Source: Aneurinibacillus soli | Lineage (GTDB): Bacteria > Bacillota > Bacilli > Aneurinibacillales > Aneurinibacillaceae | Assembly (NCBI RefSeq): GCF_002355375.1 | Contig: NZ_AP017312.1 | Coordinates: forward strand, 1,939,001-2,003,000 | Direction of reading: 5' to 3' | Length of the DNA: 64,000 nucleotides | Shown here: positions 1 through 64,000 of the stretch, one piece after another | Layout: every line of letters starts with the position of its first letter | Position numbering within the stretch: position 1 is the first letter of the stretch | Notes under the pieces: generated by a model | Databases searched by the model: none | What the model saw: the letters and a program-made list of their open reading frames with translations, nothing else | Told to the model about the DNA's origin: nothing | Translations under genes and position numbers: made by a program

Positions 1-11
1 GGTGGAAATCG

Positions 12-1361
12 ATGCTTCAGACCGTAATCGATAAAGCGTATGACGGTATTGTGATGATTAACCAACAGGGGCGCATCTCATTTGTAAGCCCGTCTCTTAT
101 TGAGCTGTTTGAGCTTGACGAATCCCAGACGATTCATCAGCCGATTGATGGCGTATTGCCACAGCTTGGGTTAACACGAGTTGTCAAAAGCGGACTGGCG
201 GATATAAGCGATTTTATGGAAGTAAACGGCATTCAGTATATTGTACATCGGATTCCGGTTTTGCAAGATCAGCACGTGGTGGGTGCGATCGGAAAAATTA
301 TGTTTCGCCAGCTACAGGAAGTGCGGGAGCGCTTCAAACGATTTGATCGTCATGAATGGAAAGAAGGCGTGGCTAGACAGCAGCGACGGCAGGCAGAATC
401 ATCCCGTTTTACGTTTGATGAGATTATCACGAGCGACTATCAGATGGAGAAGCTTGTGCGCAGCGTAAGCAAGGCGGCAAAAGGGCGTTCAACGATTTTG
501 ATCCGGGGCGAAAGCGGGACCGGAAAAGAATTGTTTGCTCATGCGATTCATAGTATTAGCCCGCGCGAGGAAAAGCCATTTGTAACGGTGAATTGTGCTG
601 CGATCCCAGAGCACCTATTGGAATCAGAATTTTTTGGCTATGAGGAGGGTGCATTTACCGGGGCGAAGCATAAAGGGAAAGTCGGCAAATTTGATCTTGC
701 ACATGGCGGGACGCTGTTTCTTGATGAAGTGGGAGATATGTCACTTCCACTACAGGCGAAGCTATTGCGCGTGTTGCAGGAAGGGGAGTTCTACCGGGTG
801 GGTGGTACGGACCGCATTCATGTCGATGTACGGATCATTTCTGCGACGAATCGCCCGCTTGAGGATATGGTGGAGAAGGGGACGTTTCGCGAAGATTTGT
901 TTTACCGTCTGAATGTCATTTCGTTTGAGATCCCCCCTTTACGTCTGCGAAAAGGCGACATTCTTTTATTATGTGAGTTGTTTATTAAGGATTTAAATAA
1001 AAGTAATGGGACAAGTGTTACGAGCATCGATCCCGAAGCACAGTGCGTGATGCTCGGGTATGAATGGCTGGGTAATGTTCGGGAGTTGCGCAATGTGTTG
1101 GAGCGGGCAATGGTATTTGCCGAATCGGGGAAAATCCAGCTCGATGATCTGCCGGATTATGTGTTGAAGAAAACATCGCTGCCAAATAATCAGCAGCACC
1201 CTGTTTTGCAGCAAAATTTATTAAATCAGGCCGAGCAGGATACGATTCAGATAGCTTTGCAGAAAACAAACGGCAATAAATCACAAGCAGCTCGCTTACT
1301 TGGGATCAGTCGTTCTGTCTTGTACGAAAAATTAAAGAAGTATCAGATAAGTTGTCTGTGA
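12..1361 (+). CDS. Sigma-54-dependent PAS/AAA+/Fis transcriptional activator (possibly 5'-truncated)
   Basis: Bacterial enhancer-binding protein that would hydrolyse ATP to open sigma-54 promoters. An N-terminal PAS sensor (about residues 1-110) is followed by an AAA+ domain with Walker A GESGTGKE, the sigma-54 contact loop GAFTGA and Walker [12 protein letters not shown], and by a C-terminal Fis-type helix-turn-helix ([20 protein letters not shown]). The first ATG has GGTGG six bases upstream, but the frame stays open to the window edge, so an upstream sensor domain may be missing; 449 aa is close to RocR-type activators. It lies just upstream of a good -24/-12 promoter serving an acyl-CoA dehydrogenase and thiolase, so it probably activates those genes in response to a carboxylic acid or acyl-CoA ligand. 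The ligand is inferred only. Confidence 0.93.
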
Positions 1362-1452
1362 TCCAGTCACTTCTTGTTTGATAACTGTCTGGATTCTAAA
1401 CATGTTGTCCGAAAAACCACAGGCAGGATGGTGGAGTACGGGATTGTAACGC

Positions 1453-1469
1453 TGGCATGAAACTTGCTT
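1453..1469 (+). promoter_or_regulatory. Sigma-54 (-24/-12) promoter
   Basis: TGGCAT-N5-TTGCT matches the sigma-54 consensus TGGCAC-N5-TTGCW, with the key GG and GC pairs at the correct spacing. It is about 50 bases upstream of the acyl-CoA dehydrogenase start and directly downstream of the sigma-54 activator gene. Transcription should begin near 1480. Confidence 0.85.
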
Positions 1470-1519
1470 TTAACTATAAGTAAAGGCAAACAGCACACAT
1501 CATGTTTGGAGGGGTTCAG

Positions 1520-2665
1520 ATGGCAGGCAGATACATGCAGGAAGAACACAAAATATTTCGCGATGCATTCCGCAAGTTTTTAGAAAAAGAAGCGTATCCA
1601 TATTATAACATGTGGGAGAAGGATGGTATCATCCCGCGCGAATTCTGGGCGAAGCTAGGGGAGAACGGCTTTCTGTGTCCATGGATAGATGAACGGTATG
1701 GCGGACTGAATGCGGATTTCGTGTATGAAGTGATTATTAACGAGGAATTGGAACGGGTTGGATCGAGCTTGATCGGAGTGGGACTACATAATGATATTGT
1801 CGTTCCGTATCTCGATACATTTGGGACCGAGGAACAGAAAGAACGTTGGCTTCCTGGCTGCATCAGTGGGGAGCTGATTACGGCGATTGCGATGACGGAA
1901 CCGGGTGCTGGATCAGATCTGGCCGGAATCCGGACAACAGCGGTACGCGACGGTGAGCATTACATTCTCAATGGGGAGAAAACGTTCATTACAAACGGCA
2001 TTCACGCCGATCTGGTCGTTGTCGTATGCAAAACCGATCCAGCGGCCAAACCGGCGTATAAAGGCATTAGCCTGCTTGTCGTAGATCGCAACACACCAGG
2101 ATTCTCACGCGGCAAAAAGCTGGATAAAGTCGGTTTGCGCAGTCAGGACACAGCCGAGCTTATTTTTGAAGATGCACGTGTCCCGGTCCAGAACTTGCTC
2201 GGAGAGGAAGGCAGGGGCTTCTATTATTTGATGGATAAGCTGCAACAGGAGCGGCTGGTTGTAGCGATCGCTGCGCAAGTTGCCGCGGAGGAAATGCTGA
2301 AGCTAACAATGGAATACGTACAAAACCGGAAAGCGTTCGGCCAGTCGATTGGCAGCTTCCAGAATACTCGCTTCAAAATTGCCGAGATGGCAACGCAGAT
2401 CGAGATTGGTCGTACGTTCTTAGATGATCTCATCGTCAATCATATGGAAGGCAAAGAAGCAGTCACACAAGTGTCGATGGCGAAATGGTGGCTGACCGAT
2501 ATGGCCAAGCAGGTCGCATCCGAATGCATGCAGCTGCACGGCGGCTATGGGTATATGGAAGAATACGAAATTGCCCGCAGGTACCGCGATATTCCGGTAG
2601 CGGCGATTTATGCAGGTACAACCGAAATTATGAAAACAATTATTGCGAAAAATTTGGGACTATAA
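1520..2665 (+). CDS. Acyl-CoA dehydrogenase, long-chain/isovaleryl type
   Basis: FAD-dependent alpha,beta-dehydrogenation of an acyl-CoA in beta-oxidation or branched-chain catabolism. The full-length (381 aa) fold is present, with the FAD/substrate motif AMTEPGAGSDL and the C-terminal LHGGYGYMEEY...IYAGTTEIMK. The position of the catalytic Glu of medium-chain enzymes (YEGT) is Ala here (YAGT), while LQQERLVVA carries a Glu where long-chain and isovaleryl-CoA dehydrogenases have their catalytic base, so that subclass is favoured. I place the start at 1520 because GGAGGGG lies at 1508-1514; an in-frame ATG at 1502 sits before the ribosome-binding site. First gene of a sigma-54 transcription unit with the thiolase. 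Confidence 0.92.
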   Translation: MAGRYMQEEHKIFRDAFRKFLEKEAYPYYNMWEKDGIIPREFWAKLGENGFLCPWIDERYGGLNADFVYEVIINEELERVGSSLIGVGLHNDIVVPYLDTFGTEEQKERWLPGCISGELITAIAMTEPGAGSDLAGIRTTAVRDGEHYILNGEKTFITNGIHADLVVVVCKTDPAAKPAYKGISLLVVDRNTPGFSRGKKLDKVGLRSQDTAELIFEDARVPVQNLLGEEGRGFYYLMDKLQQERLVVAIAAQVAAEEMLKLTMEYVQNRKAFGQSIGSFQNTRFKIAEMATQIEIGRTFLDDLIVNHMEGKEAVTQVSMAKWWLTDMAKQVASECMQLHGGYGYMEEYEIARRYRDIPVAAIYAGTTEIMKTIIAKNLGL

Positions 2666-2689
2666 CAAACGATAACGGAGGGATTCTTT

Positions 2690-3871
2690 ATGCGTGACGT
2701 CGTAATTGTAAGTGGAATGCGGACACCAATTGGCGATTTTTCCGGAGCATTAAAAAGTTTGACAGCAGTAGAGCTTGGGATTATTGCACTAAAGGCAGCG
2801 ATTGAGAAAGCGGGCATTGCCGCCGAGCAAATTGAAGAAGTGCTGGCAGGTCATGTGTACCAGGCTGGATGTAAAGGAAATCCAGCTCGTCAGGTCGCAC
2901 TCGGAGCAGGCTGCAATGTAGAAACGGTGGCGGCAACGATTAACCAGCAGTGCCCATCCTCTATCCGGGCAACAGAAATTCTTGTGCAGGAGATTATGCT
3001 CGGCAAAGTTGAGATTGGGGCTGCAGTTGGTTTTGAAAGTATGACGAACGTGCCGCATCTGCTGCATAAAGCACGGGACGGCTTCCGTCTGGGGGGCGGA
3101 GAATTTGTTGATTCGCTGTTACATGACGCACTTATTGATCCATACAACAATTATCATATGGGCGTAACGGCCGAAAATCTTGCCGAGCAGTATGAGATTT
3201 CTCGTGAGGAGCAGGATGCACATGCGCTGCTCAGCCATCAACGTGCTTGCCAGGCGATCAAGGAAGGGAATTTCAAAAACGAAATCGTTCCAGTTGAAGT
3301 ACAAACGAGAAAAGGAACCATTGTTATTGATACCGATGAGCATCCGAATCAGGAGACGAGTCTTGAGTCCCTGGGCAAATTGCGTCCGGTGTTCAAAAAG
3401 GACGGAACCGTGACAGCTGGTAATGCGTCCAGTCTGAATGATGGTGCAGCGGCCCTTATTATTATGTCCGCAGACAAGGCAAACGAGCTCGGTCTCAAAC
3501 CGCTCGCCCGTATCGTGGCTACGGCTTCTGCGGCAGTTGATCCGAAAGTAATGGGAATCGGCGTCGTTCCAGCGGTTGAGCGTGCGCTCAAGTTTGCGGA
3601 TCTGAGTATCGATGACATTGGCTATTGGGAGATTAACGAAGCATTTGCCGCCCAGTTCCTTGCGGTGAACCGGGAGTTAAAGATCGATATCGAGAACGTA
3701 AATGCGAACGGTTCCGGCGTATCCCTAGGTCATCCGGTTGGTTCGACAGGTGTCCGGTTACTTGTGACGCTGCTTAATGAAATGAAGCGCCGTGGTGTCC
3801 GGTATGGCTGTGCGTCTTTATGTGCAGGCGGGGGCCCGGCTGCGGCTGTGATTGTGGAGGCGCTTGACTAG
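2690..3871 (+). CDS. Thiolase family protein (acetyl-CoA C-acyltransferase)
   Basis: Thiolytic cleavage of 3-ketoacyl-CoA, or the reverse Claisen condensation. The 393-aa protein begins with the typical [16 protein letters not shown]. The nucleophilic Cys is in NQQCPSS near residue 88, the His/Asn motif is NEAFAAQ, the loop GHPVGSTG contains the catalytic His, and the second Cys lies in [13 protein letters not shown]. It follows the acyl-CoA dehydrogenase by 24 bases with its own GGAGGG site, and probably shares the sigma-54 promoter. The nucleophile context (QCPSS rather than CASG) is slightly unusual. A hairpin terminator follows. Confidence 0.93.
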
Positions 3872-3884
3872 ACTAGCAGTACAC

Positions 3885-3918
3885 AAAAAGTCTACCTGTT
3901 TGATGGGTGGACTTTTTT
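3885..3918 (+). terminator. Rho-independent terminator after thiolase
   Basis: AAAAAGTCTACC pairs with GGTGGACTTTTTT around a nine-base loop, followed by T-rich sequence. It ends the acyl-CoA dehydrogenase/thiolase unit. Confidence 0.85.
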
Positions 3919-3930
3919 GTGGTTTCAGAC

Positions 3931-4155
3931 TTTGGTGGTGGGGGGAGAAGAGAGAAGCCGTTCGCTTCGGTACGCTTTGCGGAGATGTCTAAACTGTCCG
4001 CTCCAGGAGCCCAACGAACTCGCCTGCAAAGAAAAGCCCCACGATGTTTTTTCATGGGAGGATTGCAGGCAAAGGCCCGTTCGTCGTTCTCCTTCCGCTG
4101 GGTGAAAAGCGTACAGGCGCTCTCTTACTTCTCGCTTCTCCCCTCCCAACAAAGT
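3931..4155. repeat. Dispersed palindromic repeat, copy R1
   Basis: One of at least seven related intergenic elements. The two arms are imperfectly complementary, from TTTGGTGG...GGGGAGAAG at the left to CTTCTCCCCTCCCAACAAAG at the right, with internal blocks such as GGTACGC, GCGGA and CGAAC..GCCTGC paired across the element. It is almost identical to R3. No convincing protein is encoded; the open frames through it on both strands are by-products of the palindrome. Confidence 0.85.
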
Positions 4156-4239
4156 TGGGGTCAAAAAAAGAAAAATCCAACATACAGCTACACAAGATGA
4201 AGTCATATCTAATTTGCACTTTGTGTTTGATTTCCCAAC

Positions 4240-4465
4240 TGTCGGCAGGAGCGGAGAAGGGAGTCGCCACAGAACGCCTGTACGCGCTACCGAGCGAAAG
4301 AGGACAGACAAACGTGCCTTTGCCCACAACACTTCATGGAGAAAGCATCCTGACCTTTTGTGGGCGAGTTTGTCAGTCATCTGGAGCGGCCCTGATACAC
4401 TTCCCAGCAAAGCGTACTGAAGTGAAAGGCGACTTCCTTCTCTGCTCCTCCACTACACGATGGAG
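4240..4465. repeat. Dispersed palindromic repeat, copy R2
   Basis: Diverged member of the same family, about 85 bases after R1. It contains GCCTGTACGCG, TTTGCCCACAAC, its inverse TTGTGGGCGAG and GGAGCGG, and ends in CTGCTCCTCCACTAC. It is closer to copies R5 and R6 than to R1. With R1 and the terminator it fills the 3872-4496 gap. Confidence 0.8.
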
Positions 4466-4496
4466 AGATCCAAACCCAACAAGGAAAAATTTTCTG

Positions 4497-5351
4497 CTAC
4501 ACTAGTACATTCGTAAGCGTCCCAATTTTCTCAATGGAAACCGCAACCTTATCTCCTGGCTGTAGCCACTTCTGCTTATCTTCTGGATATCCGAGGATAA
4601 CACCCTCCGGCGTACCGGAATAAATGATATCACCGGGCTGCAGCGTCATGTGATGAGACACGTAGCTGATGATGGCTGCGCAACTAAAAATCATATCTTT
4701 CGTATTGGCAGACTGGCGTACTTCCCCATTTACCGTACACTGAATACGTAAATTCCCGGCATCCCCTACTTCATCAGCTGTAACCAGATAAGGTCCGACG
4801 GGGGCAAATTGATCGCATGTTTTTCCAAGCAGCCATTGACTGGAGCGGAATTGGAAATCACGTGCAGAGAGATCATTGCCTGCGCTGTAGCCGTATACGT
4901 AATGAAGTGCATCCGCTTCCGAAACATCTTTGGCAGTTTTTCCGATTACAATAACAAGTTCAGCTTCATAATCGATTTTTTCTGAGTGGCGCGGGAGACG
5001 GATCGGTTCCTTATGAGCAGCCAGTGCATTTGCAAACTTGCTGAACAAGACGGGAGAGGTTGGGATCTGCATGTTAGACTCTTCGGCGTGGCTTATGTAG
5101 TTTAGACCAACACAAATAATTTTTTCCGGCTTCGATACAATGGGTGCGTAGCTAATTTCTGTTTCATCTATGTACGAAAGATTGGGATGCTCAAGCAGAG
5201 TGCGGAGTCTAGCCAGCCCGGCATCTCCCTGTTCGATTACTTGTTCCATGGTAAGCGTTTCGTTAAGAGTAGTACCTACATCAATGATTCCGTGGTCTGT
5301 TTTTATTCCGAGGCGAATCTGATCCTGTTGGTTAAAGTTTAAAAGTTTCAT
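4497..5351 (-). CDS. Fumarylacetoacetate hydrolase family protein
   Basis: FAH-fold enzyme acting on a 2-keto- or 2,4-diketo-carboxylate by hydrolysis, isomerisation or decarboxylation. In the 284-aa protein the catalytic domain starts near residue 75 (KIICVGLNYISHAEE), carries the metal-binding acidic cluster of the family in DYEAELVIVIGK and continues through SAGNDLSARDFQ and GTPEGVILG. The start is supported by GGAGGAAACT before the ATG. It is a lone gene between repeats R2 and R3. A second FAH enzyme sits in the HPA operon at 25.6 kb, so this one could supply a further step of that pathway, but the location does not prove it. Confidence 0.9.
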   Translation of the reverse strand: MKLLNFNQQDQIRLGIKTDHGIIDVGTTLNETLTMEQVIEQGDAGLARLRTLLEHPNLSYIDETEISYAPIVSKPEKIICVGLNYISHAEESNMQIPTSPVLFSKFANALAAHKEPIRLPRHSEKIDYEAELVIVIGKTAKDVSEADALHYVYGYSAGNDLSARDFQFRSSQWLLGKTCDQFAPVGPYLVTADEVGDAGNLRIQCTVNGEVRQSANTKDMIFSCAAIISYVSHHMTLQPGDIIYSGTPEGVILGYPEDKQKWLQPGDKVAVSIEKIGTLTNVLV

Positions 5352-5397
5352 AGTTTCCTCCTTATATTAGATGTAGGCTTTTTGGTGATTCCAGTAG

Positions 5398-5632
5398 CTT
5401 TGGTGGTGGGAGGGGGAGAAGAGAGAAGCCGTTCCCTTGGGTACGCTTTGCGGAGAAGTCTAAACTGTCCGCTCCAGGAGCCCAACGAACTCGCCTGCAA
5501 AGAAAAGCCCCACGATGTTTTTTATGGGAGGATTGCAGGCAAAGGCCCGTTCGTTGTTCTCCTTCCGCTGGGTGGAAAGCGTACCGAAGTGACAGACGAC
5601 TTCCTTCTTCGATCCTCCACCGCACATTTGGG
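5398..5632. repeat. Dispersed palindromic repeat, copy R3
   Basis: Near-identical to R1 over most of its length (for example AACTGTCCGCTCCAGGAGCC and ATTGCAGGCAAAGGCCCG), with a diverged right end (CGTACCGAAGTGACAGACGA). It lies between the divergent FAH gene and methionine aminopeptidase. The remaining sequence to 5839 shows nothing I can name. Confidence 0.85.
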
Positions 5633-5839
5633 AGCTCTAAACCCGCCAAGTCTATTTATGGGTGTAGAAACTGAATATTTCAATTATAAAATCTTTGCTC
5701 ACGAATGTCATATAGTTGTTTTGTGATTACTATGTAGGGAGCCGCTCTGGTGATGGAATGTTGATTGTTAACGATGTTAATGCTACAGTTTATATGAAAA
5801 GTTTTTTGAATGTCACGGATAACAGGAGAGATTTACATT

Positions 5840-6589
5840 ATGATCATATTGAAGAACGAAAAAGAAATTGAACGGATGCATGAGGCAGGTAAGCTGCTTG
5901 CTTCGTGCCACAAAAAAATTGCCACAATGATGAAACCAGGAATTACAACCTGGGAGATCGAAGCGTTTGTAGAGAAGTACTTGAAAGAGCATGGTGCGAC
6001 GCCGGAGCAAAAAGGGTACCAGGGCTATAAATATGCGACATGTGCATCCGTAAACGATGAGATCTGCCACGGGTTTCCGAATAAAAAACCGTTAAAAGAC
6101 GGCGATATTGTCACGATTGATATGGTCGTGAATTTGAATGGAGCACTGGCTGATTCTGCCTGGACGTATGCGGTAGGAACGGTTTCGCCCGAAGTGGAGC
6201 GACTGCTGCATGTAACGAAGGAATCATTATATAAGGGGATTGAACAGGCGACAATCGGCAATCGACTCGGCGATATCGGGCATGCGATTCAGTCATATGT
6301 CGAGGCTGCCGGATTTTCGGTTGTGCGGGACTTTACTGGTCACGGCATCGGGAAAACGATTCACGAGGACCCGGCTGTACTTCATTACGGCAAGCCAGGT
6401 AAAGGAATGCGCTTGAAAGAAGGAATGGTTATTACGATTGAGCCGATGGTCAACATGGGCACATGGCATAGCAAGATGGACGCGAACGGCTGGACGGCGC
6501 GGACGACAGATGGGAAATTTTCGGTACAGTATGAACACACACTGGCGATTACCAAAGATGGCCCTCGTATTCTGACGGAACAAAAATAA
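5840..6589 (+). CDS. map: Type I methionine aminopeptidase
   Basis: Removes the initiator Met from nascent proteins. The 249-aa protein matches the usual length and carries the dinuclear-metal ligand motifs: Asp in TIDMVVNLNG and in ADSAW, His in GHGIGKTIHEDP, Glu in TIEPM and in QYEHT. The start at 5840 follows AACAGGAGAG; an in-frame ATG at 5810 lies upstream of that site and is less likely. It is monocistronic here rather than in the ribosomal-protein/adk operon typical of Bacillus map, so it may be a second, YflG-type copy. Confidence 0.94.
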   Translation: MIILKNEKEIERMHEAGKLLASCHKKIATMMKPGITTWEIEAFVEKYLKEHGATPEQKGYQGYKYATCASVNDEICHGFPNKKPLKDGDIVTIDMVVNLNGALADSAWTYAVGTVSPEVERLLHVTKESLYKGIEQATIGNRLGDIGHAIQSYVEAAGFSVVRDFTGHGIGKTIHEDPAVLHYGKPGKGMRLKEGMVITIEPMVNMGTWHSKMDANGWTARTTDGKFSVQYEHTLAITKDGPRILTEQK

Positions 6590-6692
6590 TGGGTAAGCGG
6601 TGAAAGAGCTGGATGCTGCACGTTATTTGTTCAGAATATGTTCAGAAGCGTTTGGTAAAATGAAAGTGGGTACGAGTAGAGCCGGCTATAAG

Positions 6693-6730
6693 CAAAAAAA
6701 GGTTGGGGCCTCAACGTTCCAGCCTTTTTT
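6693..6730 (+). terminator. Rho-independent terminator after map
   Basis: AAAAAAAGGTTGG and CCAGCCTTTTTT form a hairpin with a loop of about 12 bases and a T-run. It separates map from the following sensor kinase. Confidence 0.75.
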
Positions 6731-6778
6731 GTTGTGGTGATATTTTGCTGTAAAAAAGTTACGGTATAGGGGGCGTGC

Positions 6779-9700
6779 ATGAGAACAAGGCTACTAGCAT
6801 TTGGGATATGTCTTTTATCTTTCACTGTAATTTTTGCTCTTTTTTGGGCGGTTATTGAAAAAAATAAGTCGAAGGAAGTGCCATCCGCCCGACACGGTAT
6901 CCTTGATTTATCAACATGGGATCTTGGGAAACAGGAGGCCATTCTTTTGAATGGGGAGTGGGCGTTTTATCCAGATCAATTGCTTGTACCAGAAGACTTT
7001 ACAAGAGAAGAAAAGACGCCGATGTATGTCCAGGTCCCTTCCTTCTGGAATCAGTATAGCATCAATGGCAAGAAGCGTTCTGCTTACGGTAGTGCAACGT
7101 ATCGTCTGCAAATCAAGCTAAACGGTCGCGAACAGATTGTTGGGATTAAAACATCGATCATTCGTACGGCAAATAAAATCTATGTGAATGGGCAGCTGAT
7201 AGGATCGAGTGGAGTACCAGGAAGCCCCGAAACCTATTCGCCGAAAAACACACCGTACGTGCGCTATGTGAATGTATCAGGCGCTAAGCTGGACATCATT
7301 GTTCAAGTTTCTAATTATGTGTATGCGCCTAACGGTGGAATTTCACATGCGATTTATTTTGGAAGCCAGGCGGCTATTTCCGCATTACGAGAAAAGGCAC
7401 TTCTATTCGATTGGGTTATGCTGACGAGTTTTTTTCTTATGGGTGTGTATTTTCTTGGACTATATATGCAAAGAAGAAAAGATAGGCCTGTAGTATACTT
7501 CTCCCTTTTTTGCTTTTTTTCAGCACTCTATGTCGTTACACATGGGGAGAAGATGCTGTATACGTTCTTTCCCCAAATCGATTACTTTTTGTTTCAAAGA
7601 CTGCAAGTTATTTCAGGTATGGTTAGTGGGATCAGTCTAGTTTTGTATACATATTTCTCGTTTCCGAAACTATGTTTTTTATGGTTTGTTCGAGTAAGTG
7701 TCTTGATAAACAGTGTGCTTATAATGATGTTTCTTATCTTTCCGATGCGCGTTTATTCACAGGTGGATCTTAGCCTCTCATTTTTAGGAGTTATCCCGTA
7801 CTTTTATATGATTTATATCTCCGTATTGGCAGCGGTTAGAAGGGTGGAAGGAGCAGGCTACGTTACGATTGGAGCTTTTTCATTAATGGTTGCGATGGTG
7901 GATACAGTGCTTAATATAAACGGATATTCACCTACGTATCTTTTACCTCCGTTTGAGCCGCTTTTATTTATGGTGATGCATTCTTTCTGGATGTCGCTTC
8001 GTTTTTATAATGTCTTTAAAAAGAATGAAGAGTTGTCTATGAAATTGGTCGCGGCTGATAAAGTGAAGGATGAATTTCTCGCCAAAACCTCGCATGAGTT
8101 ACGAACGCCGCTACATGGAATTATTAACCTGACACAGCTATTGTTAAACGACATCGGGGAACAGATACATCCTAGACAAAAAGAGAGTTTATACTTGATT
8201 CATTCAACAGGCAAGCGTCTCTCTAATCTCATTCATGATATTATCGACGTTTCAAAAATGAAGCAGGGCGAATTATCTATTTATCCATCTTGTATTGATG
8301 TAAGAACGAGTGCTCAGACGGTACTTGCTATTTTCTCTACGTTACAGCACGAAAAAGGAATCATGCTGCTTAACCATATTCCACAAGACTTACCCCCTGC
8401 TTATGTAGATGAGAATCGTCTGCATCAGATTTTCTATAATCTAGTGGATAATGCTCTGAAATATACGTTACATGGAAAGGTTGAGCTTTTGGCTTACGTA
8501 CATGGTGAGTGGCTGGAGATTGTCGTGGAAGATACGGGAACAGGGATTCCAGAAGATAAATATGATGAAATTTTTCAGTCGTTTCATCAATTAGAGGCGC
8601 ATATGACCCGGGAGAATAGCGGAATTGGCCTTGGCTTAAATATTACCAAGCAATTAGTTGAATTACACGGGGGGACAATTACGGTAGCGTCAAAAGTAGG
8701 AGAAGGAACGCGCTTTACGTTTACGCTACCGATCGCTAAAGAAGAGAGAAAGGAAGAAATACATGAAGAAAACGTGTATTCTCTAAAAAATATGGGGGGA
8801 CGAGACGTCTCTTTCTCCACTCCGCACAAAATGATCAGGAACGGCGCCTATACCGTATTAGTCGTAGATGATGAGTATTCGAATTTAACAATTGTGATGA
8901 ATGCCATGGATTTGATGGGATATTCGGTGATTGCAGTAAAAAATGGAGAGGAAGCGATTGAGGTACTGCAAAGTCATCCAACGATTGATTTGGTGATTCT
9001 AGATCTGATGATGCCGCGCTTGTCTGGTTTAGAGGTGTGCAGGCACATTCGAAAAACGTCTAGCTTAAGTGAACTGCCTATTCTTATGCTCACAGCAACT
9101 GGACAGGTCGGGGATATTCTTGCTTCGTTTGAAGCAGGTGCCAATGACTTTTTACAAAAACCTGTAGAACTTGCGGAATTGAAGGCTAGAGTCGATTCTT
9201 TGCTGCTTATGAAAAAATCAGCACAACATGCGATTCAGAATGAGCTGGATTTTTTACAAGCACAAATTACCCCACATTTTTTATACAATACGCTTAATAC
9301 AATCGTGTCGCTCTCGTATAAGGACAGTGAAAAAATGCGCGAAATCATTCATGATTTAGCGTACTATTTACGTGCAAAGTTTGATTTTAATCGTACAGAG
9401 CGCTTCGTCCCGATCCAACAAGAACTTGAACTCGTACGAGCCTACCTGGAGATTGAACAGGTACGATACTCGCATCGACTTCAGATTGTATTTGATATTG
9501 ATGAGGCTGTTGCATGCCTTCTTCCTCCATTGACCATTCAACCGCTTGTGGAAAATGCGATTCAACATGGAATTGCCCCACAAGTTTCCGGGGGAACGGT
9601 GAAAGTTTCCATTCAGCAAATGAGAGACGAGGTTTGTATTGCGGTAGAAGATGACGGAGTTGGAATGCCGCAAGAACGCATTCGCCAAATTCTTGACGGG

Positions 9701-9832
9701 CAATACGATGGAGTTGGATTTAAGAATGTCAATAAACGCCTGCAAACGATGTACAATTGTCAGTTGCAAATCGAAAGTGCAAGTGGAGAAGGGACAAAAG
9801 TAGTCATGTTAATAAAGGAAGAGGGAATGTAA
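6779..9832 (+). CDS. Hybrid sensor kinase: 7TMR-DISM, HisKA/HATPase, receiver and LytS-type kinase modules
   Basis: 1017-aa membrane sensor with two kinase modules in one chain. In order: an N-terminal membrane anchor (about 5-27), an extracellular jelly-roll DISM region (about 50-205), seven membrane segments (about 210-400), HisKA with phospho-acceptor His near 439 (SHELRTPLHG), HATPase (NLVDNALKYT, DTGTGIP, GIGLGL), a receiver with Asp near 742 (VILDLMMPR), and a LytS/YehU-type His-kinase domain with His near 833 (ITPHFLYNTLN) plus a second HATPase (PLVENAIQHG, EDDGVGM). No output domain or partner regulator is adjacent. A closely similar kinase lies tail to tail at 9886-12939. The signal and target are unknown. 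Confidence 0.93.
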   Translation: MRTRLLAFGICLLSFTVIFALFWAVIEKNKSKEVPSARHGILDLSTWDLGKQEAILLNGEWAFYPDQLLVPEDFTREEKTPMYVQVPSFWNQYSINGKKRSAYGSATYRLQIKLNGREQIVGIKTSIIRTANKIYVNGQLIGSSGVPGSPETYSPKNTPYVRYVNVSGAKLDIIVQVSNYVYAPNGGISHAIYFGSQAAISALREKALLFDWVMLTSFFLMGVYFLGLYMQRRKDRPVVYFSLFCFFSALYVVTHGEKMLYTFFPQIDYFLFQRLQVISGMVSGISLVLYTYFSFPKLCFLWFVRVSVLINSVLIMMFLIFPMRVYSQVDLSLSFLGVIPYFYMIYISVLAAVRRVEGAGYVTIGAFSLMVAMVDTVLNINGYSPTYLLPPFEPLLFMVMHSFWMSLRFYNVFKKNEELSMKLVAADKVKDEFLAKTSHELRTPLHGIINLTQLLLNDIGEQIHPRQKESLYLIHSTGKRLSNLIHDIIDVSKMKQGELSIYPSCIDVRTSAQTVLAIFSTLQHEKGIMLLNHIPQDLPPAYVDENRLHQIFYNLVDNALKYTLHGKVELLAYVHGEWLEIVVEDTGTGIPEDKYDEIFQSFHQLEAHMTRENSGIGLGLNITKQLVELHGGTITVASKVGEGTRFTFTLPIAKEERKEEIHEENVYSLKNMGGRDVSFSTPHKMIRNGAYTVLVVDDEYSNLTIVMNAMDLMGYSVIAVKNGEEAIEVLQSHPTIDLVILDLMMPRLSGLEVCRHIRKTSSLSELPILMLTATGQVGDILASFEAGANDFLQKPVELAELKARVDSLLLMKKSAQHAIQNELDFLQAQITPHFLYNTLNTIVSLSYKDSEKMREIIHDLAYYLRAKFDFNRTERFVPIQQELELVRAYLEIEQVRYSHRLQIVFDIDEAVACLLPPLTIQPLVENAIQHGIAPQVSGGTVKVSIQQMRDEVCIAVEDDGVGMPQERIRQILDGQYDGVGFKNVNKRLQTMYNCQLQIESASGEGTKVVMLIKEEGM

Positions 9833-9834
9833 CA

Positions 9835-9881
9835 GGGCTAGCCTCAAAAGGACATGAAACATGACCTTTCAAGGCTAGCCC
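9835..9881. terminator. Bidirectional terminator between paralogous kinases
   Basis: GGGCTAGCCT and AGGCTAGCCC form the base of a long hairpin whose upper stem pairs AAAGG-CATG with CATG-CCTTT. It begins two bases after one stop codon and ends five bases from the other, so it serves both convergent kinase genes. Confidence 0.85.
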
Positions 9882-9885
9882 TTCT

Positions 9886-12800
9886 TTATCGTAGTTTTTC
9901 CTTTGGTAATGCGATCGTAATGGTTGTCCCTGTCTGATCAGAACTTTCGATTTGTAGACGACATTGATAGAAGTTTTGTAAACGTTTGTCCACGTTTTGG
10001 AGACCGACTCCTTTGTACTGACCCACAACAATTTCTTTCAGGCGGGATTCCGCAATCCCCACCCCATCATCAGCAACGGTAATATAAATCATATCTATCG
10101 TTTGAGAGATCGAGAGCGTAATCGTTCCACCTGAAAGTTTCGGAGCAATTCCATGGCGGACCGCGTTTTCGACGAGTGGTTGAATCGTGAGAGGGGGTAA
10201 TAAACAGTGAACCGTCTCGTCGATCTCAAAAATAACACGCAGGCGTGTTCCGTAACGTACTTCCTCAATGCCAAAGTAAGCTCGTACTAATTCAAGCTCT
10301 TGGGCAAGTGGAATGAGTCGTTCCTGGTTATGGAAGTCAAACTTGGCTCGCAAATAATACGTGAGATCATTAATGATCTCGCGCATTTTCTCTACATCTT
10401 TGTAGGAGAGAGAGATAACCGTATTGAGCGTATTATACAGAAAATGCGGGGTAATCTGAGCTTGCAAAAAGTCCAGCTCATGTTGCAGGGCTTCCTGAAC
10501 AGATTTTTTCAGTAAGAGCAACGACTCCACTCGCGCTTTTAATTCAGGAAGTGCTACAGGCTTTTGCAAGAAATCATTAGCCCCTGCTTCAAAAGAAGCG
10601 ACAATGTCACCAAGTTGTCCCGCTGCTGTTAGGATAAGAACCGGGATCTCTGTTAGTTTATGGGTGGCCCGGATTGTCCGGCATACGTCTAAGCCGGACA
10701 TGCGCGGCATCATAAGATCTAGAATCACCAAATCAATCGTTGGATGGCTGTGAAGCATATCCAGTGCCTCTTGCCCATTTTTGGCCGCGATGACGGAATG
10801 GCCCATCGAATCGAGAGCGTCGAGCAGCACTTTTAAGTTCGAGTATTCGTCGTCGACGACAAGCACGGTATAAGTCGATTCTTTCAATAACTTGTATGGC
10901 GTAGAAAATGATAGAGTAGCAGTAGCTGCGGACTCGGCATCGGTGAATAACGTGTGTTCCTGTATATCCTTATTCCCTTCATTTGCAATCGGTAATGTAA
11001 AAGTAAAGCATGAACCTTCCCCTACTGTAGATTGAACGTGAATCGTCCCGCCGTGTAATTCGATGAGCTGCTTCGTAATGCTTAACCCAAGACCGATTCC
11101 CGGATTCTCACTTGTCATATGATCTTCAAGTTGGTGGAAGGAGTCGAAAATTTCCTCGAATTTTTCTGCTGGAATTCCTGTCCCGGTATCTTTTACAGAA
11201 ATGGTTACAAAATTTCCTTCTACATAGCCCAAGAGTTCCACTTTTCCGCTATCTGTATATTTTATTGCATTATCCACTAGATTATAAAAAATTTGCTTCA
11301 AGCGATTTTCGTCCGCATAGGCAAGAGGAAGATCGTTGGGAATTTGGTTGATAAGGAGAAGCTGCTTTTCTTTTTGCATCATTTCGAAGAAGGATATAAT
11401 CATCTGTGCTACGGCTCTCGTGTCAACCGGAACGGGATAAATACGCAACTCACCGTGTTTGATTTTCGATACATCAACAATATCATTAATCAGTGTGGCA
11501 AGCCGTTTTCCGATCAAGTGAATGGCGACGAGGCCCTCTTTTTGCTTTGGCTCCAGGTCTTCTTTTTTGTCTTGCAGCAATAGTTCAGCGATATTAATAA
11601 TTCCATGTAACGGCGTTCGTAATTCATGGGAAGTTTTAGCGAGAAATTCATCTTTACGTTTGTCAAACGTTAATAGTTTTACAGATAGTTCTTCTACTTT
11701 TTTGAATGCATTGGAGAAGCGTAGCGACATCCAGAGCGAATGCAGCAAGATAAATAGAACAGGCCAAAATGGTGGCACAATGTTCAAAGGCAAATATCCT
11801 ATACTAGTAAGCGCGAGCATGATCGTATACATGATTAAGAAAAGCGAGCTAAAAATCAGATAGAAAGTCCCTTCTACCCGGCGAATGGACGCTAGTATTG
11901 ACATGTACGTGAGATACATCCATGTGTAAAGAGCAAACGTAATTTGCAAAATCTCAAAACGACTATGAACAGATAACGGGCAAGCAACTACAGCTACTAG
12001 GAAGATTCCGACTGCCAGACAGATTCTAATCACCCATTTGGAGCATAGCTCTCGGAAGGAATAATATGTGTACATTGTCAGGCCAATCAAGGTGATCGAG
12101 GTAGAGAAAAATTGCAGTTTGGCAAATACATAATAATGGATGGACGGGACGAACATGTACAATATTTTCTCGCCGTGTGTAGCTGCATAAAAGGCCGCAG
12201 CCAAGCAATACAGTGCAAAGTATAGTAAAAATAAATCGCTTCGTCTTTGTGTATATAGACCAAACAAATACAGTCCCATTATGGTCATGCTCGTTATGAC
12301 AATGGAATCGAACAACAAGGCTTTATTTTGCAGAGCCGCGATGGATGTCTGTTCCCCAAAATAAATCGGATCGATGATTCCCCCGCCAGGAGCGTAGTCG
12401 TAGTTTGCGACATGAACGAGTATCTCCACGACCCCACCTGATAGTTGTGTATAGCGGGTATACGGTGTGTTTTCCGGAGAATAGGTAGCATTGGTTTTTG
12501 GAATGCCGCTTGCCCCGAGCTGTTTGCCATTGATATAGATACGGTTTGACATACGGATGATTGACGTTTTAAGGCCGAATACTTTTTCCGCATGTGGCAA
12601 CTTGATTTGTAAGCGATAGGTGGCACTTCCAAAGGGCGAAAGCGATTTTCCATTACGGGTATAACGATTCCAGGGAGATGGAACAGGCACATACTCTGGC
12701 GTAGGCCGTGAAACAACAAAGTCATGATGGGTTAGCAGTTGATTCGGATAAAACTCCCATTCCCCTGTAAGAGGAACAGCCCCATTTTTCGTGAAATCCC

Positions 12801-12939
12801 AGGTGGATAAATCGAGGAAACCATGCTGTGATCGTGGAGATGTCTGATGGTTGAACTTATTCATCATCCACCATATCCCGTAAAAAATCCCGATGAAAGC
12901 AAGGATACAAAGAAAAAAAGCGAGTAGTCGTGTTTTCAT
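9886..12939 (-). CDS. Hybrid sensor kinase paralogue of 6779-9832
   Basis: Also exactly 1017 aa, with the same domain order: membrane anchor, DISM jelly-roll, seven membrane segments, HisKA (SHELRTPLHGIINIAELL), HATPase (NLVDNAIKYT, DTGTGIP), receiver (VILDLMMPRMSG) and LytS-type kinase (ITPHFLYNTLNTVISL) with HATPase (PLVENAVRHG, DDGVGI). The catalytic and receiver parts are highly similar to the neighbour, while the membrane and ligand regions are clearly diverged, suggesting duplication followed by change of signal specificity. Both copies keep the phospho-acceptor residues. No response regulator with a DNA-binding domain lies next to either gene. Confidence 0.93.
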   Translation of the reverse strand: MKTRLLAFFLCILAFIGIFYGIWWMMNKFNHQTSPRSQHGFLDLSTWDFTKNGAVPLTGEWEFYPNQLLTHHDFVVSRPTPEYVPVPSPWNRYTRNGKSLSPFGSATYRLQIKLPHAEKVFGLKTSIIRMSNRIYINGKQLGASGIPKTNATYSPENTPYTRYTQLSGGVVEILVHVANYDYAPGGGIIDPIYFGEQTSIAALQNKALLFDSIVITSMTIMGLYLFGLYTQRRSDLFLLYFALYCLAAAFYAATHGEKILYMFVPSIHYYVFAKLQFFSTSITLIGLTMYTYYSFRELCSKWVIRICLAVGIFLVAVVACPLSVHSRFEILQITFALYTWMYLTYMSILASIRRVEGTFYLIFSSLFLIMYTIMLALTSIGYLPLNIVPPFWPVLFILLHSLWMSLRFSNAFKKVEELSVKLLTFDKRKDEFLAKTSHELRTPLHGIINIAELLLQDKKEDLEPKQKEGLVAIHLIGKRLATLINDIVDVSKIKHGELRIYPVPVDTRAVAQMIISFFEMMQKEKQLLLINQIPNDLPLAYADENRLKQIFYNLVDNAIKYTDSGKVELLGYVEGNFVTISVKDTGTGIPAEKFEEIFDSFHQLEDHMTSENPGIGLGLSITKQLIELHGGTIHVQSTVGEGSCFTFTLPIANEGNKDIQEHTLFTDAESAATATLSFSTPYKLLKESTYTVLVVDDEYSNLKVLLDALDSMGHSVIAAKNGQEALDMLHSHPTIDLVILDLMMPRMSGLDVCRTIRATHKLTEIPVLILTAAGQLGDIVASFEAGANDFLQKPVALPELKARVESLLLLKKSVQEALQHELDFLQAQITPHFLYNTLNTVISLSYKDVEKMREIINDLTYYLRAKFDFHNQERLIPLAQELELVRAYFGIEEVRYGTRLRVIFEIDETVHCLLPPLTIQPLVENAVRHGIAPKLSGGTITLSISQTIDMIYITVADDGVGIAESRLKEIVVGQYKGVGLQNVDKRLQNFYQCRLQIESSDQTGTTITIALPKEKLR

Positions 12940-13077
12940 GTATGCACCTCAACTAGATATAAGCAAATAGACTTTGTAGGATTATTGTATCATAAATCGC
13001 TACATAGATAAGGAGTATGTTCCTTAGCTCTCAATCGTTATAGTTTTAAAAATGTTTAGATAATTGAAAATATTATA

Positions 13078-13106
13078 TTGACACGAAAGAATGCCCATAT
13101 TATTAT
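13078..13106 (+). promoter_or_regulatory. Sigma-A promoter of hpaB
   Basis: TTGACA (13078-13083), a 17-base spacer and TATTAT (13101-13106). The predicted start, near 13113, falls on the operator-like sequence at 13112, which fits repression by blocking the start site. It is 144 bases upstream of hpaB. Confidence 0.8.
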
Positions 13107-13111
13107 TTTGG

Positions 13112-13134
13112 TATCAAACGTTAAATATTTAACG
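13112..13134 (+). promoter_or_regulatory. Putative HpaR/MarR operator 1 (hpaB)
   Basis: TATCAAACGTTAAATA, part of the wider palindrome CGTTAAATATTTAACG. It overlaps the predicted transcription start of hpaB. Related sequences lie before the MarR gene, hpaE and the decarboxylase-family gene. Confidence 0.6.
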
Positions 13135-13249
13135 ATTTAATAAATTCTAACAATAGTGAGGAGGAACGTGGAAAAGGTAGAGCGTGCGGTATATTTCCAC
13201 TAAAAATGTAAGCGTTATTATTTTATCTTTATTCTAGGGAGGGTTTGGT

Positions 13250-14716
13250 ATGGCAGTACGGACAGGGCAGCAATTTCTTGAAGGGTTGAAAAACGATGGA
13301 CGTGAGATTTGGTTAGATGGGGAGTTAATACAAGATGTAACGACTCACCCGGCGTTTAAAGGGGCAGCCGAGCATATCGCGAAACTGTTCGATTTGCAGC
13401 ATAAATATCCAGAAATTATGACAGCTACTTGCCCGGAAACAGGTGAAAAATTTGGAATTACCCATCTGATCCCAAGAAGCAAAGAAGACATTAAACGAAT
13501 TCGTAAAGCGATGAAAGTGTGGGCCGAAGCTTCTGTCGGCTTAATGGGCCGAAGCCCGGATTATATGAATACAACCTTTGCTTGTTTTGCGGGCCATGCT
13601 GATGTATGGGCTCGTCGTGGAAACGAGCAGGGTGCACGAAATATGATTGCATATCAAAAGTATGTTCGAGACAATGATTTAATTATGACTCACTCAATTA
13701 TTAATCCTCAGGTGGATCGTTCCGTATCGGAAGCCGAGCAGGGCGGCGGGGAAGTGTCTTTGCACAAAGTAGGGGAAACAGAAGATTCGATTATCGTACG
13801 GGGTGCACGGATGCTGGCAACGCTGGCACCTTTCGCAGATGAATTAACTGTATATCCAGGCAGTGATATCCGTCTTCAAGATAAGAAGTATGCGATTTGT
13901 TTTGCAGTTCCGATGAATACGCCGGGGCTTAAATTTATCTGTCGCGATTCATACAGCAAGGAGAGAAATAACTTTGACTATCCGTTGTCTTCTCGCTTTG
14001 ATGAAATGGATGCCGTCGTTATTTTCGATGATGTACACGTACCAAAAGATCGCGTGTTTATGGACGGGGATACGGTAGGTTATTCGGAAGTAATTGGAGA
14101 CGGATACTGGAGAAACTATATCATCTTCCAGGCGATGAACCGCGCCTTAACTAAACTTGAGTTTGCCTTTGGTCTTGGCCATATGATTGCCGATACGACA
14201 GGGGTAAATGCATTCGATCATGTTCAAGAAAAACTCGGGGAAATCTGGAACATGATGGAGATGACACGCGCAGGTGTAGTGGCTGCCGAGGAAGGGGCTT
14301 TTGAAGTAGATGGCAAAGGAATCTGGGCACCGGATGATAAGCCGTTGATCGCGCTTCGCGGTTTGATGCCGAAATGGATTCCACGAGCTACTGAACTGCT
14401 GAAAGTTATTGGTGGCGGTGGATATATGCTTACGCCATCTTTGAAAGATATGAACGGACCGCTGGCGAATGATATTACGAAATATTACCAGGCACGCAAT
14501 GCTGATGCAGAACAACGCATTCGCTTATTCCGTCTCGGCTGGGACTTTATCGGCTCAGAGCTTGCTGGACGCGGTGATTTGTACGAACGTTTCTATCTGA
14601 GTGACGCTTACCGCATGACAGCATTAAACTACAAAGTCGCCGAGAAAGAACATGCCGAAATGCTAGTGAAGCAGTTCTTGAATGAGCCGGTAAACGAATT
14701 ACAGGCCACAAAGTAA
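13250..14716 (+). CDS. hpaB: 4-hydroxyphenylacetate 3-monooxygenase, oxygenase component
   Basis: FADH2-using aromatic hydroxylase that would convert 4-hydroxyphenylacetate to 3,4-dihydroxyphenylacetate (homoprotocatechuate). The 488-aa protein matches the family length, and family stretches are readable: RTGQQFLEGL at the start, GRSPDYMNT, FDDVHVPKDRV and IGGGGYMLTPS. The start follows GGGAGGG. No HpaC-type flavin reductase is present in the window, so reduced flavin must come from elsewhere. It stands on its own promoter with a probable MarR operator, 6.9 kb before the ring-cleavage operon. A related 4-hydroxyphenyl substrate such as tyramine cannot be excluded. Confidence 0.9.
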   Translation: MAVRTGQQFLEGLKNDGREIWLDGELIQDVTTHPAFKGAAEHIAKLFDLQHKYPEIMTATCPETGEKFGITHLIPRSKEDIKRIRKAMKVWAEASVGLMGRSPDYMNTTFACFAGHADVWARRGNEQGARNMIAYQKYVRDNDLIMTHSIINPQVDRSVSEAEQGGGEVSLHKVGETEDSIIVRGARMLATLAPFADELTVYPGSDIRLQDKKYAICFAVPMNTPGLKFICRDSYSKERNNFDYPLSSRFDEMDAVVIFDDVHVPKDRVFMDGDTVGYSEVIGDGYWRNYIIFQAMNRALTKLEFAFGLGHMIADTTGVNAFDHVQEKLGEIWNMMEMTRAGVVAAEEGAFEVDGKGIWAPDDKPLIALRGLMPKWIPRATELLKVIGGGGYMLTPSLKDMNGPLANDITKYYQARNADAEQRIRLFRLGWDFIGSELAGRGDLYERFYLSDAYRMTALNYKVAEKEHAEMLVKQFLNEPVNELQATK

Positions 14717-14730
14717 AATAGCTTGGGATC

Positions 14731-14769
14731 GCTTCTTCCTCTATAGTCTAGTATAAGGAAGAAGCTTTT
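14731..14769 (+). terminator. Terminator after hpaB
   Basis: GCTTCTTCCT pairs with AAGGAAGAAGC across a loop of about 15 bases, followed by TTTTCT. It separates hpaB from the permease. Confidence 0.65.
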
Positions 14770-14832
14770 CTCGTATGTAGCTGCTGGAATAGCCAGAATA
14801 GATAATCCTAGCAAAAGAGGGGGCGCTTTTCT

Positions 14833-16221
14833 ATGGAAACAGAAACGACTTCTATTAATGGGTCGGTTACGATTGGAACATCTGGTCAAAAGGCAGAATT
14901 AAAACGAGTATTAAAGACGCGTGACTTAGTTATATTTGGGATGGTTTTCATGGCGCCTGTTTCCGCTCAGACTCTTTTTGGTTCACTTGCACAAGTATCG
15001 CAGGGGCATGCTGTTTTGTCGTATATTGTTGGGCTAGTCGCGATGATATTCACAGCATATTCGTATGGTAAAATGGCAGAGGTATTTCCGATTGCAGGTT
15101 CTACGTACAGTTATACATCACGGGCGATTCATCCGTATGTAGGTTTTATTGCGGGCTGGTCTATGCTGCTTGATTACGTGCTCATTCCCATTTTGTTATA
15201 TAAACTGAGCGCAATCTATGCGATGGAATTGCTGCCGTCTATTCCACTTTGGCTGATGCTGCTTTTGTTTGTCGTTCCGGTAACGGTGTTTAATTGTATC
15301 GGAACGCAGGTTGCTTCAAGAGTGAATATCTTCATGACCATAATCATGGTATTAAGTATTGTTTTGTTTGTCGGTTTTGCGATAAAGGCATTGCTTCATG
15401 GAGTAGGTGTCGGAAGTGTTTTTTCGATGCAAGGGATTTATCATGCACAAACCTTTACGTGGCACTCTCTGATCGGGGGAGCATCCATTGCAGTTCTTTC
15501 TTTCCTCGGTTTTGATGCGGTAACAACGATGGCAGAAGATTCAAGTGTTTCCGGGAAAATGGTTGGAAAAGCTGCGGTACTAGCCTGTGTGATAAGTGCG
15601 GTGTTGTATGTGGCTCAAGTTTATTTTGCTACGTTAACATTCCCGAATTTCACGGCTTTTCAGTCACCGGATACAGCCTTTTTCGAGATTACGACGCTTG
15701 TGGGAGGAAGCGGGCTGGCTACGCTTTTAGCGTTAATTATTTCGCTTTCTGGCATTTCGACAGCTCTGGCAGGGCAGGCAGCCGCTTCCCGCTTGCTATA
15801 CGGAATGGGGCGTGAACGTGTATTGCCCAAGTTTTTTGCACATCTTCATCCGAAACATAAAACACCAGCCTACAGTATTTTATTTATGGCAGCTACCGGG
15901 TACATCGGTGCCGTTTTGATTGACTTAAGCGTACTCTTTTTGATCATTGTGTTCGGTGCGCTAATCGGATTTCTCTGTGTGAATTTATCAGTATTCATCG
16001 AGTATTACATCAAGAGACAAGAACGTTCGTTTACGGCTTTTGTTCCATATGTATTGTTCCCGCTAGCTGGATTGGTTGTATGCGCTTACATCATGTGGGG
16101 GATGGATCGAATTGGGCATATTGTCGGAGGAAGCTGGCTTGTGCTCGGGATTATTTATCTGGCTATCATGAGTAAAGGCTTTACGAAAAAAGTCGAGATG
16201 TTTAAAGAGGATTCGTTTTAG
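14833..16221 (+). CDS. APC-superfamily amine/amino-acid permease, PuuP-like
   Basis: Proton-coupled uptake carrier of the amino acid-polyamine-organocation family with about 12 membrane segments in 462 aa. The resemblance to E. coli putrescine importer PuuP is strong from memory: YSYGKMAEVFPIAGSTYSYT, HPYVGFIAGWSMLLDY, FLGFDAVTT, SRLLYGMGRERVLP and FGALIGFLCVNLSVF all have direct counterparts. The start follows AAGAGGGGGCG. Its position next to hpaB, with PuuA-like and PuuD-like genes in the same region, suggests it imports an aromatic amine or amino acid feeding HPA catabolism. That substrate is an inference. Confidence 0.85.
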   Translation: METETTSINGSVTIGTSGQKAELKRVLKTRDLVIFGMVFMAPVSAQTLFGSLAQVSQGHAVLSYIVGLVAMIFTAYSYGKMAEVFPIAGSTYSYTSRAIHPYVGFIAGWSMLLDYVLIPILLYKLSAIYAMELLPSIPLWLMLLLFVVPVTVFNCIGTQVASRVNIFMTIIMVLSIVLFVGFAIKALLHGVGVGSVFSMQGIYHAQTFTWHSLIGGASIAVLSFLGFDAVTTMAEDSSVSGKMVGKAAVLACVISAVLYVAQVYFATLTFPNFTAFQSPDTAFFEITTLVGGSGLATLLALIISLSGISTALAGQAAASRLLYGMGRERVLPKFFAHLHPKHKTPAYSILFMAATGYIGAVLIDLSVLFLIIVFGALIGFLCVNLSVFIEYYIKRQERSFTAFVPYVLFPLAGLVVCAYIMWGMDRIGHIVGGSWLVLGIIYLAIMSKGFTKKVEMFKEDSF

Positions 16222-16225
16222 TTGC

Positions 16226-16615
16226 GTTACGACAGTGGGGCTGTCTCGGAAGCCAGAGCATGGCGAACGGGATAGCTCTTTTTTTGTAGAATCGACAACG
16301 TGTGGTGGTGAGGGAGTGGGAGAAGGGAGGAGCCGTTCGCTTCGGTATGCTTGCAGGGAAGTGTTGACTGTCCGCTTCAGGAGTCCGACGAACGTGCCCG
16401 CAAAGAACAGCCTGCGATGTTGATTCATAGAAGGATTGCGGGCAAAGGCCTGTTCGTCGTTCTCCCTCTGCTGAGTAGGCACATACAGGCGCTCGTGCTC
16501 CTCCCTTCTCCCACTCCCCGCACAACGTTTCGGTTTACAGAAAACACACAACGCCAGAATGGATTCACTCGATAACCACTGGTTTTTCGCAAGACCGCTT
16601 TCTTATCTTTTACCT
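16226..16615. repeat. Dispersed palindromic repeat, long copy R4
   Basis: Longest intact member, about 390 bp. Homology to R7 (in inverted orientation) runs from GGCTGTCTCGGAAGCCAGAG through the palindromic core (GTGGTGGTGAGGGAGTGGG to CCCACTCCCCGCACAACG) and about 75 bases beyond it. The core folds back on itself like the other copies, and the left margin adds a terminator-like hairpin (GGCTGTC... then T-run). Confidence 0.85.
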
Positions 16616-16672
16616 ACATATCAAAGCTCAGCTGTAAAGTAGCAATAAAGTCGTTTAAATCTATATGTTACT

Positions 16673-16694
16673 CCACAATCGCGCCCGATTGTGG
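16673..16694. other. Perfect short hairpin in the gap 16616-16843
   Basis: CCACAATCG and CGATTGTGG form a perfect 9-bp stem with a four-base loop and no T-run. The rest of this gap holds a Fur-box-like sequence on the minus strand near 16777-16796 and no gene I can support. Confidence 0.45.
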
Positions 16695-16843
16695 AAGATT
16701 ACAAAAGCTTCTATTAGCTGGTTTAGTTTAGTATCAAACTAATCAGTAGGTTCTCCTTCTCGAAATGAGAATGCCAATTTTCAAAATAATCATTTTCAGC
16801 TTCGCCTCGTCATTTAAGCAAAGGGTAAAATTAGGGTATCTAT

Positions 16844-17422
16844 TTAAATTGAATTAATTCCTGTAAATGAATATTTCACTAAATTTTCAACATAAACATC
16901 ATCCAAATTTTCACCTATCACTAGCAATCTATAGAAAATTGGTCCGTAAATGAGGTCAACACTTAAATCGAGATCGAGATTTTCCCTCAAATCCCCTCGC
17001 TGAACCCCCCGTTCCAAAAGCTGCTTAGCCTCAAGCCGGCGAGGATGGAAGTATCTGGTCCGATATGCCTCCGCCAGTCTTGAATCAAATTGCCCTTCAC
17101 CAATCAACTCCTTAATGATTTTACCTTCCCGACTGGTCAAAAATCGAGCTAAACTAGTGGCATGGATAAGTATGTCATTAAATACTGAACCCGTGTCAGG
17201 AATCGGCAGTCTTGCCGTAGCAGCAGCTAGAAAGCCGTCCATAACAACGTCTGCTTTGTTGGTCCACCATTTATAAATGGTGGCTTTACTAACCCCTGCC
17301 CGCTCCGCAATTTTCTCTACAGTGACTGTTCCAAGGCCATTTTCCAACAACAAATCATATGAAGCAGAAAGGATAGACTTTTGCGTTTCAACATTACGTG
17401 GACGCCCTCTTTTGGTATTCAC
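16844..17422 (-). CDS. TetR-family transcriptional regulator
   Basis: 192-aa repressor with a canonical N-terminal TetR helix-turn-helix (AGVSKATIYKWWTNKADVV) after a basic leader KRGRPRN, and a helical C-terminal ligand domain. It is divergent from the MFS exporter at 17632. The 209-base region between them carries three copies of an AAACTRTRCGTT motif, the probable operators, so it most likely represses both itself and the transporter. The inducer is unknown. There is no direct sign that it controls the surrounding HPA genes. Confidence 0.9.
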   Translation of the reverse strand: MNTKRGRPRNVETQKSILSASYDLLLENGLGTVTVEKIAERAGVSKATIYKWWTNKADVVMDGFLAAATARLPIPDTGSVFNDILIHATSLARFLTSREGKIIKELIGEGQFDSRLAEAYRTRYFHPRRLEAKQLLERGVQRGDLRENLDLDLSVDLIYGPIFYRLLVIGENLDDVYVENLVKYSFTGINSI

Positions 17423-17445
17423 TCGAATCCTCTCCTTTACAATAA

Positions 17446-17562
17446 AAACTGTACGTTTATTATATTAAATATTCAACAAGAAGAAAAAAATAGCTATTTA
17501 CAAAACTATACGTTCAGTATATTGTTTAAATATGAATTACTAAACTGTGCGTTCACTATTTA
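17446..17562. promoter_or_regulatory. Three TetR operator-like repeats in the divergent promoter region
   Basis: Direct repeats AAACTGTACGTTTATTAT (17446), AAACTATACGTTCAGTAT (17503) and AAACTGTGCGTTCACTAT (17542). The core AACTrTrCGTTyA resembles TetR-family sites. The copies are 57 and 39 bases apart between the TetR and MFS genes. Confidence 0.7.
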
Positions 17563-17631
17563 ATTTACGATGGCAGTACTGATTATTCTTGCCCTTCCAT
17601 ACACTAAAATATGAAAATGGGGAGGATTACA

Positions 17632-18837
17632 ATGAAAACGAATCAAATTATCGAGGGTAAACGCATTTCAAGCTGGATTATGTTTCTGTTAGCATCCTCA
17701 TGTGGTCTTATCGTTGCCAATCTTTATTATGCGCAAACTCTGGTAGGACCTATCAGTGTCTCTATAGGTCTTTCTTCCGCAGCAGCAGGATTTATTGTCA
17801 CCTTAACACAAATCGGTTATGTTGCAGGGCTGCTGTTTATCGTACCGCTTAGTGACATTATTGAAAATCGGCGCCTCGTGGCAGTATCACTAATTGTTGT
17901 GGTATGTGCATTGCTTACGGCAACATTCGTACCCAATGCGCTAATTTTCCTGACTGCGTCCCTGTTTATTGGACTGGGATCTGTAGTAGCCCAAATACTG
18001 GTTCCCTATGCCGCCCATTTAGCGTCTGAAGAGCAGCGCGGCCGCGTGGTTGGAAACGTGATGAGTGGACTCTTACTCGGAATTATGCTTGCCAGGCCGC
18101 TGGCAAGCTTTATAACCAGCATTTGGGGATGGCAAACAGTATTTGCTTTGTCGGCGATTGTTATCGCCCTATTGGCGGTTCTGTTGTCACGTATTCTTCC
18201 TGAGCGTAAACCTTCACCTACGATAAACTACGGTAAATTAATTGTCTCTTTAGGCGCCCTTTTAAAACAAACGCCTATATTGCGTCGCCGGGGCATTTAT
18301 CAAGCTTGTTTATTTGGAGCCTTTAGCCTGTTTTGGACTGTGGTTCCTTTACGATTGGTGGATGAATTCGGAATGTCCCAGCAAGGCATCGCATTGTTTG
18401 CATTAGCGGGTGTGGGAGGCGCGATAGCAGCACCTATAGCTGGAAGACTTGCGGATAAAGGCTGGACCGGATTTTTGACCGGATTGGCAATGATTATTGC
18501 CACCTTGTCTTTTTTGATGGCATATCTTTTTCAAGGCCATTCAACAACGGCTCTCATATTGCTCATTCTTGCCGCTATTATGCTGGATGCGGCCGTATCG
18601 GGAAATCTTGTACTTGGTCAGCGGGCGATTTATTCATTGGGGAGTGAAGCAAGAGGCCGACTGAACGGGCTTTTCATGTCTATATTCTTCATTGGCGGAG
18701 CAATTGGATCTTCTTTGGGCGGTTGGTCTTATGCCCATGGCGGCTGGAGCTTCACATCTCTAATTGGAGTTGTTATGCCTCTTTTAGCCTTACTTTACTT
18801 TCTTACTGAAAAAAGAAACATCTGCAAAGGACGTTGA
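17632..18837 (+). CDS. MFS efflux transporter
   Basis: 401-aa major facilitator with 12 predicted membrane segments and the short cytoplasmic central loop typical of drug-efflux types; family motif A is recognisable as PLSDIIENRR after helix 2. Most similar in feel to YgaY/NepI-like exporters, without an assignable substrate. The start at 17632 follows GGGGAGG; the in-frame ATG at 17611 lies upstream of that site. It is divergent from, and probably repressed by, the TetR gene. It may protect against an aromatic compound, given the neighbourhood, but this is conjecture. Confidence 0.88.
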   Translation: MKTNQIIEGKRISSWIMFLLASSCGLIVANLYYAQTLVGPISVSIGLSSAAAGFIVTLTQIGYVAGLLFIVPLSDIIENRRLVAVSLIVVVCALLTATFVPNALIFLTASLFIGLGSVVAQILVPYAAHLASEEQRGRVVGNVMSGLLLGIMLARPLASFITSIWGWQTVFALSAIVIALLAVLLSRILPERKPSPTINYGKLIVSLGALLKQTPILRRRGIYQACLFGAFSLFWTVVPLRLVDEFGMSQQGIALFALAGVGGAIAAPIAGRLADKGWTGFLTGLAMIIATLSFLMAYLFQGHSTTALILLILAAIMLDAAVSGNLVLGQRAIYSLGSEARGRLNGLFMSIFFIGGAIGSSLGGWSYAHGGWSFTSLIGVVMPLLALLYFLTEKRNICKGR

Positions 18838-18944
18838 AATCCTTGTAGATGATTCATTCAGGGCAGTGAAACTCCCAAAAGGCGGGAGAGCACATTGCAG
18901 GCAGCGATGAGGCTAGGAGATCGATTCTCCTAGGCGCTGTAAAC

Positions 18945-18975
18945 AAAACACCGACTATAGCAGGTCGGTGTTTTT
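18945..18975 (+). terminator. Terminator after MFS gene
   Basis: AACACCGAC and GTCGGTGTTTTT form a hairpin with a loop of about eight bases. Two further hairpins precede it (CTCCC/GGGAG near 18875; CAGCG-CTAGGAGA/TCTCCTAG-CGCTG at about 18902-18939), giving a structured tail to the transcript. Confidence 0.8.
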
Positions 18976-19082
18976 CGTTTGAGAGCCTTGCTCCATTAAA
19001 TGACCCGATTGTTGAATAGTTTGACCCGCATTTTTTAAACAACTTTATTGTAAATTAAACAACTTTTTTGTCACTTATCATC

Positions 19083-19362
19083 AGCTTCTTGATATTGCTT
19101 GATAGTGTTTACCCAAAGTGTGCTAGGAGCGGTATCGGGCGGGGCAACGGAACGCCTGTACGCGATCCCCAGCGGAAGGGGTCAGGTGAACGGGCTTTTG
19201 CCCACAATCCTTCGATGTGAATACACCGTGGGATCTTTTGTGGGCGAGTTCATCTGGCACCTGGAGCGGACAGTTCCGACTTCTTCGTAAGCGTACCAAA
19301 GTGACGAGGCCCCGCCCGATCCCGCTCCTCCACTACCCTTTGGAGAAACCATCCATCAAGAT
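19083..19362. repeat. Dispersed palindromic repeat, copy R5
   Basis: About 280 bp and nearly the inverse of copy R6. It starts TCTTGATATTGCTTGATAG, contains GGAACGCCTGTACGCG and TTTGTGGGCGAGTTC, and ends with CTTTGGAGAAACCATCCATC. CTTGATGG-type inverted repeats mark both ends. It fills most of the gap between the MFS terminator and the MarR gene. Confidence 0.85.
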
Positions 19363-19388
19363 GTTAGAAAAGCAATAGTTTTATTAAT

Positions 19389-19404
19389 TATCAAATGATA
19401 TAAT
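19389..19404 (+). promoter_or_regulatory. Putative HpaR/MarR operator 2 (autoregulatory)
   Basis: TATCAAATGATATAAT, matching 12 of 16 positions of the hpaB site, lies about 55 bases before the MarR start. It fits autoregulation. Confidence 0.45.
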
Positions 19405-19456
19405 GAACTTATTGTATGGAATCATTTTACATCGCAGATGGTAGGAGGATATACAT

Positions 19457-19954
19457 ATGTTTGAAGACGATTTTCTGCCTGAGGAAAAAGATATTATAGA
19501 CCGACTCAATGGTCAGCCATATAATTTTGAAGCGATGACGGTTGCAACGAATTTATACCGAGCTGCCCAGCGCATGAGAGTAAAGATGGAACGGGAAGTT
19601 CTCTCTGCTTATAGTCTATCCTGGACGGCATTTGATTTGTTACATAATCTTTGGATATGGGAGCCGCTTGAAATGAGAAAGGCAGCCAAGCTGATGGGAG
19701 TAACGGTAGCGACTGTTAGCAGCATTACAAACACATTAGAGCGGAAAGAGTTATGTATGCGGCTCGTAGATCAGCGCGACCGTCGATTGGTTCAACTCAA
19801 GCTGACAGACCAGGGCAGAGAAGTTATTGAGGAGTTATATCCTAAATTCAATAAAGGAGAGGTTGAAGTTATAGAGGGGTTAACAGAACTAGAACAAAAA
19901 ATCATCACGAATTTACTGCGAAGAATTATTCGGAATATGGATGATCCAGATTAA
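19457..19954 (+). CDS. MarR-family regulator, likely HpaR-like regulator of the HPA genes
   Basis: 165-aa winged-helix regulator: a dimerisation helix, then the wHTH (MRKAAKLMGVTVATVSSITN) and the wing DQRDRRLVQLKLTDQGREV typical of MarR. It sits directly upstream of hpaE-hpaD, as HpaR does relative to HPA operons in enterobacteria, and operator-like sequences recur before its own gene, hpaB, hpaE and the decarboxylase-family gene. I infer derepression by HPA or a related phenolic ligand. Start supported by TAGGAGG eight bases upstream. Confidence 0.88.
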   Translation: MFEDDFLPEEKDIIDRLNGQPYNFEAMTVATNLYRAAQRMRVKMEREVLSAYSLSWTAFDLLHNLWIWEPLEMRKAAKLMGVTVATVSSITNTLERKELCMRLVDQRDRRLVQLKLTDQGREVIEELYPKFNKGEVEVIEGLTELEQKIITNLLRRIIRNMDDPD

Positions 19955-19957
19955 AAA

Positions 19958-20001
19958 GCCAGTCTCAAAAGTCGCGTATGACGATTGAGACTGGTTTTTT
20001 T
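19958..20001 (+). terminator. Terminator after MarR regulator
   Basis: GCCAGTCTCAA pairs with TTGAGACTGG across a 16-base loop and is followed by seven T residues. It separates the regulator from the hpaE operon. Confidence 0.85.
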
Positions 20002-20026
20002 AATTGGTTTAGCCAGTGCTATTTAT

Positions 20027-20080
20027 TATCAATCGTTAGATAACAAATGACTTGACAGACAATTCTTGGTGTAATAATCT
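20027..20080 (+). promoter_or_regulatory. hpaE operon promoter with putative MarR operator 3
   Basis: Operator-like TATCAATCGTTAGATA at 20027-20042 stands ten bases upstream of a -35 TTGACA (20052-20057). A weak -10, TAATCT, follows after 17 bases. The operator shares CGTTARATA with those of hpaB and the decarboxylase-family gene. Confidence 0.6.
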
Positions 20081-20137
20081 TAAGATATCTAAAAGTTCAA
20101 ACAATTTAAAAATTTAAAGAAGACAGGAGTGCTTGCG

Positions 20138-21613
20138 TTGCTTACAAGATCAACCGACAAAATTATCGTGGCAAATGTGCCTGTATCACCGGATCACTAT
20201 ATTGGAGGTCAGCGGATTTCTTCCGAGAAAACGTTTACAGTTAGTAGCCCAGTGGATGAATCTATTCTCGGAGAAGTAGCAGCAGGAGGAGCAGAAGAAG
20301 TAGATGCCGCAGTAAACGCAGCATTGAAAGCGCATCCAAAATGGGCGGCGTTAGGGCCAAAAGGGCGCGCTGTCTATCTTCGTCGCTTTGCTGACATTAT
20401 CGAAAGTCGTGTCGAAGAACTGGCAGCAGTAGAAACGATGAGTAACGGATCATTGCTCGAATCAGGTCGTAAGCGCGTTATGAAACGTGCCGCATATAAC
20501 ATTCGTTTTTTCGCAGAATGGGCAGAAAATCTAAAGGGGAAAACGTGGGAGTCAAACGGTACGCAGTATAGCGTTCAGTATCAGCCGTCAGGCGTCGCGG
20601 CTTTAATTACGCCGTGGAATGCACCACTTATGTTAACCACCTGGAAAGTAGGTCCGGCATTAGCCGCGGGAAATACGGTCGTTGTAAAGCCGCCGGAATG
20701 GGCCCCGTTCACCTGCTCCCTGCTTGCTGATTGTGCAGAAGAAGCGGGTCTTCCAGCTGGTGTGTTAAACATTGTACAGGGAATAGGCGAAGAGGCGGGG
20801 GCGGCTCTGACCGAGCATCCGGGAATTAGCCGGATTTCATTTACCGGTTCCGTTGAAACCGGGCGCATCATCGGGAAAGTTGCGGCGGATCGTATCGTTC
20901 CTGCCAGTATGGAACTGGGAGGGAAATCGCCACTTGTTGTATTCGCAGACAGTGACTTTGAAGCGGCCGTTCGAACGGCGATCGGACAATATGATAATGC
21001 AGGGCAAGTATGTCTGGCAGGTACACGGATTCTTGTGGAGCAGTCGATTGCAGACCGATTTTTAGAAGCGATGACAGAGGCAGCAGGAAGAATCGTACTA
21101 GGTGATCCGCGTAAGGAAGAGACAGATGTCGGACCGTTAATTACCCGCGAACATATGAACAAAGTAGAGGGCTTTGTCGAGCGTGCGAAAGAGCAAGGGG
21201 CTCGGCTTGTGTATGGTGGTAACGTATCTGAACAACTGGGCGGGCTGTATTTTGAACCGACGTTGTTTACGGATGTGCCAGAACATGCGGAGATTTTAAA
21301 AGAGGAAGTATTTGGTCCAGTGCTGACTTTCCAGACCTTTAGCATAGAAGAAGAAGCTATTCAAATGGCAAACAACACGGAGTACGGATTAGCCGCCACG
21401 ATCTTTACCGGAAATGAAGATCGTGCGAAAAGAGTTGGAAGCGCAATCACAGCTGGAACCGTATGGATCAATACGTTTTTTGCCCGCGACTTATCAGCAC
21501 CGTTTGGCGGAAGCAAGAAGTCAGGGATCGGACGCGAAGGCGGGGATTGGAGCTTTGATTTCTTCTGTGACATTGTCACGCTAGCTCATAAGACAGATTC
21601 ATTCTCGTCATAA
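20138..21613 (+). CDS. hpaE: 5-carboxymethyl-2-hydroxymuconate semialdehyde dehydrogenase (aldehyde dehydrogenase)
   Basis: NAD(P)-dependent aldehyde dehydrogenase that, in HPA degradation, oxidises the ring-cleavage product made by HpaD. The 491-aa ALDH fold shows ITPWNAPLML and KPPEWAPFT (coenzyme site), FTGSVETG, the general base in ELGGKSP and the catalytic Cys in GQVCLAGTR. I choose TTG at 20138 because AGGAG lies eight bases upstream; the GTG at 20129 overlaps that site. First gene of the operon, 33 bases before hpaD, which decides the name. A PuuC-like role on a gamma-glutamyl aldehyde is an alternative raised by the Puu-like neighbours. Confidence 0.85.
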   Translation: MLTRSTDKIIVANVPVSPDHYIGGQRISSEKTFTVSSPVDESILGEVAAGGAEEVDAAVNAALKAHPKWAALGPKGRAVYLRRFADIIESRVEELAAVETMSNGSLLESGRKRVMKRAAYNIRFFAEWAENLKGKTWESNGTQYSVQYQPSGVAALITPWNAPLMLTTWKVGPALAAGNTVVVKPPEWAPFTCSLLADCAEEAGLPAGVLNIVQGIGEEAGAALTEHPGISRISFTGSVETGRIIGKVAADRIVPASMELGGKSPLVVFADSDFEAAVRTAIGQYDNAGQVCLAGTRILVEQSIADRFLEAMTEAAGRIVLGDPRKEETDVGPLITREHMNKVEGFVERAKEQGARLVYGGNVSEQLGGLYFEPTLFTDVPEHAEILKEEVFGPVLTFQTFSIEEEAIQMANNTEYGLAATIFTGNEDRAKRVGSAITAGTVWINTFFARDLSAPFGGSKKSGIGREGGDWSFDFFCDIVTLAHKTDSFSS

Positions 21614-21646
21614 AAAAATCTTAGTAAAAAATAAGGAGTGATATAG

Positions 21647-22552
21647 ATGGGTGAAATTATTGGGGCTGCTATTTTGTCGCATGTTCCGACGATTATGTTA
21701 CCGGAGCAAGTTCGGCTGGAGATGAACAAAGGAAAAGGCGACACAACGCTGATCGAAGGATTACAACGGCTGCGTTCTGAGGTGCTTGATCAACTCAACG
21801 CGGATACGTTCATTATTTTCGATTCACACTGGCATACGACGTTTGAGATGGTCGTAGACGGGCGTGAGCATTATGAAGGGTTTCACACATCAGATGAAAT
21901 GCCGCGCAGCCTGCAGGATATTCCGTACAACTATGACGGTGATCCTGAATTGGCCACGATTATTGAAGAAACCGCAAAAAACTATGACGATGTATGGGTT
22001 CATGTAAGCCGAAATGCAAATCTTCCGATCCATTATGGTACTGTCAATCTGGTACATCACTTGCATCGTGGGGAAAGAGTGCTTTCCATTGGGACATCAC
22101 AAACAGGAGAGCCGGAAGATTTCCTGCGATTCGGAGAAATGCTGGGGGAAGCGATTGAAAAAAGTAACCGGCGCGTTGTACTGCTGGGCTCGGGCGGACT
22201 TTCACACAAGTTTTATTCGCTGCGTGATATCAGGGTATATGAAGAATATGATCCCAAATACCTTATTTCTTCAGAAGCACGGAAAATTGATGAGAAAATC
22301 ATCAGCATGTTCCTGGAAGGAAAGCATGAAGACGTGCTTGATATCATGCCTGAATTCCGTAAATTCAGTCCAGAGGGGCGCTTCGGGCATTATCTCATGA
22401 TGGCAGGCGCACTCGGAGAGAAAGAATGGACGGCTCCAGGGCAGAAGTTCTCTGAGTACGAGGCATCGGCGGGAACGGGTCAGGTGAATATATGGTTTCC
22501 AAGACCTGCAGAAGGATGGGGCGGTAAACAAACAACGGGATCTAAAGGATAG
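21647..22552 (+). CDS. hpaD: 3,4-dihydroxyphenylacetate 2,3-dioxygenase (class III extradiol)
   Basis: Extradiol ring cleavage of homoprotocatechuate to 5-carboxymethyl-2-hydroxymuconate semialdehyde. The 301-aa LigB-fold protein aligns by eye with E. coli HpaD: LSHVPTIMLPE (metal His), FDSHWHTTFE, HYEGFHTSDEMP, NYDGDPELA, LGSGGLSHKF and ASAGTGQVN near the C-terminus. It follows hpaE by 33 bases with AAGGAG before the ATG. Its recognisable identity anchors this whole region as homoprotocatechuate catabolism. Confidence 0.9.
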   Translation: MGEIIGAAILSHVPTIMLPEQVRLEMNKGKGDTTLIEGLQRLRSEVLDQLNADTFIIFDSHWHTTFEMVVDGREHYEGFHTSDEMPRSLQDIPYNYDGDPELATIIEETAKNYDDVWVHVSRNANLPIHYGTVNLVHHLHRGERVLSIGTSQTGEPEDFLRFGEMLGEAIEKSNRRVVLLGSGGLSHKFYSLRDIRVYEEYDPKYLISSEARKIDEKIISMFLEGKHEDVLDIMPEFRKFSPEGRFGHYLMMAGALGEKEWTAPGQKFSEYEASAGTGQVNIWFPRPAEGWGGKQTTGSKG

Positions 22553-22577
22553 TATATACAGATAGGGAGGCGAATCC

Positions 22578-23933
22578 ATGGCAATCGGTGCAAATTTCAT
22601 AGACAACAAAAAAGGGCGCCAGTTAGCTATCGAACAATCGATGCGGGAATTAGAGCAAAAAGGGGTTAAGTTTGTCCGTCTGCTGTATAGCGATATCCAC
22701 GGATTTCCGCGTGGGAAGGATATTCCGTTAGAATTCTTCCCTTCTGTTGTGGAAGAAGGTCAGGCGTTTTGCTATTGGAATATTGTAGATGGACTTGATG
22801 GAAGTCCATTACATGCTCCCGAAATGCCGGATCGTGGCTACCCGGATATGAAGGCGATCCCGGATTTATCAACCTTGGCAGTTATTCCGTGGGAGAAGGA
22901 TACGGTTCAGTGTCTGGCAGACTTAGTTGATCATGAGGGGCGGAAAATTGATATTTCGCCCAGGCAATTTCTGAAAAAAGTAACGAAGCTATTTAAGGAA
23001 AATCTTGCGGTCACGCCTATTCTTGCACACGAATTAGAGTTTTATCTGTTGCAAAAATCAGGGAATGGCTGGGAGCGATATAGCGACAAGCAAGGCTTGA
23101 TTTATACAGTAGGATACCGTTCAGATGAGCGAGGGCTGATGCAAAAATTCATGGAAGCGGGCAAAAGCTTGCATTTGCAAGCGACAGCAGCGAATCATGA
23201 GCATGGCGGTGGTCAATTCGAAGTGAATATGTTGCACGGAGAAAGTGTTGCTGCGGCTGATCGGGCGTTCAGTTTTAAAAACATGATCAAAGAAGTGGCA
23301 GCTTGTAACGGCTTGATGGCTACATTTATGGGCAAACCGTTTACGGATCAGCCAGGATCAGGCTTTCACCTTCATCTGAGTTTGGTAGATCAGCAGCATC
23401 ATCACAATATTTTCTCCGACCCATCCGCACAAGATGGAATAAGCAAAATGATGAAGCATTTTATGGCAGGTGTATTGCATCATGCGCCAGCCCTTACTGC
23501 CTTCCTGGCTCCGACCATTAATGCGTATAAACGGCTCATTCCGAATAATATTGCGCCGGTAGCGGCCAACTGGGGCTATGACAATCGCCATCGGTTCATT
23601 CGGATTCCTCCAGAGCGTGGTTCTAGCAGTCGGATGGAAATACGGGGCGGGGACGGAGCGGCGAATCCGTATTTAATTTCTGCCGTGTGTATGTTAGCTG
23701 GGTATGACGGGATCATAAAAGAAATGGAGTTACAGCCGGAGACGGAACCAGGGAAATCACTGCCGCGAACATTGACAGAAAGTTTAGAGAAATTACATGC
23801 AGATAAAGACTTGTGTGACTTAATTGGAAATGCGATGGTTATGGCGTATACCGCTGTAAAAAGAACGGAAATTGAACGGTATCAAACTTATGTAACAGAC
23901 TGGGAGCTTAACGAATATGTCTACCACTTATAA
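22578..23933 (+). CDS. Glutamine-synthetase-like gamma-glutamyl-amine ligase (PuuA/AtdA1 type)
   Basis: ATP-dependent ligase joining glutamate to an amine. The 451-aa protein has the GS N-terminal beta-grasp (FVRLLYSDIHGFPRGK) and the catalytic domain with AHELEFYLL, NHEHGGGQFEVNML, SGFHLHLSL, NAYKRLIPNN and the substrate loop RFIRIPPERGSSSRMEIRGGDGA. It lacks the context of nitrogen-assimilation glnA. Its stop overlaps a gamma-glutamyl hydrolase, as in Puu- and aniline-type (AtdA1/AtdA2) systems. In this operon the amine is likely aromatic, for example tyramine or dopamine, but that is inference. Start supported by GGGAGG. Confidence 0.82.
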   Translation: MAIGANFIDNKKGRQLAIEQSMRELEQKGVKFVRLLYSDIHGFPRGKDIPLEFFPSVVEEGQAFCYWNIVDGLDGSPLHAPEMPDRGYPDMKAIPDLSTLAVIPWEKDTVQCLADLVDHEGRKIDISPRQFLKKVTKLFKENLAVTPILAHELEFYLLQKSGNGWERYSDKQGLIYTVGYRSDERGLMQKFMEAGKSLHLQATAANHEHGGGQFEVNMLHGESVAAADRAFSFKNMIKEVAACNGLMATFMGKPFTDQPGSGFHLHLSLVDQQHHHNIFSDPSAQDGISKMMKHFMAGVLHHAPALTAFLAPTINAYKRLIPNNIAPVAANWGYDNRHRFIRIPPERGSSSRMEIRGGDGAANPYLISAVCMLAGYDGIIKEMELQPETEPGKSLPRTLTESLEKLHADKDLCDLIGNAMVMAYTAVKRTEIERYQTYVTDWELNEYVYHL

Positions 23934-24669
23934 ACATTCAAAGAAGCCGTTAATTGGCATTACCACATGGAGACGGGATTTGCCTACTTTTTTAGGTGAG
24001 AAGACAGATTTATATACAATAGGGCCGGAATATGTGGAAGCAATTGAAGAAGCAGGAGGAATGCCCATTCTTCTACCTCATGCTAAACCCGAAGCAGCTC
24101 CTATGTATTTGGATTTGCTAGATGGGTTGCTTGTGTCCGGCGGGGGAGACGTTGATCCTTCCAGTTACGGCCAGACGAATGCGGGCAAGTCTTACGATGT
24201 AAAGCCCAGTGCCGACGCTTTTGAGATCGCTTTATTGCACGAAGCGTATAAGAGGAAATTGCCGACGCTTGGAATTTGTCGGGGGTTTCAAATTATGCAG
24301 GTGGCTTTTGAGGGGACGATGCTGCAAGATCTCCATGAAGTATTTCCGTTTCATCCAAAAAACGAGGGGAAGCCGGAGTATATCTTAAGCCAGAACCATA
24401 CGGTGTCGTTTGCGGAAGATTCGATTCTAGCAGATGTATACGGAAGTGTAACCCGGACAGTAAATACCATTCATCACCAGTGTATACAAACAGTAGGAGA
24501 TGGATGGACTCCGATTGGCTGGAGTGAAGACGGAATTATTGAAGCTGTGCAAGCGAGTGGTGACTGGCTTGCATTAGGTGTGCAGTGGCATCCAGAAAAG
24601 TTGAAGGATGAAGCGGAGCATAAGCTGTTTGCGTATTTCATTCAAGCGGCGTGGAAGGGAAGAAAGTAA
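23917..24669 (+). CDS. Gamma-glutamyl hydrolase, class I glutamine amidotransferase-like (PuuD type, peptidase C26)
   Basis: Hydrolyses a gamma-glutamyl amide and releases glutamate. The 250-aa protein has the opening KPLIGITTWRR, the oxyanion region GGGDVDPSSYG, the nucleophile in GICRGFQIMQ (Cys near residue 116) and the His/Glu pair in GVQWHPEK, the PuuD pattern. It starts inside the preceding ligase gene with a 17-base overlap, which implies translational coupling and a shared substrate: one enzyme adds glutamate, the other removes it. Confidence 0.87.
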   Translation: MSTTYKHSKKPLIGITTWRRDLPTFLGEKTDLYTIGPEYVEAIEEAGGMPILLPHAKPEAAPMYLDLLDGLLVSGGGDVDPSSYGQTNAGKSYDVKPSADAFEIALLHEAYKRKLPTLGICRGFQIMQVAFEGTMLQDLHEVFPFHPKNEGKPEYILSQNHTVSFAEDSILADVYGSVTRTVNTIHHQCIQTVGDGWTPIGWSEDGIIEAVQASGDWLALGVQWHPEKLKDEAEHKLFAYFIQAAWKGRK

Positions 24670-24716
24670 AGAAACGAAAAATATTTAAATAAGACTAAAT
24701 ATTTAAAATTGTTTGA

Positions 24717-24732
24717 TATAAAACGTTAGATA
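24717..24732 (+). promoter_or_regulatory. Putative HpaR/MarR operator 4
   Basis: TATAAAACGTTAGATA shares CGTTAGATA exactly with the hpaE site and CGTTARATA with the hpaB site. It lies about 50 bases upstream of the decarboxylase-family gene, in an AT-rich 113-base gap, suggesting a second regulated promoter inside the cluster. Confidence 0.5.
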
Positions 24733-24782
24733 TGATAAATTTATTGCAAACGATTATCTCGTATGGAAAGGAAGATGAACGT

Positions 24783-25577
24783 ATGTCAAAGCTGAATGGA
24801 TTTTCCCTGCCCCTTTCTCCTGAAGGCAGAGCGAACTTGTTACCTGCCCCTCCCTGGCATTATTCGGGGGATATGATGCTGATTGAATATCGTACCGATC
24901 CGGATGCAGTGATTGCTCTTTTGCCGGATGAACTCGAGCCGGCAGATGATCCGGGTGCTGTATCCGTTATTTTTGCAGACTGGCAATCGTGTACAGATAG
25001 CGGAGAGGAATGGCTCGATCCATACCATGCACAGTACAAAGAAGCGATGGTATATGTAGGAGCGAAGTACAAAGGGCAGCCAATTTGCCGCTGCGTCTAC
25101 ATATGGGTAGATAAAGATTTTGCGATGCTGCGCGGCTGGGTTCAGGGATTCCCGAAAAAGCACGGAGATGTGTGGATGTCACGCCCGGTTACAGTAGGAA
25201 AAGCGGGTCCGCGTCTGGCTCCGGGCGGCAAGTTTGGGGCTTCGCTCTCGGTAGGAGGCAGACGTCTTATTGAAGCGCGAGTAAACTTGACTGGTCTTTC
25301 CGAAAAAGGCCCGCAGGTGAACAACCCGCCGCAGTATAATAGTCGCCATTTCCCGAGATGGGACAGTCTGGAGCCGGCTCTTTATGAAATGGTAACCGTG
25401 AAAGGGGTAGACAAAGAGTGCAGCCCGATCTGGGAAGGAACGGCAGACATCAAAGTTTTTGATTCTCCATTTGAAGAATTGAAAGCGCTTGAACCGAAAG
25501 AGATCATTGGTGGCTTCTATCATTCGTTTGGCTACACGATGATTGACGGTGAAGTGGTTGAGCAGCATAAACGCTAA
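24783..25577 (+). CDS. Acetoacetate decarboxylase family protein
   Basis: 264-aa member of the ADC beta-cone family. The Schiff-base lysine motif is visible as GWVQGFPKKHGDVW (adjacent lysines near residue 125), with typical flanks (AMVYVGAKYKG, GGFYHSFGYT). Classical ADC decarboxylates acetoacetate, but many relatives act as aldolases or dehydratases on other keto acids. Its place between hpaD-region genes and an FAH enzyme suggests a keto-acid intermediate of the meta-cleavage route. The start is GTATG at 24783, preceded by AAAGGAAG; an earlier in-frame ATG at 24732 sits in the operator region. Confidence 0.8.
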   Translation: MSKLNGFSLPLSPEGRANLLPAPPWHYSGDMMLIEYRTDPDAVIALLPDELEPADDPGAVSVIFADWQSCTDSGEEWLDPYHAQYKEAMVYVGAKYKGQPICRCVYIWVDKDFAMLRGWVQGFPKKHGDVWMSRPVTVGKAGPRLAPGGKFGASLSVGGRRLIEARVNLTGLSEKGPQVNNPPQYNSRHFPRWDSLEPALYEMVTVKGVDKECSPIWEGTADIKVFDSPFEELKALEPKEIIGGFYHSFGYTMIDGEVVEQHKR

Positions 25578-25617
25578 AAATCAAGGGTTCATTCAGTTAT
25601 AGAAGGAGGAGAAATGA

Positions 25618-26430
25618 ATGCAATTCGTTCGTGTAAAACGCGGGGAGCAGATTGTAAGAGGATATAAAGAAGGTGAGATTCTCGTTTTGGAGAATGGGGA
25701 AAAGGTTCATGAATCGGAGGCGCATTTTCTTGCCCCGGTCGAGCCGACAAAAATCATTGCGATGCACCTCAATTTCCCAAGTCGGATTGAAGCGTTTGGG
25801 ATTAAGGACCCGCGCTGGCCTTCTTACTTTATGAAACCTCTCTCCTCGCTTGCTGGACACCGTGCAGAAGTAGCTCGGCCTCGTAACACGCAGTATTTGA
25901 ACTACGAAGGAGAGATTGCACTGGTTATCGGTAAGAAAGCAAAAGGGGTATCGCGTGAGGAAGCGTGGGATTATATTGCCGGGTACAGCCCGGTAATTGA
26001 TTACGGCCTGCATGATTTCCGGACTTCGGATGCCGGATCGATGCTGCGGGTAAAAGGACAGGACGGGTTCTGTCCGATGGGCCCGACACTTATTCCAGCG
26101 CATGAAGTAGATCCGCATAATATAACCGTTCGGACGTATGTGAATGGCAAAGTGGCGCAGGAAGGGAATACAGGCACGTTTAAATTCTCATTCGATTATA
26201 TTATTGCGGACTTGTCCCGTTTGATTACATTAGAGCCGGGCGATGTTATTTTGACGGGTACTCCGGCGAATTCCCGTCCGGTTCAACCGGGTGATGTAGT
26301 AGAAGTGGAGATCGAAGGTTATCCGCGCCTGACGACGACGGTTGTGGAGAGTGAAGTAGATTTTGCGGATTTCGGTGCACAGCCGGAAGACTCGGACAAT
26401 GCACGGAATACAGCATTTGAAATTGAATAA
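25618..26430 (+). CDS. FAH-family isomerase/decarboxylase, HpaG-like
   Basis: 270-aa enzyme with one FAH domain. HpaG-type members convert 5-oxopent-3-ene-1,2,5-tricarboxylate to 2-hydroxyhepta-2,4-diene-1,7-dioate and its keto tautomer. Visible motifs are KIIAMHLNFPSR, the metal-binding NYEGEIALVIGKKAKGV, GYSPVIDYGLHDFR, QDGFCPMGP and TGTPANSRPVQPGD. Enterobacterial HpaG carries two such domains, so a partner is expected; the only other FAH gene here is at 4497-5351. Start at 25618 follows AAGGAGGA by seven bases. Last gene of the operon. HpaF, HpaH and HpaI homologues are not in the window. Confidence 0.82.
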   Translation: MQFVRVKRGEQIVRGYKEGEILVLENGEKVHESEAHFLAPVEPTKIIAMHLNFPSRIEAFGIKDPRWPSYFMKPLSSLAGHRAEVARPRNTQYLNYEGEIALVIGKKAKGVSREEAWDYIAGYSPVIDYGLHDFRTSDAGSMLRVKGQDGFCPMGPTLIPAHEVDPHNITVRTYVNGKVAQEGNTGTFKFSFDYIIADLSRLITLEPGDVILTGTPANSRPVQPGDVVEVEIEGYPRLTTTVVESEVDFADFGAQPEDSDNARNTAFEIE

Positions 26431-26468
26431 TTGTCCGGATACGAACTGGAATTTCCGAACGTAATGCT

Positions 26469-26505
26469 GCCCCCTTTCTGTCTGATACAGAAGGGGGGCT
26501 TTTTT
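26469..26505 (+). terminator. Terminator of the HPA operon
   Basis: GCCCCCTTTCTGT pairs with ACAGAAGGGGGGC around a short loop, followed by six T residues. Strong rho-independent terminator. Confidence 0.92.
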
Positions 26506-26547
26506 ATACGCAATCGTTCATTTACATAACTGTCTGTACGATAAAAG

Positions 26548-26763
26548 TTAAAGGTGCGGGTTCGCTCTAGCCCAGTCTGCAAACAATCCACTACCGTTGC
26601 ATCCGTGGCAATCATACAGATTTGTATAGGAAAACTCATGCACCATCAAAGGGCTATAGCCGTTTCCACGGCAATCCGGACATTTGTTTTGCGCTTGCAT
26701 GTCCGCTAATTTTTTTTGATAGCGGGCTTCTTTCCACTCAGTTAAAGCATTGAAAAATCTCAT
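26548..26763 (-). CDS. Small zinc-ribbon-like protein with two CxxCxGxG motifs
   Basis: 71-aa protein of unknown role. It has two DnaJ-type cysteine knuckles, CPDCRGNG and CHGCNGSG, about 27 residues apart, which would bind one zinc ion. The N-terminal half is helical and basic (TEWKEARYQKKLADMQ). I use the ATG at 26763, preceded by AGGTGG; a GTG three codons earlier overlaps that site. It is monocistronic between the HPA terminator and the diguanylate cyclase. It could be a redox or chaperone-associated factor; no partner is evident. Confidence 0.7.
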   Translation of the reverse strand: MRFFNALTEWKEARYQKKLADMQAQNKCPDCRGNGYSPLMVHEFSYTNLYDCHGCNGSGLFADWARANPHL

Positions 26764-26952
26764 TTTTTCCACCTCGAGTTTCTACTTTTCTTTATGATGC
26801 GAAAAAAGGTGAGATTTTATCCATTTGCACAACCAATTGGAGATACAAGCAACAACTCTTAATTTTTTCATGTCCTTCTTATATATGTAAAAAAGACTAT
26901 ATACGCTAATATAATAATGGGTATAAAGTATGTAGTTATATGGGGTTTGTGA

Positions 26953-26958
26953 TATAAT
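26953..26958 (+). promoter_or_regulatory. Possible -10 box of the diguanylate cyclase gene
   Basis: TATAAT, about 24 bases before the start codon. No convincing -35 box is visible, so an activator or an alternative site is possible. Confidence 0.4.
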
Positions 26959-26981
26959 CGGTAAGGTTAAGGAGAAATATA

Positions 26982-28553
26982 ATGAAAAAAATGAAATTTT
27001 CTTTGCAGCATTTAATTGTGTGTGTCGCTCTTTTATCGTTTATTTTGACTCTTATTAGCAGTTTATGGAGTGGGTATAGTACTGATAAACAAACTCTTAT
27101 TACGAATACTTTAGAAACCAATCGTGTGTATGCACAAAAACTGGCAAAAACAACAAATAGCTTTTTAAAATCTACTCTTCAAACTTTACAGTTTAGTTCC
27201 AAGGAAATCGCACCTTTTATGCAGAATGATGAAGGAAAACTTCTTCATGAGGCAAATCGTTTGAAAATGCAGACGAATACTTTTAATTCTGTCATCATTG
27301 CGAATGCTGAAGGTAGAATCTTAGCTACATCACCACAGTCTCTTCAGATAAAAAATAAAATGCTAACATCACCGGGCGGTCAGCAAGCTTTAAAAGAAAG
27401 AAAACCGATCATTTCTAAACCATATACCGCTATAACAGGACGACTTGTCATTTTTATTTCATATCCTATTTTCGATGAAAAAGGAACCTATCTTGGGCTA
27501 GTGGGAGGAACACTTTACTTAAAAGAAATGAACGTATTAAACGAATTATTAGGCGAACATTTTTATAAAGATGGTTCCTATGTTTATGTAGTAGACGGAG
27601 ATGGGCGCATTATCTATCATCAGGATTCTAAACGAGTCAATGATGTTGTAGTAAAGAATCAAGTTGTACAAAAGCTTATGCAAGGAAAAAGTGGAGCCGA
27701 ACGTGTTATCAATACGAAACATAAAGACATGTTGGCTGGATACGCCTACGTTCCGATTGCAGACTGGGGAATTGTTTCACAGCGTCCAGTAGATATCGCG
27801 TTAGTACCTGCTACGGACATGATTAATGAAATGATAAAAAAATCATTCCCCTTTTTACTGGTATCGTTACTTATTATCTGGTGGATTTCTAGAAAAATTG
27901 CTCAACCTTTGCATCAATTAGCGCATTATACAGAGAACAGCACAGAGAATAGTCAAGAGGAACATATGGAAGAGGTAGTTGCGTGGTATTATGAAGCGAT
28001 TCAACTAAAGAAATCCCTGCTGCATAGTTTGACTTTTCTACATGATAAAATTAATTATTTTATGTATCAATCTACCACAGATCCATTGACCAAGCTCACT
28101 AATCGCCGAACAATGGACGAGCAAATGAAGAAATGGACAGAAAATAGCATCCCTTTCTCATTAATTTTATTGGATATAGATCGCTTCAAGAGTATTAATG
28201 ATACATATGGACACTCTGTAGGGGACGAAGTTTTGAAGTTTTTAGCGAGAAAGATGAAAGAAAACGCACGGCAGCATGATATATGTTGTCGTTTTGGAGG
28301 AGAGGAATTTTTAATTCTTCTTCCTAATACTGAGAAAAATGAAGCTTTTCATGTAGCTGAACGGTTACGTATGAGTATGGAAGCAGGCGCAAGCCCATGT
28401 GGCGAAATGGTGACCATCTCAGCAGGGGTTTCTTCTTATCCTGACTGTACATCCGAAACAGCAAAACTAATCGAATTAGCAGATGAATGTTTGTATAAAG
28501 CTAAAAAAAGCGGAAGGAATTGTACGATTGTATTTGAAAGTTCCGCGAGATAA
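26982..28553 (+). CDS. Membrane diguanylate cyclase (dCACHE-GGDEF)
   Basis: Makes cyclic di-GMP from two GTP. The 523-aa protein has a first membrane helix (about 11-33), an extracellular double-CACHE sensor (about 35-285), a second membrane helix (about 287-305), a short HAMP/coil linker and a GGDEF domain. The active site reads GGEEF and the upstream LLDIDRFKSINDTYGHSVGD is intact. RQHD lies five residues before the RFGGEEF block, the position of an allosteric RxxD inhibitory site, so product feedback is expected. Start supported by AAGGAG. It stands alone; the sensed ligand is unknown. Confidence 0.93.
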   Translation: MKKMKFSLQHLIVCVALLSFILTLISSLWSGYSTDKQTLITNTLETNRVYAQKLAKTTNSFLKSTLQTLQFSSKEIAPFMQNDEGKLLHEANRLKMQTNTFNSVIIANAEGRILATSPQSLQIKNKMLTSPGGQQALKERKPIISKPYTAITGRLVIFISYPIFDEKGTYLGLVGGTLYLKEMNVLNELLGEHFYKDGSYVYVVDGDGRIIYHQDSKRVNDVVVKNQVVQKLMQGKSGAERVINTKHKDMLAGYAYVPIADWGIVSQRPVDIALVPATDMINEMIKKSFPFLLVSLLIIWWISRKIAQPLHQLAHYTENSTENSQEEHMEEVVAWYYEAIQLKKSLLHSLTFLHDKINYFMYQSTTDPLTKLTNRRTMDEQMKKWTENSIPFSLILLDIDRFKSINDTYGHSVGDEVLKFLARKMKENARQHDICCRFGGEEFLILLPNTEKNEAFHVAERLRMSMEAGASPCGEMVTISAGVSSYPDCTSETAKLIELADECLYKAKKSGRNCTIVFESSAR

Positions 28554-28568
28554 TATTCTAGAATGTAA

Positions 28569-28613
28569 TAAAAGCCTGATATATCCTTATCGGATCGTAT
28601 GTCAGGCTTTTAT
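28569..28613 (+). terminator. Terminator after diguanylate cyclase
   Basis: AAAAGCCTGA pairs with TCAGGCTTTT over a loop of about 22 bases. Confidence 0.75.
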
Positions 28614-28680
28614 CAAAAAAAATATGAATGTAGAAGCGTGCAAGCTTCCCACTAACATCTGTCAGCATCAAAATTTGTTT

Positions 28681-28710
28681 TTGACATAGGATGGTGGGGT
28701 ATAGTATATT
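28681..28710 (+). promoter_or_regulatory. csoR promoter with CsoR-type operator
   Basis: TTGACA, an 18-base spacer and TATATT. The spacer holds TAGGATGGTGGGGTATAG, a G-tract sequence resembling CsoR operators, so copper-dependent autoregulation is likely. Confidence 0.65.
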
Positions 28711-28731
28711 GATCTCAAGGAGGAGATGGAA

Positions 28732-29046
28732 GTGGAAAACCAGAACCATTGTTGTGAGGAAGAAGGCCGCAAAAGCCATCACTCTGATAAAGTTAAAAGC
28801 AATCTCGTCACCCGGCTGAACCGTATTGAAGGGCAAATTCGCGGGGTAAAGGGCATGATTGAGAAAGACACATATTGCGATGACGTCCTGAACCAGATCG
28901 CAGCGATTCAGTCTGCATTGAATGGTGTCGGTAGAATGTTGCTCGAAGGCCACATGAAAAGCTGTGTCATCGAACGGATTCAGGAAGGCGACCACGAAGT
29001 GATTGACGAGCTGTTGATTACGATGAACAAGTTAATGAAAAAATAA
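28732..29046 (+). CDS. csoR: Copper-sensing repressor CsoR
   Basis: All-helical CsoR/RcnR-family repressor that leaves DNA when it binds Cu(I). The C-H-C copper ligands are visible: Cys in DTYCDDV, His and Cys in EGHMKSC. The N-terminus adds a Cys/His-rich tail (HCCEEEGRKSHH). GGAGG lies two bases from the ATG at 28726 but eight from GTG at 28732, so I prefer the GTG start (104 aa). It is first in a csoR-copZ cluster ahead of copA, the usual Firmicutes order. Confidence 0.93.
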   Translation: MENQNHCCEEEGRKSHHSDKVKSNLVTRLNRIEGQIRGVKGMIEKDTYCDDVLNQIAAIQSALNGVGRMLLEGHMKSCVIERIQEGDHEVIDELLITMNKLMKK

Positions 29047-29067
29047 TCAATCGAAAGGAGCATTACG

Positions 29068-29268
29068 ATGACAAATGTAACATTACAAGTAGAAGGTATG
29101 TCCTGCGGTCACTGTGTGAAAGCGGTAGAAGAAGCACTGAAGGAAGTGGGTGCGACAGGGAAAGTGGATCTGGCAAGCAAGTCGGTCGCAGTTTCGTTTG
29201 AAGAAGGCAGTGTAACGCTTGATGCGATTAAGGCAGCAATTGAAGATCAAGGATATGATGTGAAGTAA
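29068..29268 (+). CDS. copZ: Copper chaperone CopZ
   Basis: 66-aa heavy-metal-associated (HMA) domain protein with the Cu(I) motif MSCGHC. It carries copper to CopA in the cytoplasm. It lies 21 bases after csoR with AAAGGAG before the ATG, and is followed by a terminator. Confidence 0.95.
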   Translation: MTNVTLQVEGMSCGHCVKAVEEALKEVGATGKVDLASKSVAVSFEEGSVTLDAIKAAIEDQGYDVK

Positions 29269-29273
29269 CAGAT

Positions 29274-29300
29274 GAGCTGCCAGTGGCAGCTCCCTTTTTT
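29274..29300 (+). terminator. Terminator between copZ and copA
   Basis: GAGCTGCC and GGCAGCTC form a tight hairpin followed by a T-run. It allows separate dosing of csoR-copZ and copA. Confidence 0.85.
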
Positions 29301-29307
29301 CTGAATA

Positions 29308-29328
29308 ATATACCCTACATAGGTATAG
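29308..29328 (+). promoter_or_regulatory. CsoR-type operator upstream of copA
   Basis: TATACCCTACATAGGTATA is an imperfect palindrome matching the TACCC...GGGTA pattern of CsoR operators, about 17 bases before the copA start. Confidence 0.65.
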
Positions 29329-29344
29329 TAAGGAGTGTGTAGGT

Positions 29345-31759
29345 ATGAGCGAGAAACAAATCACGATGCAGATTACGGGCATGACATGCGCCGCCTGTGC
29401 GAATCGGATTGAAAAAGGGTTAGCCCGAATGGAAGGTGTGGCCGATGCAACGGTAAACTTTGCACTGGAGCAAGCAGCCGTTACATATGATCCGGCAAAA
29501 GTAGACGCAGCCAAACTTGAAGAAAAAGTAGAAGCACTCGGATACGGAACAGTTAAACAATCCGTTGAGCTGCAAATTACGGGCATGACATGTGCTGCCT
29601 GCTCGGCACGGATCGAGAAAGGGTTGTCTCGGATGCCGGGAGTATCGCAGGCAAATGTGAACCTGGCGTTAGAAACCGCCCATGTAGAATATTCTCCGGC
29701 AGAAGTGAGTGTAGGAGATGTCATCCAAAAGGTAGAGAAGCTCGGATACGGGGCGGTCTTGAAGCAGGAAGCACAGGAATCAGGGGATCATCGGCAGAAA
29801 GAAATTACGAAGCAGAAGCGTAAGTTAGTTATTTCGGTGCTTCTGTCGCTGCCGCTGCTCTGGTCTATGGTTGGCCACTTCTCGTTTACGTCCTTTATCT
29901 GGGTACCGGATTTGTTCATGAATCCGTGGTTCCAGCTTCTGCTGGCGACACCGGTGCAGTTTATCATCGGACGTCACTTTTATACAGGAGCGTACAAAGC
30001 GTTACGGAGCGGCAGTGCGAACATGGATGTGCTGGTGGCACTTGGAACGTCTGCCGCGTATTTTTATAGCTTGTACTTGACGGTTGAATGGAATCGTACA
30101 GGTGGACACCATCAGCCCGAGATGTATTATGAAACAAGTGCGGTTCTTATTACGCTAATTCTTCTTGGCAAGCTGTTCGAAGCGCTTGCGAAAGGCCGCT
30201 CCTCAGAAGCGATCAAAACGTTGATGGGCTTGCAGGCAAAAACGGCTCTTGTCATTCGGGACGGTCAGGAAATAAGCATCCCGATCGAACAAGTAATGGC
30301 GGGAGATATTTTACTTGTCAAACCGGGCGAGAAAATTCCGGTAGATGGTGACGTAGTAGAAGGCCACTCGACCGTAGATGAGTCGATGCTCACGGGTGAA
30401 AGCATTCCAGTGGAGAAACGGACGGGAGATGCGGTCATTGGCGCGACGATTAATAAGAGTGGGGCTCTCAAAGTGAAGGCAACCCGTGTCGGTCGTGATA
30501 CAGCACTTGCACAAATCATTAAAGTTGTCGAAGAAGCACAGGGCTCAAAAGCGCCGATTCAGCGAGTAGCCGATGTGATTTCAGGCATTTTCGTTCCGGT
30601 CGTCGTTGGGATTGCGATTGTGACCTTTTTCATCTGGTACATCTGGCTTGTGCCAGGCAGCTTCGCGGATGCTCTGAAGTGTGCGATTGCGGTGCTTGTG
30701 ATCGCCTGCCCGTGTGCGCTCGGACTAGCAACACCGACTTCGATTATGGCCGGGTCTGGCCGGGCGGCGGAGTTTGGGATTTTGTTTAAAGGTGGGGAAC
30801 ACCTCGAAGCGACACAGCAGATCAATACGGTTATTCTTGATAAGACTGGAACGATAACAAAAGGCAAGCCGGAATTGACCGACGTCGTGGTGAAATCAGG
30901 CACTACAGAAGCTCGTTTCCTGACACTTGTAGGCGCTGCCGAACGAAATTCTGGCCATCCACTTGCCGAAGCGATTGTAGCAGGCATTCGGGAAAAAGGG
31001 ATCGAGCTGCCAGAAGCACAGGAATTCACTGACATCCCAGGCTTCGGAATTCGTGCTGTAGTCGAAGGAAGCGAGGTGCTCGTCGGAACGCGTCGCTTGA
31101 TGGAGAAGTATAAAGTGGACGCGGTGGATGCGTACAGCAAAATGGAAGAACTAGAGGAAGCAGGGAGAACAGCGATGCTTGCTGCGGTGGATGGCACGTA
31201 TCAAGGAATCATAGCTGTGGCAGATGCGATCAAAGAAACATCGAAAGAAGCGGTATCTCGACTGAAAGCGCTTGGTATTGAAGTGATTATGATTACGGGC
31301 GACAATGAGCGGACAGCAAGCGCGATCGCACGGGAAGCGGGCATTGACCGTGTACTGGCGGAAGTGCTACCGGAAGGAAAGGCCGAAGAAGTAAAGAAGT
31401 ATAAGCAGGTCGGTAAAAAAGTCGCCATGGTTGGCGACGGCATTAACGATGCACCAGCGCTTGCGACAGCCGACATCGGGATGGCGATTGGCACTGGAAC
31501 AGACGTAGCGATGGAGGCGGCGGATGTAACATTGATGCGTGGAGATTTGAACAGCATCCCAGACGCAATTGCCATGAGCAAGAAAACGATGCGCAACATT
31601 CGGCAGAATTTGTTCTGGGCGTTAGCATACAATGTGATCGGCATTCCGGTTGCGGCGGCAGGGCTTCTAGAGCCGTGGCTTGCCGGTGCGGCGATGGCGC
31701 TTAGTTCGGTGTCTGTTGTGTTGAATGCCTTGCGGCTGCAGCGGGTCAAGCATTTGTGA
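29345..31759 (+). CDS. copA: Copper-exporting P1B-type ATPase CopA
   Basis: 804-aa Cu(I) efflux pump. It has two N-terminal HMA domains, each with MTCAAC, eight membrane helices with the transport motif CPCALG, the phosphorylated Asp in DKTGTITKG, actuator motif TGES, the P1B His-Pro site SGHPLAEA, and [13 protein letters not shown] in the hinge. Late membrane residues (YN and MALSSVSVV) agree with the Cu(I) subclass. The length and two-HMA layout equal B. subtilis CopA. Own CsoR-type operator upstream. Confidence 0.97.
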
Positions 31760-31814
31760 TTGTTTTATTTGGCATTGGGCATCTTATGAACAGGAATAAA
31801 ACGGGAGGGTTGCG

Positions 31815-32378
31815 ATGAAAATTTATGTGGTGTATGACAGTGACAATGGGCATACAGAAGTGCTGGCCCGTTCTATCGCGGAAGGGGCTGGCACAGTTGC
31901 TGGAGATGTGTACATGGACCATGTGAGAGAGGCAGATGTGAACCGATTGCCTGACATGGACGCGATTATTTGGGGTTGTCCCGGTCATTTCGGGACGATC
32001 AGTGCTGGGATGAAAACGTGGATTGATAAACTGGGGTATTTATGGGCGCGGGGAGAGTTAATTGGGAAAGTTGGGGGAGTATTTTGTACAGCGGCAACCG
32101 TTCACGGCGGTGTAGAAGCAACTATGCTCAACTTGATTACCCCGATGTTGCATCAAGGAATGATTATCGTCGGGCTGCCGGCTAATATTCCGGAAAATGC
32201 GTTATATGGCTCGTACTACGGGGTGGGAATCACCTGTCCGGTTGAAGCTTCCGCAGATGATCCGCTCAATTTGCCAACCGAAAATGATCTTGTGCTTGGT
32301 AGAGCTCTTGGGCAGCGTGTAGCTACGGTAGCTGGCAAGCTTTCTGGAAAGTCGCATACAACCGCAGAAGGATATTAA
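31815..32378 (+). CDS. Flavodoxin-family protein, WrbA-like quinone reductase
   Basis: 187-aa FMN-binding flavodoxin fold. The phosphate-binding start is [20 protein letters not shown], followed by [22 protein letters not shown] and [16 protein letters not shown], which match WrbA-type NAD(P)H:quinone oxidoreductases. Two-electron quinone reduction is the likely activity. It follows copA by 55 bases with GGGAGGG and might be cotranscribed, which would fit quinone detoxification under copper stress, though this is unproven. Confidence 0.85.
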
Positions 32379-32382
32379 GGGT

Positions 32383-32751
32383 ATGGTAGTACCTATTATT
32401 TTCGGTGTTCTGGCTGTAGTTGTACTGATTCTGGTGATTTTTTTCAATACGAGGGCATTGTCCGAGCCATCGAAAAACACTGTCGATGAAATGAAACAGC
32501 AGGAGACGGTCATGATAAAAGATGGAAAAGTTATGGAGGAAGAGAAAGGCGATCCTGCTGATATGATGGATCAAGATTACCGGGACGCCCTCCGACAATT
32601 CCAAACTACAGGTAAAAAAAGCAGCCAGGCAACATCTAATAAAGAGTCGACAACAGAGCGGATGCAGGATGAGGAATATCGGAATGCCCTGCGTGCTATG
32701 ACCAATTCGAAGCCATCTAATCGTTCCGATGATAGAAAAAATGGACGATGA
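32383..32751 (+). CDS. Small membrane-anchored protein of unknown function
   Basis: 122 aa: one N-terminal membrane helix (about residues 3-21, PIIFGVLAVVVLILVIFF) and a hydrophilic, charged tail. The tail carries a repeated sequence, DQDYRDALRQF near residue 63 and DEEYRNALRAM near 95, separated by a Ser/Thr/Lys linker. I do not recognise the family. It begins four bases after the flavodoxin stop, so the two are probably translated together. AAGGG precedes the ATG. Confidence 0.65.
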   Translation: MVVPIIFGVLAVVVLILVIFFNTRALSEPSKNTVDEMKQQETVMIKDGKVMEEEKGDPADMMDQDYRDALRQFQTTGKKSSQATSNKESTTERMQDEEYRNALRAMTNSKPSNRSDDRKNGR

Positions 32752-32770
32752 TACGAAAAAAGGCGATGCC

Positions 32771-32813
32771 AAAAGGTGAACATCCCGAAACAGTTCGGAT
32801 GCTCACCTTTTTT
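32771..32813 (+). terminator. Terminator after 32751
   Basis: AAAAGGTGA..CATCC pairs with GGATG.TCACCTTTTTT; strong stem with T-run. Confidence 0.85.
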
Positions 32814-32900
32814 ATGTGTATATGGAAAAGCTAAGTCTGCCAGGGGAGAAAATGTGGTAGTATGAAACGCATAAAAACATTGAGCAAGGGTGGGAGCAAC

Positions 32901-33332
32901 GTGGAAGCAAAGGTTATCACAACAGAGGAACAACAAAAAGTAGCATTTGATATTCGCGTCCGTGTGTTTGTCGAGGAGCAAAACGTGCCGCTAGAAGAAG
33001 AACTAGATGAGTTCGAGGCCGAGTCGACGCATTTTCTACTATATAAAGACGGCGTGCCAGTCGGCGCAGGCCGGTTCCGCATCGTAGACGGAGTTGGAAA
33101 AGTAGAACGAATCTGCGTTCTACCTGCTCACCGTAGCGGAGGCAGCGGGGGAGTAATTATGCGGGCGATCGAGGAGTATGCTGTGGAACAGGGCATGAAC
33201 AAGCTCAAGCTACATGGACAAACTCATGCGGAAGGCTTCTATCATAAGCTTGGATATGAGACGGTGTCTGATGTTTTCTTGGAAGCAGGAATTCCGCATG
33301 TCATAATGACGAAAAAGCTTGTGGTGATGTAA
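32901..33332 (+). CDS. GNAT-family N-acetyltransferase, YjcF-like
   Basis: 143-aa acetyl-CoA-dependent acyltransferase. The fold is clear: RVRVFVEEQNVPLEEE near the N-terminus, VGAGRFRIVDGVGKVERICVLPAHR leading to the CoA-binding R-S-G-G-S-G-G turn, and FYHKLGYETVSDVFLEAGIPHV at the end. It closely resembles B. subtilis YjcF, whose substrate is unknown. I place the start at GTG 32901 with GGGAG upstream; an in-frame ATG at 32862 lacks such a site. Confidence 0.85.
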   Translation: MEAKVITTEEQQKVAFDIRVRVFVEEQNVPLEEELDEFEAESTHFLLYKDGVPVGAGRFRIVDGVGKVERICVLPAHRSGGSGGVIMRAIEEYAVEQGMNKLKLHGQTHAEGFYHKLGYETVSDVFLEAGIPHVIMTKKLVVM

Positions 33333-33441
33333 GTGAACATGATTTCCCCTTGTTTTCTTGCCCTTTTCTCCTTTCCTTGACCAATTAGGAGGAGGAGAAC
33401 TATGATTGGTATAATATTGGTATGAGAGGGGTTTCTGTTCT

Positions 33442-33888
33442 GTGTCTTATAAAATTGATGAGTCGCTCGGGTTTATTCTGAGTAACACCCAGCGGAAATT
33501 AAGTCACTTTTTGTTATCGAAATTCAAACCGTATGATATTACCACAGAGCAGTGGGTTTTAGTGGCTAAACTAGGAGAAGAGAATGGAATTACACAGAAG
33601 GATTTAGCCGAGCGCATAGAAAAAGACCAGGCGAATGTGACGCGGATTATTGACCTGTTAGAAAAAAAGGGACTGGTTAGACGAGAAAAAAACAGTACAG
33701 ATAGAAGATCGATGCTCGTACATCTAACAGATGAAGGGAAAAGATTACGGGAAATGTTAGCTCCAATTGAAGAAGCGGTAGTGAAGGTGTCGCTGGCTGG
33801 TATGTCTGAGGAAGAAAGGGAGTTGTTGAAAGGGTTTCTTTCTCGCATTGCGGCTAATGTGCAGAATGAGTTTCAAGGTCAGGAATAA
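33442..33888 (+). CDS. MarR-family regulator
   Basis: 148-aa winged-helix regulator, GTG start with GAGGGG upstream. The wHTH reads ITQKDLAERIEKDQANVTRIIDLLEKKG and the wing NSTDRRSMLVHLTDEGKRL. No Cys redox switch is apparent. The upstream region contains ATTGGTATAATATTGGTAT, which combines a -10 box with repeated ATTGGTAT and may be its own operator. The target genes are not evident: the nearest genes are a GNAT enzyme and cssRS. Confidence 0.88.
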   Translation: MSYKIDESLGFILSNTQRKLSHFLLSKFKPYDITTEQWVLVAKLGEENGITQKDLAERIEKDQANVTRIIDLLEKKGLVRREKNSTDRRSMLVHLTDEGKRLREMLAPIEEAVVKVSLAGMSEEERELLKGFLSRIAANVQNEFQGQE

Positions 33889-33907
33889 GCCTACCTATTT
33901 TTCATAA

Positions 33908-33955
33908 TTTCCCACGATCTGTTGATAATTTCTCCGCAATGTCACCGTATGCTAG
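33908..33955 (+). promoter_or_regulatory. cssRS promoter region with putative CssR box
   Basis: TTTCCCA (33908), ATC, TGATAATT (33923-33930) and -10 TATGCT (33948) recur at identical spacing 18 kb away before the MacA/MacB-type operon. No consensus -35 is present, as expected for a promoter activated by a response regulator. Confidence 0.55.
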
Positions 33956-33996
33956 GAAGACAAAGGATCTGTTGCATAAAGAGTGAGGTGAGACGA

Positions 33997-34677
33997 TTGC
34001 CATACCGCATTTATTTGGTAGAAGACGAACAAAACTTAAATGAGCTCCTGGCAACGTATTTACGGAACGAAGGCTGGGATGTTACTTCTTTTTTAAATGG
34101 AGGCGATGCGCGGAGGGCGATTGCCAAGCAGCCGGATTTGTGGATTCTTGATATTATGATTCCGGATGTGGATGGATATCAGCTTATTCGTGAGATCAAA
34201 GCACAGGCACCAGATGTTCCCGTTATTTTTATTTCTGCGCGAGATGCCGAGCTTGATCGTGTGATCGGGCTTGAGATGGGAAGTGATGACTATTTGCCGA
34301 AGCCGTTCTTGCCGCGTGAGCTGGTCATTCGGGTTAAGCGGCTGCTTGGTCGGATATACAATGCTGCTCCGCTTGTGGCAGAAGCAGGTAATGTGCTTCA
34401 TATCGCACCGTATACAATCGATGAAACGAAGCGTGTTGTGACGCAGGATAATAAAGAAGTTGAATTGACATCAAAAGAGTTTGACTTACTGCTGCTGTAT
34501 GCTAAAAATCAGGGGCAGGCATTTGCGCGGGAACAAATCTTGCGCCGCATCTGGGGGGAAGACTACTTCGGTACGGACCGGGTAGTGGATGACCTGATAC
34601 GTCGGGTGCGGAAGAAGATGCCAGAGCTGCGCATCGAGACAATCTACGGATACGGCTACCGGATGGTCCAACTATGA
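33997..34677 (+). CDS. cssR: Response regulator CssR (OmpR family)
   Basis: 226-aa regulator of the secretion-stress response. It has a receiver domain (VEDEQNLNELLATYL, phospho-Asp in WILDIMIPDVDGY, Lys in PKPF) and an OmpR winged helix with GEDYFGTDRVVDDLIRRVRKKMPE. These stretches and ETIYGYGYRM match B. subtilis CssR almost word for word from memory. Start is TTG at 33997 with GAGGTGA six bases upstream; the open frame extends further but lacks a ribosome site. It overlaps cssS by four bases. Confidence 0.9.
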   Translation: MPYRIYLVEDEQNLNELLATYLRNEGWDVTSFLNGGDARRAIAKQPDLWILDIMIPDVDGYQLIREIKAQAPDVPVIFISARDAELDRVIGLEMGSDDYLPKPFLPRELVIRVKRLLGRIYNAAPLVAEAGNVLHIAPYTIDETKRVVTQDNKEVELTSKEFDLLLLYAKNQGQAFAREQILRRIWGEDYFGTDRVVDDLIRRVRKKMPELRIETIYGYGYRMVQL

Positions 34678-36026
34678 AAAACCAGCCGCTTGCGATTCAA
34701 ATCTGGACAGCGTTCGCTGCTTTTATGCTTGGCATTGCGGTCCTTGTTGTGCTGCTTGTACCGTGGATGCTGCGGCCATTTTTTGTGGACGATATGTATG
34801 CCCGTATTTCGGATGCGCAGAACATTCTTTGGGAACACCGGGTTGTGAACGGAGAAAATCCGGAAAAACGGCCACCGCCACCTGATCGTGAGAAACGGGA
34901 TGTGAAGCATCTTATTTTCATGGATAATGAACTTGTTATGCTGACACCGCATCACCTGCCGCCAGAAGTGCTCGCTAAGATCGTGGACGAAGTTGCCAAG
35001 CAGAAGACAGGTACGAAGAAGTATGAGCAAAATGTGCAGGATCAACAGCTTTACTATATGATTCGGAGTGAGAAGGTCGGTGGACAGTCTGTATCTCTCG
35101 TTTCTTATATAACAGGTGCGTATGAGACAGAGATGAATCGTTCCTTGCTGCGCCAGCTCGTTAGCATTATGGGACTGGTGCTTCTTGTCGGTATCCCGTT
35201 CGCACTCTGGCTTGCTCGCTATTTATCCCGCCCGCTGCGGATGATGGAGCAGCACGTGAAGCAGATCGCGGATCGAAAATGGCACGAGCCGCTCGATGTG
35301 AACCGCAAAGATGAGCTTGGAAGACTGGGCCAATCGATTGAGCGGATGCGCAGGCGGCTTATCAAGCAGGATGAAGCTCAGCAGTCCTTTCTTCAGCATA
35401 TTTCTCACGAATTAAAAACACCGGTCATGGTTATTCGCAGCTATGCACAGGCGATTCGGGACGGGATTTTTCCGAAAGGTAATCTGGACGGTTCGATTGG
35501 TGTAATTGAAGAAGAATCCGAACGGCTTGAGAAGCGCATTCGTAGTCTGCTGTACCTGACGAAGCTTGATTACTTGGCGAGTCGCGAACATGAGATGGCC
35601 ACGGTAGATTTAAGCCTGCTCGTGGAAGATGTCATCGCCCGCCTGCGTGTGCGAAGACTTGATATTGAATGGGAGATTGATATAGTCGCTGCCTGTGTAC
35701 GAGGCGATGACGAACAATTAAGCATTGCCATTGAGAACTTGCTTGATAATCAGATCCGCCACGCGGCCCAGAAAGCGTCCGTGACGCTGAAAATGGTGCA
35801 GGAAGAAGACCAATCACGCGTTCTGCTTCGGTTCTGGAATGACGGCGGCTCGATAGAGTCTGATGTGAAGGATACATTGTTCATGCCGTTTTATAAAGGC
35901 AAGAAAGGGCAGTTTGGTCTGGGACTGACGATTGTGAGGCAGATTGCCGAGCTGCACGGTACGGATGTGTGGGTCGAGAATGAGGATGGAGGAGTAGCGT
36001 TTTATTTGCGGATGACAGTTGAGTAG
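34674..36026 (+). CDS. cssS: Sensor histidine kinase CssS
   Basis: 450-aa kinase that would sense misfolded secreted proteins at the membrane. Two membrane helices (about 9-31 and 161-181) flank an extracellular domain; HAMP follows (YLSRPLRMMEQHVKQIADRKW), then HisKA with His in HISHELKTPVMVIRSYAQAI and HATPase (NLLDNQIRHA, GQFGLGLTIV). The N-terminus MKNQPLAIQIW and the HisKA region closely follow B. subtilis CssS. The extracellular part has an unusual Pro/Arg-rich stretch (EKRPPPPDREKRD). No htrA-type protease is adjacent. Confidence 0.9.
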   Translation: MKNQPLAIQIWTAFAAFMLGIAVLVVLLVPWMLRPFFVDDMYARISDAQNILWEHRVVNGENPEKRPPPPDREKRDVKHLIFMDNELVMLTPHHLPPEVLAKIVDEVAKQKTGTKKYEQNVQDQQLYYMIRSEKVGGQSVSLVSYITGAYETEMNRSLLRQLVSIMGLVLLVGIPFALWLARYLSRPLRMMEQHVKQIADRKWHEPLDVNRKDELGRLGQSIERMRRRLIKQDEAQQSFLQHISHELKTPVMVIRSYAQAIRDGIFPKGNLDGSIGVIEEESERLEKRIRSLLYLTKLDYLASREHEMATVDLSLLVEDVIARLRVRRLDIEWEIDIVAACVRGDDEQLSIAIENLLDNQIRHAAQKASVTLKMVQEEDQSRVLLRFWNDGGSIESDVKDTLFMPFYKGKKGQFGLGLTIVRQIAELHGTDVWVENEDGGVAFYLRMTVE

Positions 36027-36062
36027 AGCGGTCTTTGTATCGAAGAGATAATCGTTTTGGAA

Positions 36063-36089
36063 TCTACTATTTACAAGTTAAATAGTAGA
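36063..36089. other. Perfect hairpin downstream of cssS
   Basis: TCTACTATTTA and TAAATAGTAGA form a perfect 11-bp stem with the loop CAAGT. It lacks a T-run and may stabilise or terminate the cssRS transcript. The rest of the gap to 36195 is AT-rich, with a second weak stem at 36110-36145. Confidence 0.5.
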
Positions 36090-36195
36090 CCGTATACTAA
36101 AAATTATGTAAAGTAAAAAGTCTATTTGTTTACTTTGTTTTACGATTACACGATTTAGTTTCCCATTATTTCTCTAAGTCAAAGGGTGCTCTAAC

Positions 36196-36735
36196 ATGCT
36201 TATCAAATCTGTCATCATTTGTGTTTATCTTTTATTCACGTATTGGCTTTCTTTTCGTACGCCTGCGCTGCATATGGTTTTTTATCCTACTTTAGCTGCC
36301 TTCAGCTTTCTGTTCATGTCCCGTTCAACTGATAAAAAAAACGTATACAAGATTGTTGGTGGCGCTATATTGGCATCGACAATTGGCAGTTCGTTATACT
36401 TTGTGAATTCTGGTTTCGTCTCGTTTTTCCTGACATCGTTTGTTATCATTTGGATGATCCAAAAGTTTAATTGGAATGCTGCCCCTATTTTAGCAGTATC
36501 TTTAGTTCCGTATTTTTCGAAGCCGCCATCTGTTTGGATTTTTCCATTATCGGTATCGTGTTCTTTACTTGGTCTTTTGGTAACACTGTGGGTGATTCAA
36601 CAAGTTGAAAAAACAAAAGATGCCGTGAATGTAATCCCTATTTTAGCGCATAAACAACCACAATATCACTGGTATGGAATTTTTGGAGAGGGAAGTATCA
36701 ATTTTATTGTTGGGGCACTATACTTGCTACTATAG
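36196..36735 (+). CDS. Multi-pass membrane protein of unknown function (possibly HPP-like)
   Basis: 179 aa with about five hydrophobic segments (near 3-20, 27-42, 52-85, 93-108 and 112-133) and a hydrophilic tail ending in GEGSINFIVGALYLLL. The size and layout recall HPP-family membrane proteins, but I see no diagnostic HPP motif, so the assignment is weak. AAAGGG lies before the ATG. It is followed by a strong terminator and precedes the spore-envelope locus. Confidence 0.6.
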   Translation: MLIKSVIICVYLLFTYWLSFRTPALHMVFYPTLAAFSFLFMSRSTDKKNVYKIVGGAILASTIGSSLYFVNSGFVSFFLTSFVIIWMIQKFNWNAAPILAVSLVPYFSKPPSVWIFPLSVSCSLLGLLVTLWVIQQVEKTKDAVNVIPILAHKQPQYHWYGIFGEGSINFIVGALYLLL

Positions 36736-36744
36736 AAATCTGTA

Positions 36745-36788
36745 AAAGAAAGCAACTGACTGATTCACCTCAGTCAGTTGCTTTCTTT
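36745..36788 (+). terminator. Strong hairpin terminator after 36735
   Basis: AAAGAAAGCAACTGACTGA pairs perfectly with TCAGTCAGTTGCTTTCTTT around a six-base loop. Confidence 0.9.
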
Positions 36789-36868
36789 GTTTTAACAAAA
36801 TGGCCCCTTCTTTAATATCATTGATAATAAGGTTTTAGATTGAGATGGAAAAGTGAGGGGTGTGTTTG

Positions 36869-38215
36869 ATGAGTGTACGATACAAAATCCAAATAGATCC
36901 GAATACAAATGACCACTTGTTACTTCCTTGCCAGATAGCAGAAAAAATAGGCGTTTCTAAAACGGAAAAAAAAACTCTTCGTTATGGGAATTCATCTCAC
37001 TTAGTCAATATTTTGATCTCAGAACAGCAAGAGAAAGATACACTTGTATTATCTCAAAATATAATGAATGAGCTTATGATTCCTGTAAGTTCCCTGTATG
37101 AATTAATTCATGTTGAAGATGAGATACGAATTGGGCCTTTTATTGGTTTTTTACTGAGCTTAACAGACGATAAATTCGTAACGTATTTACGGCGTTTGGA
37201 ACCATATGTAAATCACTATAGTAAAGTGGGGGGGACGATTTTAGCTTTTTGTATGTCCAATGTGAATCCATATAAGCAAACAATTAATGGGTACGTGTAT
37301 AATCCCCAGACTAAGGAATGGGACCAGGGCGATTTTGGGTATCCATCATCGTTTTTCATTATGAGTCGGATGATTCCGTATACATGTAGACAACATTTTA
37401 AAGTCACGACGGGAGGAAATACGTTTTTTAACAACTTCAATTATGACAAGTGGGAGATGCATCAGCTGTTACGCAACTCCAAAGTAAACGCCTATTTACC
37501 TCCCACTCAATTATTCCAGCGTGCAGAACAATTCGTGGACTTTTTAGAAGAAAATAGTGACTTCTATGTAAAACCCCTTACAGGTTCAAGAGGGAGAGGC
37601 GTGGCAAGAGTCAGAAAAACATCAAAGGGCACACGAATCTCGTATCGAGATAAGGGAAGAAATCATCAACTACTTGTTCAGAAGCCCCATGAGCTAACAT
37701 TATCAATAAATGAAAATCTATCAGCATACTCCTGTTTGCTTCAAAAAACAATTGATCTTATTACTTGGAGCGATCGTATTGTAGATTTTCGCATACTTAT
37801 GGTAAGGAATCAGGAAGGAGAATGGAAAGATGTGGGTTTTTTTGCTAGGTGTGGATCAAGGGGGAGTGTAGTCAGTAACATTTCTGCCGGTGGAAATGCT
37901 TATAAAGGTGAGAACTTTTTGAAAAAAGTGCTTAAATTTACCGAAAAACAAACAAACCACGTGGTACGGAGCATGAAACAATTGGCGTATGATATTGGAG
38001 AAATTTTAGATCAATCAGATGTACATTGTGGAAATATGGGCGTCGATATCGGATTGGATAAACAGGGAGGCTTGTGGATTTTGGAAATTCAACATAATAA
38101 TCCAGATCCTACGCTTGCTCTTGACGCAGGCGACAAACGAGCATACTTACAAGTTCTACTTCACCATCTGCTCTATTTAAAAGGTCTTGCAGGATGGAAG
38201 GAACACAGTGGATGA
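36869..38215 (+). CDS. YheC/YheD-family ATP-grasp protein (spore coat-associated), paralogue A
   Basis: 448 aa. The N-terminal half is the YheC/D-specific region (GPFIGFLLSL, VGGTILAFCMSNVN, GYVYNPQTKEWDQG). The C-terminal half is an ATP-grasp ligase: the nucleotide Lys in FYVKPLTGSRGRGVARV, RIVDFRILMVRN, GSRGSVVSNISAGG, and metal ligands in WILEIQHNNPDP. ATP-grasp enzymes join a carboxylate to an amine. Start at 36869 with GAGGGG upstream. Its stop overlaps the racemase start (ATGA), and a MurF-like ligase follows the same way: a tightly coupled three-gene unit. The substrate is unknown. Confidence 0.88.
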   Translation: MSVRYKIQIDPNTNDHLLLPCQIAEKIGVSKTEKKTLRYGNSSHLVNILISEQQEKDTLVLSQNIMNELMIPVSSLYELIHVEDEIRIGPFIGFLLSLTDDKFVTYLRRLEPYVNHYSKVGGTILAFCMSNVNPYKQTINGYVYNPQTKEWDQGDFGYPSSFFIMSRMIPYTCRQHFKVTTGGNTFFNNFNYDKWEMHQLLRNSKVNAYLPPTQLFQRAEQFVDFLEENSDFYVKPLTGSRGRGVARVRKTSKGTRISYRDKGRNHQLLVQKPHELTLSINENLSAYSCLLQKTIDLITWSDRIVDFRILMVRNQEGEWKDVGFFARCGSRGSVVSNISAGGNAYKGENFLKKVLKFTEKQTNHVVRSMKQLAYDIGEILDQSDVHCGNMGVDIGLDKQGGLWILEIQHNNPDPTLALDAGDKRAYLQVLLHHLLYLKGLAGWKEHSG

Positions 38216-38940
38216 AAACCATCGGAATTATCGGTGGAATGGGTTCGATGGCAACCGTCGATTTATTTGAGAAGATTGTTACGCATACTCCGGCTACGGC
38301 GGATCAACAGCATATTCCTATCCTTATTTATAACAACCCCTCTATTCCGTCCCGCATGGATGCCATCCTAAAAGGGACGAAAAGTCCTTTATTCGAGCTA
38401 GTGAGATCAGCACAAAAATTAGAAAAAGCAGGTGCTGATTTTCTGATTATGCCTTGTAATACAGCGCATTATTGGCTTTCTGACATACAATCTCAGATTC
38501 GTATTCCACTATATAGTATGATTGAACACGCTGCTTCTTACATTGAACAGTTTTACAGTCAGTTACAGGGTTCGATCCTCTTACTGGCATCTAAAGCTAC
38601 GATTCAGAAGAAACTTTATCAACAAGCTTTTTTTCAAAAAGGATTACCCTTACAGTTACCTGAGCCTGAGGAGCAAAAAGTGATTGATTTCGCCATTCAG
38701 GATGTAAAGGCATCTATCATTGAGAGTAATAAGTGGATCCCTGAAATGAATAAGATGCTTGAAAAATATGATCGGATAAGAGGAACTTCAGCAGTGCTGG
38801 GAGCTTGTACCGAAATTCCATTACTGTTTCCGTATTTGTATGAACCGATTCTCAAACTAGATCCTACACTCATGATAGCGAAACATGCCATTACGTTAGC
38901 ACAAGAAGATGCGGTTTTAAAGAAGGGGGAAAATGAATGA
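38212..38940 (+). CDS. Aspartate/glutamate racemase family protein
   Basis: 242-aa cofactor-independent racemase of the Asp/Glu/hydantoin family. Both catalytic cysteines are visible, in MPCNTAHYW and in GACTEIPLL, after the opening TIGIIGGMGSMATVDLFEKI. The fold favours aspartate racemase over MurI glutamate racemase. Its ATGA overlap with the ATP-grasp gene before it and with the Mur ligase after it implies that a D-amino acid (D-Asp or D-Glu) is fed to those ligases. Start at 38212 rather than the in-frame ATG at 38194 because GGAAGG lies between them. Confidence 0.9.
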   Translation: MKTIGIIGGMGSMATVDLFEKIVTHTPATADQQHIPILIYNNPSIPSRMDAILKGTKSPLFELVRSAQKLEKAGADFLIMPCNTAHYWLSDIQSQIRIPLYSMIEHAASYIEQFYSQLQGSILLLASKATIQKKLYQQAFFQKGLPLQLPEPEEQKVIDFAIQDVKASIIESNKWIPEMNKMLEKYDRIRGTSAVLGACTEIPLLFPYLYEPILKLDPTLMIAKHAITLAQEDAVLKKGENE

Positions 38941-40340
38941 AATCTCTATCACTAGGAGAAATCCTCCCAATTATGAAAGGAAAGCTTCTTCAAGGAAATA
39001 TAGATGAAAAAATTATAAACGTAACGACGGAGCCGGATGAGGTTCAAAAAAACAGCTTGTTTTTTGATGTCTATCCTACGTTGACTGACTGGAACATGTT
39101 TCCTTTTAGAGACTCTGTCGTTATCGTTACGGATCATCCCTGGCGAATGGAAGGGAAGGTGGCAAGAAAGATAAGTGTGGTCTATGTGAAGAGTATCGAG
39201 CAGGCCTACTGGGCCTTTGTGGAGTTTTATCGAGGGCTATTCGATATTCCTGTTATTGGAGTTACCGGAACGTGTGGAAAAACGACGACTACGGAAATGC
39301 TGAAAACGGTTCTATCTCAAAATTACTGCGTACAGTCTACCTTTGATGGAAAAAACAGTTTATCATATAACCTTCCTTATGTAATGGAGATTGATGAACA
39401 AACAGAAGCAGCTGTTTATGAGATGGGGGTTTCTCATCCTGGATGTATCGAAAATAGTTGTCGGCATTTTCAACCACAAATCGGAATTATCTTGAATATT
39501 GGCGTGTATCATTTACTAGGATGCAAAACGTTTGACAACTATATAAAGGCTAAAAAAGAAATGGTGAAGGGAATTCATCCTCAGGGAACGCTTATTCTTA
39601 ACGCAGACGATGAAAACATCGGCAAAATTGATGTATCATCATTTCAAGGGGAGATTGTGTATTTTGGGACGTCAGAACGTGCGCACTTCCAGGCGAAGAA
39701 TATTCGTTATGAGGAAGGGGGCATGAGCTATACGTTACGAAAGGATAATCAGAAGTATCCCGTATTTGTATCAGGCTATGGCGAACATAATGTTCTCAAT
39801 TCACTGGCCTGTTTAGCCGCAGCTACTTCCATTATCGGAAACGTAGAGCAAGCCATTCAAGGCTTATCTGAGTTTAGACAGGTTCGGCAACATTTAGAAT
39901 TCTTGAAAGGTCCTAAAGGTTGCACGCTTATTGATGATACATGGAACTGTACGCCGCCTTCCATGACCTCTTCATTAAAAGTGCTTACGGATACAGCGCA
40001 AAAGCGCCAAAAAATTGCAGTCTTAGGTTACATGCCACAATTGGGTGATAATGCCAAGGATGAATATGATAATATGGCGTATCATGTGAAGGCAGCTGCT
40101 GTTGACCACGTAATCGTCATCGGGGAAGCTCGTCTCATTGGGCAGAAAGCAGAGAAGTTAGGAGTGAGTAAAAAGCGGATCAGTTATTGTGAAACAGCAG
40201 AGGAAGTCCAACAAGCCGTAACGCCGTTTTTGAAGAAGAATTCACTTGTTTTACTTAAATTCCCTTATAAATTTCGATTGTCAAAAGACCATGCCTTCCA
40301 AAAATTTATGCAGTGGATTAGAATGGAAAACAATCAATAA
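38937..40340 (+). CDS. MurF-like Mur ligase family protein, paralogue A
   Basis: 467-aa ATP-dependent amide ligase of the Mur family. It has a MurF-type N-terminal domain, a P-loop in GVTGTCGKTTTTEML, the carbamyl-Lys region with NIGVYHLLGC, the Asn/His motif GYGEHNVLNSLACLAAA and a C-terminal domain (LIDDTWNCTPPSM). Real murF sits in the dcw cluster, so this and its paralogue at 49857 are likely specialised. Together with an ATP-grasp partner it resembles a split cyanophycin-synthetase layout. ATGA overlap with the racemase. Confidence 0.88.
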   Translation: MKSLSLGEILPIMKGKLLQGNIDEKIINVTTEPDEVQKNSLFFDVYPTLTDWNMFPFRDSVVIVTDHPWRMEGKVARKISVVYVKSIEQAYWAFVEFYRGLFDIPVIGVTGTCGKTTTTEMLKTVLSQNYCVQSTFDGKNSLSYNLPYVMEIDEQTEAAVYEMGVSHPGCIENSCRHFQPQIGIILNIGVYHLLGCKTFDNYIKAKKEMVKGIHPQGTLILNADDENIGKIDVSSFQGEIVYFGTSERAHFQAKNIRYEEGGMSYTLRKDNQKYPVFVSGYGEHNVLNSLACLAAATSIIGNVEQAIQGLSEFRQVRQHLEFLKGPKGCTLIDDTWNCTPPSMTSSLKVLTDTAQKRQKIAVLGYMPQLGDNAKDEYDNMAYHVKAAAVDHVIVIGEARLIGQKAEKLGVSKKRISYCETAEEVQQAVTPFLKKNSLVLLKFPYKFRLSKDHAFQKFMQWIRMENNQ

Positions 40341-40368
40341 AACCATGCAGCTACTGCATGGTTTTATT
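40336..40368. terminator. Bidirectional terminator between Mur ligase and ParR-like gene
   Basis: AATAAAACCATGCAG pairs perfectly with CTGCATGGTTTTATT around a three-base loop. It overlaps the Mur ligase stop codon and lies just beyond the convergent ParR-like gene. Confidence 0.9.
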
Positions 40369-40381
40369 GATTGTAACAACA

Positions 40382-40735
40382 TTATCCACCGAATGCATCT
40401 AATAGTTCCTCTATGTCTTTTGGATCGAGGCTAGTTACAGGAGAAGAAGGGTTTGGAGTTCTGTACGTATTTGGGAAAGAATTTATTGAAATTCCCTGAT
40501 TCATTATTTTTTTGATTTCCAGTAATTCCTGCATAATTTCATCATACGATCCCTTCGACAATTTGGGTTCCAGATATTCATGAAGAGCAGATAGAATCAG
40601 GTGTGTTAGTGTACGATTTCTAGAATGATAGTCAATTTGCTCCTGAACTTTTGGAGAGACAGGATGCTCGATTCCCGTTTTGACATCAATATATTCCCTG
40701 GGGATACTGACAGATTCAGAATAAAGCCGAGTCAT
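40382..40735 (-). CDS. ParR-like DNA-binding adaptor (inferred)
   Basis: 117 aa, no strong family signature. The central part (HSRNRTLTHLILSALHEYLEPKL) could form a ribbon-helix-helix or short helical DNA-binding unit, and the C-terminal tail ends in an acidic amphipathic stretch DPKDIEELLDAFGG. ParR adaptors have the same architecture: an N-terminal RHH and a C-terminal ParM-capping peptide. The gene follows the ParM-like gene by 11 bases on the same strand, the standard parMR order, which is the main support. AAAGGGTG precedes the ATG. Confidence 0.6.
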   Translation of the reverse strand: MTRLYSESVSIPREYIDVKTGIEHPVSPKVQEQIDYHSRNRTLTHLILSALHEYLEPKLSKGSYDEIMQELLEIKKIMNQGISINSFPNTYRTPNPSSPVTSLDPKDIEELLDAFGG

Positions 40736-40746
40736 GTGATCACCCT

Positions 40747-41928
40747 TTATTTTGTGATGGCTTCCGCAAATTGAGGGTTTTTCTTAGCATGATTTATTTT
40801 TGCAAGAATCATGAGACCTAAAACATTTAACCTCTCAAGATTTTCTGGAAACAGTAAATCGATTGGCCTTCCTTTTTCCATCCATTTGACGGCTGCTTCC
40901 TGTATTTGTCTTTGTGCAAGTTTAGCAGCTCCCCCAACAGCAATGTAGCGAGTGGCTCCTTTAATTTCACTTGAACTGTTCCGCACGCGATCAAATAATT
41001 CTAGGTATTTCATGGCCATTAATTTTAGTTGTGGTATAACATATTTACTTATATCTTTTTTGACCCCGGCGAATGGCTCAACATACCATTCGGATGGACC
41101 TGCGAATAGCTTTTCTTCCAATTCAGACCGGGAATCAAATTTATATAGCTCGTTTTTACTCACTTTCTGGATAATGCTATCAAGAAATAAATTGATTCCA
41201 AACGGTTCTCCCTCAACGGACGCTACCGGCTTATTATTTTTAATCCCTACGAAATCAACGGTATCTCCACCTAAATCACCAATAATAATCCCCTTTTGAG
41301 ATTCTTTGATAAGGGAATCATCTTTAATTCCTAACGTTTCTACGTCTCTCGTAAGTCCTAAGTATGCACAGGCTCCCTCAGAACCTACAATGACATCTTT
41401 GATATGAAGTTTAATCAAAACTTCTTTGGGTTCAATAACTCCGGGGATTTTGTGGAGAATGACAGAGTGTGTTCCGAGCAGACGATGTTTAACAAGTTCT
41501 TTTTTCTCCTTATATTGCGTTGTAGGTAAAGAAACAGCCAGTTGATCGATTTCATAGGTCAGTTCAGTTGTTTCAGGATTTTGTAGAAATGCGTGGTACG
41601 CTGCGAGTCCGAAAAGGAGAATATAGGTACGGTCTTCGTCTACCTTTTGATTATTGAAGGATGTCAGACTAACGTTTCGCTGTCTTGTTGCTGCTTTTCC
41701 GATATAGAAGATTTCTCTCTTATCCAAAATGGCCTGGCTTTTAACTTCTACGATTAGGTTCTCTTCTAACAGGGCATCGTCTTCATCATACGGCTTTTCA
41801 TAAAATTGGTCATCATACAAAGCGATGGCATTAGGCAGCTGGTATTCGGAAAATTGCCCGTTGGTGCATGCCAACATTTTGTACCAGCTGTTTCCTAAAT
41901 CAACAGCCATAAATTGATTGTTATCCAT
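40747..41928 (-). CDS. ParM-like actin-type ATPase
   Basis: 393-aa actin-fold filament protein of the ParM/AlfA/Alp group. The three nucleotide motifs are visible: phosphate 1 AVDLGNSWYKMLA at the N-terminus, phosphate 2 IIGDLGGDTVDFVGI near residue 195 and the adenosine motif YIAVGGAAKLA near residue 330. Such proteins push DNA molecules apart, usually low-copy plasmids. Start at 41928 is set by AAGGAGGTGGG. No replication gene or clear iteron array is nearby; the pair lies within a spore-envelope locus, so a chromosomal or sporulation role, or a plasmid remnant, are both open. Confidence 0.85.
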   Translation of the reverse strand: MDNNQFMAVDLGNSWYKMLACTNGQFSEYQLPNAIALYDDQFYEKPYDEDDALLEENLIVEVKSQAILDKREIFYIGKAATRQRNVSLTSFNNQKVDEDRTYILLFGLAAYHAFLQNPETTELTYEIDQLAVSLPTTQYKEKKELVKHRLLGTHSVILHKIPGVIEPKEVLIKLHIKDVIVGSEGACAYLGLTRDVETLGIKDDSLIKESQKGIIIGDLGGDTVDFVGIKNNKPVASVEGEPFGINLFLDSIIQKVSKNELYKFDSRSELEEKLFAGPSEWYVEPFAGVKKDISKYVIPQLKLMAMKYLELFDRVRNSSSEIKGATRYIAVGGAAKLAQRQIQEAAVKWMEKGRPIDLLFPENLERLNVLGLMILAKINHAKKNPQFAEAITK

Positions 41929-42048
41929 TATACCCACCTCCTTTTGAATCCTATGCAGCAACGGAGGGCAGATGTGCAAGTACCCATCCAGAAAGAAACC
42001 CGTCCGTAATCCACTAAAATCAGCTAGTGTCCCTGTTATATACGTCTA

Positions 42049-42076
42049 TACCGATGATTCCATAAAGCATAAGATA
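42049..42076 (+). promoter_or_regulatory. Possible sigma-K-type sporulation promoter
   Basis: TACC, 15 bases, then CATAAGATA, close to the sigma-K pattern mACm-N16/17-CATAnnnTA. It lies 30 bases before the first CsxC-like gene. Confidence 0.5.
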
Positions 42077-42106
42077 AAGTATCCTAAATTTAGAGGAGGA
42101 AACTAA

Positions 42107-42940
42107 ATGTCTTCTTGTGAAAATCAAGGGCCAATTCACTTTAACCCTACAGCTTCCGTTGAAGAATGTGATAATAAACAATTACAGGTTCACTCTAGGA
42201 CTGTTACTAGAGCGAGTGTCCCTGTCCTGCTAGGCCAATTTCAAATTCGTACAACGTTATCTGCGAATATTCATTTTCCTGACCCTGTTCTAGAGATCAA
42301 AGATGCCAAAAAAGTTATCAAGCTTACTCAATGTGCTCTACTCTTAAGCCCGGCCGACACTGATGATGATGATCGTGACGACGATGATGATCGTCATCGT
42401 CACGATGATTTGTTAATTATCAAAGGTTTTGTGCGTAAAAATATTCAATACGCTACACCAATGATGGGAGATCACCATCATCCAGGCTCGCATCATCCAG
42501 ACTCGCATCATCCAGACCATCCAGACCATAGTTGTGTCAGATCTGACCTGCGTTCCTTGACTTGTGATGTTCCTTTCCAGTGTTCATCTCCTATTACTAA
42601 GCGATTTACAAACAAACCAATCCGTCCTGTTACTAATGCGCGTAGAGAGTTTGATTTCTTCAGGTCCCGGGATTTAGGCATGGGTTTTCCGGAGAAAGAT
42701 CACTTATTATCAAACGATTTGTCTCAATTCCATCAACTAAGTACTCAGCATTACAATCCATTTCCATTCTGTGAATTAGTGAACAGCCGAATCCTAGAAT
42801 GGGATGAATCGACAAATCGTGAGACTTTCAATCATGCAAATGTTGGTGAAGGTGTGTTCACTAATGTAGTGGAAAAAATGCGAGTACAATTCACAGTTAA
42901 TGTATTTCAAAATCAAATCATATCCGGGTTTAAATCATAA
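42107..42940 (+). CDS. CsxC-like spore-surface protein with Asp/His-rich inserts
   Basis: 277 aa. It shares the core of the CsxC/BC_2427-type family (related to SPOCS/DUF3794 domains): VPVLLGQFQIRTTLSANIHFP, LEIKDAKKVIKLTQC, IIKGFVRKNIQYAT, and a terminal block FTNVVEKMRVQFTVNVFQNQ. Two low-complexity inserts are unique to this copy: an Asp/Arg/His run near residues 84-101 and a His/Pro/Asp repeat (HHPDSHHPDHPDH) near 124-143, which could bind metal. It also has several Cys. CsxC proteins are exosporium components in clostridia, hence the assignment. AGAGGAGG precedes the ATG. Confidence 0.8.
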   Translation: MSSCENQGPIHFNPTASVEECDNKQLQVHSRTVTRASVPVLLGQFQIRTTLSANIHFPDPVLEIKDAKKVIKLTQCALLLSPADTDDDDRDDDDDRHRHDDLLIIKGFVRKNIQYATPMMGDHHHPGSHHPDSHHPDHPDHSCVRSDLRSLTCDVPFQCSSPITKRFTNKPIRPVTNARREFDFFRSRDLGMGFPEKDHLLSNDLSQFHQLSTQHYNPFPFCELVNSRILEWDESTNRETFNHANVGEGVFTNVVEKMRVQFTVNVFQNQIISGFKS

Positions 42941-42956
42941 CCTTCACCAGGTCATA

Positions 42957-42989
42957 AAATAAGCACCTTCCTTCGGGTGCTTATTTTTA
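42957..42989 (+). terminator. Terminator after first CsxC-like gene
   Basis: AAATAAGCACC pairs with GGGTGCTTATTTTT around a seven-base loop. Confidence 0.88.
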
Positions 42990-43017
42990 TGTTGTTTACG
43001 TCTTGTAGAGTAATCCT

Positions 43018-43081
43018 AATAGGTTTTCGCCTGCTTTTTCCGCGAATGCCCAGAGGCATTTGCCTATACATAGTCATTTGT
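43018..43081 (+). repeat. 64-bp upstream direct repeat, copy 1
   Basis: Aligns without gaps with 44009-44072, before the next paralogue. It contains the hairpin GCGAATGCC/GGCATTTGC and the invariant block CCTATACATAGTCATTTGT. A sporulation-type -10, CATACAGTA, follows at 43091. Confidence 0.75.
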
Positions 43082-43123
43082 ACGGAATAGCATACAGTAT
43101 CGTAAATCTAAGGGGGAAATGAA

Positions 43124-43930
43124 ATGTTTGATTCATGCGAACATGATCGTAAAAATAACCGTATGATTTCAGCCAACCAGCCTGATTGTGAAAACAAACC
43201 TGTACATCCTTCCGTAACGATCGGACACGTAGTGATGACGGCTCCTGTTGTCCTGGCGGAGCTGAACATACAAGTGAACATGGATGCTACGATCACGTTC
43301 CCGGAAGCGGTGCTTGAGATTAAGGACATCAAAAAAACGGTGAAACTTACGCAGTGCCGTCTGTTATTACCTACAAAAAAACTGTTTATTAAGGGATTTG
43401 TACGTAAAAATATTCAGTACGCAAGCCCTGCGCCCGAAATTAGCCCATCTTCAAATCGCTCGATCTCATCTGATTTACATTCTTTTACCGTAGATATTCC
43501 ATTCGATTGTGTAACTGAGATTCATAAGTTTTTGACTGAGCCTATCTCGCCAGAATTCAATCACCGTCGAGAGTTTGATTTCTTTCACAAATCATCACTT
43601 CCTTCGGGGCACCCGGAAAAAGATCATTTACTTTCTAATGATCTTTCCCAATTCCATCAAACCAGTAGCCAGCATTATAATGAACTTCCCTTCTGTGAAC
43701 TCGTATATAGCCATATCATAGAGTGGGATGAGGCAATCGACCGTATGCCTCTGCCAGGCCATACACCAATCGGAGAAGGGTATTTTACAATGGTAGAGGA
43801 GAAGATGGTTCTTGACCTTATCGTAAAAGTACTTCAGAAGCAGCAAGTCCGCATTTGTTCAGCAACGAATAGAGGTTCCTCAGGCTTTGGGGACTGGAGT
43901 CACAAAGAAGAAGCAGATTGTTCCAAATAA
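43124..43930 (+). CDS. CsxC-like spore-surface protein, paralogue 2
   Basis: 268 aa, very similar to the protein at 44119 and homologous to 42107. Core blocks: APVVLAELNIQVNMDATITF, LEIKDIKKTVKLTQCRLLL, LFIKGFVRKNIQYASPAP, HPEKDHLLSNDLSQFHQ and LPFCELVYSHIIEWDEAID. Four or more conserved Cys residues suggest cross-linking. The C-terminus has a unique extension (SSGFGDWSHKEEADCSK). GGGGG precedes the start, and the upstream 64-bp repeat is shared with the next gene. Spore envelope role is inferred from family and context. Confidence 0.82.
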   Translation: MFDSCEHDRKNNRMISANQPDCENKPVHPSVTIGHVVMTAPVVLAELNIQVNMDATITFPEAVLEIKDIKKTVKLTQCRLLLPTKKLFIKGFVRKNIQYASPAPEISPSSNRSISSDLHSFTVDIPFDCVTEIHKFLTEPISPEFNHRREFDFFHKSSLPSGHPEKDHLLSNDLSQFHQTSSQHYNELPFCELVYSHIIEWDEAIDRMPLPGHTPIGEGYFTMVEEKMVLDLIVKVLQKQQVRICSATNRGSSGFGDWSHKEEADCSK

Positions 43931-44008
43931 GTGAGTGGGGCTGACCCAAAAGTCTAAATAGACGAGAGGGTGATAGCCCCGTTTCCTGTTTTGTTCTCCA
44001 TTCATATG

Positions 44009-44072
44009 AATAGGTAAACGCCCGTTTTTTCCGCGAATGCCCATGGGCACTCGCCTATACATAGTCATTTGT
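44009..44072 (+). repeat. 64-bp upstream direct repeat, copy 2
   Basis: Second copy of the element at 43018-43081. The hairpin is GCGA-TGCCC/GGGCA-TCGC, with altered bases that keep pairing, and CCTATACATAGTCATTTGT is retained. TACA at 44058-44061 stands 15 bases before CATACGATA (44077), the spacing also seen at 42049-42076, so a sigma-K-like promoter overlaps its end. Confidence 0.75.
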
Positions 44073-44118
44073 CCTGCATACGATAGATTATCGAGATTAT
44101 GATTAGGGGGAAAAAGGA

Positions 44119-44874
44119 ATGTCTAATTCGTGTGACAGTAATGTTGATTCTAAACATATGGTGTCAGCTACCCAGCCTGATTGTGAGAGTAAGCCGGTGC
44201 ATCCTTCTGTCACCATAGGTAGCGTTATCATGAAAACTCCTGTTGTCCTGGCAGAGCTGACGGTTCAAGTAAATATGGATGCTACGATCACGTTCCCGGA
44301 AGCGGTGCTTGAAATTAAGGACATCAAAAAAACAGTAAAACTTACGCAATGCCGTCTTTTGCTGCCTACAAATAAACTCTTTTTGAAGGGCTTTGTTCGT
44401 AAAAACATTCAATATGCAAGCCCTGCACCGAAGATAGAATCATCCACCTCGTCTTCTATTTCATCTACTCTACATTCTTTTACCATAGACATACCGTTCC
44501 ATTGTGTAACCGAGATCAAAAAGTTTTTGGTTGACCCGATCGCTCCCGAGTATAACAAGCGGCAAGAGTTTGATTTCTTTCACAAATCATCACTCCCTTC
44601 AGGGCACCCGGAAAAAGATCACCTGCTTTCCAATGATCTTTCTCAATTCCATCAAACCAGTCGCCAGCATTATAATGAACTTCCCTTCTGTGAACTCGTA
44701 TACAGCAATATCATAGAGTGGGATGAAGCAATCGATCGCATGCCGCTATCGGACCATACACCAATCGGAGAAGGGTATTTTACAACGGTAGAGGAGAAGA
44801 TGGTTCTTGATCTTACTGTAAAAGTACTTCAGGAGCAGCAAGTCCGTATTTGTTCAACAACCAATAGGGACTAA
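44119..44874 (+). CDS. CsxC-like spore-surface protein, paralogue 3
   Basis: 251 aa, the closest relative of the protein at 43124. Long stretches are identical in protein and nearly so in DNA, showing recent tandem duplication including the upstream region. It shares LAELTVQVNMDATITFPEA, KLTQCRLLLPTNKLFLKGF, HKSSLPSGHPEKDHLL and PLSDHTPIGEGYF. It lacks the C-terminal extension of its neighbour. AGGGGG precedes the start. Confidence 0.82.
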   Translation: MSNSCDSNVDSKHMVSATQPDCESKPVHPSVTIGSVIMKTPVVLAELTVQVNMDATITFPEAVLEIKDIKKTVKLTQCRLLLPTNKLFLKGFVRKNIQYASPAPKIESSTSSSISSTLHSFTIDIPFHCVTEIKKFLVDPIAPEYNKRQEFDFFHKSSLPSGHPEKDHLLSNDLSQFHQTSRQHYNELPFCELVYSNIIEWDEAIDRMPLSDHTPIGEGYFTTVEEKMVLDLTVKVLQEQQVRICSTTNRD

Positions 44875-44894
44875 ATCGTTTATAATCTGAACCT

Positions 44895-46061
44895 ATGATG
44901 AGGAGGGGAGGGGAATGGAACGGACGTCTTTACGATCTGTTCCATACTACTATGAGCAATCGGAGAAAATCAGAACAGAAAGTACCCAGGAAAAGACGGA
45001 ATCCAAAGGAGAACAGCCTCGCCCCTCTTCTCTACATCAACCAGGCTGTTATAAGTGATCCAGCAGAAAAGAAAAAAGATTCTTTTGTCGCCCAACCTGT
45101 CCGTTTACCTCCCTCCAGGATCGATAGCCGGAGAATGCAACAGAGTCAGTCAGGGCAGCAAGAACGGACGGAGCAATCTCGTAGACAAAGTAGTAATCGG
45201 GCAATCAACCTTGATATTTCAACTTTTCCGGGTATGGGGATTTTTGATGAAACGAATGATAACGTCATTGCATCAGACGAAGAAAGTCAAATTGATGAAA
45301 GTACGCTTCACTCGGGGCATAATGAAATAATCGAGGAAGAAATAGAAGAAGATTCCTCTTCTAATGATTCCATTGAGTCAGTGAACGAAACAACTACTGA
45401 TGAATTCGAGCAAGAAAATATGTCTGAAGTATGTAAAGAAGAGATAGAGATAACAGATATCCATGCAGAACCTGATCTTTTTCCTGATGTGATTGAGAGT
45501 GAACAGGAACTGGATGTTCAGCCGATGATCATAAAGGTCCCCGTATTACTTGCTAATGTGAATACCGAGTTAACTGTGCAAAGCTGTTATTCAGTAGCAA
45601 CCCCAATGACATCCATTAATCGAGTGGATTGGGCAGTTAAAGAAATAAAAGGACAGGTGTATCCTCATTCAAACGTTGTATATTTGAAGGGGATTCTGAT
45701 AGCTAACGTGGAGTATGTCAAGGAAGGGCCTAATCACAACATTATGCAGGAAAAAATCAACATACCTTGGAGTAAAACTACAAATATTACATGGATAAAT
45801 CGGCCTGACTGGCCACATAAACAATACGAAGAGTATACATTCCACACGCATGAGGGTGACGGAGAATTCGAGGTTCATCGAGAAATGTTTGAAACGTTTG
45901 CCGAAGAGGTTCACTATGATATTGACCACATTCAGGTTGTTTCGGTTACGAGGATTGAGACGAGTACGCTTGCTTTCGATGCAGAAGTAAACCTATCCAT
46001 TACTCTCTCGCAAAATCAATATGTGAACTTGAATTCTTATAGTAGAAAAAATAACCCTTAG
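44895..46061 (+). CDS. Acidic, Ser-rich protein with C-terminal SPOCS/CsxC-like domain; start uncertain
   Basis: 388 aa as drawn. Residues 20-115 are basic and Gln/Ser/Arg-rich, 120-205 strongly acidic (EEEIEEDSSSND), and the C-terminal 190 residues resemble the CsxC core (IIKVPVLLANVNTELTVQ, VVYLKGILIANVEYV, INLS-type ending LSITLSQNQY). The start is odd: the excellent site AGGAGGGGAGGGGA at 44901-44914 leads to an ATG at 44915 in another frame, giving only 47 codons (to 45058). The drawn frame has ATG at 44895 or 44952 without a ribosome site. A frameshift, leader peptide or sequence error is possible. Probably cotranscribed with 44119. Confidence 0.65.
   Translation: MMRRGGEWNGRLYDLFHTTMSNRRKSEQKVPRKRRNPKENSLAPLLYINQAVISDPAEKKKDSFVAQPVRLPPSRIDSRRMQQSQSGQQERTEQSRRQSSNRAINLDISTFPGMGIFDETNDNVIASDEESQIDESTLHSGHNEIIEEEIEEDSSSNDSIESVNETTTDEFEQENMSEVCKEEIEITDIHAEPDLFPDVIESEQELDVQPMIIKVPVLLANVNTELTVQSCYSVATPMTSINRVDWAVKEIKGQVYPHSNVVYLKGILIANVEYVKEGPNHNIMQEKINIPWSKTTNITWINRPDWPHKQYEEYTFHTHEGDGEFEVHREMFETFAEEVHYDIDHIQVVSVTRIETSTLAFDAEVNLSITLSQNQYVNLNSYSRKNNP
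44915..45058 (+). CDS. Possible 47-aa overlapping ORF with a strong ribosome-binding site
   Basis: It starts one base after AGGAGGGGAGGGGA and reads MERTSLRSVPYYYEQSEK..., ending at TGA 45058. It lies wholly inside the 388-aa frame. It may be the true N-terminus of that protein joined by a frameshift, or a translational leader. No homologue is known to me. Confidence 0.35.
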   Translation: MERTSLRSVPYYYEQSEKIRTESTQEKTESKGEQPRPSSLHQPGCYK

Positions 46062-46085
46062 CCCACTAGTGGACCGAGGGTTATT
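46049..46085. terminator. Bidirectional terminator between convergent spore-surface genes
   Basis: AATAACCCT pairs with AGGGTTATT across a loop of about 19 bases, spanning the stop codon of the plus-strand gene and lying before the end of the minus-strand gene at 46105. Confidence 0.75.
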
Positions 46086-46104
46086 CCTTTTAGAATGGCT
46101 AACA

Positions 46105-46782
46105 CTACGATCTTGTTTGGAATTGAGTAAGTGTAATGAGCATGTTTATTGTCATTTTCTCATGAACTCTTTTAAATCTACCAAATGAATCAAAGTCCCG
46201 TAAGAAGTCTTTTTCAAAAATGGCTGCTTTGTTTAGTTCACACTCAATTGGCTCGTTAAAGACCTCAAATGATATTCCCCCAGTGACGCAGCGGTCTCCT
46301 TCCATTTCATTGTTGGCAAGTTGGATAAATTGATTTTCGCCAAGTACATTCTTATCACTGAAATCAACATGGGGATTAATATTATTTAATGAAACGATAC
46401 AGTGAAACGGTACGTTTACGGAATGGTCACGAACAAATGGCGAAACTCCATCCGTAAATTGAAAGTTTTTATGGACAAATCCGGCAACAAATAATTGAGC
46501 AGGCGCTTTTGTGTCGTCAGGGTCGTTTGGGTTTGAAAGTGAAACCACTTGACATTCAGTTAAATGCACATTTTTTCTCACAGATTTAAGTTCCTTTGCA
46601 GCATGAGGCAGACAAATATTAGCTTCCACACTGGCTATAACATTTACTTTAGCAATTACTTTACGAACTTTCTTGCCACCTGTAGATACAACGGTTGCTG
46701 TACATACTTCATTTATTGTTTTCGCTGTATCACTTGCCGATGCTGGAGGACAGGAATGTGTCCCGCACGTATTCTTTTTCAA
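46105..46782 (-). CDS. CsxC-like spore-surface protein, paralogue 4
   Basis: 225 aa and the most diverged member. It keeps the layout: Cys-rich N-terminus (KKNTCGTHSCPP), IAKVNVIASVEANICLPHAA, KSVRKNVHLTECQVV, LFVAGFVHKNFQFTDG, VPFHCIVSLNN and the terminal MTINMLITLTQFQ. I use TTG at 46782, eight bases from AAGGAG; a GTG three codons earlier overlaps that site. It is convergent with the acidic SPOCS-like gene and on the same strand as the ATP-grasp gene at 46951. Confidence 0.78.
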   Translation of the reverse strand: MKKNTCGTHSCPPASASDTAKTINEVCTATVVSTGGKKVRKVIAKVNVIASVEANICLPHAAKELKSVRKNVHLTECQVVSLSNPNDPDDTKAPAQLFVAGFVHKNFQFTDGVSPFVRDHSVNVPFHCIVSLNNINPHVDFSDKNVLGENQFIQLANNEMEGDRCVTGGISFEVFNEPIECELNKAAIFEKDFLRDFDSFGRFKRVHEKMTINMLITLTQFQTRS

Positions 46783-46950
46783 ACTGATCACTCCTTTTAA
46801 TTAATGGCCCAAAATAGTAAGGAATGATTGAATCTATCCTTTTATTTTGGTCTACTATATTATTTATGCAAAAACTTATGAGTTGTCTTGGACATTTACC
46901 ATGAGTCAAACAACTACTTTTAAAAATCGCTGTTGTACACAACAGCTCGA

Positions 46951-48312
46951 TCATGAGGATTCGGTAAAGCCTGCCAGGTACTTGCAATACAGCAGATTGT
47001 AACGTCTGGCGCGTACTAACGCATCTTCTTGACCGGCAGCTAGAGCAATATAGTGATCCGGGTTTTGATTGTTAATTTCCAATAACCATAGTTTGCGATT
47101 TTGATCGATGGCAAGGTCAAAGCCTAGATTGCCAGCGTGTATCCCGTACGATTCCATCACTTCGGCTGCATCTACTGCTATCCCGGTCATTTGCTCCTCC
47201 CACTTCTGCGCTTCCTCATAAGAGCTGTCTAATAAATCCACCAGTGTATCTTGACCCCATCTGGCATATCCGCCTGCAGTAATATTACTAACAATACTGT
47301 TTTTCGCTCCGTACCTGCTAAATAGCCCAGTATTACTCCACTTGCCGCATTGATCTTTTACGAGCATTAAACGAAAGTCTACAATTCTTTGATCTGTAGA
47401 AAGGAGAGAAAGGGATTGTTGTATGATGTATTCTTCTGGTGATAGGCGTTTTTTGAAAAATGAGTAAAATTCAGGAGGAGTGGATAGTACTAGGCGGTGG
47501 TTCCCATGATGATCTTGAAAACGCACGGATACTCCATAGTGATGCAATGAACACGTGACAACACCCTGCCCCAATCTGCCTAACGTGGGTTTTACATAAA
47601 CATGTTGATGGTTTTTCAACATTTCATATAGGTCTTCCGGATCTTTATATAATGTTGTTTCAGGAAGATACGGTTCAACTTTGGGAGTTGTTTGAAGCCA
47701 TTGGTGCATTTCCCACTTACCAAAATTAGGATAATTATAAATATTGCCCTGAAGATGTGTAGAGAAATGCTTTGTTATATATTGAAATTCCTGCCACTTA
47801 TCAGTCAAGCTAACTTCCAGAATGGAAAACATAGCAGAGGGATATGAATAGGTTCCTTCTATCCATTGATGATTTTTAGGATTGTACATAAATCCATGGA
47901 TAGACAAGTCATCTGGGTTTACTCCTTCAAGTGAAAAAGTAAGAATAGCCCCACCAATGGATGGGTAATCAACGATAAAACTATCTAGAAAATGGACTCT
48001 TTCCCGCAGGAATTCATGGGAGCTTGACACAAGTATTCCGATAAATGGTCCTAAGTGGAATTGAGAATTGTCATACCGAATGTGATAAAGAGGTGAAAGG
48101 GGAATTCGCAGTGCGGTCAAAATATCTTCTGAGATATGAATTTCATTTTGATCTAACTGGTCATTTGTCGAGAGATGCACTTCCTTATTCGTACTTCCAA
48201 AATATAAAGGTAGCTGCTGTATAGGAGTAGCAGGCAAATGATCTGTAACTTTTGGATGGACCGCTATACTTTGTTTTCTTTGCTTATCTACCGTAATTTT
48301 ATATGGCTCCAT
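46951..48312 (-). CDS. YheC/YheD-family ATP-grasp protein, paralogue B
   Basis: 453 aa. It has the same two-part build as paralogues A and C: N-terminal GPFIGILVSSS, IGGAILTFSLEGVNPDD and FMYNPKNHQWIEG, then the ATP-grasp with VYVKPTLGRLGQGVV, RIVDFRLMLVKD, GAKNSIVSNITAGG, HAGNLGFDLAID and WLLEINNQNPD. Start at 48312 is fixed by GGAGGA eight bases upstream; the longer open frame overlaps the divergent gene. Unlike A and C it is monocistronic, with no Mur ligase beside it. Confidence 0.87.
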   Translation of the reverse strand: MEPYKITVDKQRKQSIAVHPKVTDHLPATPIQQLPLYFGSTNKEVHLSTNDQLDQNEIHISEDILTALRIPLSPLYHIRYDNSQFHLGPFIGILVSSSHEFLRERVHFLDSFIVDYPSIGGAILTFSLEGVNPDDLSIHGFMYNPKNHQWIEGTYSYPSAMFSILEVSLTDKWQEFQYITKHFSTHLQGNIYNYPNFGKWEMHQWLQTTPKVEPYLPETTLYKDPEDLYEMLKNHQHVYVKPTLGRLGQGVVTCSLHHYGVSVRFQDHHGNHRLVLSTPPEFYSFFKKRLSPEEYIIQQSLSLLSTDQRIVDFRLMLVKDQCGKWSNTGLFSRYGAKNSIVSNITAGGYARWGQDTLVDLLDSSYEEAQKWEEQMTGIAVDAAEVMESYGIHAGNLGFDLAIDQNRKLWLLEINNQNPDHYIALAAGQEDALVRARRYNLLYCKYLAGFTESS

Positions 48313-48511
48313 ATATAATTCCTCCGAATGTTTATGACAGAACAATGGGTTCTCGTTATTCATATGTACAGGGATAAAGAAAAGTCTAGGCATGTGAAGG
48401 AGGAGGGGGAAAATAGGCAATGTACTCTGGGCAAATGCCCGAAACCGATTGTTATCTTTAGTAATAGAATGGGTACGAAAAGAAGTATAGGCAAATAGAG
48501 GGAGATTCATA

Positions 48512-49870
48512 ATGTCAAAATTTACGTTACGAGTGAGTTCAAAAGACCGAGGGCAGCTCTCCTTGCATCCATTGCAAGCGCAAAAGTTAGGGCTTGTTAG
48601 GCAAAACATGCGACTTCAATTTGGATCAAAGTCTATTCCGATTTTTTTATCCATCCGCTCTAGTCAAAATGAAAATGAGTTGATTATTTCACAAAACATC
48701 TTCGAGAAATTTCCCATTCCATTATGTAATCGATATGAACTTCAAATAAAGGACGACATATTGCAAGTAGGGCCGTATGTTAGTTTTTTAACTTCTTATT
48801 ATCAGTCTGATTTAGACAATTACCTTTGCAATCTTCGGGATTACTTGAAATACTATGAAGAAATTGGCGGAGCTGTTTTAGCCTTTGCATTAAAAGGAGT
48901 CCAATCTTCCGAGTGTGTAATTGAAGGTTACATGTACAATCCATTAACTGAAAATTGGGTCAAAGGGGTATACCCTTATCCAGATGCTGTGTTTGTTCGA
49001 GGGCATGTAAATAGTAAGGAATGGCGCGACCATTACCTAGAAGTCAAGGGGGATCGAACGCTATTCAATGACTTTTATTTTAATAAATGGGAAATGCATC
49101 AACTCCTTGATTCATCAAAGCATTTTGAAGGGTATTTGCCAGCAACTATCCTTGCTCAAGACTCCGATGAATTCTTTTCTTTTCTACGACAGCATTCCTC
49201 CGTTTATTTGAAGCCGGTTCACGGGACAATGGGTGTTTCAATTCTTAAAGTATCCAGAAGTAAGGCAGGCATATCCTTCCGGTTTAGAGACGGAGAAACG
49301 AATAAAAATACAATGTTTACAAGTGTAGACGAAGCAGCAGCTTTTTTAAAATCTGTTCTGAAAGATGAACCCTATATTGCTCAACAATCGATTCCGTTAG
49401 CCGTATATCAGCAAAGGATGATGGATTTTAGATTAATCGTAGTCAAAAATGGAGATGGACAATGGGAGTATATGGGCATGATTGGTCGTTACGGTGCCAA
49501 GAAAAGCGTGGTTAGTAATATATCGGCTGGTGGTATGGCTCATAAAGGGGAAGTCGCCCTTCAAAAAGCATTTAGTCTGAACAAGAATGAAGCGAAAAAG
49601 CTACATCAGAAAATGTCAGTACTGGCTATGAAGATTGCTACTTTTTTTGATCAATCAGGTCTTCATTGTGGGAATTTGGGAATTGATCTCGGAGTCGATC
49701 GACACCAAAAGATTTGGATCATCGAGGTTCAGCATTATAGTCCAGCGCACAGCATTGCCCTAGATGTTGGGGATGAGGGAATGTACCAACGGATTTTACG
49801 AAATAACATGCTTTATTTGCGAAAACTTGCCTGTTATGCAGAAGGTAGGAATAAGGATGAAAACTCTTAG
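48512..49870 (+). CDS. YheC/YheD-family ATP-grasp protein, paralogue C
   Basis: 452 aa. N-terminal YheC/D region (VGPYVSFLTSYY, IGGAVLAFALKGVQ, GYMYNPLTENWVKG) and ATP-grasp module (VYLKPVHGTMGVSILKV, RMMDFRLIVVKN, GAKKSVVSNISAGG, HCGNLGIDLGVD, WIIEVQHYSP). The acidic metal ligands and the nucleotide Lys are kept. AGAGGGAG precedes the ATG. It overlaps the following Mur ligase by 14 bases, and that in turn overlaps a DUF2156 gene: a second coupled ligase unit, parallel to that at 36.9 kb but with an acyltransferase instead of the racemase. Confidence 0.88.
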   Translation: MSKFTLRVSSKDRGQLSLHPLQAQKLGLVRQNMRLQFGSKSIPIFLSIRSSQNENELIISQNIFEKFPIPLCNRYELQIKDDILQVGPYVSFLTSYYQSDLDNYLCNLRDYLKYYEEIGGAVLAFALKGVQSSECVIEGYMYNPLTENWVKGVYPYPDAVFVRGHVNSKEWRDHYLEVKGDRTLFNDFYFNKWEMHQLLDSSKHFEGYLPATILAQDSDEFFSFLRQHSSVYLKPVHGTMGVSILKVSRSKAGISFRFRDGETNKNTMFTSVDEAAAFLKSVLKDEPYIAQQSIPLAVYQQRMMDFRLIVVKNGDGQWEYMGMIGRYGAKKSVVSNISAGGMAHKGEVALQKAFSLNKNEAKKLHQKMSVLAMKIATFFDQSGLHCGNLGIDLGVDRHQKIWIIEVQHYSPAHSIALDVGDEGMYQRILRNNMLYLRKLACYAEGRNKDENS

Positions 49871-51248
49871 CGTAAAAGAAATTACAATGGCAGTTAGTGG
49901 TGAACTGGTCAAAGGTTCGAGCGAACGCATCATCGAGAACGTTGTCACACATCCCAATGATTTAGCTTATGATACGCTTCTTTTTGATCTAGACAGTCAG
50001 AGCCATTTTCATACGAATGTGTTTAGAGATCATCCACTGACGGTCGTAGTCACAGAGAACGCCCATCTGTTTATGGGTAAAAACCATGTAACAGTGATAC
50101 AAGTAAAAAACGTAAAAGAGGCGTTTCAACGATTTATCCGCTTTTATCGTCAACTCTGGGATATTCCTGTTGTTGGAGTCACGGGGACTTGTGGAAAAAC
50201 GACAGTAAAAGAGATGATTGCACATATTCTGTCAAAAAGCATGCAAGTGGTATACACCGATAAGAGCAAAAACTCTCTGGAGAGGAATTTAAGATATTTA
50301 TTGCGTATCGATGAAAAAATAGATGCAGCTGTTTTGGAAATGGGTGTGGCTTGCCCGGATGATTTAATTCAAAGTTGTAACTATTTTCAACCTGATATTG
50401 GTATTATTACGACGATTGGGACGGATCACCTGGAGCATTGTGGTTCGCAAGATAACTATGTCCAAGAAAAAGCAAAGTTATTGAAAGGGATGAAAAATAG
50501 AGGATTCCTCATTCTTAACGCAGATAATGAGTATATCAATAAAATGAATCTGCGTAATTTCTCAGGGAAGATCATTTATTTTGGATTCAATCGGAAAGCC
50601 GATTTCCGGGCAAAGGACATCACGTATTCAGAGTATGGAATGAAATTTACCCTGCTTGCTTATGGTCAGTCTTACCGAGTATATGTACCTGGATTCGGTG
50701 AACATAATGTACGCAATGCTCTTGCAGCAATCGCTGCAAGTCATATTATAGGGATACGTATAGCAGAGGCTGTGAAGCGTATCGGATCCTTTCGCCATGT
50801 TGAGAGCCATTTGGAGATGATGAAAGGCTATAATGGCTCGATGATTCTTGATGATACGTGGAGTGCAAATCCGACGTCTGCGGAAGCAGCGCTTGACGTC
50901 ATCAAGCAAATTGCAAATGGGAGAAGAACGGTTGTCGTTTTTGGGGAAATGGCGTTATTGGGGGAGTATTCCCACATCAAGCATAGAGAAGTAGGAAAAC
51001 AGATACAAACAAATCATATTCATGATCTGATTACGATCGATAAAGCAAGCGATACGATTGCTTCTCGTGCCATCGAACTAGGAATGAATCCAAGAAATGT
51101 ATATCGGTGCGAATCTATGCAGGAATTTACCCGTGCTTTTCTCCCGCTATTACATGCAAACACGGTAGTCTTGCTTAAGACTTCTATGCTTGATCCAAGA
51201 ACTCAATATATCAAACAGATTGCAACGAGGGGAAAGAGCAGCATATGA
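49857..51248 (+). CDS. MurF-like Mur ligase family protein, paralogue B
   Basis: 463 aa, homologous to 38937-40340 throughout. It opens MKTLSVKEITMAVSGELVKG and has the P-loop GVTGTCGKTTVKEM, TIGTDHLEHCGS (with the HLE typical of Mur ligases, which paralogue A lacks), GFGEHNVRNALAAIAA and ILDDTWSANPTS. Here HLEHCG and DDTWSANP are close to true MurF motifs, so this copy may keep more ancestral chemistry. The start at 49857 lies within the previous gene; an earlier in-frame ATG at 49764 would overlap too deeply. Confidence 0.88.
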   Translation: MKTLSVKEITMAVSGELVKGSSERIIENVVTHPNDLAYDTLLFDLDSQSHFHTNVFRDHPLTVVVTENAHLFMGKNHVTVIQVKNVKEAFQRFIRFYRQLWDIPVVGVTGTCGKTTVKEMIAHILSKSMQVVYTDKSKNSLERNLRYLLRIDEKIDAAVLEMGVACPDDLIQSCNYFQPDIGIITTIGTDHLEHCGSQDNYVQEKAKLLKGMKNRGFLILNADNEYINKMNLRNFSGKIIYFGFNRKADFRAKDITYSEYGMKFTLLAYGQSYRVYVPGFGEHNVRNALAAIAASHIIGIRIAEAVKRIGSFRHVESHLEMMKGYNGSMILDDTWSANPTSAEAALDVIKQIANGRRTVVVFGEMALLGEYSHIKHREVGKQIQTNHIHDLITIDKASDTIASRAIELGMNPRNVYRCESMQEFTRAFLPLLHANTVVLLKTSMLDPRTQYIKQIATRGKSSI

Positions 51249-52204
51249 GGAAACTACGATTTGGAGACTCGGATTTATACAGTATTCAGCTTCATGATAA
51301 AGAGATTTTTGATGAGTACTTAAAAAAATGTGACTATCAAAATCATCTTTGGTCTTCGAATTTTGATTATCTTTGGGCAGACTCTCAGTCCGATGATAAA
51401 CGAATTCTTTGGAGAATCGTTGACGATATGCTGATTCCCTTTGTTCTTTTGAAAAAAACAGGACTCCATCTGGTCCATTTACCTTTTGGGTGTGGCACTC
51501 CTGAACAAGTCTTGTATGTTACGTATAAGAATCTACAATTTTGTAATGAATGGAATCGCAGAAATGGCTACTATCCAGCCACAGTGAGAACATTAAATAG
51601 TGAACAAATGGATTTTATTAGGGTCAGTGATAAATTTGATGAATACTTTGAATTTATGAAAATTAATGGGGTAGAGAGGTATTTCAGTATTCAAAAATTA
51701 ATTCAGCTTGTAGGAAAAGATTTTGCACGGATTCGTAATTTGATCAATCAGTTTAAGCGAAATTATCCGCAAGCAATGATTAGGGAGTATAATCCCGATG
51801 ATTATCATTCCGTATTGCAGGTAAATAAGGGTTGGAAAGAAACAGCGTCCACGAAATATTCTACTATATTTGACGATGTGTATTTCTATGAGATTATGAC
51901 ACATTACCAGGAGCTTGGGCATATAATTCTTGTTGTTGAAATCGATAAAAAAATAGTAGGACTAGTCTCAGGAGGTATAACAGCACCGGGTCAATCATGG
52001 GGATGTATTAGTAAGAGACTGAGTCAAATAAATGGATTGAATGAAGCCATGATTATAGAATTCGCAAAATATATCCATGCTTTGAATCCTCATGTTGAAT
52101 TATTAAATGTAGGTAGTGATCTAGGAGTGGACGGTCTTGTTTCTTATAAGGAAAAGTTTAGACCCGTCCGTAATCTTGAGAGGTTTAGAATAACATTACG
52201 ATAA
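51245..52204 (+). CDS. DUF2156/GNAT-fold aminoacyltransferase-like protein
   Basis: 319 aa. It resembles the soluble C-terminal domain of phosphatidylglycerol lysyltransferases (MprF), which transfer an aminoacyl group from tRNA, and Fem-type GNAT folds: ERYFSIQKLIQLVGKDFARIRNLINQF, YHSVLQVNKGWKE, NVGSDLGVDGLVSYKEKFRP and LERFRI at the end. There is no membrane flippase domain. ATGA overlap with the Mur ligase shows coupled synthesis, so it probably adds or caps a residue on the same product. Lipid aminoacylation is the alternative. Confidence 0.78.
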   Translation: MRKLRFGDSDLYSIQLHDKEIFDEYLKKCDYQNHLWSSNFDYLWADSQSDDKRILWRIVDDMLIPFVLLKKTGLHLVHLPFGCGTPEQVLYVTYKNLQFCNEWNRRNGYYPATVRTLNSEQMDFIRVSDKFDEYFEFMKINGVERYFSIQKLIQLVGKDFARIRNLINQFKRNYPQAMIREYNPDDYHSVLQVNKGWKETASTKYSTIFDDVYFYEIMTHYQELGHIILVVEIDKKIVGLVSGGITAPGQSWGCISKRLSQINGLNEAMIIEFAKYIHALNPHVELLNVGSDLGVDGLVSYKEKFRPVRNLERFRITLR

Positions 52205-52225
52205 TGTTTCGGGGAATAGGCCCGC

Positions 52226-52273
52226 AAGAAAGGGAGAAAGAGTGACCACTAGCGTCGCTCTTTCTCCCTTTCA
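52226..52273 (+). terminator. Hairpin after the DUF2156 gene
   Basis: GAAAGGGAGAAAGAG pairs with CTCTTTCTCCCTTTC across a loop of about 18 bases. There is no long T-run. Confidence 0.7.
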
Positions 52274-52276
52274 CAA

Positions 52277-52323
52277 TTTCCCATAATCCTGTGATAATTG
52301 TCCCACACTTTCCCTGTACAATA
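52277..52323 (+). promoter_or_regulatory. MacA-operon promoter region with putative CssR box
   Basis: TTTCCCA (52277), ATC, TGATAATT (52292-52299) and -10 TACAAT (52317), with the same 40-base offset from TTTCCCA to the -10 as at the cssR promoter. The -35 region is non-consensus. Confidence 0.6.
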
Positions 52324-52427
52324 GTAGCGCCCAACTAATCATAAATCACACCAGTACCAGAAAAACACAGGAGAACGGATTATACAGGAAGAGAAAGAAC
52401 AAATTGTTGCATGGGGGAGTTAGACAG

Positions 52428-53807
52428 ATGAAGACAAAATGGATGTACATGACTGCCGGATTGCTTGTAGTGGTAGCGCTTACCGGATATTCCACACGAA
52501 CGCTGTGGATGAAGCCCACACAGGAGGCTTCGACGCAGATGAAAGAACAGAGGGTCATGCAGGGCGACTTAAAAATTGACCAGGTCGCAGATGGTAGTAT
52601 TACGCTACCGCTCTACAATGTGGACTTTGAGGTAAATGGAACGCTTGCCCGTGTTGCCGTGAAGTCCGGACAGATGGTGAAAAAAGGGGATATTCTCGCA
52701 GAGCTAGATGGTGAAGCGTATACACAGGCGATCAGCAAGGCCGAGCTTACTCACAAAAAAGCAGAAGCCAGTCTTACGAATGCCCAGCAGCAAACGTCAC
52801 TAGACAACATAACAGGAAAGCAAAAGATAGAAGATTTGCAGCTTGACTACGAAAAAAGTAAAACCGACCAAAACGCGCAAATTGCGACGGAAGAGCAAAA
52901 GGTTCATGATCTACAGACACAGCTTAAAAAGCTAGAGCAGGAATATACGACAATGAGCAAGCTTGCGGATGCGTATCCGAAAAACGATATTGAAAGCAAG
53001 CGCCTCGATTATGAAAACGCGAAAAAAGCATACGAATCCGGGCTTGCTCATTACAAGATGGTGAAAGTGCAGGCGGAAGAGGCGATTAACAAGGCGAAAG
53101 TAAGCTATGAGAATCAGAAGAAGCAATACGCGATGACATCGGGTACAGCCGGTCAGGTAGGAACAGCTCGCGTCGATGTGGAGAGTGCGCAGAACGACCT
53201 TGTAACAGCTCAAACGAACCTGAATAAAACGGTGCTGCGTGCGCCGATTGATGGAAAAGTCGTATACATATCGAAAAAAGTAGGTGAGCAGACGGGACCC
53301 GTACAGGATGATGGCAGTACGACAACGGTGGATACGAAGCATTTTATTGTTCTGGCTGATTCCGGTACAGTCCAGGTGAAGGCAAATGTAACGGAGTCGG
53401 ATATTAAGAACATTACGCTCGGTCAACCAGTAGAAGTGACGGTTGACGCGAGTGAGGGTGAGACGATACGTGGAACTGTGACGGCGATTAATAGCCTGCC
53501 AAAAGTAGATTCGAATGGTGTCGTAACGTATGAAGTGACAGCAGGGCTTACGGGTACAGGTGATACGTTGAAAGAAGGCATGACGGCTGTTGTTTCCTTT
53601 ATTCTCAAGGAAAAGAAAAATGTGTTGTATGTTCCGAATAAGGCAGTGAAGGCGGAGAATGGAAGGCAGTATGTACAGGTGAAGCAGCCGGATGGAACGG
53701 TAGCGAAGAAGTACGTGCAGGGCGGAATGACGGATGGTGAGAATATGGAAGTCGTGAGCGGTCTGAGCCGGAATGACATTGTTCTGGTGAAGGAGGGCAA
53801 AAAGTGA
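52428..53807 (+). CDS. RND/MacA-type periplasmic adaptor subunit of an ABC exporter (YknX-like)
   Basis: 459-aa membrane-fusion-like protein. A signal anchor (about 7-22) is followed by a biotinyl-lipoyl half (FEVNGTLARVAVKSGQMVKKGDILAELD), a long coiled coil (about 100-240), the second lipoyl half (LRAPIDGKVVYISKKVGEQTG), and beta-barrel and membrane-proximal domains. It links the ABC permease to the cell surface. Start at 52428 follows GGGGGAG. It heads a four-gene operon like B. subtilis yknXYZ, which exports or excludes toxic peptides. The promoter resembles that of cssRS. Confidence 0.88.
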   Translation: MKTKWMYMTAGLLVVVALTGYSTRTLWMKPTQEASTQMKEQRVMQGDLKIDQVADGSITLPLYNVDFEVNGTLARVAVKSGQMVKKGDILAELDGEAYTQAISKAELTHKKAEASLTNAQQQTSLDNITGKQKIEDLQLDYEKSKTDQNAQIATEEQKVHDLQTQLKKLEQEYTTMSKLADAYPKNDIESKRLDYENAKKAYESGLAHYKMVKVQAEEAINKAKVSYENQKKQYAMTSGTAGQVGTARVDVESAQNDLVTAQTNLNKTVLRAPIDGKVVYISKKVGEQTGPVQDDGSTTTVDTKHFIVLADSGTVQVKANVTESDIKNITLGQPVEVTVDASEGETIRGTVTAINSLPKVDSNGVVTYEVTAGLTGTGDTLKEGMTAVVSFILKEKKNVLYVPNKAVKAENGRQYVQVKQPDGTVAKKYVQGGMTDGENMEVVSGLSRNDIVLVKEGKK

Positions 53808-55000
53808 GTCTGATTGAAACCATCCGCTCGGTTCTGTTAAACATTCAGGCAAACAAGTTTCGGGTGTTTCTCACTTCACTTGGGATCATCATCGGGACGC
53901 TTACGATTGTGCTGGTGGTAGCTATCGGCAAGGGGAGCGAGCAGGCAGTATCCGAGCAGTTCAAGCGGTTAAGTGTCGAGACGATTGTCATTCGCCTGGG
54001 ACGAGATGCTCCGCCCAATAGTGAGATGACCAAAGAGCAGGCGTTCAAGATGAAAGAATTGGAGCACGTTCGCGATGTGAGTGCCGCGATCCACTCCCAA
54101 AGTCAGGTGAGCTATCGATCCACATCAGAGAGTGCTTCCATTATGGGCATTAGTGAATCGTACGCTTCGATGAATAACCTTGCATTAGAGACTGGCTTGA
54201 TGTTTACCGACCGGGATGGTGAGAAGCGGAACAAGGTGGCGCTTCTTGGCTATACTCTGGCCCAGACACTGTTCGGAGAAGATGTATCCGAGGCGCTTGG
54301 GAAACAGATTACGATCAAGGGCCGCAAGTATGAAGTGAAGGGTGTACTCAAGCGAGTGGGTGACACTGGACCAGGGGGTGGACCTGGCGGTGGCAGTACG
54401 GATGACAGTGTGTTTGTGCCATATGATGTGGCGGTCAAGTACACGGCGGGCAAACAGTCCAAACCAAATTACACGGCGCAGGCAACGGACATTAATTCGG
54501 TTGCCACAGCGATGAAGGAGATGCAGACGTACATCGAAGATACGACCGGCAAGACGGATGCGTATACGTTGATGGATGCGGGCAGTCGGCTGAATTCGGC
54601 TAAGGAAACAGCCCGTACGATGTCTGCGTTGTTAATTGGGGTTGCGGGTATCGTTCTACTAGTTGGCGGGATCGGCATTATGAATGTACTATTTGTATCC
54701 GTCAAGGAACGCACAAGAGAGATCGGGATTCTTAAGAGTATTGGTGCCAAGCGGCGGGATATTTTATTGGAGTTTTTGCTCGAATCGATCCTGATCAGCT
54801 TTGGTGGCGGGATAGTAGGCATCGTGCTTAGTATGCTGGTTATGCCGCTTATGGCGTACAGCAGCATCCGCGTGCTTTCCTCGGTGCAGGGCATGCTGCT
54901 TGGTCTTGCATTTGCGGTGCTGACCGGCACGTTTTTCGGTTACTATCCGGCATTGAAGGCATCGAAGCTGACGCCGATTGAAGCGTTGAATCATGAATAG
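53804..55000 (+). CDS. MacB-type ABC transporter permease (YknZ-like)
   Basis: 398 aa with the FtsX/MacB layout: one N-terminal membrane helix, a large extracellular MacB domain (about 45-270; GDTGPGGGPGGGSTDDSV is a Gly-rich loop within it) and three C-terminal helices starting at ALLIGVAGIVLLVGGIGIMNVL, with the cytoplasmic motif VKERTREIGILKSIGAKRRDIL. GTG start overlapping the previous stop by four bases. Works with the adaptor and the separate ATPase. Confidence 0.9.
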   Translation: MSLIETIRSVLLNIQANKFRVFLTSLGIIIGTLTIVLVVAIGKGSEQAVSEQFKRLSVETIVIRLGRDAPPNSEMTKEQAFKMKELEHVRDVSAAIHSQSQVSYRSTSESASIMGISESYASMNNLALETGLMFTDRDGEKRNKVALLGYTLAQTLFGEDVSEALGKQITIKGRKYEVKGVLKRVGDTGPGGGPGGGSTDDSVFVPYDVAVKYTAGKQSKPNYTAQATDINSVATAMKEMQTYIEDTTGKTDAYTLMDAGSRLNSAKETARTMSALLIGVAGIVLLVGGIGIMNVLFVSVKERTREIGILKSIGAKRRDILLEFLLESILISFGGGIVGIVLSMLVMPLMAYSSIRVLSSVQGMLLGLAFAVLTGTFFGYYPALKASKLTPIEALNHE

Positions 55001-55019
55001 AAATAATGGGGGAATACAA

Positions 55020-55553
55020 ATGAAGAAACGAGTGGGACTAATGGGGATATTACTGATGTTTGCTCTTGCGGCAACAGGCTGCGGTAATGCAACGGAACAA
55101 GGAACGGCGACTTCGGCTCAGGGACAAGGGGCAGCAAGCACGAATAGTGACCAAAAACCACAAGGAAAGTTTAGTCGCCCTGACCTGATGGGAGAAGTGG
55201 AATCGATTGTAGGCAATGAAGTGAAGCTGAAGCTGATTGAAATACCACAGCGAACAGGATCAGGGGCACAAGGGCAGCACTCAAGTTCCGGACAAGGCGG
55301 TCAGGGAGGAGGAAATACGAGCGGCACCGGACAAGCGCGTACGGTGAAATATACAGGACAAACGGAGACAGTGACTATTCCGGTTGGGGTTCCGCTTATT
55401 GCGATGTCGCGTGGCGACAACGGATTGGAAGAGACGGAAGTTGAGTTGAAAAGTATTAAGAAAGGCTCGATTCTGAGTATTACGTATGCCGATAAGACGG
55501 CTAAAACAATCTCGCGCGTTACCATTCGGACACCAAGACAGAGTGGACAGTAA
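55020..55553 (+). CDS. Predicted lipoprotein of the export operon
   Basis: 177 aa. A lipoprotein signal with lipobox ALAATGC is followed by a Ser/Gly/Gln-rich linker, a short conserved-looking region (LMGEVESIVGNEVKLKLIEIP), a second Gly/Gln/Ser-rich linker and a C-terminal beta domain (TVKYTGQTETVTIPVGVPLIAM). It resembles lipoproteins found beside MacAB-type transporters; its role is probably to assist the adaptor at the membrane surface. Start at 55020 follows GGGGGA. Sits between permease and ATPase. Confidence 0.8.
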   Translation: MKKRVGLMGILLMFALAATGCGNATEQGTATSAQGQGAASTNSDQKPQGKFSRPDLMGEVESIVGNEVKLKLIEIPQRTGSGAQGQHSSSGQGGQGGGNTSGTGQARTVKYTGQTETVTIPVGVPLIAMSRGDNGLEETEVELKSIKKGSILSITYADKTAKTISRVTIRTPRQSGQ

Positions 55554-55555
55554 AC

Positions 55556-56227
55556 ATGAGTGCGATCATTGAACTTACAGATATCAAAAAATCATTCGGC
55601 TCAGGTGAGAGTCGAGTAGACATATTGAAAGGCGTATCGCTTACGGTAGAAGAGGGGGAGTTCATGGCGATTCTTGGTCCGTCCGGTTCGGGAAAGACAA
55701 CGTTGATGAACATTCTCGGCTTGATTGATATAGCTGATGCGGGAGAGTATTTACTCGAAGGTGAGTCAGTTAGCCAGAAAAGTGAAAACGAATATGCGAC
55801 GATTCGCAATCAGAAGATCGGTTTTATTTTTCAGCGGTTCAATTTGATTGCTAAGTATTCTGCGCTGTACAATGTCGCGCTTCCTCTACTACTACGCGGG
55901 GAGAAGCGAGAAGTAGCAATGCAACAGGCGGAAGAGATGCTGACGCGTGTTGGACTCGGAGAACGATTGAAATACAGACCTGTCCAGTTATCTGGTGGTC
56001 AGCAGCAGCGCGTCGCCATTGCGCGGGCACTTGTCGGAGAGGCCAATATTTTTCTCGCAGATGAACCGACCGGAGCACTCGATTCCCGTACAGGTCAGGA
56101 TGTGATGAATATGCTCAAAGAGTTGAATCAGGCAGGCAAAACGATCATCATTATTACGCATGATCGGGGCATTGCGGATCAGACGAAGCGTGTCATTCAT
56201 GTGCGTGATGGATTGATTTATTCATAA
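55556..56227 (+). CDS. MacB-type ABC transporter ATP-binding protein (YknY-like)
   Basis: 223-aa nucleotide-binding subunit. Walker A GPSGSGKTT, Q-loop FQRFNLI, signature LSGGQQQRVAIARAL, Walker B IFLADEPTGALD and H-loop ITHD are all intact, in the LolD/MacB subfamily form. It starts two bases after the lipoprotein stop and completes the exporter. Confidence 0.95.
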   Translation: MSAIIELTDIKKSFGSGESRVDILKGVSLTVEEGEFMAILGPSGSGKTTLMNILGLIDIADAGEYLLEGESVSQKSENEYATIRNQKIGFIFQRFNLIAKYSALYNVALPLLLRGEKREVAMQQAEEMLTRVGLGERLKYRPVQLSGGQQQRVAIARALVGEANIFLADEPTGALDSRTGQDVMNMLKELNQAGKTIIIITHDRGIADQTKRVIHVRDGLIYS

Positions 56228-56235
56228 GTAGCGAA

Positions 56236-56286
56236 AGAGGCTGTCTCAAGCTAGAACATGGTGATTGAGACAACCTCTTTTTTTTT
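56236..56286 (+). terminator. Terminator of the MacA/MacB-type operon
   Basis: AGAGGCTGTCTCAA pairs with TTGAGACAACCTCT, followed by about nine T residues. The same GGCTGTC... hairpin type is seen at the margins of repeats R4 and R7. Confidence 0.88.
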
Positions 56287-56566
56287 CTTGATGTGGGTTT
56301 TCTCCAAAGTGTGGAGGAGGAGTGGGATCGGGCGGGGCCTCGTCACTTCGGTACGCTTACGGAGAAGTGGAGACTGTCCGCTCCAGGTGCCAGACGAAAT
56401 CGCCCACAATGCTTCGATGCCCACGATGTATGGACATCGAAGCATTGTGGGCAAAGGCACGTTCGTCTGATTCCTTCCGCTGAGAAGTCGCGTACAGGCG
56501 TTCCGTCGCCCCGCCCAATCCCGCTCCTAGCACACTTTGGTTAAACACCATCAAGCAATATCAAGA
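56287..56566. repeat. Dispersed palindromic repeat, copy R6
   Basis: Inverted relative to R5, about 280 bp. It runs from CTTGATGTGGGTTTTCTCCA to TTAAACACCATCAAGC. Its centre, ATCGCCCACAATGCTTCGATG and the facing CATCGAAGCATTGTGGGC, is a near-perfect long stem, making this the clearest fold-back of the family. Confidence 0.87.
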
Positions 56567-56579
56567 GGCTGAGCTTTGC

Positions 56580-56881
56580 TATGCATGAGAAAATAAGGAA
56601 GGCGTCTTTCGAAAGGCTAGTCGCGATCGAGCAAATTCGTTCTGGTGGCGAGTGGGTTTTGGTAAACCAAAACGTTGTGCGGGGAGGGGGAGAAGGAAGG
56701 AGCAAGAGAGCGCCTGTACGCACCTACTCAGCGAAGGGAGAACGGCGAACGAGCCTTTGCCCGCAATTCTTCGGTGAATCAACATCGTGGGCTTTTCTTT
56801 GCGGGCCAGTTCGCCGGGCTCCCGGAGCGGACAGCCATCGCTTCCCTGCAAGCGTACCGAAGCGAACGGCTCCTTCCTTCT
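56580..56881. repeat. Dispersed palindromic repeat, copy R7, left part
   Basis: Inverse of R4, including about 75 bases outside the palindromic core. It is interrupted at 56881 by the IS4-family element and continues at 58330. Joining the two parts gives about 388 bp, the length of R4. Confidence 0.85.
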
Positions 56882-58319
56882 CAATGTTGTCAGGTTAGTG
56901 GATTTTGTCGGATTTTGGTATAGTAGAGGTAAACAATGGAAGCGAGCGATATAGCGTGAAAAAAAAGGGAAAACGTTGTTGGAATGTGCAATACGTATGA
57001 TTTACGGAGAAGCGTTTAAAAATCAGTCCAGAAAAAGCGAGAAGGATTTCACGAGAAACAGAAAAATTAGGTTTGTACCCTTGATCTGCATGTTGCTCCG
57101 AATGATTCGGAAATCAACACAACTGGAACTCGATGAGTTCCGTGAGATCTTCCTGCCGGAATCAGCAGAAACAACTTCCTATACAAAACAATCCTTTTCG
57201 GAAGCAAGACAAAAGCTATCTCCGATCGCGTTTACCCTTCTAAACGATGAGATCATTCGGGGATTTTATGCCGATGACGATTTCAAAACCTATAAAGGAT
57301 TCCGTCTGTTAGCCATAGACGGCAGCGTCATGGAAATACCCAATACGAAAGAAATGCAACAAACGTATGGGTATATAAGAAACTATAAGGAAGGATTCAA
57401 AGCGGCCCGCGCTCGTTCCTCCCACCTATTTGATCTTGAAAACAAAATTGCTATTAGTACATGTCTTACCCGATATGACGACAATGAACGAAATCTGGCG
57501 AAACAAAATATAGAAAAGCTGTTGAGCTTCGAGCAGTCCCATATCCCCAACTTGATTCTGTTTGATCGTGGATATCCATCGGCTGATTTCATCTTGTATC
57601 TGCAGGAGAAAGGCCTCAAGTACGTCATGCGATCCCAACACTGTTTCTACAAGGAAGTGGAGAATACGACCAGCCTCGATGAGGCTGTGCGAATCGAAGT
57701 CACAAAGGAACGAGCTAAAGCGTTAAAAAGGCAAGGAACACCGATCAAGAAAGGAACCGTTCTGGAGGTTCGCGTTCTAAAGGTGGAGTTGCCCACCGGA
57801 GAAATCGAAATTTTGCTTACGAATCTAGGTGTGGACGAGCTTAGCCATGAAGAAAGCAAGTCGCTTTATTTTAAAAGGTGGGGAATCGAAACCCGATTTA
57901 ACGAGTTAAAACATAAATTTGAGATCGAAAATTTTTCCGGTGAGAAGCCGATACTCATCGAACAGGATTTCTACGCGACCGTGTTCTTGAGTAATATTGC
58001 GTCCATCTTTGAGCAGGAAGCTGAGGCAGAGTTACAGGAAAAAAATAAGGGCAAAACACTCAAGTACGAAGAATATCGCATCAATAAAAACATTCTGATA
58101 GGCAAATTGAGGAACCGCCTGATCCACATGATTTTGGAGGAGGACGCTCGTAAAAAGGACATCCTGTATGAGCGTTTTCTGAAAGAACTTCAGCGCAATA
58201 TCGTTCCTGTCCGTAAAAATCGAGCGTTCAAACGGGATAAACAGAGTAGGGCGAATCGCTATGCAAAATCAAAGCGACGTAGCTTGTAGAGGGGCGGGAA
58301 GCTTAACCTGACAACATTG
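56882..58319 (+). mobile_element. IS4-family insertion sequence, 1438 bp, intact
   Basis: Perfect 16-bp terminal inverted repeats CAATGTTGTCAGGTTA at 56882 and ending 58319, flanked by the 10-bp target duplication CCTTCCTTCT (56872-56881 and 58320-58329). One transposase gene is inside. Perfect ends, duplication and complete gene point to a recent, probably active insertion. The target is the right arm of repeat R7. Confidence 0.95.
56976..58289 (+). CDS. IS4-family DDE transposase
   Basis: 437 aa with TTG start; an in-frame ATG at 56997 is the alternative. The catalytic triad is visible: Asp in LLAIDGS, Asp in LFDRGYPSADF and Glu in the IS4 signature Y-(2)-R-(3)-E-(6)-K, read as YFKRWGIETRFNELK. 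The C-terminus is highly basic (KRDKQSRANRYAKSKRRSL). No stop or frameshift interrupts it, so it is likely functional. It catalyses cut-and-paste movement of the surrounding element. Confidence 0.95.
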   Translation: MLECAIRMIYGEAFKNQSRKSEKDFTRNRKIRFVPLICMLLRMIRKSTQLELDEFREIFLPESAETTSYTKQSFSEARQKLSPIAFTLLNDEIIRGFYADDDFKTYKGFRLLAIDGSVMEIPNTKEMQQTYGYIRNYKEGFKAARARSSHLFDLENKIAISTCLTRYDDNERNLAKQNIEKLLSFEQSHIPNLILFDRGYPSADFILYLQEKGLKYVMRSQHCFYKEVENTTSLDEAVRIEVTKERAKALKRQGTPIKKGTVLEVRVLKVELPTGEIEILLTNLGVDELSHEESKSLYFKRWGIETRFNELKHKFEIENFSGEKPILIEQDFYATVFLSNIASIFEQEAEAELQEKNKGKTLKYEEYRINKNILIGKLRNRLIHMILEEDARKKDILYERFLKELQRNIVPVRKNRAFKRDKQSRANRYAKSKRRSL

Positions 58320-58329
58320 CCTTCCTTCT

Positions 58330-58415
58330 CCCCCTCCCTCACCACTACACGTTGTCGATTCTACAAAACAGAGGCTATCCCGCTTACCATGTTCTGGTTT
58401 TTAGGACAGCCTCGT
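58330..58415. repeat. Dispersed palindromic repeat, copy R7, right part
   Basis: Continues R7 after the insertion: CCCCCTCCCTCACCACTACA and then a terminator-like hairpin GAGGCTATCC/GGACAGCCTC, matching the inverse of 16226-16320 in R4. Confidence 0.8.
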
Positions 58416-58418
58416 TTC

Positions 58419-58808
58419 CTACATGTTATTAATCATATCCATAAGGCCGGGACGATCACGGCCAAATACTTTCCGCTCGACATAGATGTGATACGCGAAT
58501 TCCTCCACGCAAAGGGCAACGGTGACCAGCGTGAAGAGAAAGGCTTGACCATAGCCAACAGAAAAGCCAAGAAGTACATGCAGTCCCCACAGTCCACTTA
58601 CTACAAGTAGCGCATCTGATAGCAGGCCGACTGTACTGCCAAAATACCGCAAAATTACGAGATCGCCTAGCAGGTATGTTACCGTGGCCATAACAAATAC
58701 GAGCGTAAATACGAGATGAAAAGGCTCGTGGTAAACAAGACCGATAAACAAAGAAAAGTTAGCTGTGAAGCGGAGAAGTTTAATGAGGTAAGCTTTGATA
58801 TAGTTCAT
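58419..58808 (-). CDS. DUF2512 (YndM-like) membrane protein
   Basis: 129 aa with four hydrophobic segments and a polar C-terminal tail (YVERKVFGRDRPGLMDMINNM). The opening MNYIKAYLIKLLRF and the region YLLGDLVILRYFGSTVGLLSDALL fit the DUF2512/YndM family, common in spore-forming Bacillales and of unknown function. AAAGGAG lies about 14 bases before the ATG, rather far. Monocistronic, next to the disrupted repeat. Confidence 0.8.
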   Translation of the reverse strand: MNYIKAYLIKLLRFTANFSLFIGLVYHEPFHLVFTLVFVMATVTYLLGDLVILRYFGSTVGLLSDALLVVSGLWGLHVLLGFSVGYGQAFLFTLVTVALCVEEFAYHIYVERKVFGRDRPGLMDMINNM

Positions 58809-58975
58809 GGAAAACAGATGGCTCCTTTCCTCTTTATCATCTAAATTATACCATAGCCCGTTTTGTATGCTTCAATGATATGCTGGGGGAACTCCCCTAA
58901 TTTTACGGACATTGCCCAGATTTCTTTTTTATGATAGAATTATCAGAAAATAAAGAATACTAAAGAGGAGAATAT

Positions 58976-59395
58976 ATGGTTAGAACGAGAGTAGAAGGGA
59001 ATGTCATTTATGTAAAATGGGAAAATGCATGGCGCACGCTTGGAATCGGCCTGTGCGTACTCGCTCTTTTGCTGACAGGTGTCCATCTGGCAGGGGTGTA
59101 TGGCAATCCGTTCACTAAGGAAGAATTGAGGGAAGAGGTCCGCAATCGCCTGCTGGCAGGTGGAAAGTACAAAGAGAGCGACATTGTACGGATGGCTTGC
59201 AAATACAGCAGCAACGGCTCATATACGGTCTACGTAACATTTGCAGATGAAATAATCCAGTCGTATGAATACGTTCTGGACAAAAACGGTATCGCTTTCG
59301 TTTTGGCTGGAGAAGCAGAGAAAGAGGAGCAAAAAGAGGTAGACAGATTGGGAGAGACGATTACAGTGGAGGACTTGAGTATATATCAGGATTGA
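58976..59395 (+). CDS. DUF3139-like single-pass membrane protein
   Basis: 139 aa. One membrane helix (about 21-41), then an extracytoplasmic domain with GNPFTKEELREEVRNRLLAGGKYKESDI, which matches the DUF3139 pattern, and an acidic tail. Function unknown. AGAGGAG precedes the ATG. Confidence 0.75.
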   Translation: MVRTRVEGNVIYVKWENAWRTLGIGLCVLALLLTGVHLAGVYGNPFTKEELREEVRNRLLAGGKYKESDIVRMACKYSSNGSYTVYVTFADEIIQSYEYVLDKNGIAFVLAGEAEKEEQKEVDRLGETITVEDLSIYQD

Positions 59396-59478
59396 GCCAA
59401 CACAAAAATGTAAGCGGTAACAATTGGTGAGAGAATAGCATCGTATGACCTTGCTGAATGAGGGAAGGTACGGATACA

Positions 59479-60909
59479 ATGGGTTGTACCACTACCATTC
59501 AGAAAGATGGGACAATGATGCATACGAACGAAATAAACAGATTGGATATTTCAGAAGCAGTGGCACGCCAGCGTGAGTATTACCAGAGTGGGCGGACATA
59601 TGCTGCCACCGAACGTCGAACACACCTGAAGGCTTTGCTTGATGTGATCAAGCGGTATGAACCGAAAATTATCGAAGCACTGCGACATGATTTGAACAAA
59701 GGTGAGTTCGAAGCATATACGACGGAGATCGGGATTTTATATGAAGAAATTCGGTTCAGCATGAAGCGGATTGACAGGTGGATGCGGCCAAAGCGAGTGA
59801 GAACATCCCGCATTCACCTCGGAGCAAAAAGCTGGATTGTACCGGAGCCATACGGTACAGTGCTTATTGTTGCACCGTGGAACTATCCGTTCCAACTGGC
59901 GATCTCACCCTTGATCGGTGCGATTGCGGCAGGCAACACGGCAATTCTGAAACCGTCCGAGTTGACACCACATGTGTCTGCGCTGCTTGCACAGCTAATC
60001 CGTGAGACGTTTGCCCCCGAACATGTCAGAGTAATCGAAGGTGGCGTGGAGACGAACACAGAGTTGCTCCGACAGAAGTTTGACCACATTTTCTTCACCG
60101 GGAGTGTCGCAGTCGGCAGAATTGTCATGGAGGCGGCCGCTAAGCAGCTTATCCCGGTCACGCTTGAACTCGGAGGAAAAAGCCCATGCATTGTCCATCA
60201 CGATGCGAACATAGAGCTTGCGGCGAAGCGCATTGCATTTGGTAAATTTACGAATGCCGGGCAGACGTGCGTTGCGCCGGATTATTTGTTCGTCCATACG
60301 AGCATAAAGGATGAGTTGCTTGCCGCTCTTAGGCGGACCATTGAAGAGTTTTACGGGTGTGAACCGCTACGCCATCCAGATTACGGCCGTATCGTTAGTC
60401 GTCGACACTTTGACCGGCTGGCTGGATTCCTATGTGATGGCACGATTGTCACAGGCGGGCAGATAGATGCGGAAAAATTACAGATTGCGCCGACGATTCT
60501 TGAGGATATACACGTGGAGTCTCCTGTTATGCAGGAGGAGATTTTCGGTCCAGTGCTTCCGCTGTTGACGTATGACATGATCGAAGAAGTTATTACGGCG
60601 GTAAACGCCAGGCCGAAGCCGCTTGCGCTCTATTTGTTCACACAGGACAGCAATGTAGAGGATCAGGTTGTAAAGTGTATTTCGTATGGCGGCGGCTGCA
60701 TTAACGACACGCTTATGCATGTGGCCAGTCCGTATTTGCCATTTGGCGGTGTGGGCGAAAGCGGTGTAGGAAGCTATCACGGCAAAAGTAGCTTCGACAC
60801 ATTTACACATTATAAAAGCATACTGAAACAAACAACCTTGTTTGACTTTTCATTCCGCTACCCGTCTTCGAAAATCGGGCTTAGCCTTATACGAAAACTG
60901 TTAAAGTAA
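59479..60909 (+). CDS. Aldehyde dehydrogenase, class 3-like (YwdH type)
   Basis: About 476 aa. NAD(P)-dependent oxidation of fatty or aromatic aldehydes. Motifs: [30 protein letters not shown], the base in [11 protein letters not shown], the catalytic Cys in [10 protein letters not shown] and the C-terminal [24 protein letters not shown] characteristic of class 3/YwdH enzymes. A hydrophobic, basic C-terminus ([18 protein letters not shown]) could associate with membranes. I take ATG 59479 with AGGGAAGG upstream; ATG 59458 and 59515 are alternatives. Followed by a terminator. Confidence 0.88.
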
Positions 60910-60938
60910 AAAACGTGTAATTTGCAGATAGGGTGAGG

Positions 60939-60973
60939 AGCTGTCCCGCATGTAGGCGGGACAGCTATTTTTT
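60939..60973 (+). terminator. Terminator after aldehyde dehydrogenase
   Basis: AGCTGTCCCGC pairs with GCGGGACAGCT around a six-base loop, then ATTTTTT. The following CTACTCCCTCACCACACATCGG resembles the margin of the dispersed repeats and may be a remnant. Confidence 0.9.
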
Positions 60974-61012
60974 CTCGCTCTACTCCCTCACCACACATCG
61001 GAAGATTAAATC

Positions 61013-61594
61013 TTATGAAGCTGAAGTTCGAGTCACTTTCCACGCCTGCCAACTAGTAAACAGCACAATGGCGAGCGCGACGACAGCGTCAAGTCGATAC
61101 AGTTGCGTACGATTGATAAGGAGCAACGCAATTGCTGCGGCGATTGATACATAGCCTGCCGTCAAAAGTCGAGCAGCGTTTGCGACGAGCAGGGAGGGAG
61201 TTTGCGCATCACTCATGTTTTGCATGGTCTTGCCAAAACTGCCATTAATCAGTGCGCCGATGCCGGCTACGACAGCACCGACTACAGGCAAAAGCACAGG
61301 TTCGGGGTGCGAAATGTTCTGTACAGACACGAAGGCGATCCAAAGTCCACCGCCCACTACAAATACGAGTGCGGCAAGAAGTATTTTTTTAGATGGGTCT
61401 GTATAGCGGGAATCACCGCTGCGCAGGGTAAGAAAAACAGCGGTAGAAGCTGCTGCACACAGGAGTGAATACAGTTCGACAGCAGCTACAGTAAGTGAGC
61501 CAGTCAGTAGTGTAATAAATCCTGTCATACAGAAGACGAATAAACTACAGGCAATCGATAAACCCGCAAAGCGGATAGCAGTAGCAATGTTCAT
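61013..61594 (-). CDS. CDF-like integral membrane protein lacking metal-site residues
   Basis: 193 aa with about six hydrophobic segments. The C-terminal third (ANAARLLTAGYVSIAAAIALLL and LDAVVALAIVLFTSWQAWKV) resembles the last two helices of cation diffusion facilitators. The HxxxD/DxxxD zinc-binding motifs and the cytoplasmic C-terminal domain of true CDF transporters are absent. It may be a degenerate paralogue or a different small membrane family. Divergent from the rhodanese gene. Confidence 0.6.
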   Translation of the reverse strand: MNIATAIRFAGLSIACSLFVFCMTGFITLLTGSLTVAAVELYSLLCAAASTAVFLTLRSGDSRYTDPSKKILLAALVFVVGGGLWIAFVSVQNISHPEPVLLPVVGAVVAGIGALINGSFGKTMQNMSDAQTPSLLVANAARLLTAGYVSIAAAIALLLINRTQLYRLDAVVALAIVLFTSWQAWKVTRTSAS

Positions 61595-61701
61595 TTTCTT
61601 AGGACGTCCTTTCTTGAAATCTTTAGTAGCTAATTGAACTCATTTGTAGTTCCATTCTCTATTGAACCACAGTCACGCTAGATTTGGAATCATAATCCCG
61701 A

Positions 61702-61758
61702 TTGACAGAAACATAAGTTGCGAGCATAATCGAAGTATATTAAATACCCTATGGGGTA
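61702..61758 (+). promoter_or_regulatory. Rhodanese promoter with CsoR/CstR-type operator
   Basis: TTGACA (61702), a 17-base spacer and CATAAT (61725-61730). ATACCCTATGGGGTA at 61744-61758, just after the predicted start, is a palindrome of the CsoR/CstR class (ATACCC...GGGTAT). Confidence 0.75.
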
Positions 61759-61774
61759 AGAAGGAGAGAGACAA

Positions 61775-62089
61775 ATGTCACGCATTGTTAATATTTTGTC
61801 ACAGCAGGTACAAGAGAGGCAGCAGCAAGGAGAAAAACTGCGAATTATTGATGTACGAGAACAGGAAGAAGTCGCACAGGGCATCATTCCAGGTGCTGTT
61901 CACATCCGGCTGTCTGAGTTGCCGAATCGGCTTAGTGAAATTGATAAAAGTGCAGAAACGATTTTTGTCTGTCGGGGTGGCAATCGTAGCAGCATGGCTT
62001 GTGAGTACTTGTTGGACCTTGGTTATACGAATGTTAAGAATTTAATGGGTGGAATGAATGGTTGGGATGGGCCGATTGAAAAACGGTAA
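61775..62089 (+). CDS. Single-domain rhodanese sulfurtransferase
   Basis: 104 aa. Transfers sulfane sulfur through a persulfide on its catalytic Cys. The active loop is CRGGNRSS near residue 67, with the preceding LRIIDVREQEEVAQGIIPGA and the C-terminal GYTNVKNLMGGMNGWDG typical of the family. AAGGAGAG precedes the ATG. The CstR-like operator in its promoter suggests induction by reactive sulfur species, or by copper if CsoR from 28.7 kb acts in trans. Confidence 0.92.
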   Translation: MSRIVNILSQQVQERQQQGEKLRIIDVREQEEVAQGIIPGAVHIRLSELPNRLSEIDKSAETIFVCRGGNRSSMACEYLLDLGYTNVKNLMGGMNGWDGPIEKR

Positions 62090-62108
62090 TATGATACGCA
62101 ATGTAGCT

Positions 62109-62148
62109 AAAACACTGGCCTGATTTTGTTCAGGCCAGTGTTTTTTTT
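62109..62148 (+). terminator. Terminator after rhodanese
   Basis: AACACTGGCCTG pairs with CAGGCCAGTGTT around an eight-base loop, then a T-run. Confidence 0.93.
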
Positions 62149-62272
62149 GAGAGGAATATGCAAAATAAATATGAAACTTCACTTATTTTGTCCCGTATAA
62201 GCATACAAAATAGATAAAATATGGAGATCGCATTTTGGGAACTGGCGAGGAAACGGAAGAAAGAGGTGACCA

Positions 62273-62965
62273 ATGGACTGGAAGAAGCCGATTCAACTTT
62301 TTCAGGAGATGAATATTCAAGAAGAAGAGGGGAACCAACTTGTTCGGATCGAAGGTGTTCCACAAGGCGTTGTGTGTGTAGGGCGTGGGACAGATGCGGC
62401 TGTGTTTGTGCATGAGGATTATCCAGGATACGCCTATAAAGTATATGCAGCCACAACGGATGCAAAACGTAAAAATGAAGAACAGGCCTATCGGAAGCTT
62501 GGGGATAATCCGTATTTTCCGGTATGTTACGGATCAGCTGAGCGATGCCTGGTGTTAAGTTACGAGCAGGGAAAGAGTCTGTATGATTGCCTGATCGAAG
62601 GGATTGAAATTCGGGCTCATGTGATTACGCAGGTGGATGAAGCAATTGCGTATGCACGCAGTGTCGGGTTAAATCCGCGTGACGTTCATTTAAAAAATAT
62701 TTTGCTACAGGGTGAGGTATGCCGAGTGATCGATGTATCTGAGTATGTAAAGGAGGGCAATGATAGGCGCTGGGAATATCTTAAGGAAGGCTATCGTCTG
62801 TATTATCCGCTTATTGCAGCCCGTAAAATTCCTCCTGCCTTGATCGAGTTTGTGAAGAAACAGTATCGGAAAAAGGCATCCTGTACGTTTTCGGTGCAGG
62901 CATTCGGGCGTTTTTTGCTTCCGTTGCTTGGAATCGACAAGTGGCGAAATGCTTTTTTTCTCTAA
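62273..62965 (+). CDS. Protein-kinase-fold protein (YrzF-like)
   Basis: 230 aa. A minimal kinase-like fold: Gly-rich start VCVGRGTDAAVFV, the probable ATP Lys in YAYKVYAAT, the catalytic loop NPRDVHLKNILL (an Asp-x-His form, close to HRD-type loops) and a metal Asp in RVIDVSEYV. It resembles the B. subtilis YrzF/YrdF-type serine/threonine kinase-like proteins. No membrane or sensor domain. AGAGGTGA precedes the ATG. Target unknown; it may be a small-molecule kinase. Confidence 0.75.
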   Translation: MDWKKPIQLFQEMNIQEEEGNQLVRIEGVPQGVVCVGRGTDAAVFVHEDYPGYAYKVYAATTDAKRKNEEQAYRKLGDNPYFPVCYGSAERCLVLSYEQGKSLYDCLIEGIEIRAHVITQVDEAIAYARSVGLNPRDVHLKNILLQGEVCRVIDVSEYVKEGNDRRWEYLKEGYRLYYPLIAARKIPPALIEFVKKQYRKKASCTFSVQAFGRFLLPLLGIDKWRNAFFL

Positions 62966-62977
62966 TAAGAAGCTTAT

Positions 62978-63019
62978 AAAAAACCGTATGCAGCCAATGT
63001 GGCTTGCATACGGTTTTTT
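62978..63019. terminator. Bidirectional terminator between kinase-like and CydB-like genes
   Basis: AAAAAACCGTATGCA pairs perfectly with TGCATACGGTTTTTT; six A and six T residues make it work in both directions. Confidence 0.95.
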
Positions 63020-63024
63020 GCTGA

Positions 63025-63837
63025 TTAGTGCTGGCTTCGTGTGCATTTATGATGAAACAAAAAGAGTTGCCGGGTAGCATATAGTACCGGAAGCAGTAAA
63101 AACAGCGCTCCGACACAAAGAGCGGCCAACAGAAAGGTCGGGTTGATTTTTCCGTCATATACAGTAACGTACGGATACAGTACGTACGGATAATGGGATA
63201 CGGCGTAGCCCAAAAACGCGAGCCCGTACTGTACGGTGATAAGAAAAAAGGAAACGCCATACGCTTTCTGTTTGTAGATAAGATAAACTGCTGCTGCAAA
63301 TGCTAGAAATGAAAGTGGGAATACCCACATCATCGTCAGCATGTCGGTAAAGTGCAGGCGATTGTGCAGCTTGAGCATAAAGAACACAATGATAGAAGCA
63401 AGAATAGCAGGCAAGCTCCACATAAGCGTGTATACGCGGAGCATCGCTTCTGCTTTGGCGTCTTTGATCCGCTTAGCATAGTAGGTTAGAAAACTAGCAG
63501 AAATAAACAAAATGCTCACAACCGCAAGTAGAATAACACTCCAGGAAAACGGGCTCGTAAGCAAATCATTCAGCAGTAGTGTAAGACGACCGTTTTGAAT
63601 CGTGAAGAAGTCTCCTTCAGAAATAGCAAGCACAACGGGAATGACCAGACCGATCATGCCGTAAATGATCCAGAATGGAGACGAATAGCGCTGAATGGCA
63701 GCATAAAGCGGGGGCACATCGCCGGACCAATCGCTGTACAGACGAAAAAATCCTGCACCAGAATGAATCGCTCCTACAATTACATAGCCGAACAGCATAA
63801 ACCAGAGCACCGAAATAATGAACAGATCAAGCGGCAT
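63025..63837 (-). CDS. CydB-like cytochrome bd oxidase subunit II family protein (short)
   Basis: 270 aa with about seven membrane helices. The opening LFIISVLWFMLFGYVIVGAIHSGAGFF matches CydB (quinol oxidase subunit II), and SDWSGDVPPLYAAIQRYSSPFW the following loop. True CydB proteins have 330-380 aa and eight to nine helices and follow cydA; this one is shorter and no cydA precedes it in the window (the 163 bases upstream are non-coding to the edge). Start at 63837 with GGAGGG eight bases upstream. Either a divergent subunit or an orphan with another role. Confidence 0.75.
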   Translation of the reverse strand: MPLDLFIISVLWFMLFGYVIVGAIHSGAGFFRLYSDWSGDVPPLYAAIQRYSSPFWIIYGMIGLVIPVVLAISEGDFFTIQNGRLTLLLNDLLTSPFSWSVILLAVVSILFISASFLTYYAKRIKDAKAEAMLRVYTLMWSLPAILASIIVFFMLKLHNRLHFTDMLTMMWVFPLSFLAFAAAVYLIYKQKAYGVSFFLITVQYGLAFLGYAVSHYPYVLYPYVTVYDGKINPTFLLAALCVGALFLLLPVLYATRQLFLFHHKCTRSQH

Positions 63838-64000
63838 ATTTTTCCCTCCGCACGGCAAAATAAATCTCTATTTAGCATTGTACTGAAAAAATGTGCGCAA
63901 ATGATGAAAAGGATATGACAAATTTTAAAAAACTTATGTTTCCATTGTGAAAATCTCATTTGTGAAATGAGAGCATCGATAATAAAGAAGCAAGTTCGCA

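Follow-up and report, generated by a model that had tools for sequence, protein, structure and literature searches.

What does a set of peptide-bond ligases do when it is wrapped round genes of exosporium type? The question is raised by a locus at 36869–52204 of a 64,000-nucleotide stretch of the Aneurinibacillus soli genome (the window), whose layout resembles a second cell-wall peptide assembly line. On the forward strand, trio 1 comprises AGa, a YheC/D-type ATP-grasp ligase (36869–38215), RAC, an aspartate/glutamate-type racemase (38212–38940), and MURa, a MurF-like ligase (38937–40340). Trio 2, on the same strand, comprises AGb, another YheC/D-type ATP-grasp (48512–49870), MURb, a second MurF-like ligase (49857–51248, starting at the ATG at 49857, the codon at 49854 being AGG), and a stand-alone DUF2156/LPG_synthase_C transferase (51245–52204). 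A third YheC/D-type ATP-grasp gene, AGc (46951–48312), runs on the minus strand from a start at about 48312. All four junctions within the trios overlap, by 4, 4, 14, and 4 bases, and the matching junctions also overlap in two other genomes, G011 and G176. Both the coupled trios and the enzyme set (three YheC/D ATP-grasps, two Mur ligases, a racemase, and a DUF2156 protein) proposed by the first-pass annotation thus hold, each enzyme being confirmed by Pfam or NCBIfam models. The locus is composite: inside the ligase set (module A) sits module B, comprising CsxC genes and one for an actin-like protein. It is not a chance assembly, because two further families have the ligase genes in the same sequence and, across the 4.1 Mb genome, CsxC-type matches (five in all) fall solely here, between the two trios.

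The three ATP-grasp proteins score far over the PF14398 (ATPgrasp_YheCD) cut-off of 26.8 bits (AGa 211.5, AGc 220.2, AGb 236.3) and share this family with the Bacillus subtilis spore proteins YheC and YheD. The canonical metal motif of ATP-grasp enzymes is E-x-N. AGc keeps it (EIN, 3/3 copies); Gln replaces the Asn in AGa (EIQ) and AGb (EVQ), in 5/5 copies examined (3/3 and 2/2, respectively). Altered chemistry is therefore possible in these two; the Gln may still be able to bind metal. AGa is 40% identical to its orthologue in G011 and 43% in G176, AGc is 44% and 47% identical to its orthologues in relatives, and AGb is 48% identical to that of G176. The window's genome has a second YheCD site, a four-gene cluster at about 3.67 Mb. 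The family, whose tree is interpreted here without support values, also extends outside spore formers: there is a match in Azospirillum, 4 of the 14 genomes used as controls exceed the PF14398 cut-off, and the 5 controls with a YheCD signal include just one spore former, B. subtilis.

RAC matches PF01177 with 109 bits (cut-off 31) and keeps both catalytic cysteines, Cys82 and Cys199. Inactive catalytic sites, which the first-pass annotation named as evidence against itself, are partly in play: two of the three ATP-grasps depart from the usual residue at the metal site. The nearest solved structure to RAC is the aspartate racemase of P. horikoshii (1jfl, E 1.9e-43), with whose Arg48 and Lys164, which we take to be the carboxylate-binding residues, an Arg and a Lys of RAC align. 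RAC also passes the model of the cysteate racemase CuyB (NF052483, 208.6 bits, cut-off 190); because 1jfl itself scores higher on it (250.9 bits), this model cannot separate cysteate from aspartate racemases, and the cysteate label was dropped. The 319-aa DUF2156 protein matches PF09924 (LPG_synthase_C, formerly DUF2156) over residues 51–315 with 65.0 bits (cut-off 27.5), has a solved relative (2hqy, E 9.4e-12), and is possibly aminoacyl-tRNA dependent. In the lysyl-phosphatidylglycerol synthase MprF, a membrane flippase domain precedes the synthase domain; no second Pfam family rises over its cut-off in the 319-aa protein that would correspond to such an extra domain. Its orthologues in two relatives are 55% and 57% identical. 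Elsewhere, the two DUF2156 relatives of G024 occur in 19.5 kb of sequence read that contains neither YheCD nor Mur, and the relative in G328 adjoins ATP-grasps but no Mur ligase.

The Mur proteins match Mur_ligase_M (MURa 120 bits, MURb 147, cut-off 24) and Mur_ligase_C. Both belong to a monophyletic clade (support 1.0; 39 members in 24 genomes), named here after its DDTW/DDSW motif. Both have the P-loop GTCGKT, although a P-loop was required for entry into the Mur tree, so its presence there is uninformative. The column of the carbamylated Lys of Mur ligases holds Lys in every clade member. An ATP-grasp of YheCD or LAL type, or a fusion, lies within 5 kb of 32/39 clade members, the window's two included, vs. 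0/66 MurF-type controls, the neighbours having been assigned by BLAST to a fixed set of references, some of them taken from these same loci. One of the seven members without such a neighbour is on a 5.2 kb contig. In a related clade, nine single-chain YheCD-Mur fusions of 707–744 aa occur (Pfam was run on one). The expected ATP-grasp/Mur linkage is therefore present both as adjacency and as fusion. It recalls the cyanophycin synthetase CphA, which carries ATP-grasp and Mur modules in one chain; here the chains are separate, the Mur part is MurF-like, the ATP-grasp is of YheCD type, and the MUR proteins reach 73.1 and 78.5 bits on TIGR02068 (cyanophycin synthetase), against a cut-off of 850. 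No CapB/PgsB model is among the best 25 NCBIfam matches (the best 25 of 28 for MURb). Plasmids yielded 26 Mur records, all below 60% identity and annotated as ordinary or distant MurFs; one from Priestia koreensis adjoins an ATP-grasp and a carrier-protein gene, and one from Anoxybacillus adjoins Ddl.

Module A recurs in the same gene order in G011 (locus L039; another family of the same taxonomic order), lacking only AGb, and is complete in G176 (locus L168; another taxonomic order), with orthologues 40–57% identical. The association with sporulating genomes foreseen in the first-pass annotation is borne out: SpoIVA occurs in 48/48 Mur-matched genomes (E <= 1e-95), vs. 269/398 Bacilli overall (hypergeometric 1.5e-9), and in 24/24 genomes of the DDTW/DDSW clade (5.8e-5). 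Both probabilities ignore kinship; the SpoIVA status of the 48 genomes was taken by eye from two listings, the arithmetic was scripted, and none of the 398 genomes is identified as B. subtilis. The module is dispensable, since six congeneric genomes have SpoIVA while neither the clade nor the DUF2156 partner is matched in them within the thresholds applied. The spore-surface context is likewise upheld by CotZ-like genes in related clusters (of 7 scanned, 2 pass the Pfam cut-off, 1 narrowly misses it, and 4 have no match) and by a Priestia megaterium plasmid that carries YheCD, CotX-type, and YjcZ genes no more than 13 kb from a DUF2156 relative. B. subtilis transcribes yheC and yheD under sigma-E, with SpoIIID raising their expression (excerpts of PMC517825 and PMC7911427), and YheD is described in the excerpted text as a shell-forming spore protein of function not yet determined (PMC7911427). 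Promoter motifs add little. Sigma-K-like consensus matches precede CSX1 and CSX3 and a sigma-E-like one precedes CSX2; upstream of AGa and AGc there is no match to either consensus, and the match by AGb overlaps its start codon. Totals in the window are near chance (sigma-K, 5 seen vs. 5.0 expected; sigma-E, 5 vs. 3.2). The enrichment before cluster genes (sigma-K, 8/74 vs. 5/187, p = 0.011; sigma-K or -E, 10/74 vs. 8/187, p = 0.013) is weak, and no support is drawn from it for the ligases.

The ligase module is best read as an assembly line that makes a non-ribosomal peptide during sporulation for the outer spore layers, on an acceptor other than UDP-MurNAc-peptide, a reading to which we give an even chance. 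For its product, substrate, acceptor, catalytic partnership, timing, and delivery to the spore surface we infer the following scheme. RAC would supply an Asp/Glu-type D-amino acid. The ATP-grasps AGa and AGb and the MurF-like MURa and MURb would act as partnered amide ligases, on the model of racemase, Ddl, and MurF in peptidoglycan or of cyanophycin synthetase with its ATP-grasp and Mur halves. Addition or capping of a residue would fall to the DUF2156 protein, as to enzymes of the Fem/MprF type, and the peptide would be destined for the outer layers of the spore. Counting against this reading are the Gln in the metal sites of AGa and AGb, the lack of sigma-E/K matches before AGa and AGc, the congeneric genomes without the module, the seven clade members without a nearby ATP-grasp, the DUF2156 relatives of G024 and G328, and the YheCD proteins outside spore formers. 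Archaeal pseudomurein, in the parts of PMC11915815 consulted, likewise ties Mur-type and/or ATP-grasp ligases to a non-murein surface polymer; the window proteins score far below the cut-offs of the pseudomurein models among the matches listed, and the sporulation link sets the locus apart. A TupA-like ATP-grasp adjoins module A in G011. TupA has a ligase role in teichuronopeptide, another non-murein surface polymer. More broadly, and more tentatively, spore-forming Bacilli may possess a dedicated second peptide line for the spore surface, in which enzymes of the YheC/YheD family pair up as ligases with the MurF paralogues of the DDTW and fusion clades, joined by a D-amino acid and aminoacyl transfer here and by LAL or phosphonate enzymes elsewhere.

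The enzymes near other clade members also fit a soluble small peptide (an antibiotic, osmolyte, or signal) made in spore formers, to which spore-surface genes would be incidental neighbours. Of the 39 clade members, 20 have a LAL-type ATP-grasp no farther than 5 kb away; in two of these ATP-grasps, Pfam confirms the L-amino-acid-ligase C-terminal domain. Putative PEP mutase and phosphonopyruvate decarboxylase genes accompany three relatives, and a nucleotidyltransferase/aminotransferase neighbour (by Pfam, in locus L171) occurs as well, both suggesting phosphonate chemistry. The patchy DUF2156 partner (6/398 genomes) and the low G+C content of the locus (39.7% vs. 45.7% in the remaining window) point the same way. 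Such a product nevertheless seems unlikely to us, given the presence of SpoIVA in every Mur-matched genome and of coat-type genes close to several relatives. Moreover, neither trio contains an exporter gene, and for the HlyD/MacB-type genes directly downstream of the locus no relatives were found in L039 or L168.

The second alternative, modification of peptidoglycan during sporulation (stem peptides or cross-bridges of the cortex or germ-cell wall), is quite improbable. Its appeal lies in shared enzyme kinds and amide chemistry: racemase, ATP-grasp, MurF, and Fem-like enzymes are the peptidoglycan tool kit as set out in the part of PMC2922099 consulted. The structural check proposed for the Mur/ATP-grasp pair speaks for it in one half: the AlphaFold2 model of MURb (pLDDT 90.9) has the MurF fold throughout, superposing nearly full length on its top match, MurF 4qf5 (Z 40.9, 442 residues, rmsd 2.3), while the AGb model (pLDDT 53.8) was too poor for a structure search. 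Yet RAC belongs with the cofactor-independent Asp/Glu racemases, the ATP-grasps are YheCD and not Ddl, several relatives adjoin spore-surface genes, and both Mur proteins fall below the cut-off of the MurF model TIGR01143 (MURa 238.1 and MURb 269.1 bits vs. 288.6). The N-terminal domain of MurF binds UDP through the motifs [TS]D[ST]R and DGH. In relaxed form, the first ([TS]D[STNA]R) occurs in 0/39 clade members vs. 43/66 controls and the second ([DN][GA]H) in 2/39 vs. 57/66, the controls being MurF-type proteins of many phyla, unmatched to Bacilli. By these residues, the clade consists of MurF paralogues that have lost the UDP-binding motifs. In the fusion checked, the ATP-grasp occupies the very place of the MurF N-terminal domain, and the window's genome retains a separate, ordinary MurF (1402755–1403975) that groups with other MurFs.

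Between the convergent MURa and a small gene (40382–40735, minus strand) lies a perfect 21-nt inverted repeat (40330–40374), probably a transcription terminator. Upstream of the small gene lies ALP, an actin-like gene (40747–41931, minus strand; ALP_N 39.2 bits, cut-off 26.3). Then follow, on the plus strand, CSX1 (42107–42940), CSX2 (43124–43930), CSX3 (44119–44874), and ACID (44895–46061), and, on the minus strand, CSX4 (46105–46791). The first-pass annotation missed the actin-like and small genes. Of its four CsxC-like proteins, three exceed the cut-off of 135 of the CsxC family model NF045794 (CSX1 203.0 bits, CSX2 262.5, CSX3 266.7, the last also with DUF7852 at 59.7 bits), CSX4 is just below (133.8–134.2), and the acidic protein is a weak relative (34.3–36.4). 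The namesake of the family, CsxC of Clostridium sporogenes, was identified in purified exosporium and has 14 cysteines, according to extracts of PMC4942563, vs. 6–8 in the window proteins; the window block also differs in its link to an actin-like gene.

Close relatives of ALP (76–79% identical) occur in G092, G104, and G254, and ALP is linked to a CsxC block in 4/4 genomes holding a close relative (279 searched). The small protein has no Pfam match; its relatives beside actin-like genes (loci L227 and L228) are 43% and 48% identical, and it is possibly the adaptor of an actin pair. A pair of the ParM/ParR type combines an actin-like protein, a small DNA-binding adaptor, a repeat centromere, and plasmid carriage. 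Within 40200–42200 no centromere-like repeat array was found, and plasmid carriage of the actin-like gene was dropped, as plasmid and phage collections hold no relative of it at E <= 1e-20. A CsxC relative, 53% identical, is on an Aneurinibacillus thermoaerophilus plasmid.

The CsxC block is an exosporium-type module conserved in its own right, a possible but not a necessary user of the ligase product. As B is nested in A and the two are also found apart, CsxC is not established as a ligase target. CsxC as a general Mur partner finds no support at genome level, co-occurrence not exceeding chance either in Mur-matched genomes (5/48 vs. 31/350 others, p = 0.79) or in clade genomes (4/24 vs. 32/374, p = 0.26). 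Among the five genomes with both, they are linked in two (the window's and G395) and on separate contigs in the draft assemblies G009, G187, and G265. That this is a single functional locus whose ligases act specifically on the neighbouring CsxC proteins, by modification or cross-linking, as the first-pass annotation had it, is hence very doubtful. In its favour are the confinement of CsxC to the space between the trios and the distant G395 (locus L173), where MUR, YheCD, LAL, and CsxC genes share a 10 kb stretch. Against it, G011 and G176 possess module A although CsxC has no match anywhere in their genomes (E <= 1e-15), module B recurs in a third family (G254, G092, G104) that is not matched by Mur (E <= 1e-95), and genome-level co-occurrence is lacking.

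Exosporium-type genes, then, form modules capable of nesting inside other modules. The operon linkage and fusion of YheD-family relatives to Mur ligases turn into a concrete and testable biochemical hypothesis for YheC and YheD, and the locus may help to explain the role of an uncharacterised family of spore-coat enzymes. If a dedicated spore-surface line exists, YheC/YheD would gain a biochemical role, and peptides or polyamides of the spore surface would come to light as a class. The spores of a number of Bacilli would then bear an undescribed ligase-made peptide layer or modification, with a bearing on adhesion, resistance, germination, and coat composition.

The locus, on a single-contig genome of 4.12 Mb (window at 1939001-2003000), contains two gene trios. 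The first encodes an ATP-grasp (AGa), a racemase (RAC) and a Mur ligase (MURa; 36869-40340), the second an ATP-grasp (AGb), a Mur ligase (MURb) and a DUF2156 protein (48512-52204), and all four trio junctions are overlaps of 4 to 14 bases each. A third ATP-grasp gene, AGc, is divergent (46951-48312, minus strand). Between the trios lie an actin-like gene (40747-41931, minus strand, ALP_N), a small gene behind it (40382-40735, minus strand) and CsxC-type genes, of which three score over the NCBI cut-off, one just below it and one is a weak relative; all five CsxC-type matches of the whole genome fall at this locus. The family assignments of the first-pass annotation are confirmed via Pfam or NCBIfam, and the CsxC-type proteins it placed between the trios are present, but it lacked the actin-like and small genes. 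The G+C content of 36869-52204 is 39.7%, vs 45.7% in the remaining window, and a DDE transposase gene lies downstream (56976-58289), which together are consistent with acquired DNA. Elsewhere in the genome (G000:C1:3667225-3672670; L214:7225-12670), four consecutive genes encode ATP-grasps of the YheCD family (PF14398), and the 20 kb read contains no Mur gene; this row may correspond to the classical yheC/yheD locus.

The Mur ligases belong to a distinct clade found in SpoIVA-bearing genomes. Eight related Mur proteins, searched against 398 Bacilli at E <= 1e-95, match in 48 genomes. All 48 carry the sporulation marker SpoIVA, vs 269/398 Bacilli overall (hypergeometric 1.5e-9, kinship ignored), which supports the association with sporulation that the first-pass annotation proposed to test. 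Matches better than 1e-130 comprise 39 proteins, all analysed, from 24 genomes, again all with SpoIVA (5.8e-5, kinship ignored). A tree of 141 Mur-type proteins unites these 39 in a single clade (support 1.0); 37 of them carry the motif DDTW and two DDSW, where MurF mostly has D(D/N)xY. The clade is joined at 0.988 by related paralogue clades, which comprise fusions, short forms and a third set with members in several families, and the whole assemblage stands apart from the other MurF-type proteins in the tree. A YheCD-type or L-amino-acid-ligase-type (LAL) ATP-grasp, or a fusion, lies within 5 kb of 32/39 clade members vs 0/66 MurF-type controls labelled in the same way; one of the remaining seven is on a 5.2-kb contig. 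The UDP-site motifs [TS]D[STNA]R and [DN][GA]H occur in 0/39 and 2/39 clade members, vs 43/66 and 57/66 controls, and all 39 retain the Lys column. The predicted model of MURb (pLDDT 90.9) best matches MurF 4qf5 (Z 40.9, rmsd 2.3 over 442 residues). These proteins have therefore preserved the fold, and probably also the ATP chemistry, of MurF, and have probably lost the nucleotide-sugar acceptor.

That AGa/MURa and AGb/MURb may act as pairs is indicated most strongly by single chains that join YheCD and Mur domains. Nine genomes in two families each encode one such protein, 707 to 744 residues long (Pfam check on one). They share the ATP-grasp/Mur architecture of cyanophycin synthetase, but without its N-terminal domain. 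Their loci (L175, L177, L178, L180-L183, L185, L186) contain a LAL-type ATP-grasp in 9/9 and two DDTW Mur genes in 8/9. A CotZ-like gene lies near seven of the nine fusions, a label from BLAST against references that are CotZ-like genes of the same loci; of seven compared with Pfam, two score over the CotZ cut-off, one just below it, and four have no match. Three other loci (L042:4601-12606, L171:6548-14517, L172:6419-15061) combine Mur clade members with a COOH-NH2-ligase/YheCD fusion of 880-908 aa (domains checked in L171). By reading, they also hold genes for a PEP mutase, a decarboxylase and a nucleotidyltransferase/aminotransferase (Pfam check on the last alone, in L171), and a phosphonate-containing ligase product is possible there.

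In the YheCD tree AGa, AGb, AGc, their orthologues and one protein of genome G013 group together (support values not read). The metal motif is E-x-N in AGc and its orthologues (3/3) and E-x-Q in AGa (3/3) and AGb (2/2). Because E-x-Q is common to the orthologues and conserved, it does not reflect random decay, though it leaves catalysis by these putative ligases uncertain. Gln also occupies the metal site in three YheCD proteins of L179; Asn is found in the five other YheCD proteins of the window genome and in the nine fusions. The predicted structure of AGb was poor (pLDDT 53.8) and was left out of the analysis.

RAC matches the solved aspartate racemase 1jfl at E 1.9e-43, and both catalytic cysteines as well as the carboxylate-binding Arg48 and Lys164 of that enzyme align. 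The NCBI cysteate racemase model does not separate the two activities: it scores 1jfl (250.9 bits) above RAC (208.6 bits), so the predicted substrate is narrowed no further than Asp-, Glu- or cysteate-like. Two further proteins elsewhere in the genome exceed the cut-off of its Pfam family. The DUF2156 protein is found in 6/398 Bacilli at E <= 1e-40. Its gene adjoins MURb in the window, G011 and G176, lies within an ATP-grasp-rich Mur cluster in G013 (L044), has one LAL gene and two YheCD genes as neighbours in G328 (L212; 20 kb read, no Mur gene), and occurs twice in G024 (L213), there with neither YheCD nor Mur genes. A relative (42% identity) on a Priestia megaterium plasmid (L224, NZ_CP109861.1) has within 13 kb a YheC/YheD gene, a CotX-domain spore coat protein, YjcZ sporulation proteins and a glycosyltransferase. 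This plasmid stretch carries many spore-surface genes, SPW repeat proteins among them.

We infer an assembly line in which RAC would supply a D-acidic residue, each ATP-grasp/Mur pair would add residues to a common acceptor other than UDP-MurNAc-peptide, and the DUF2156 protein would contribute another residue, added or as a cap. The product, possibly a short peptide, a polymer or a protein modification, would reach the outer layers of the spore. Peptidoglycan peptides are made with ligases of the ATP-grasp, Mur and Fem types (PMC2922099), successive action of linked ligases is described as frequent in PMC4431377, and PMC7911427 describes YheD as forming a shell on the B. subtilis spore, with its function undetermined. 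Against a link to the spore surface, YheCD-type proteins occur also outside spore formers. A soluble metabolite instead of a spore-layer product is one rival, against which all 48 Mur-matched genomes carry SpoIVA. Peptidoglycan modification is another, and the loss of the UDP-site motifs in the clade speaks against it. A CsxC-specific system fits least, as CsxC (36/398 Bacilli genomes) and Mur genes show no association across the 398 Bacilli: CsxC is present in 5/48 Mur-matched genomes vs 31/350 others (p = 0.79), and in 4/24 DDTW/DDSW clade genomes vs 32/374 others (p = 0.26). CsxC and Mur genes were found physically linked in the window genome and in G395 (L173), but a functional tie between them, the reading suggested by the first-pass annotation, is not supported. 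PMC4942563 places CsxC in purified Clostridium sporogenes exosporium. Promoter matches support mother-cell expression for the CsxC genes only, and weakly, which speaks against the spore-surface link of the ligases. A CsxC gene also lies near phage tail/baseplate genes and an IS630 transposase on Aneurinibacillus thermoaerophilus plasmid pAT1 (L261, 9980-10732).

Accessible parts of the open literature on ATP-grasp/Mur ligases with spores, YheC/YheD, MurF paralogues and sporulation, cyanophycin synthetase, teichuronopeptide/TupA, and D-aspartate and the spore coat yielded no account of the assembly-line system. Priority is not claimed, because a 2009 amidoligase survey may have predicted related operons.

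The locus is composite. The ligase set (module A) recurs with its gene order kept in G011 (L039; same taxonomic order, other family), where AGb is missing, and complete in G176 (L168; other taxonomic order), with 40 to 57% identity to the window's proteins; CsxC matches at E <= 1e-15 are absent from both genomes. Between the first Mur gene and the third ATP-grasp lie ~60 bases in G011, a methyltransferase-like gene (by reading only) in G176, and the 6.4 kb of module B in the window. In G011, module A is soon followed (L039:14766-17042) by another YheCD protein and by a TupA-like ATP-grasp of teichuronopeptide type, with glycosyltransferase-like genes (by reading) upstream. The order of module B, small protein/actin-like/CsxC-type/CsxC-type/acidic/CsxC-type, is common to G254 and G092, and the window has one CsxC gene more. 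Neither of these genomes has a YheCD or Mur gene beside module B in the 19 kb read, or a Mur match at E <= 1e-95. Since module B is present without module A elsewhere, it is a separate unit, nested inside module A in the window genome.

No relative of the actin-like/small gene pair was found in plasmid and phage collections at E <= 1e-20. The pair lies at 40382-41931 in the window, L227:12146-13746 and L228:6763-8423, and four genomes from two families have it together with CsxC genes. Copies in G092, G104 and G254 share 76-79% identity with the actin-like gene; close copies occur in four genomes among 279 searched, and CsxC genes adjoin in all four (in G104 by coordinates only). A link between an actin-like filament and exosporium genes would be surprising.
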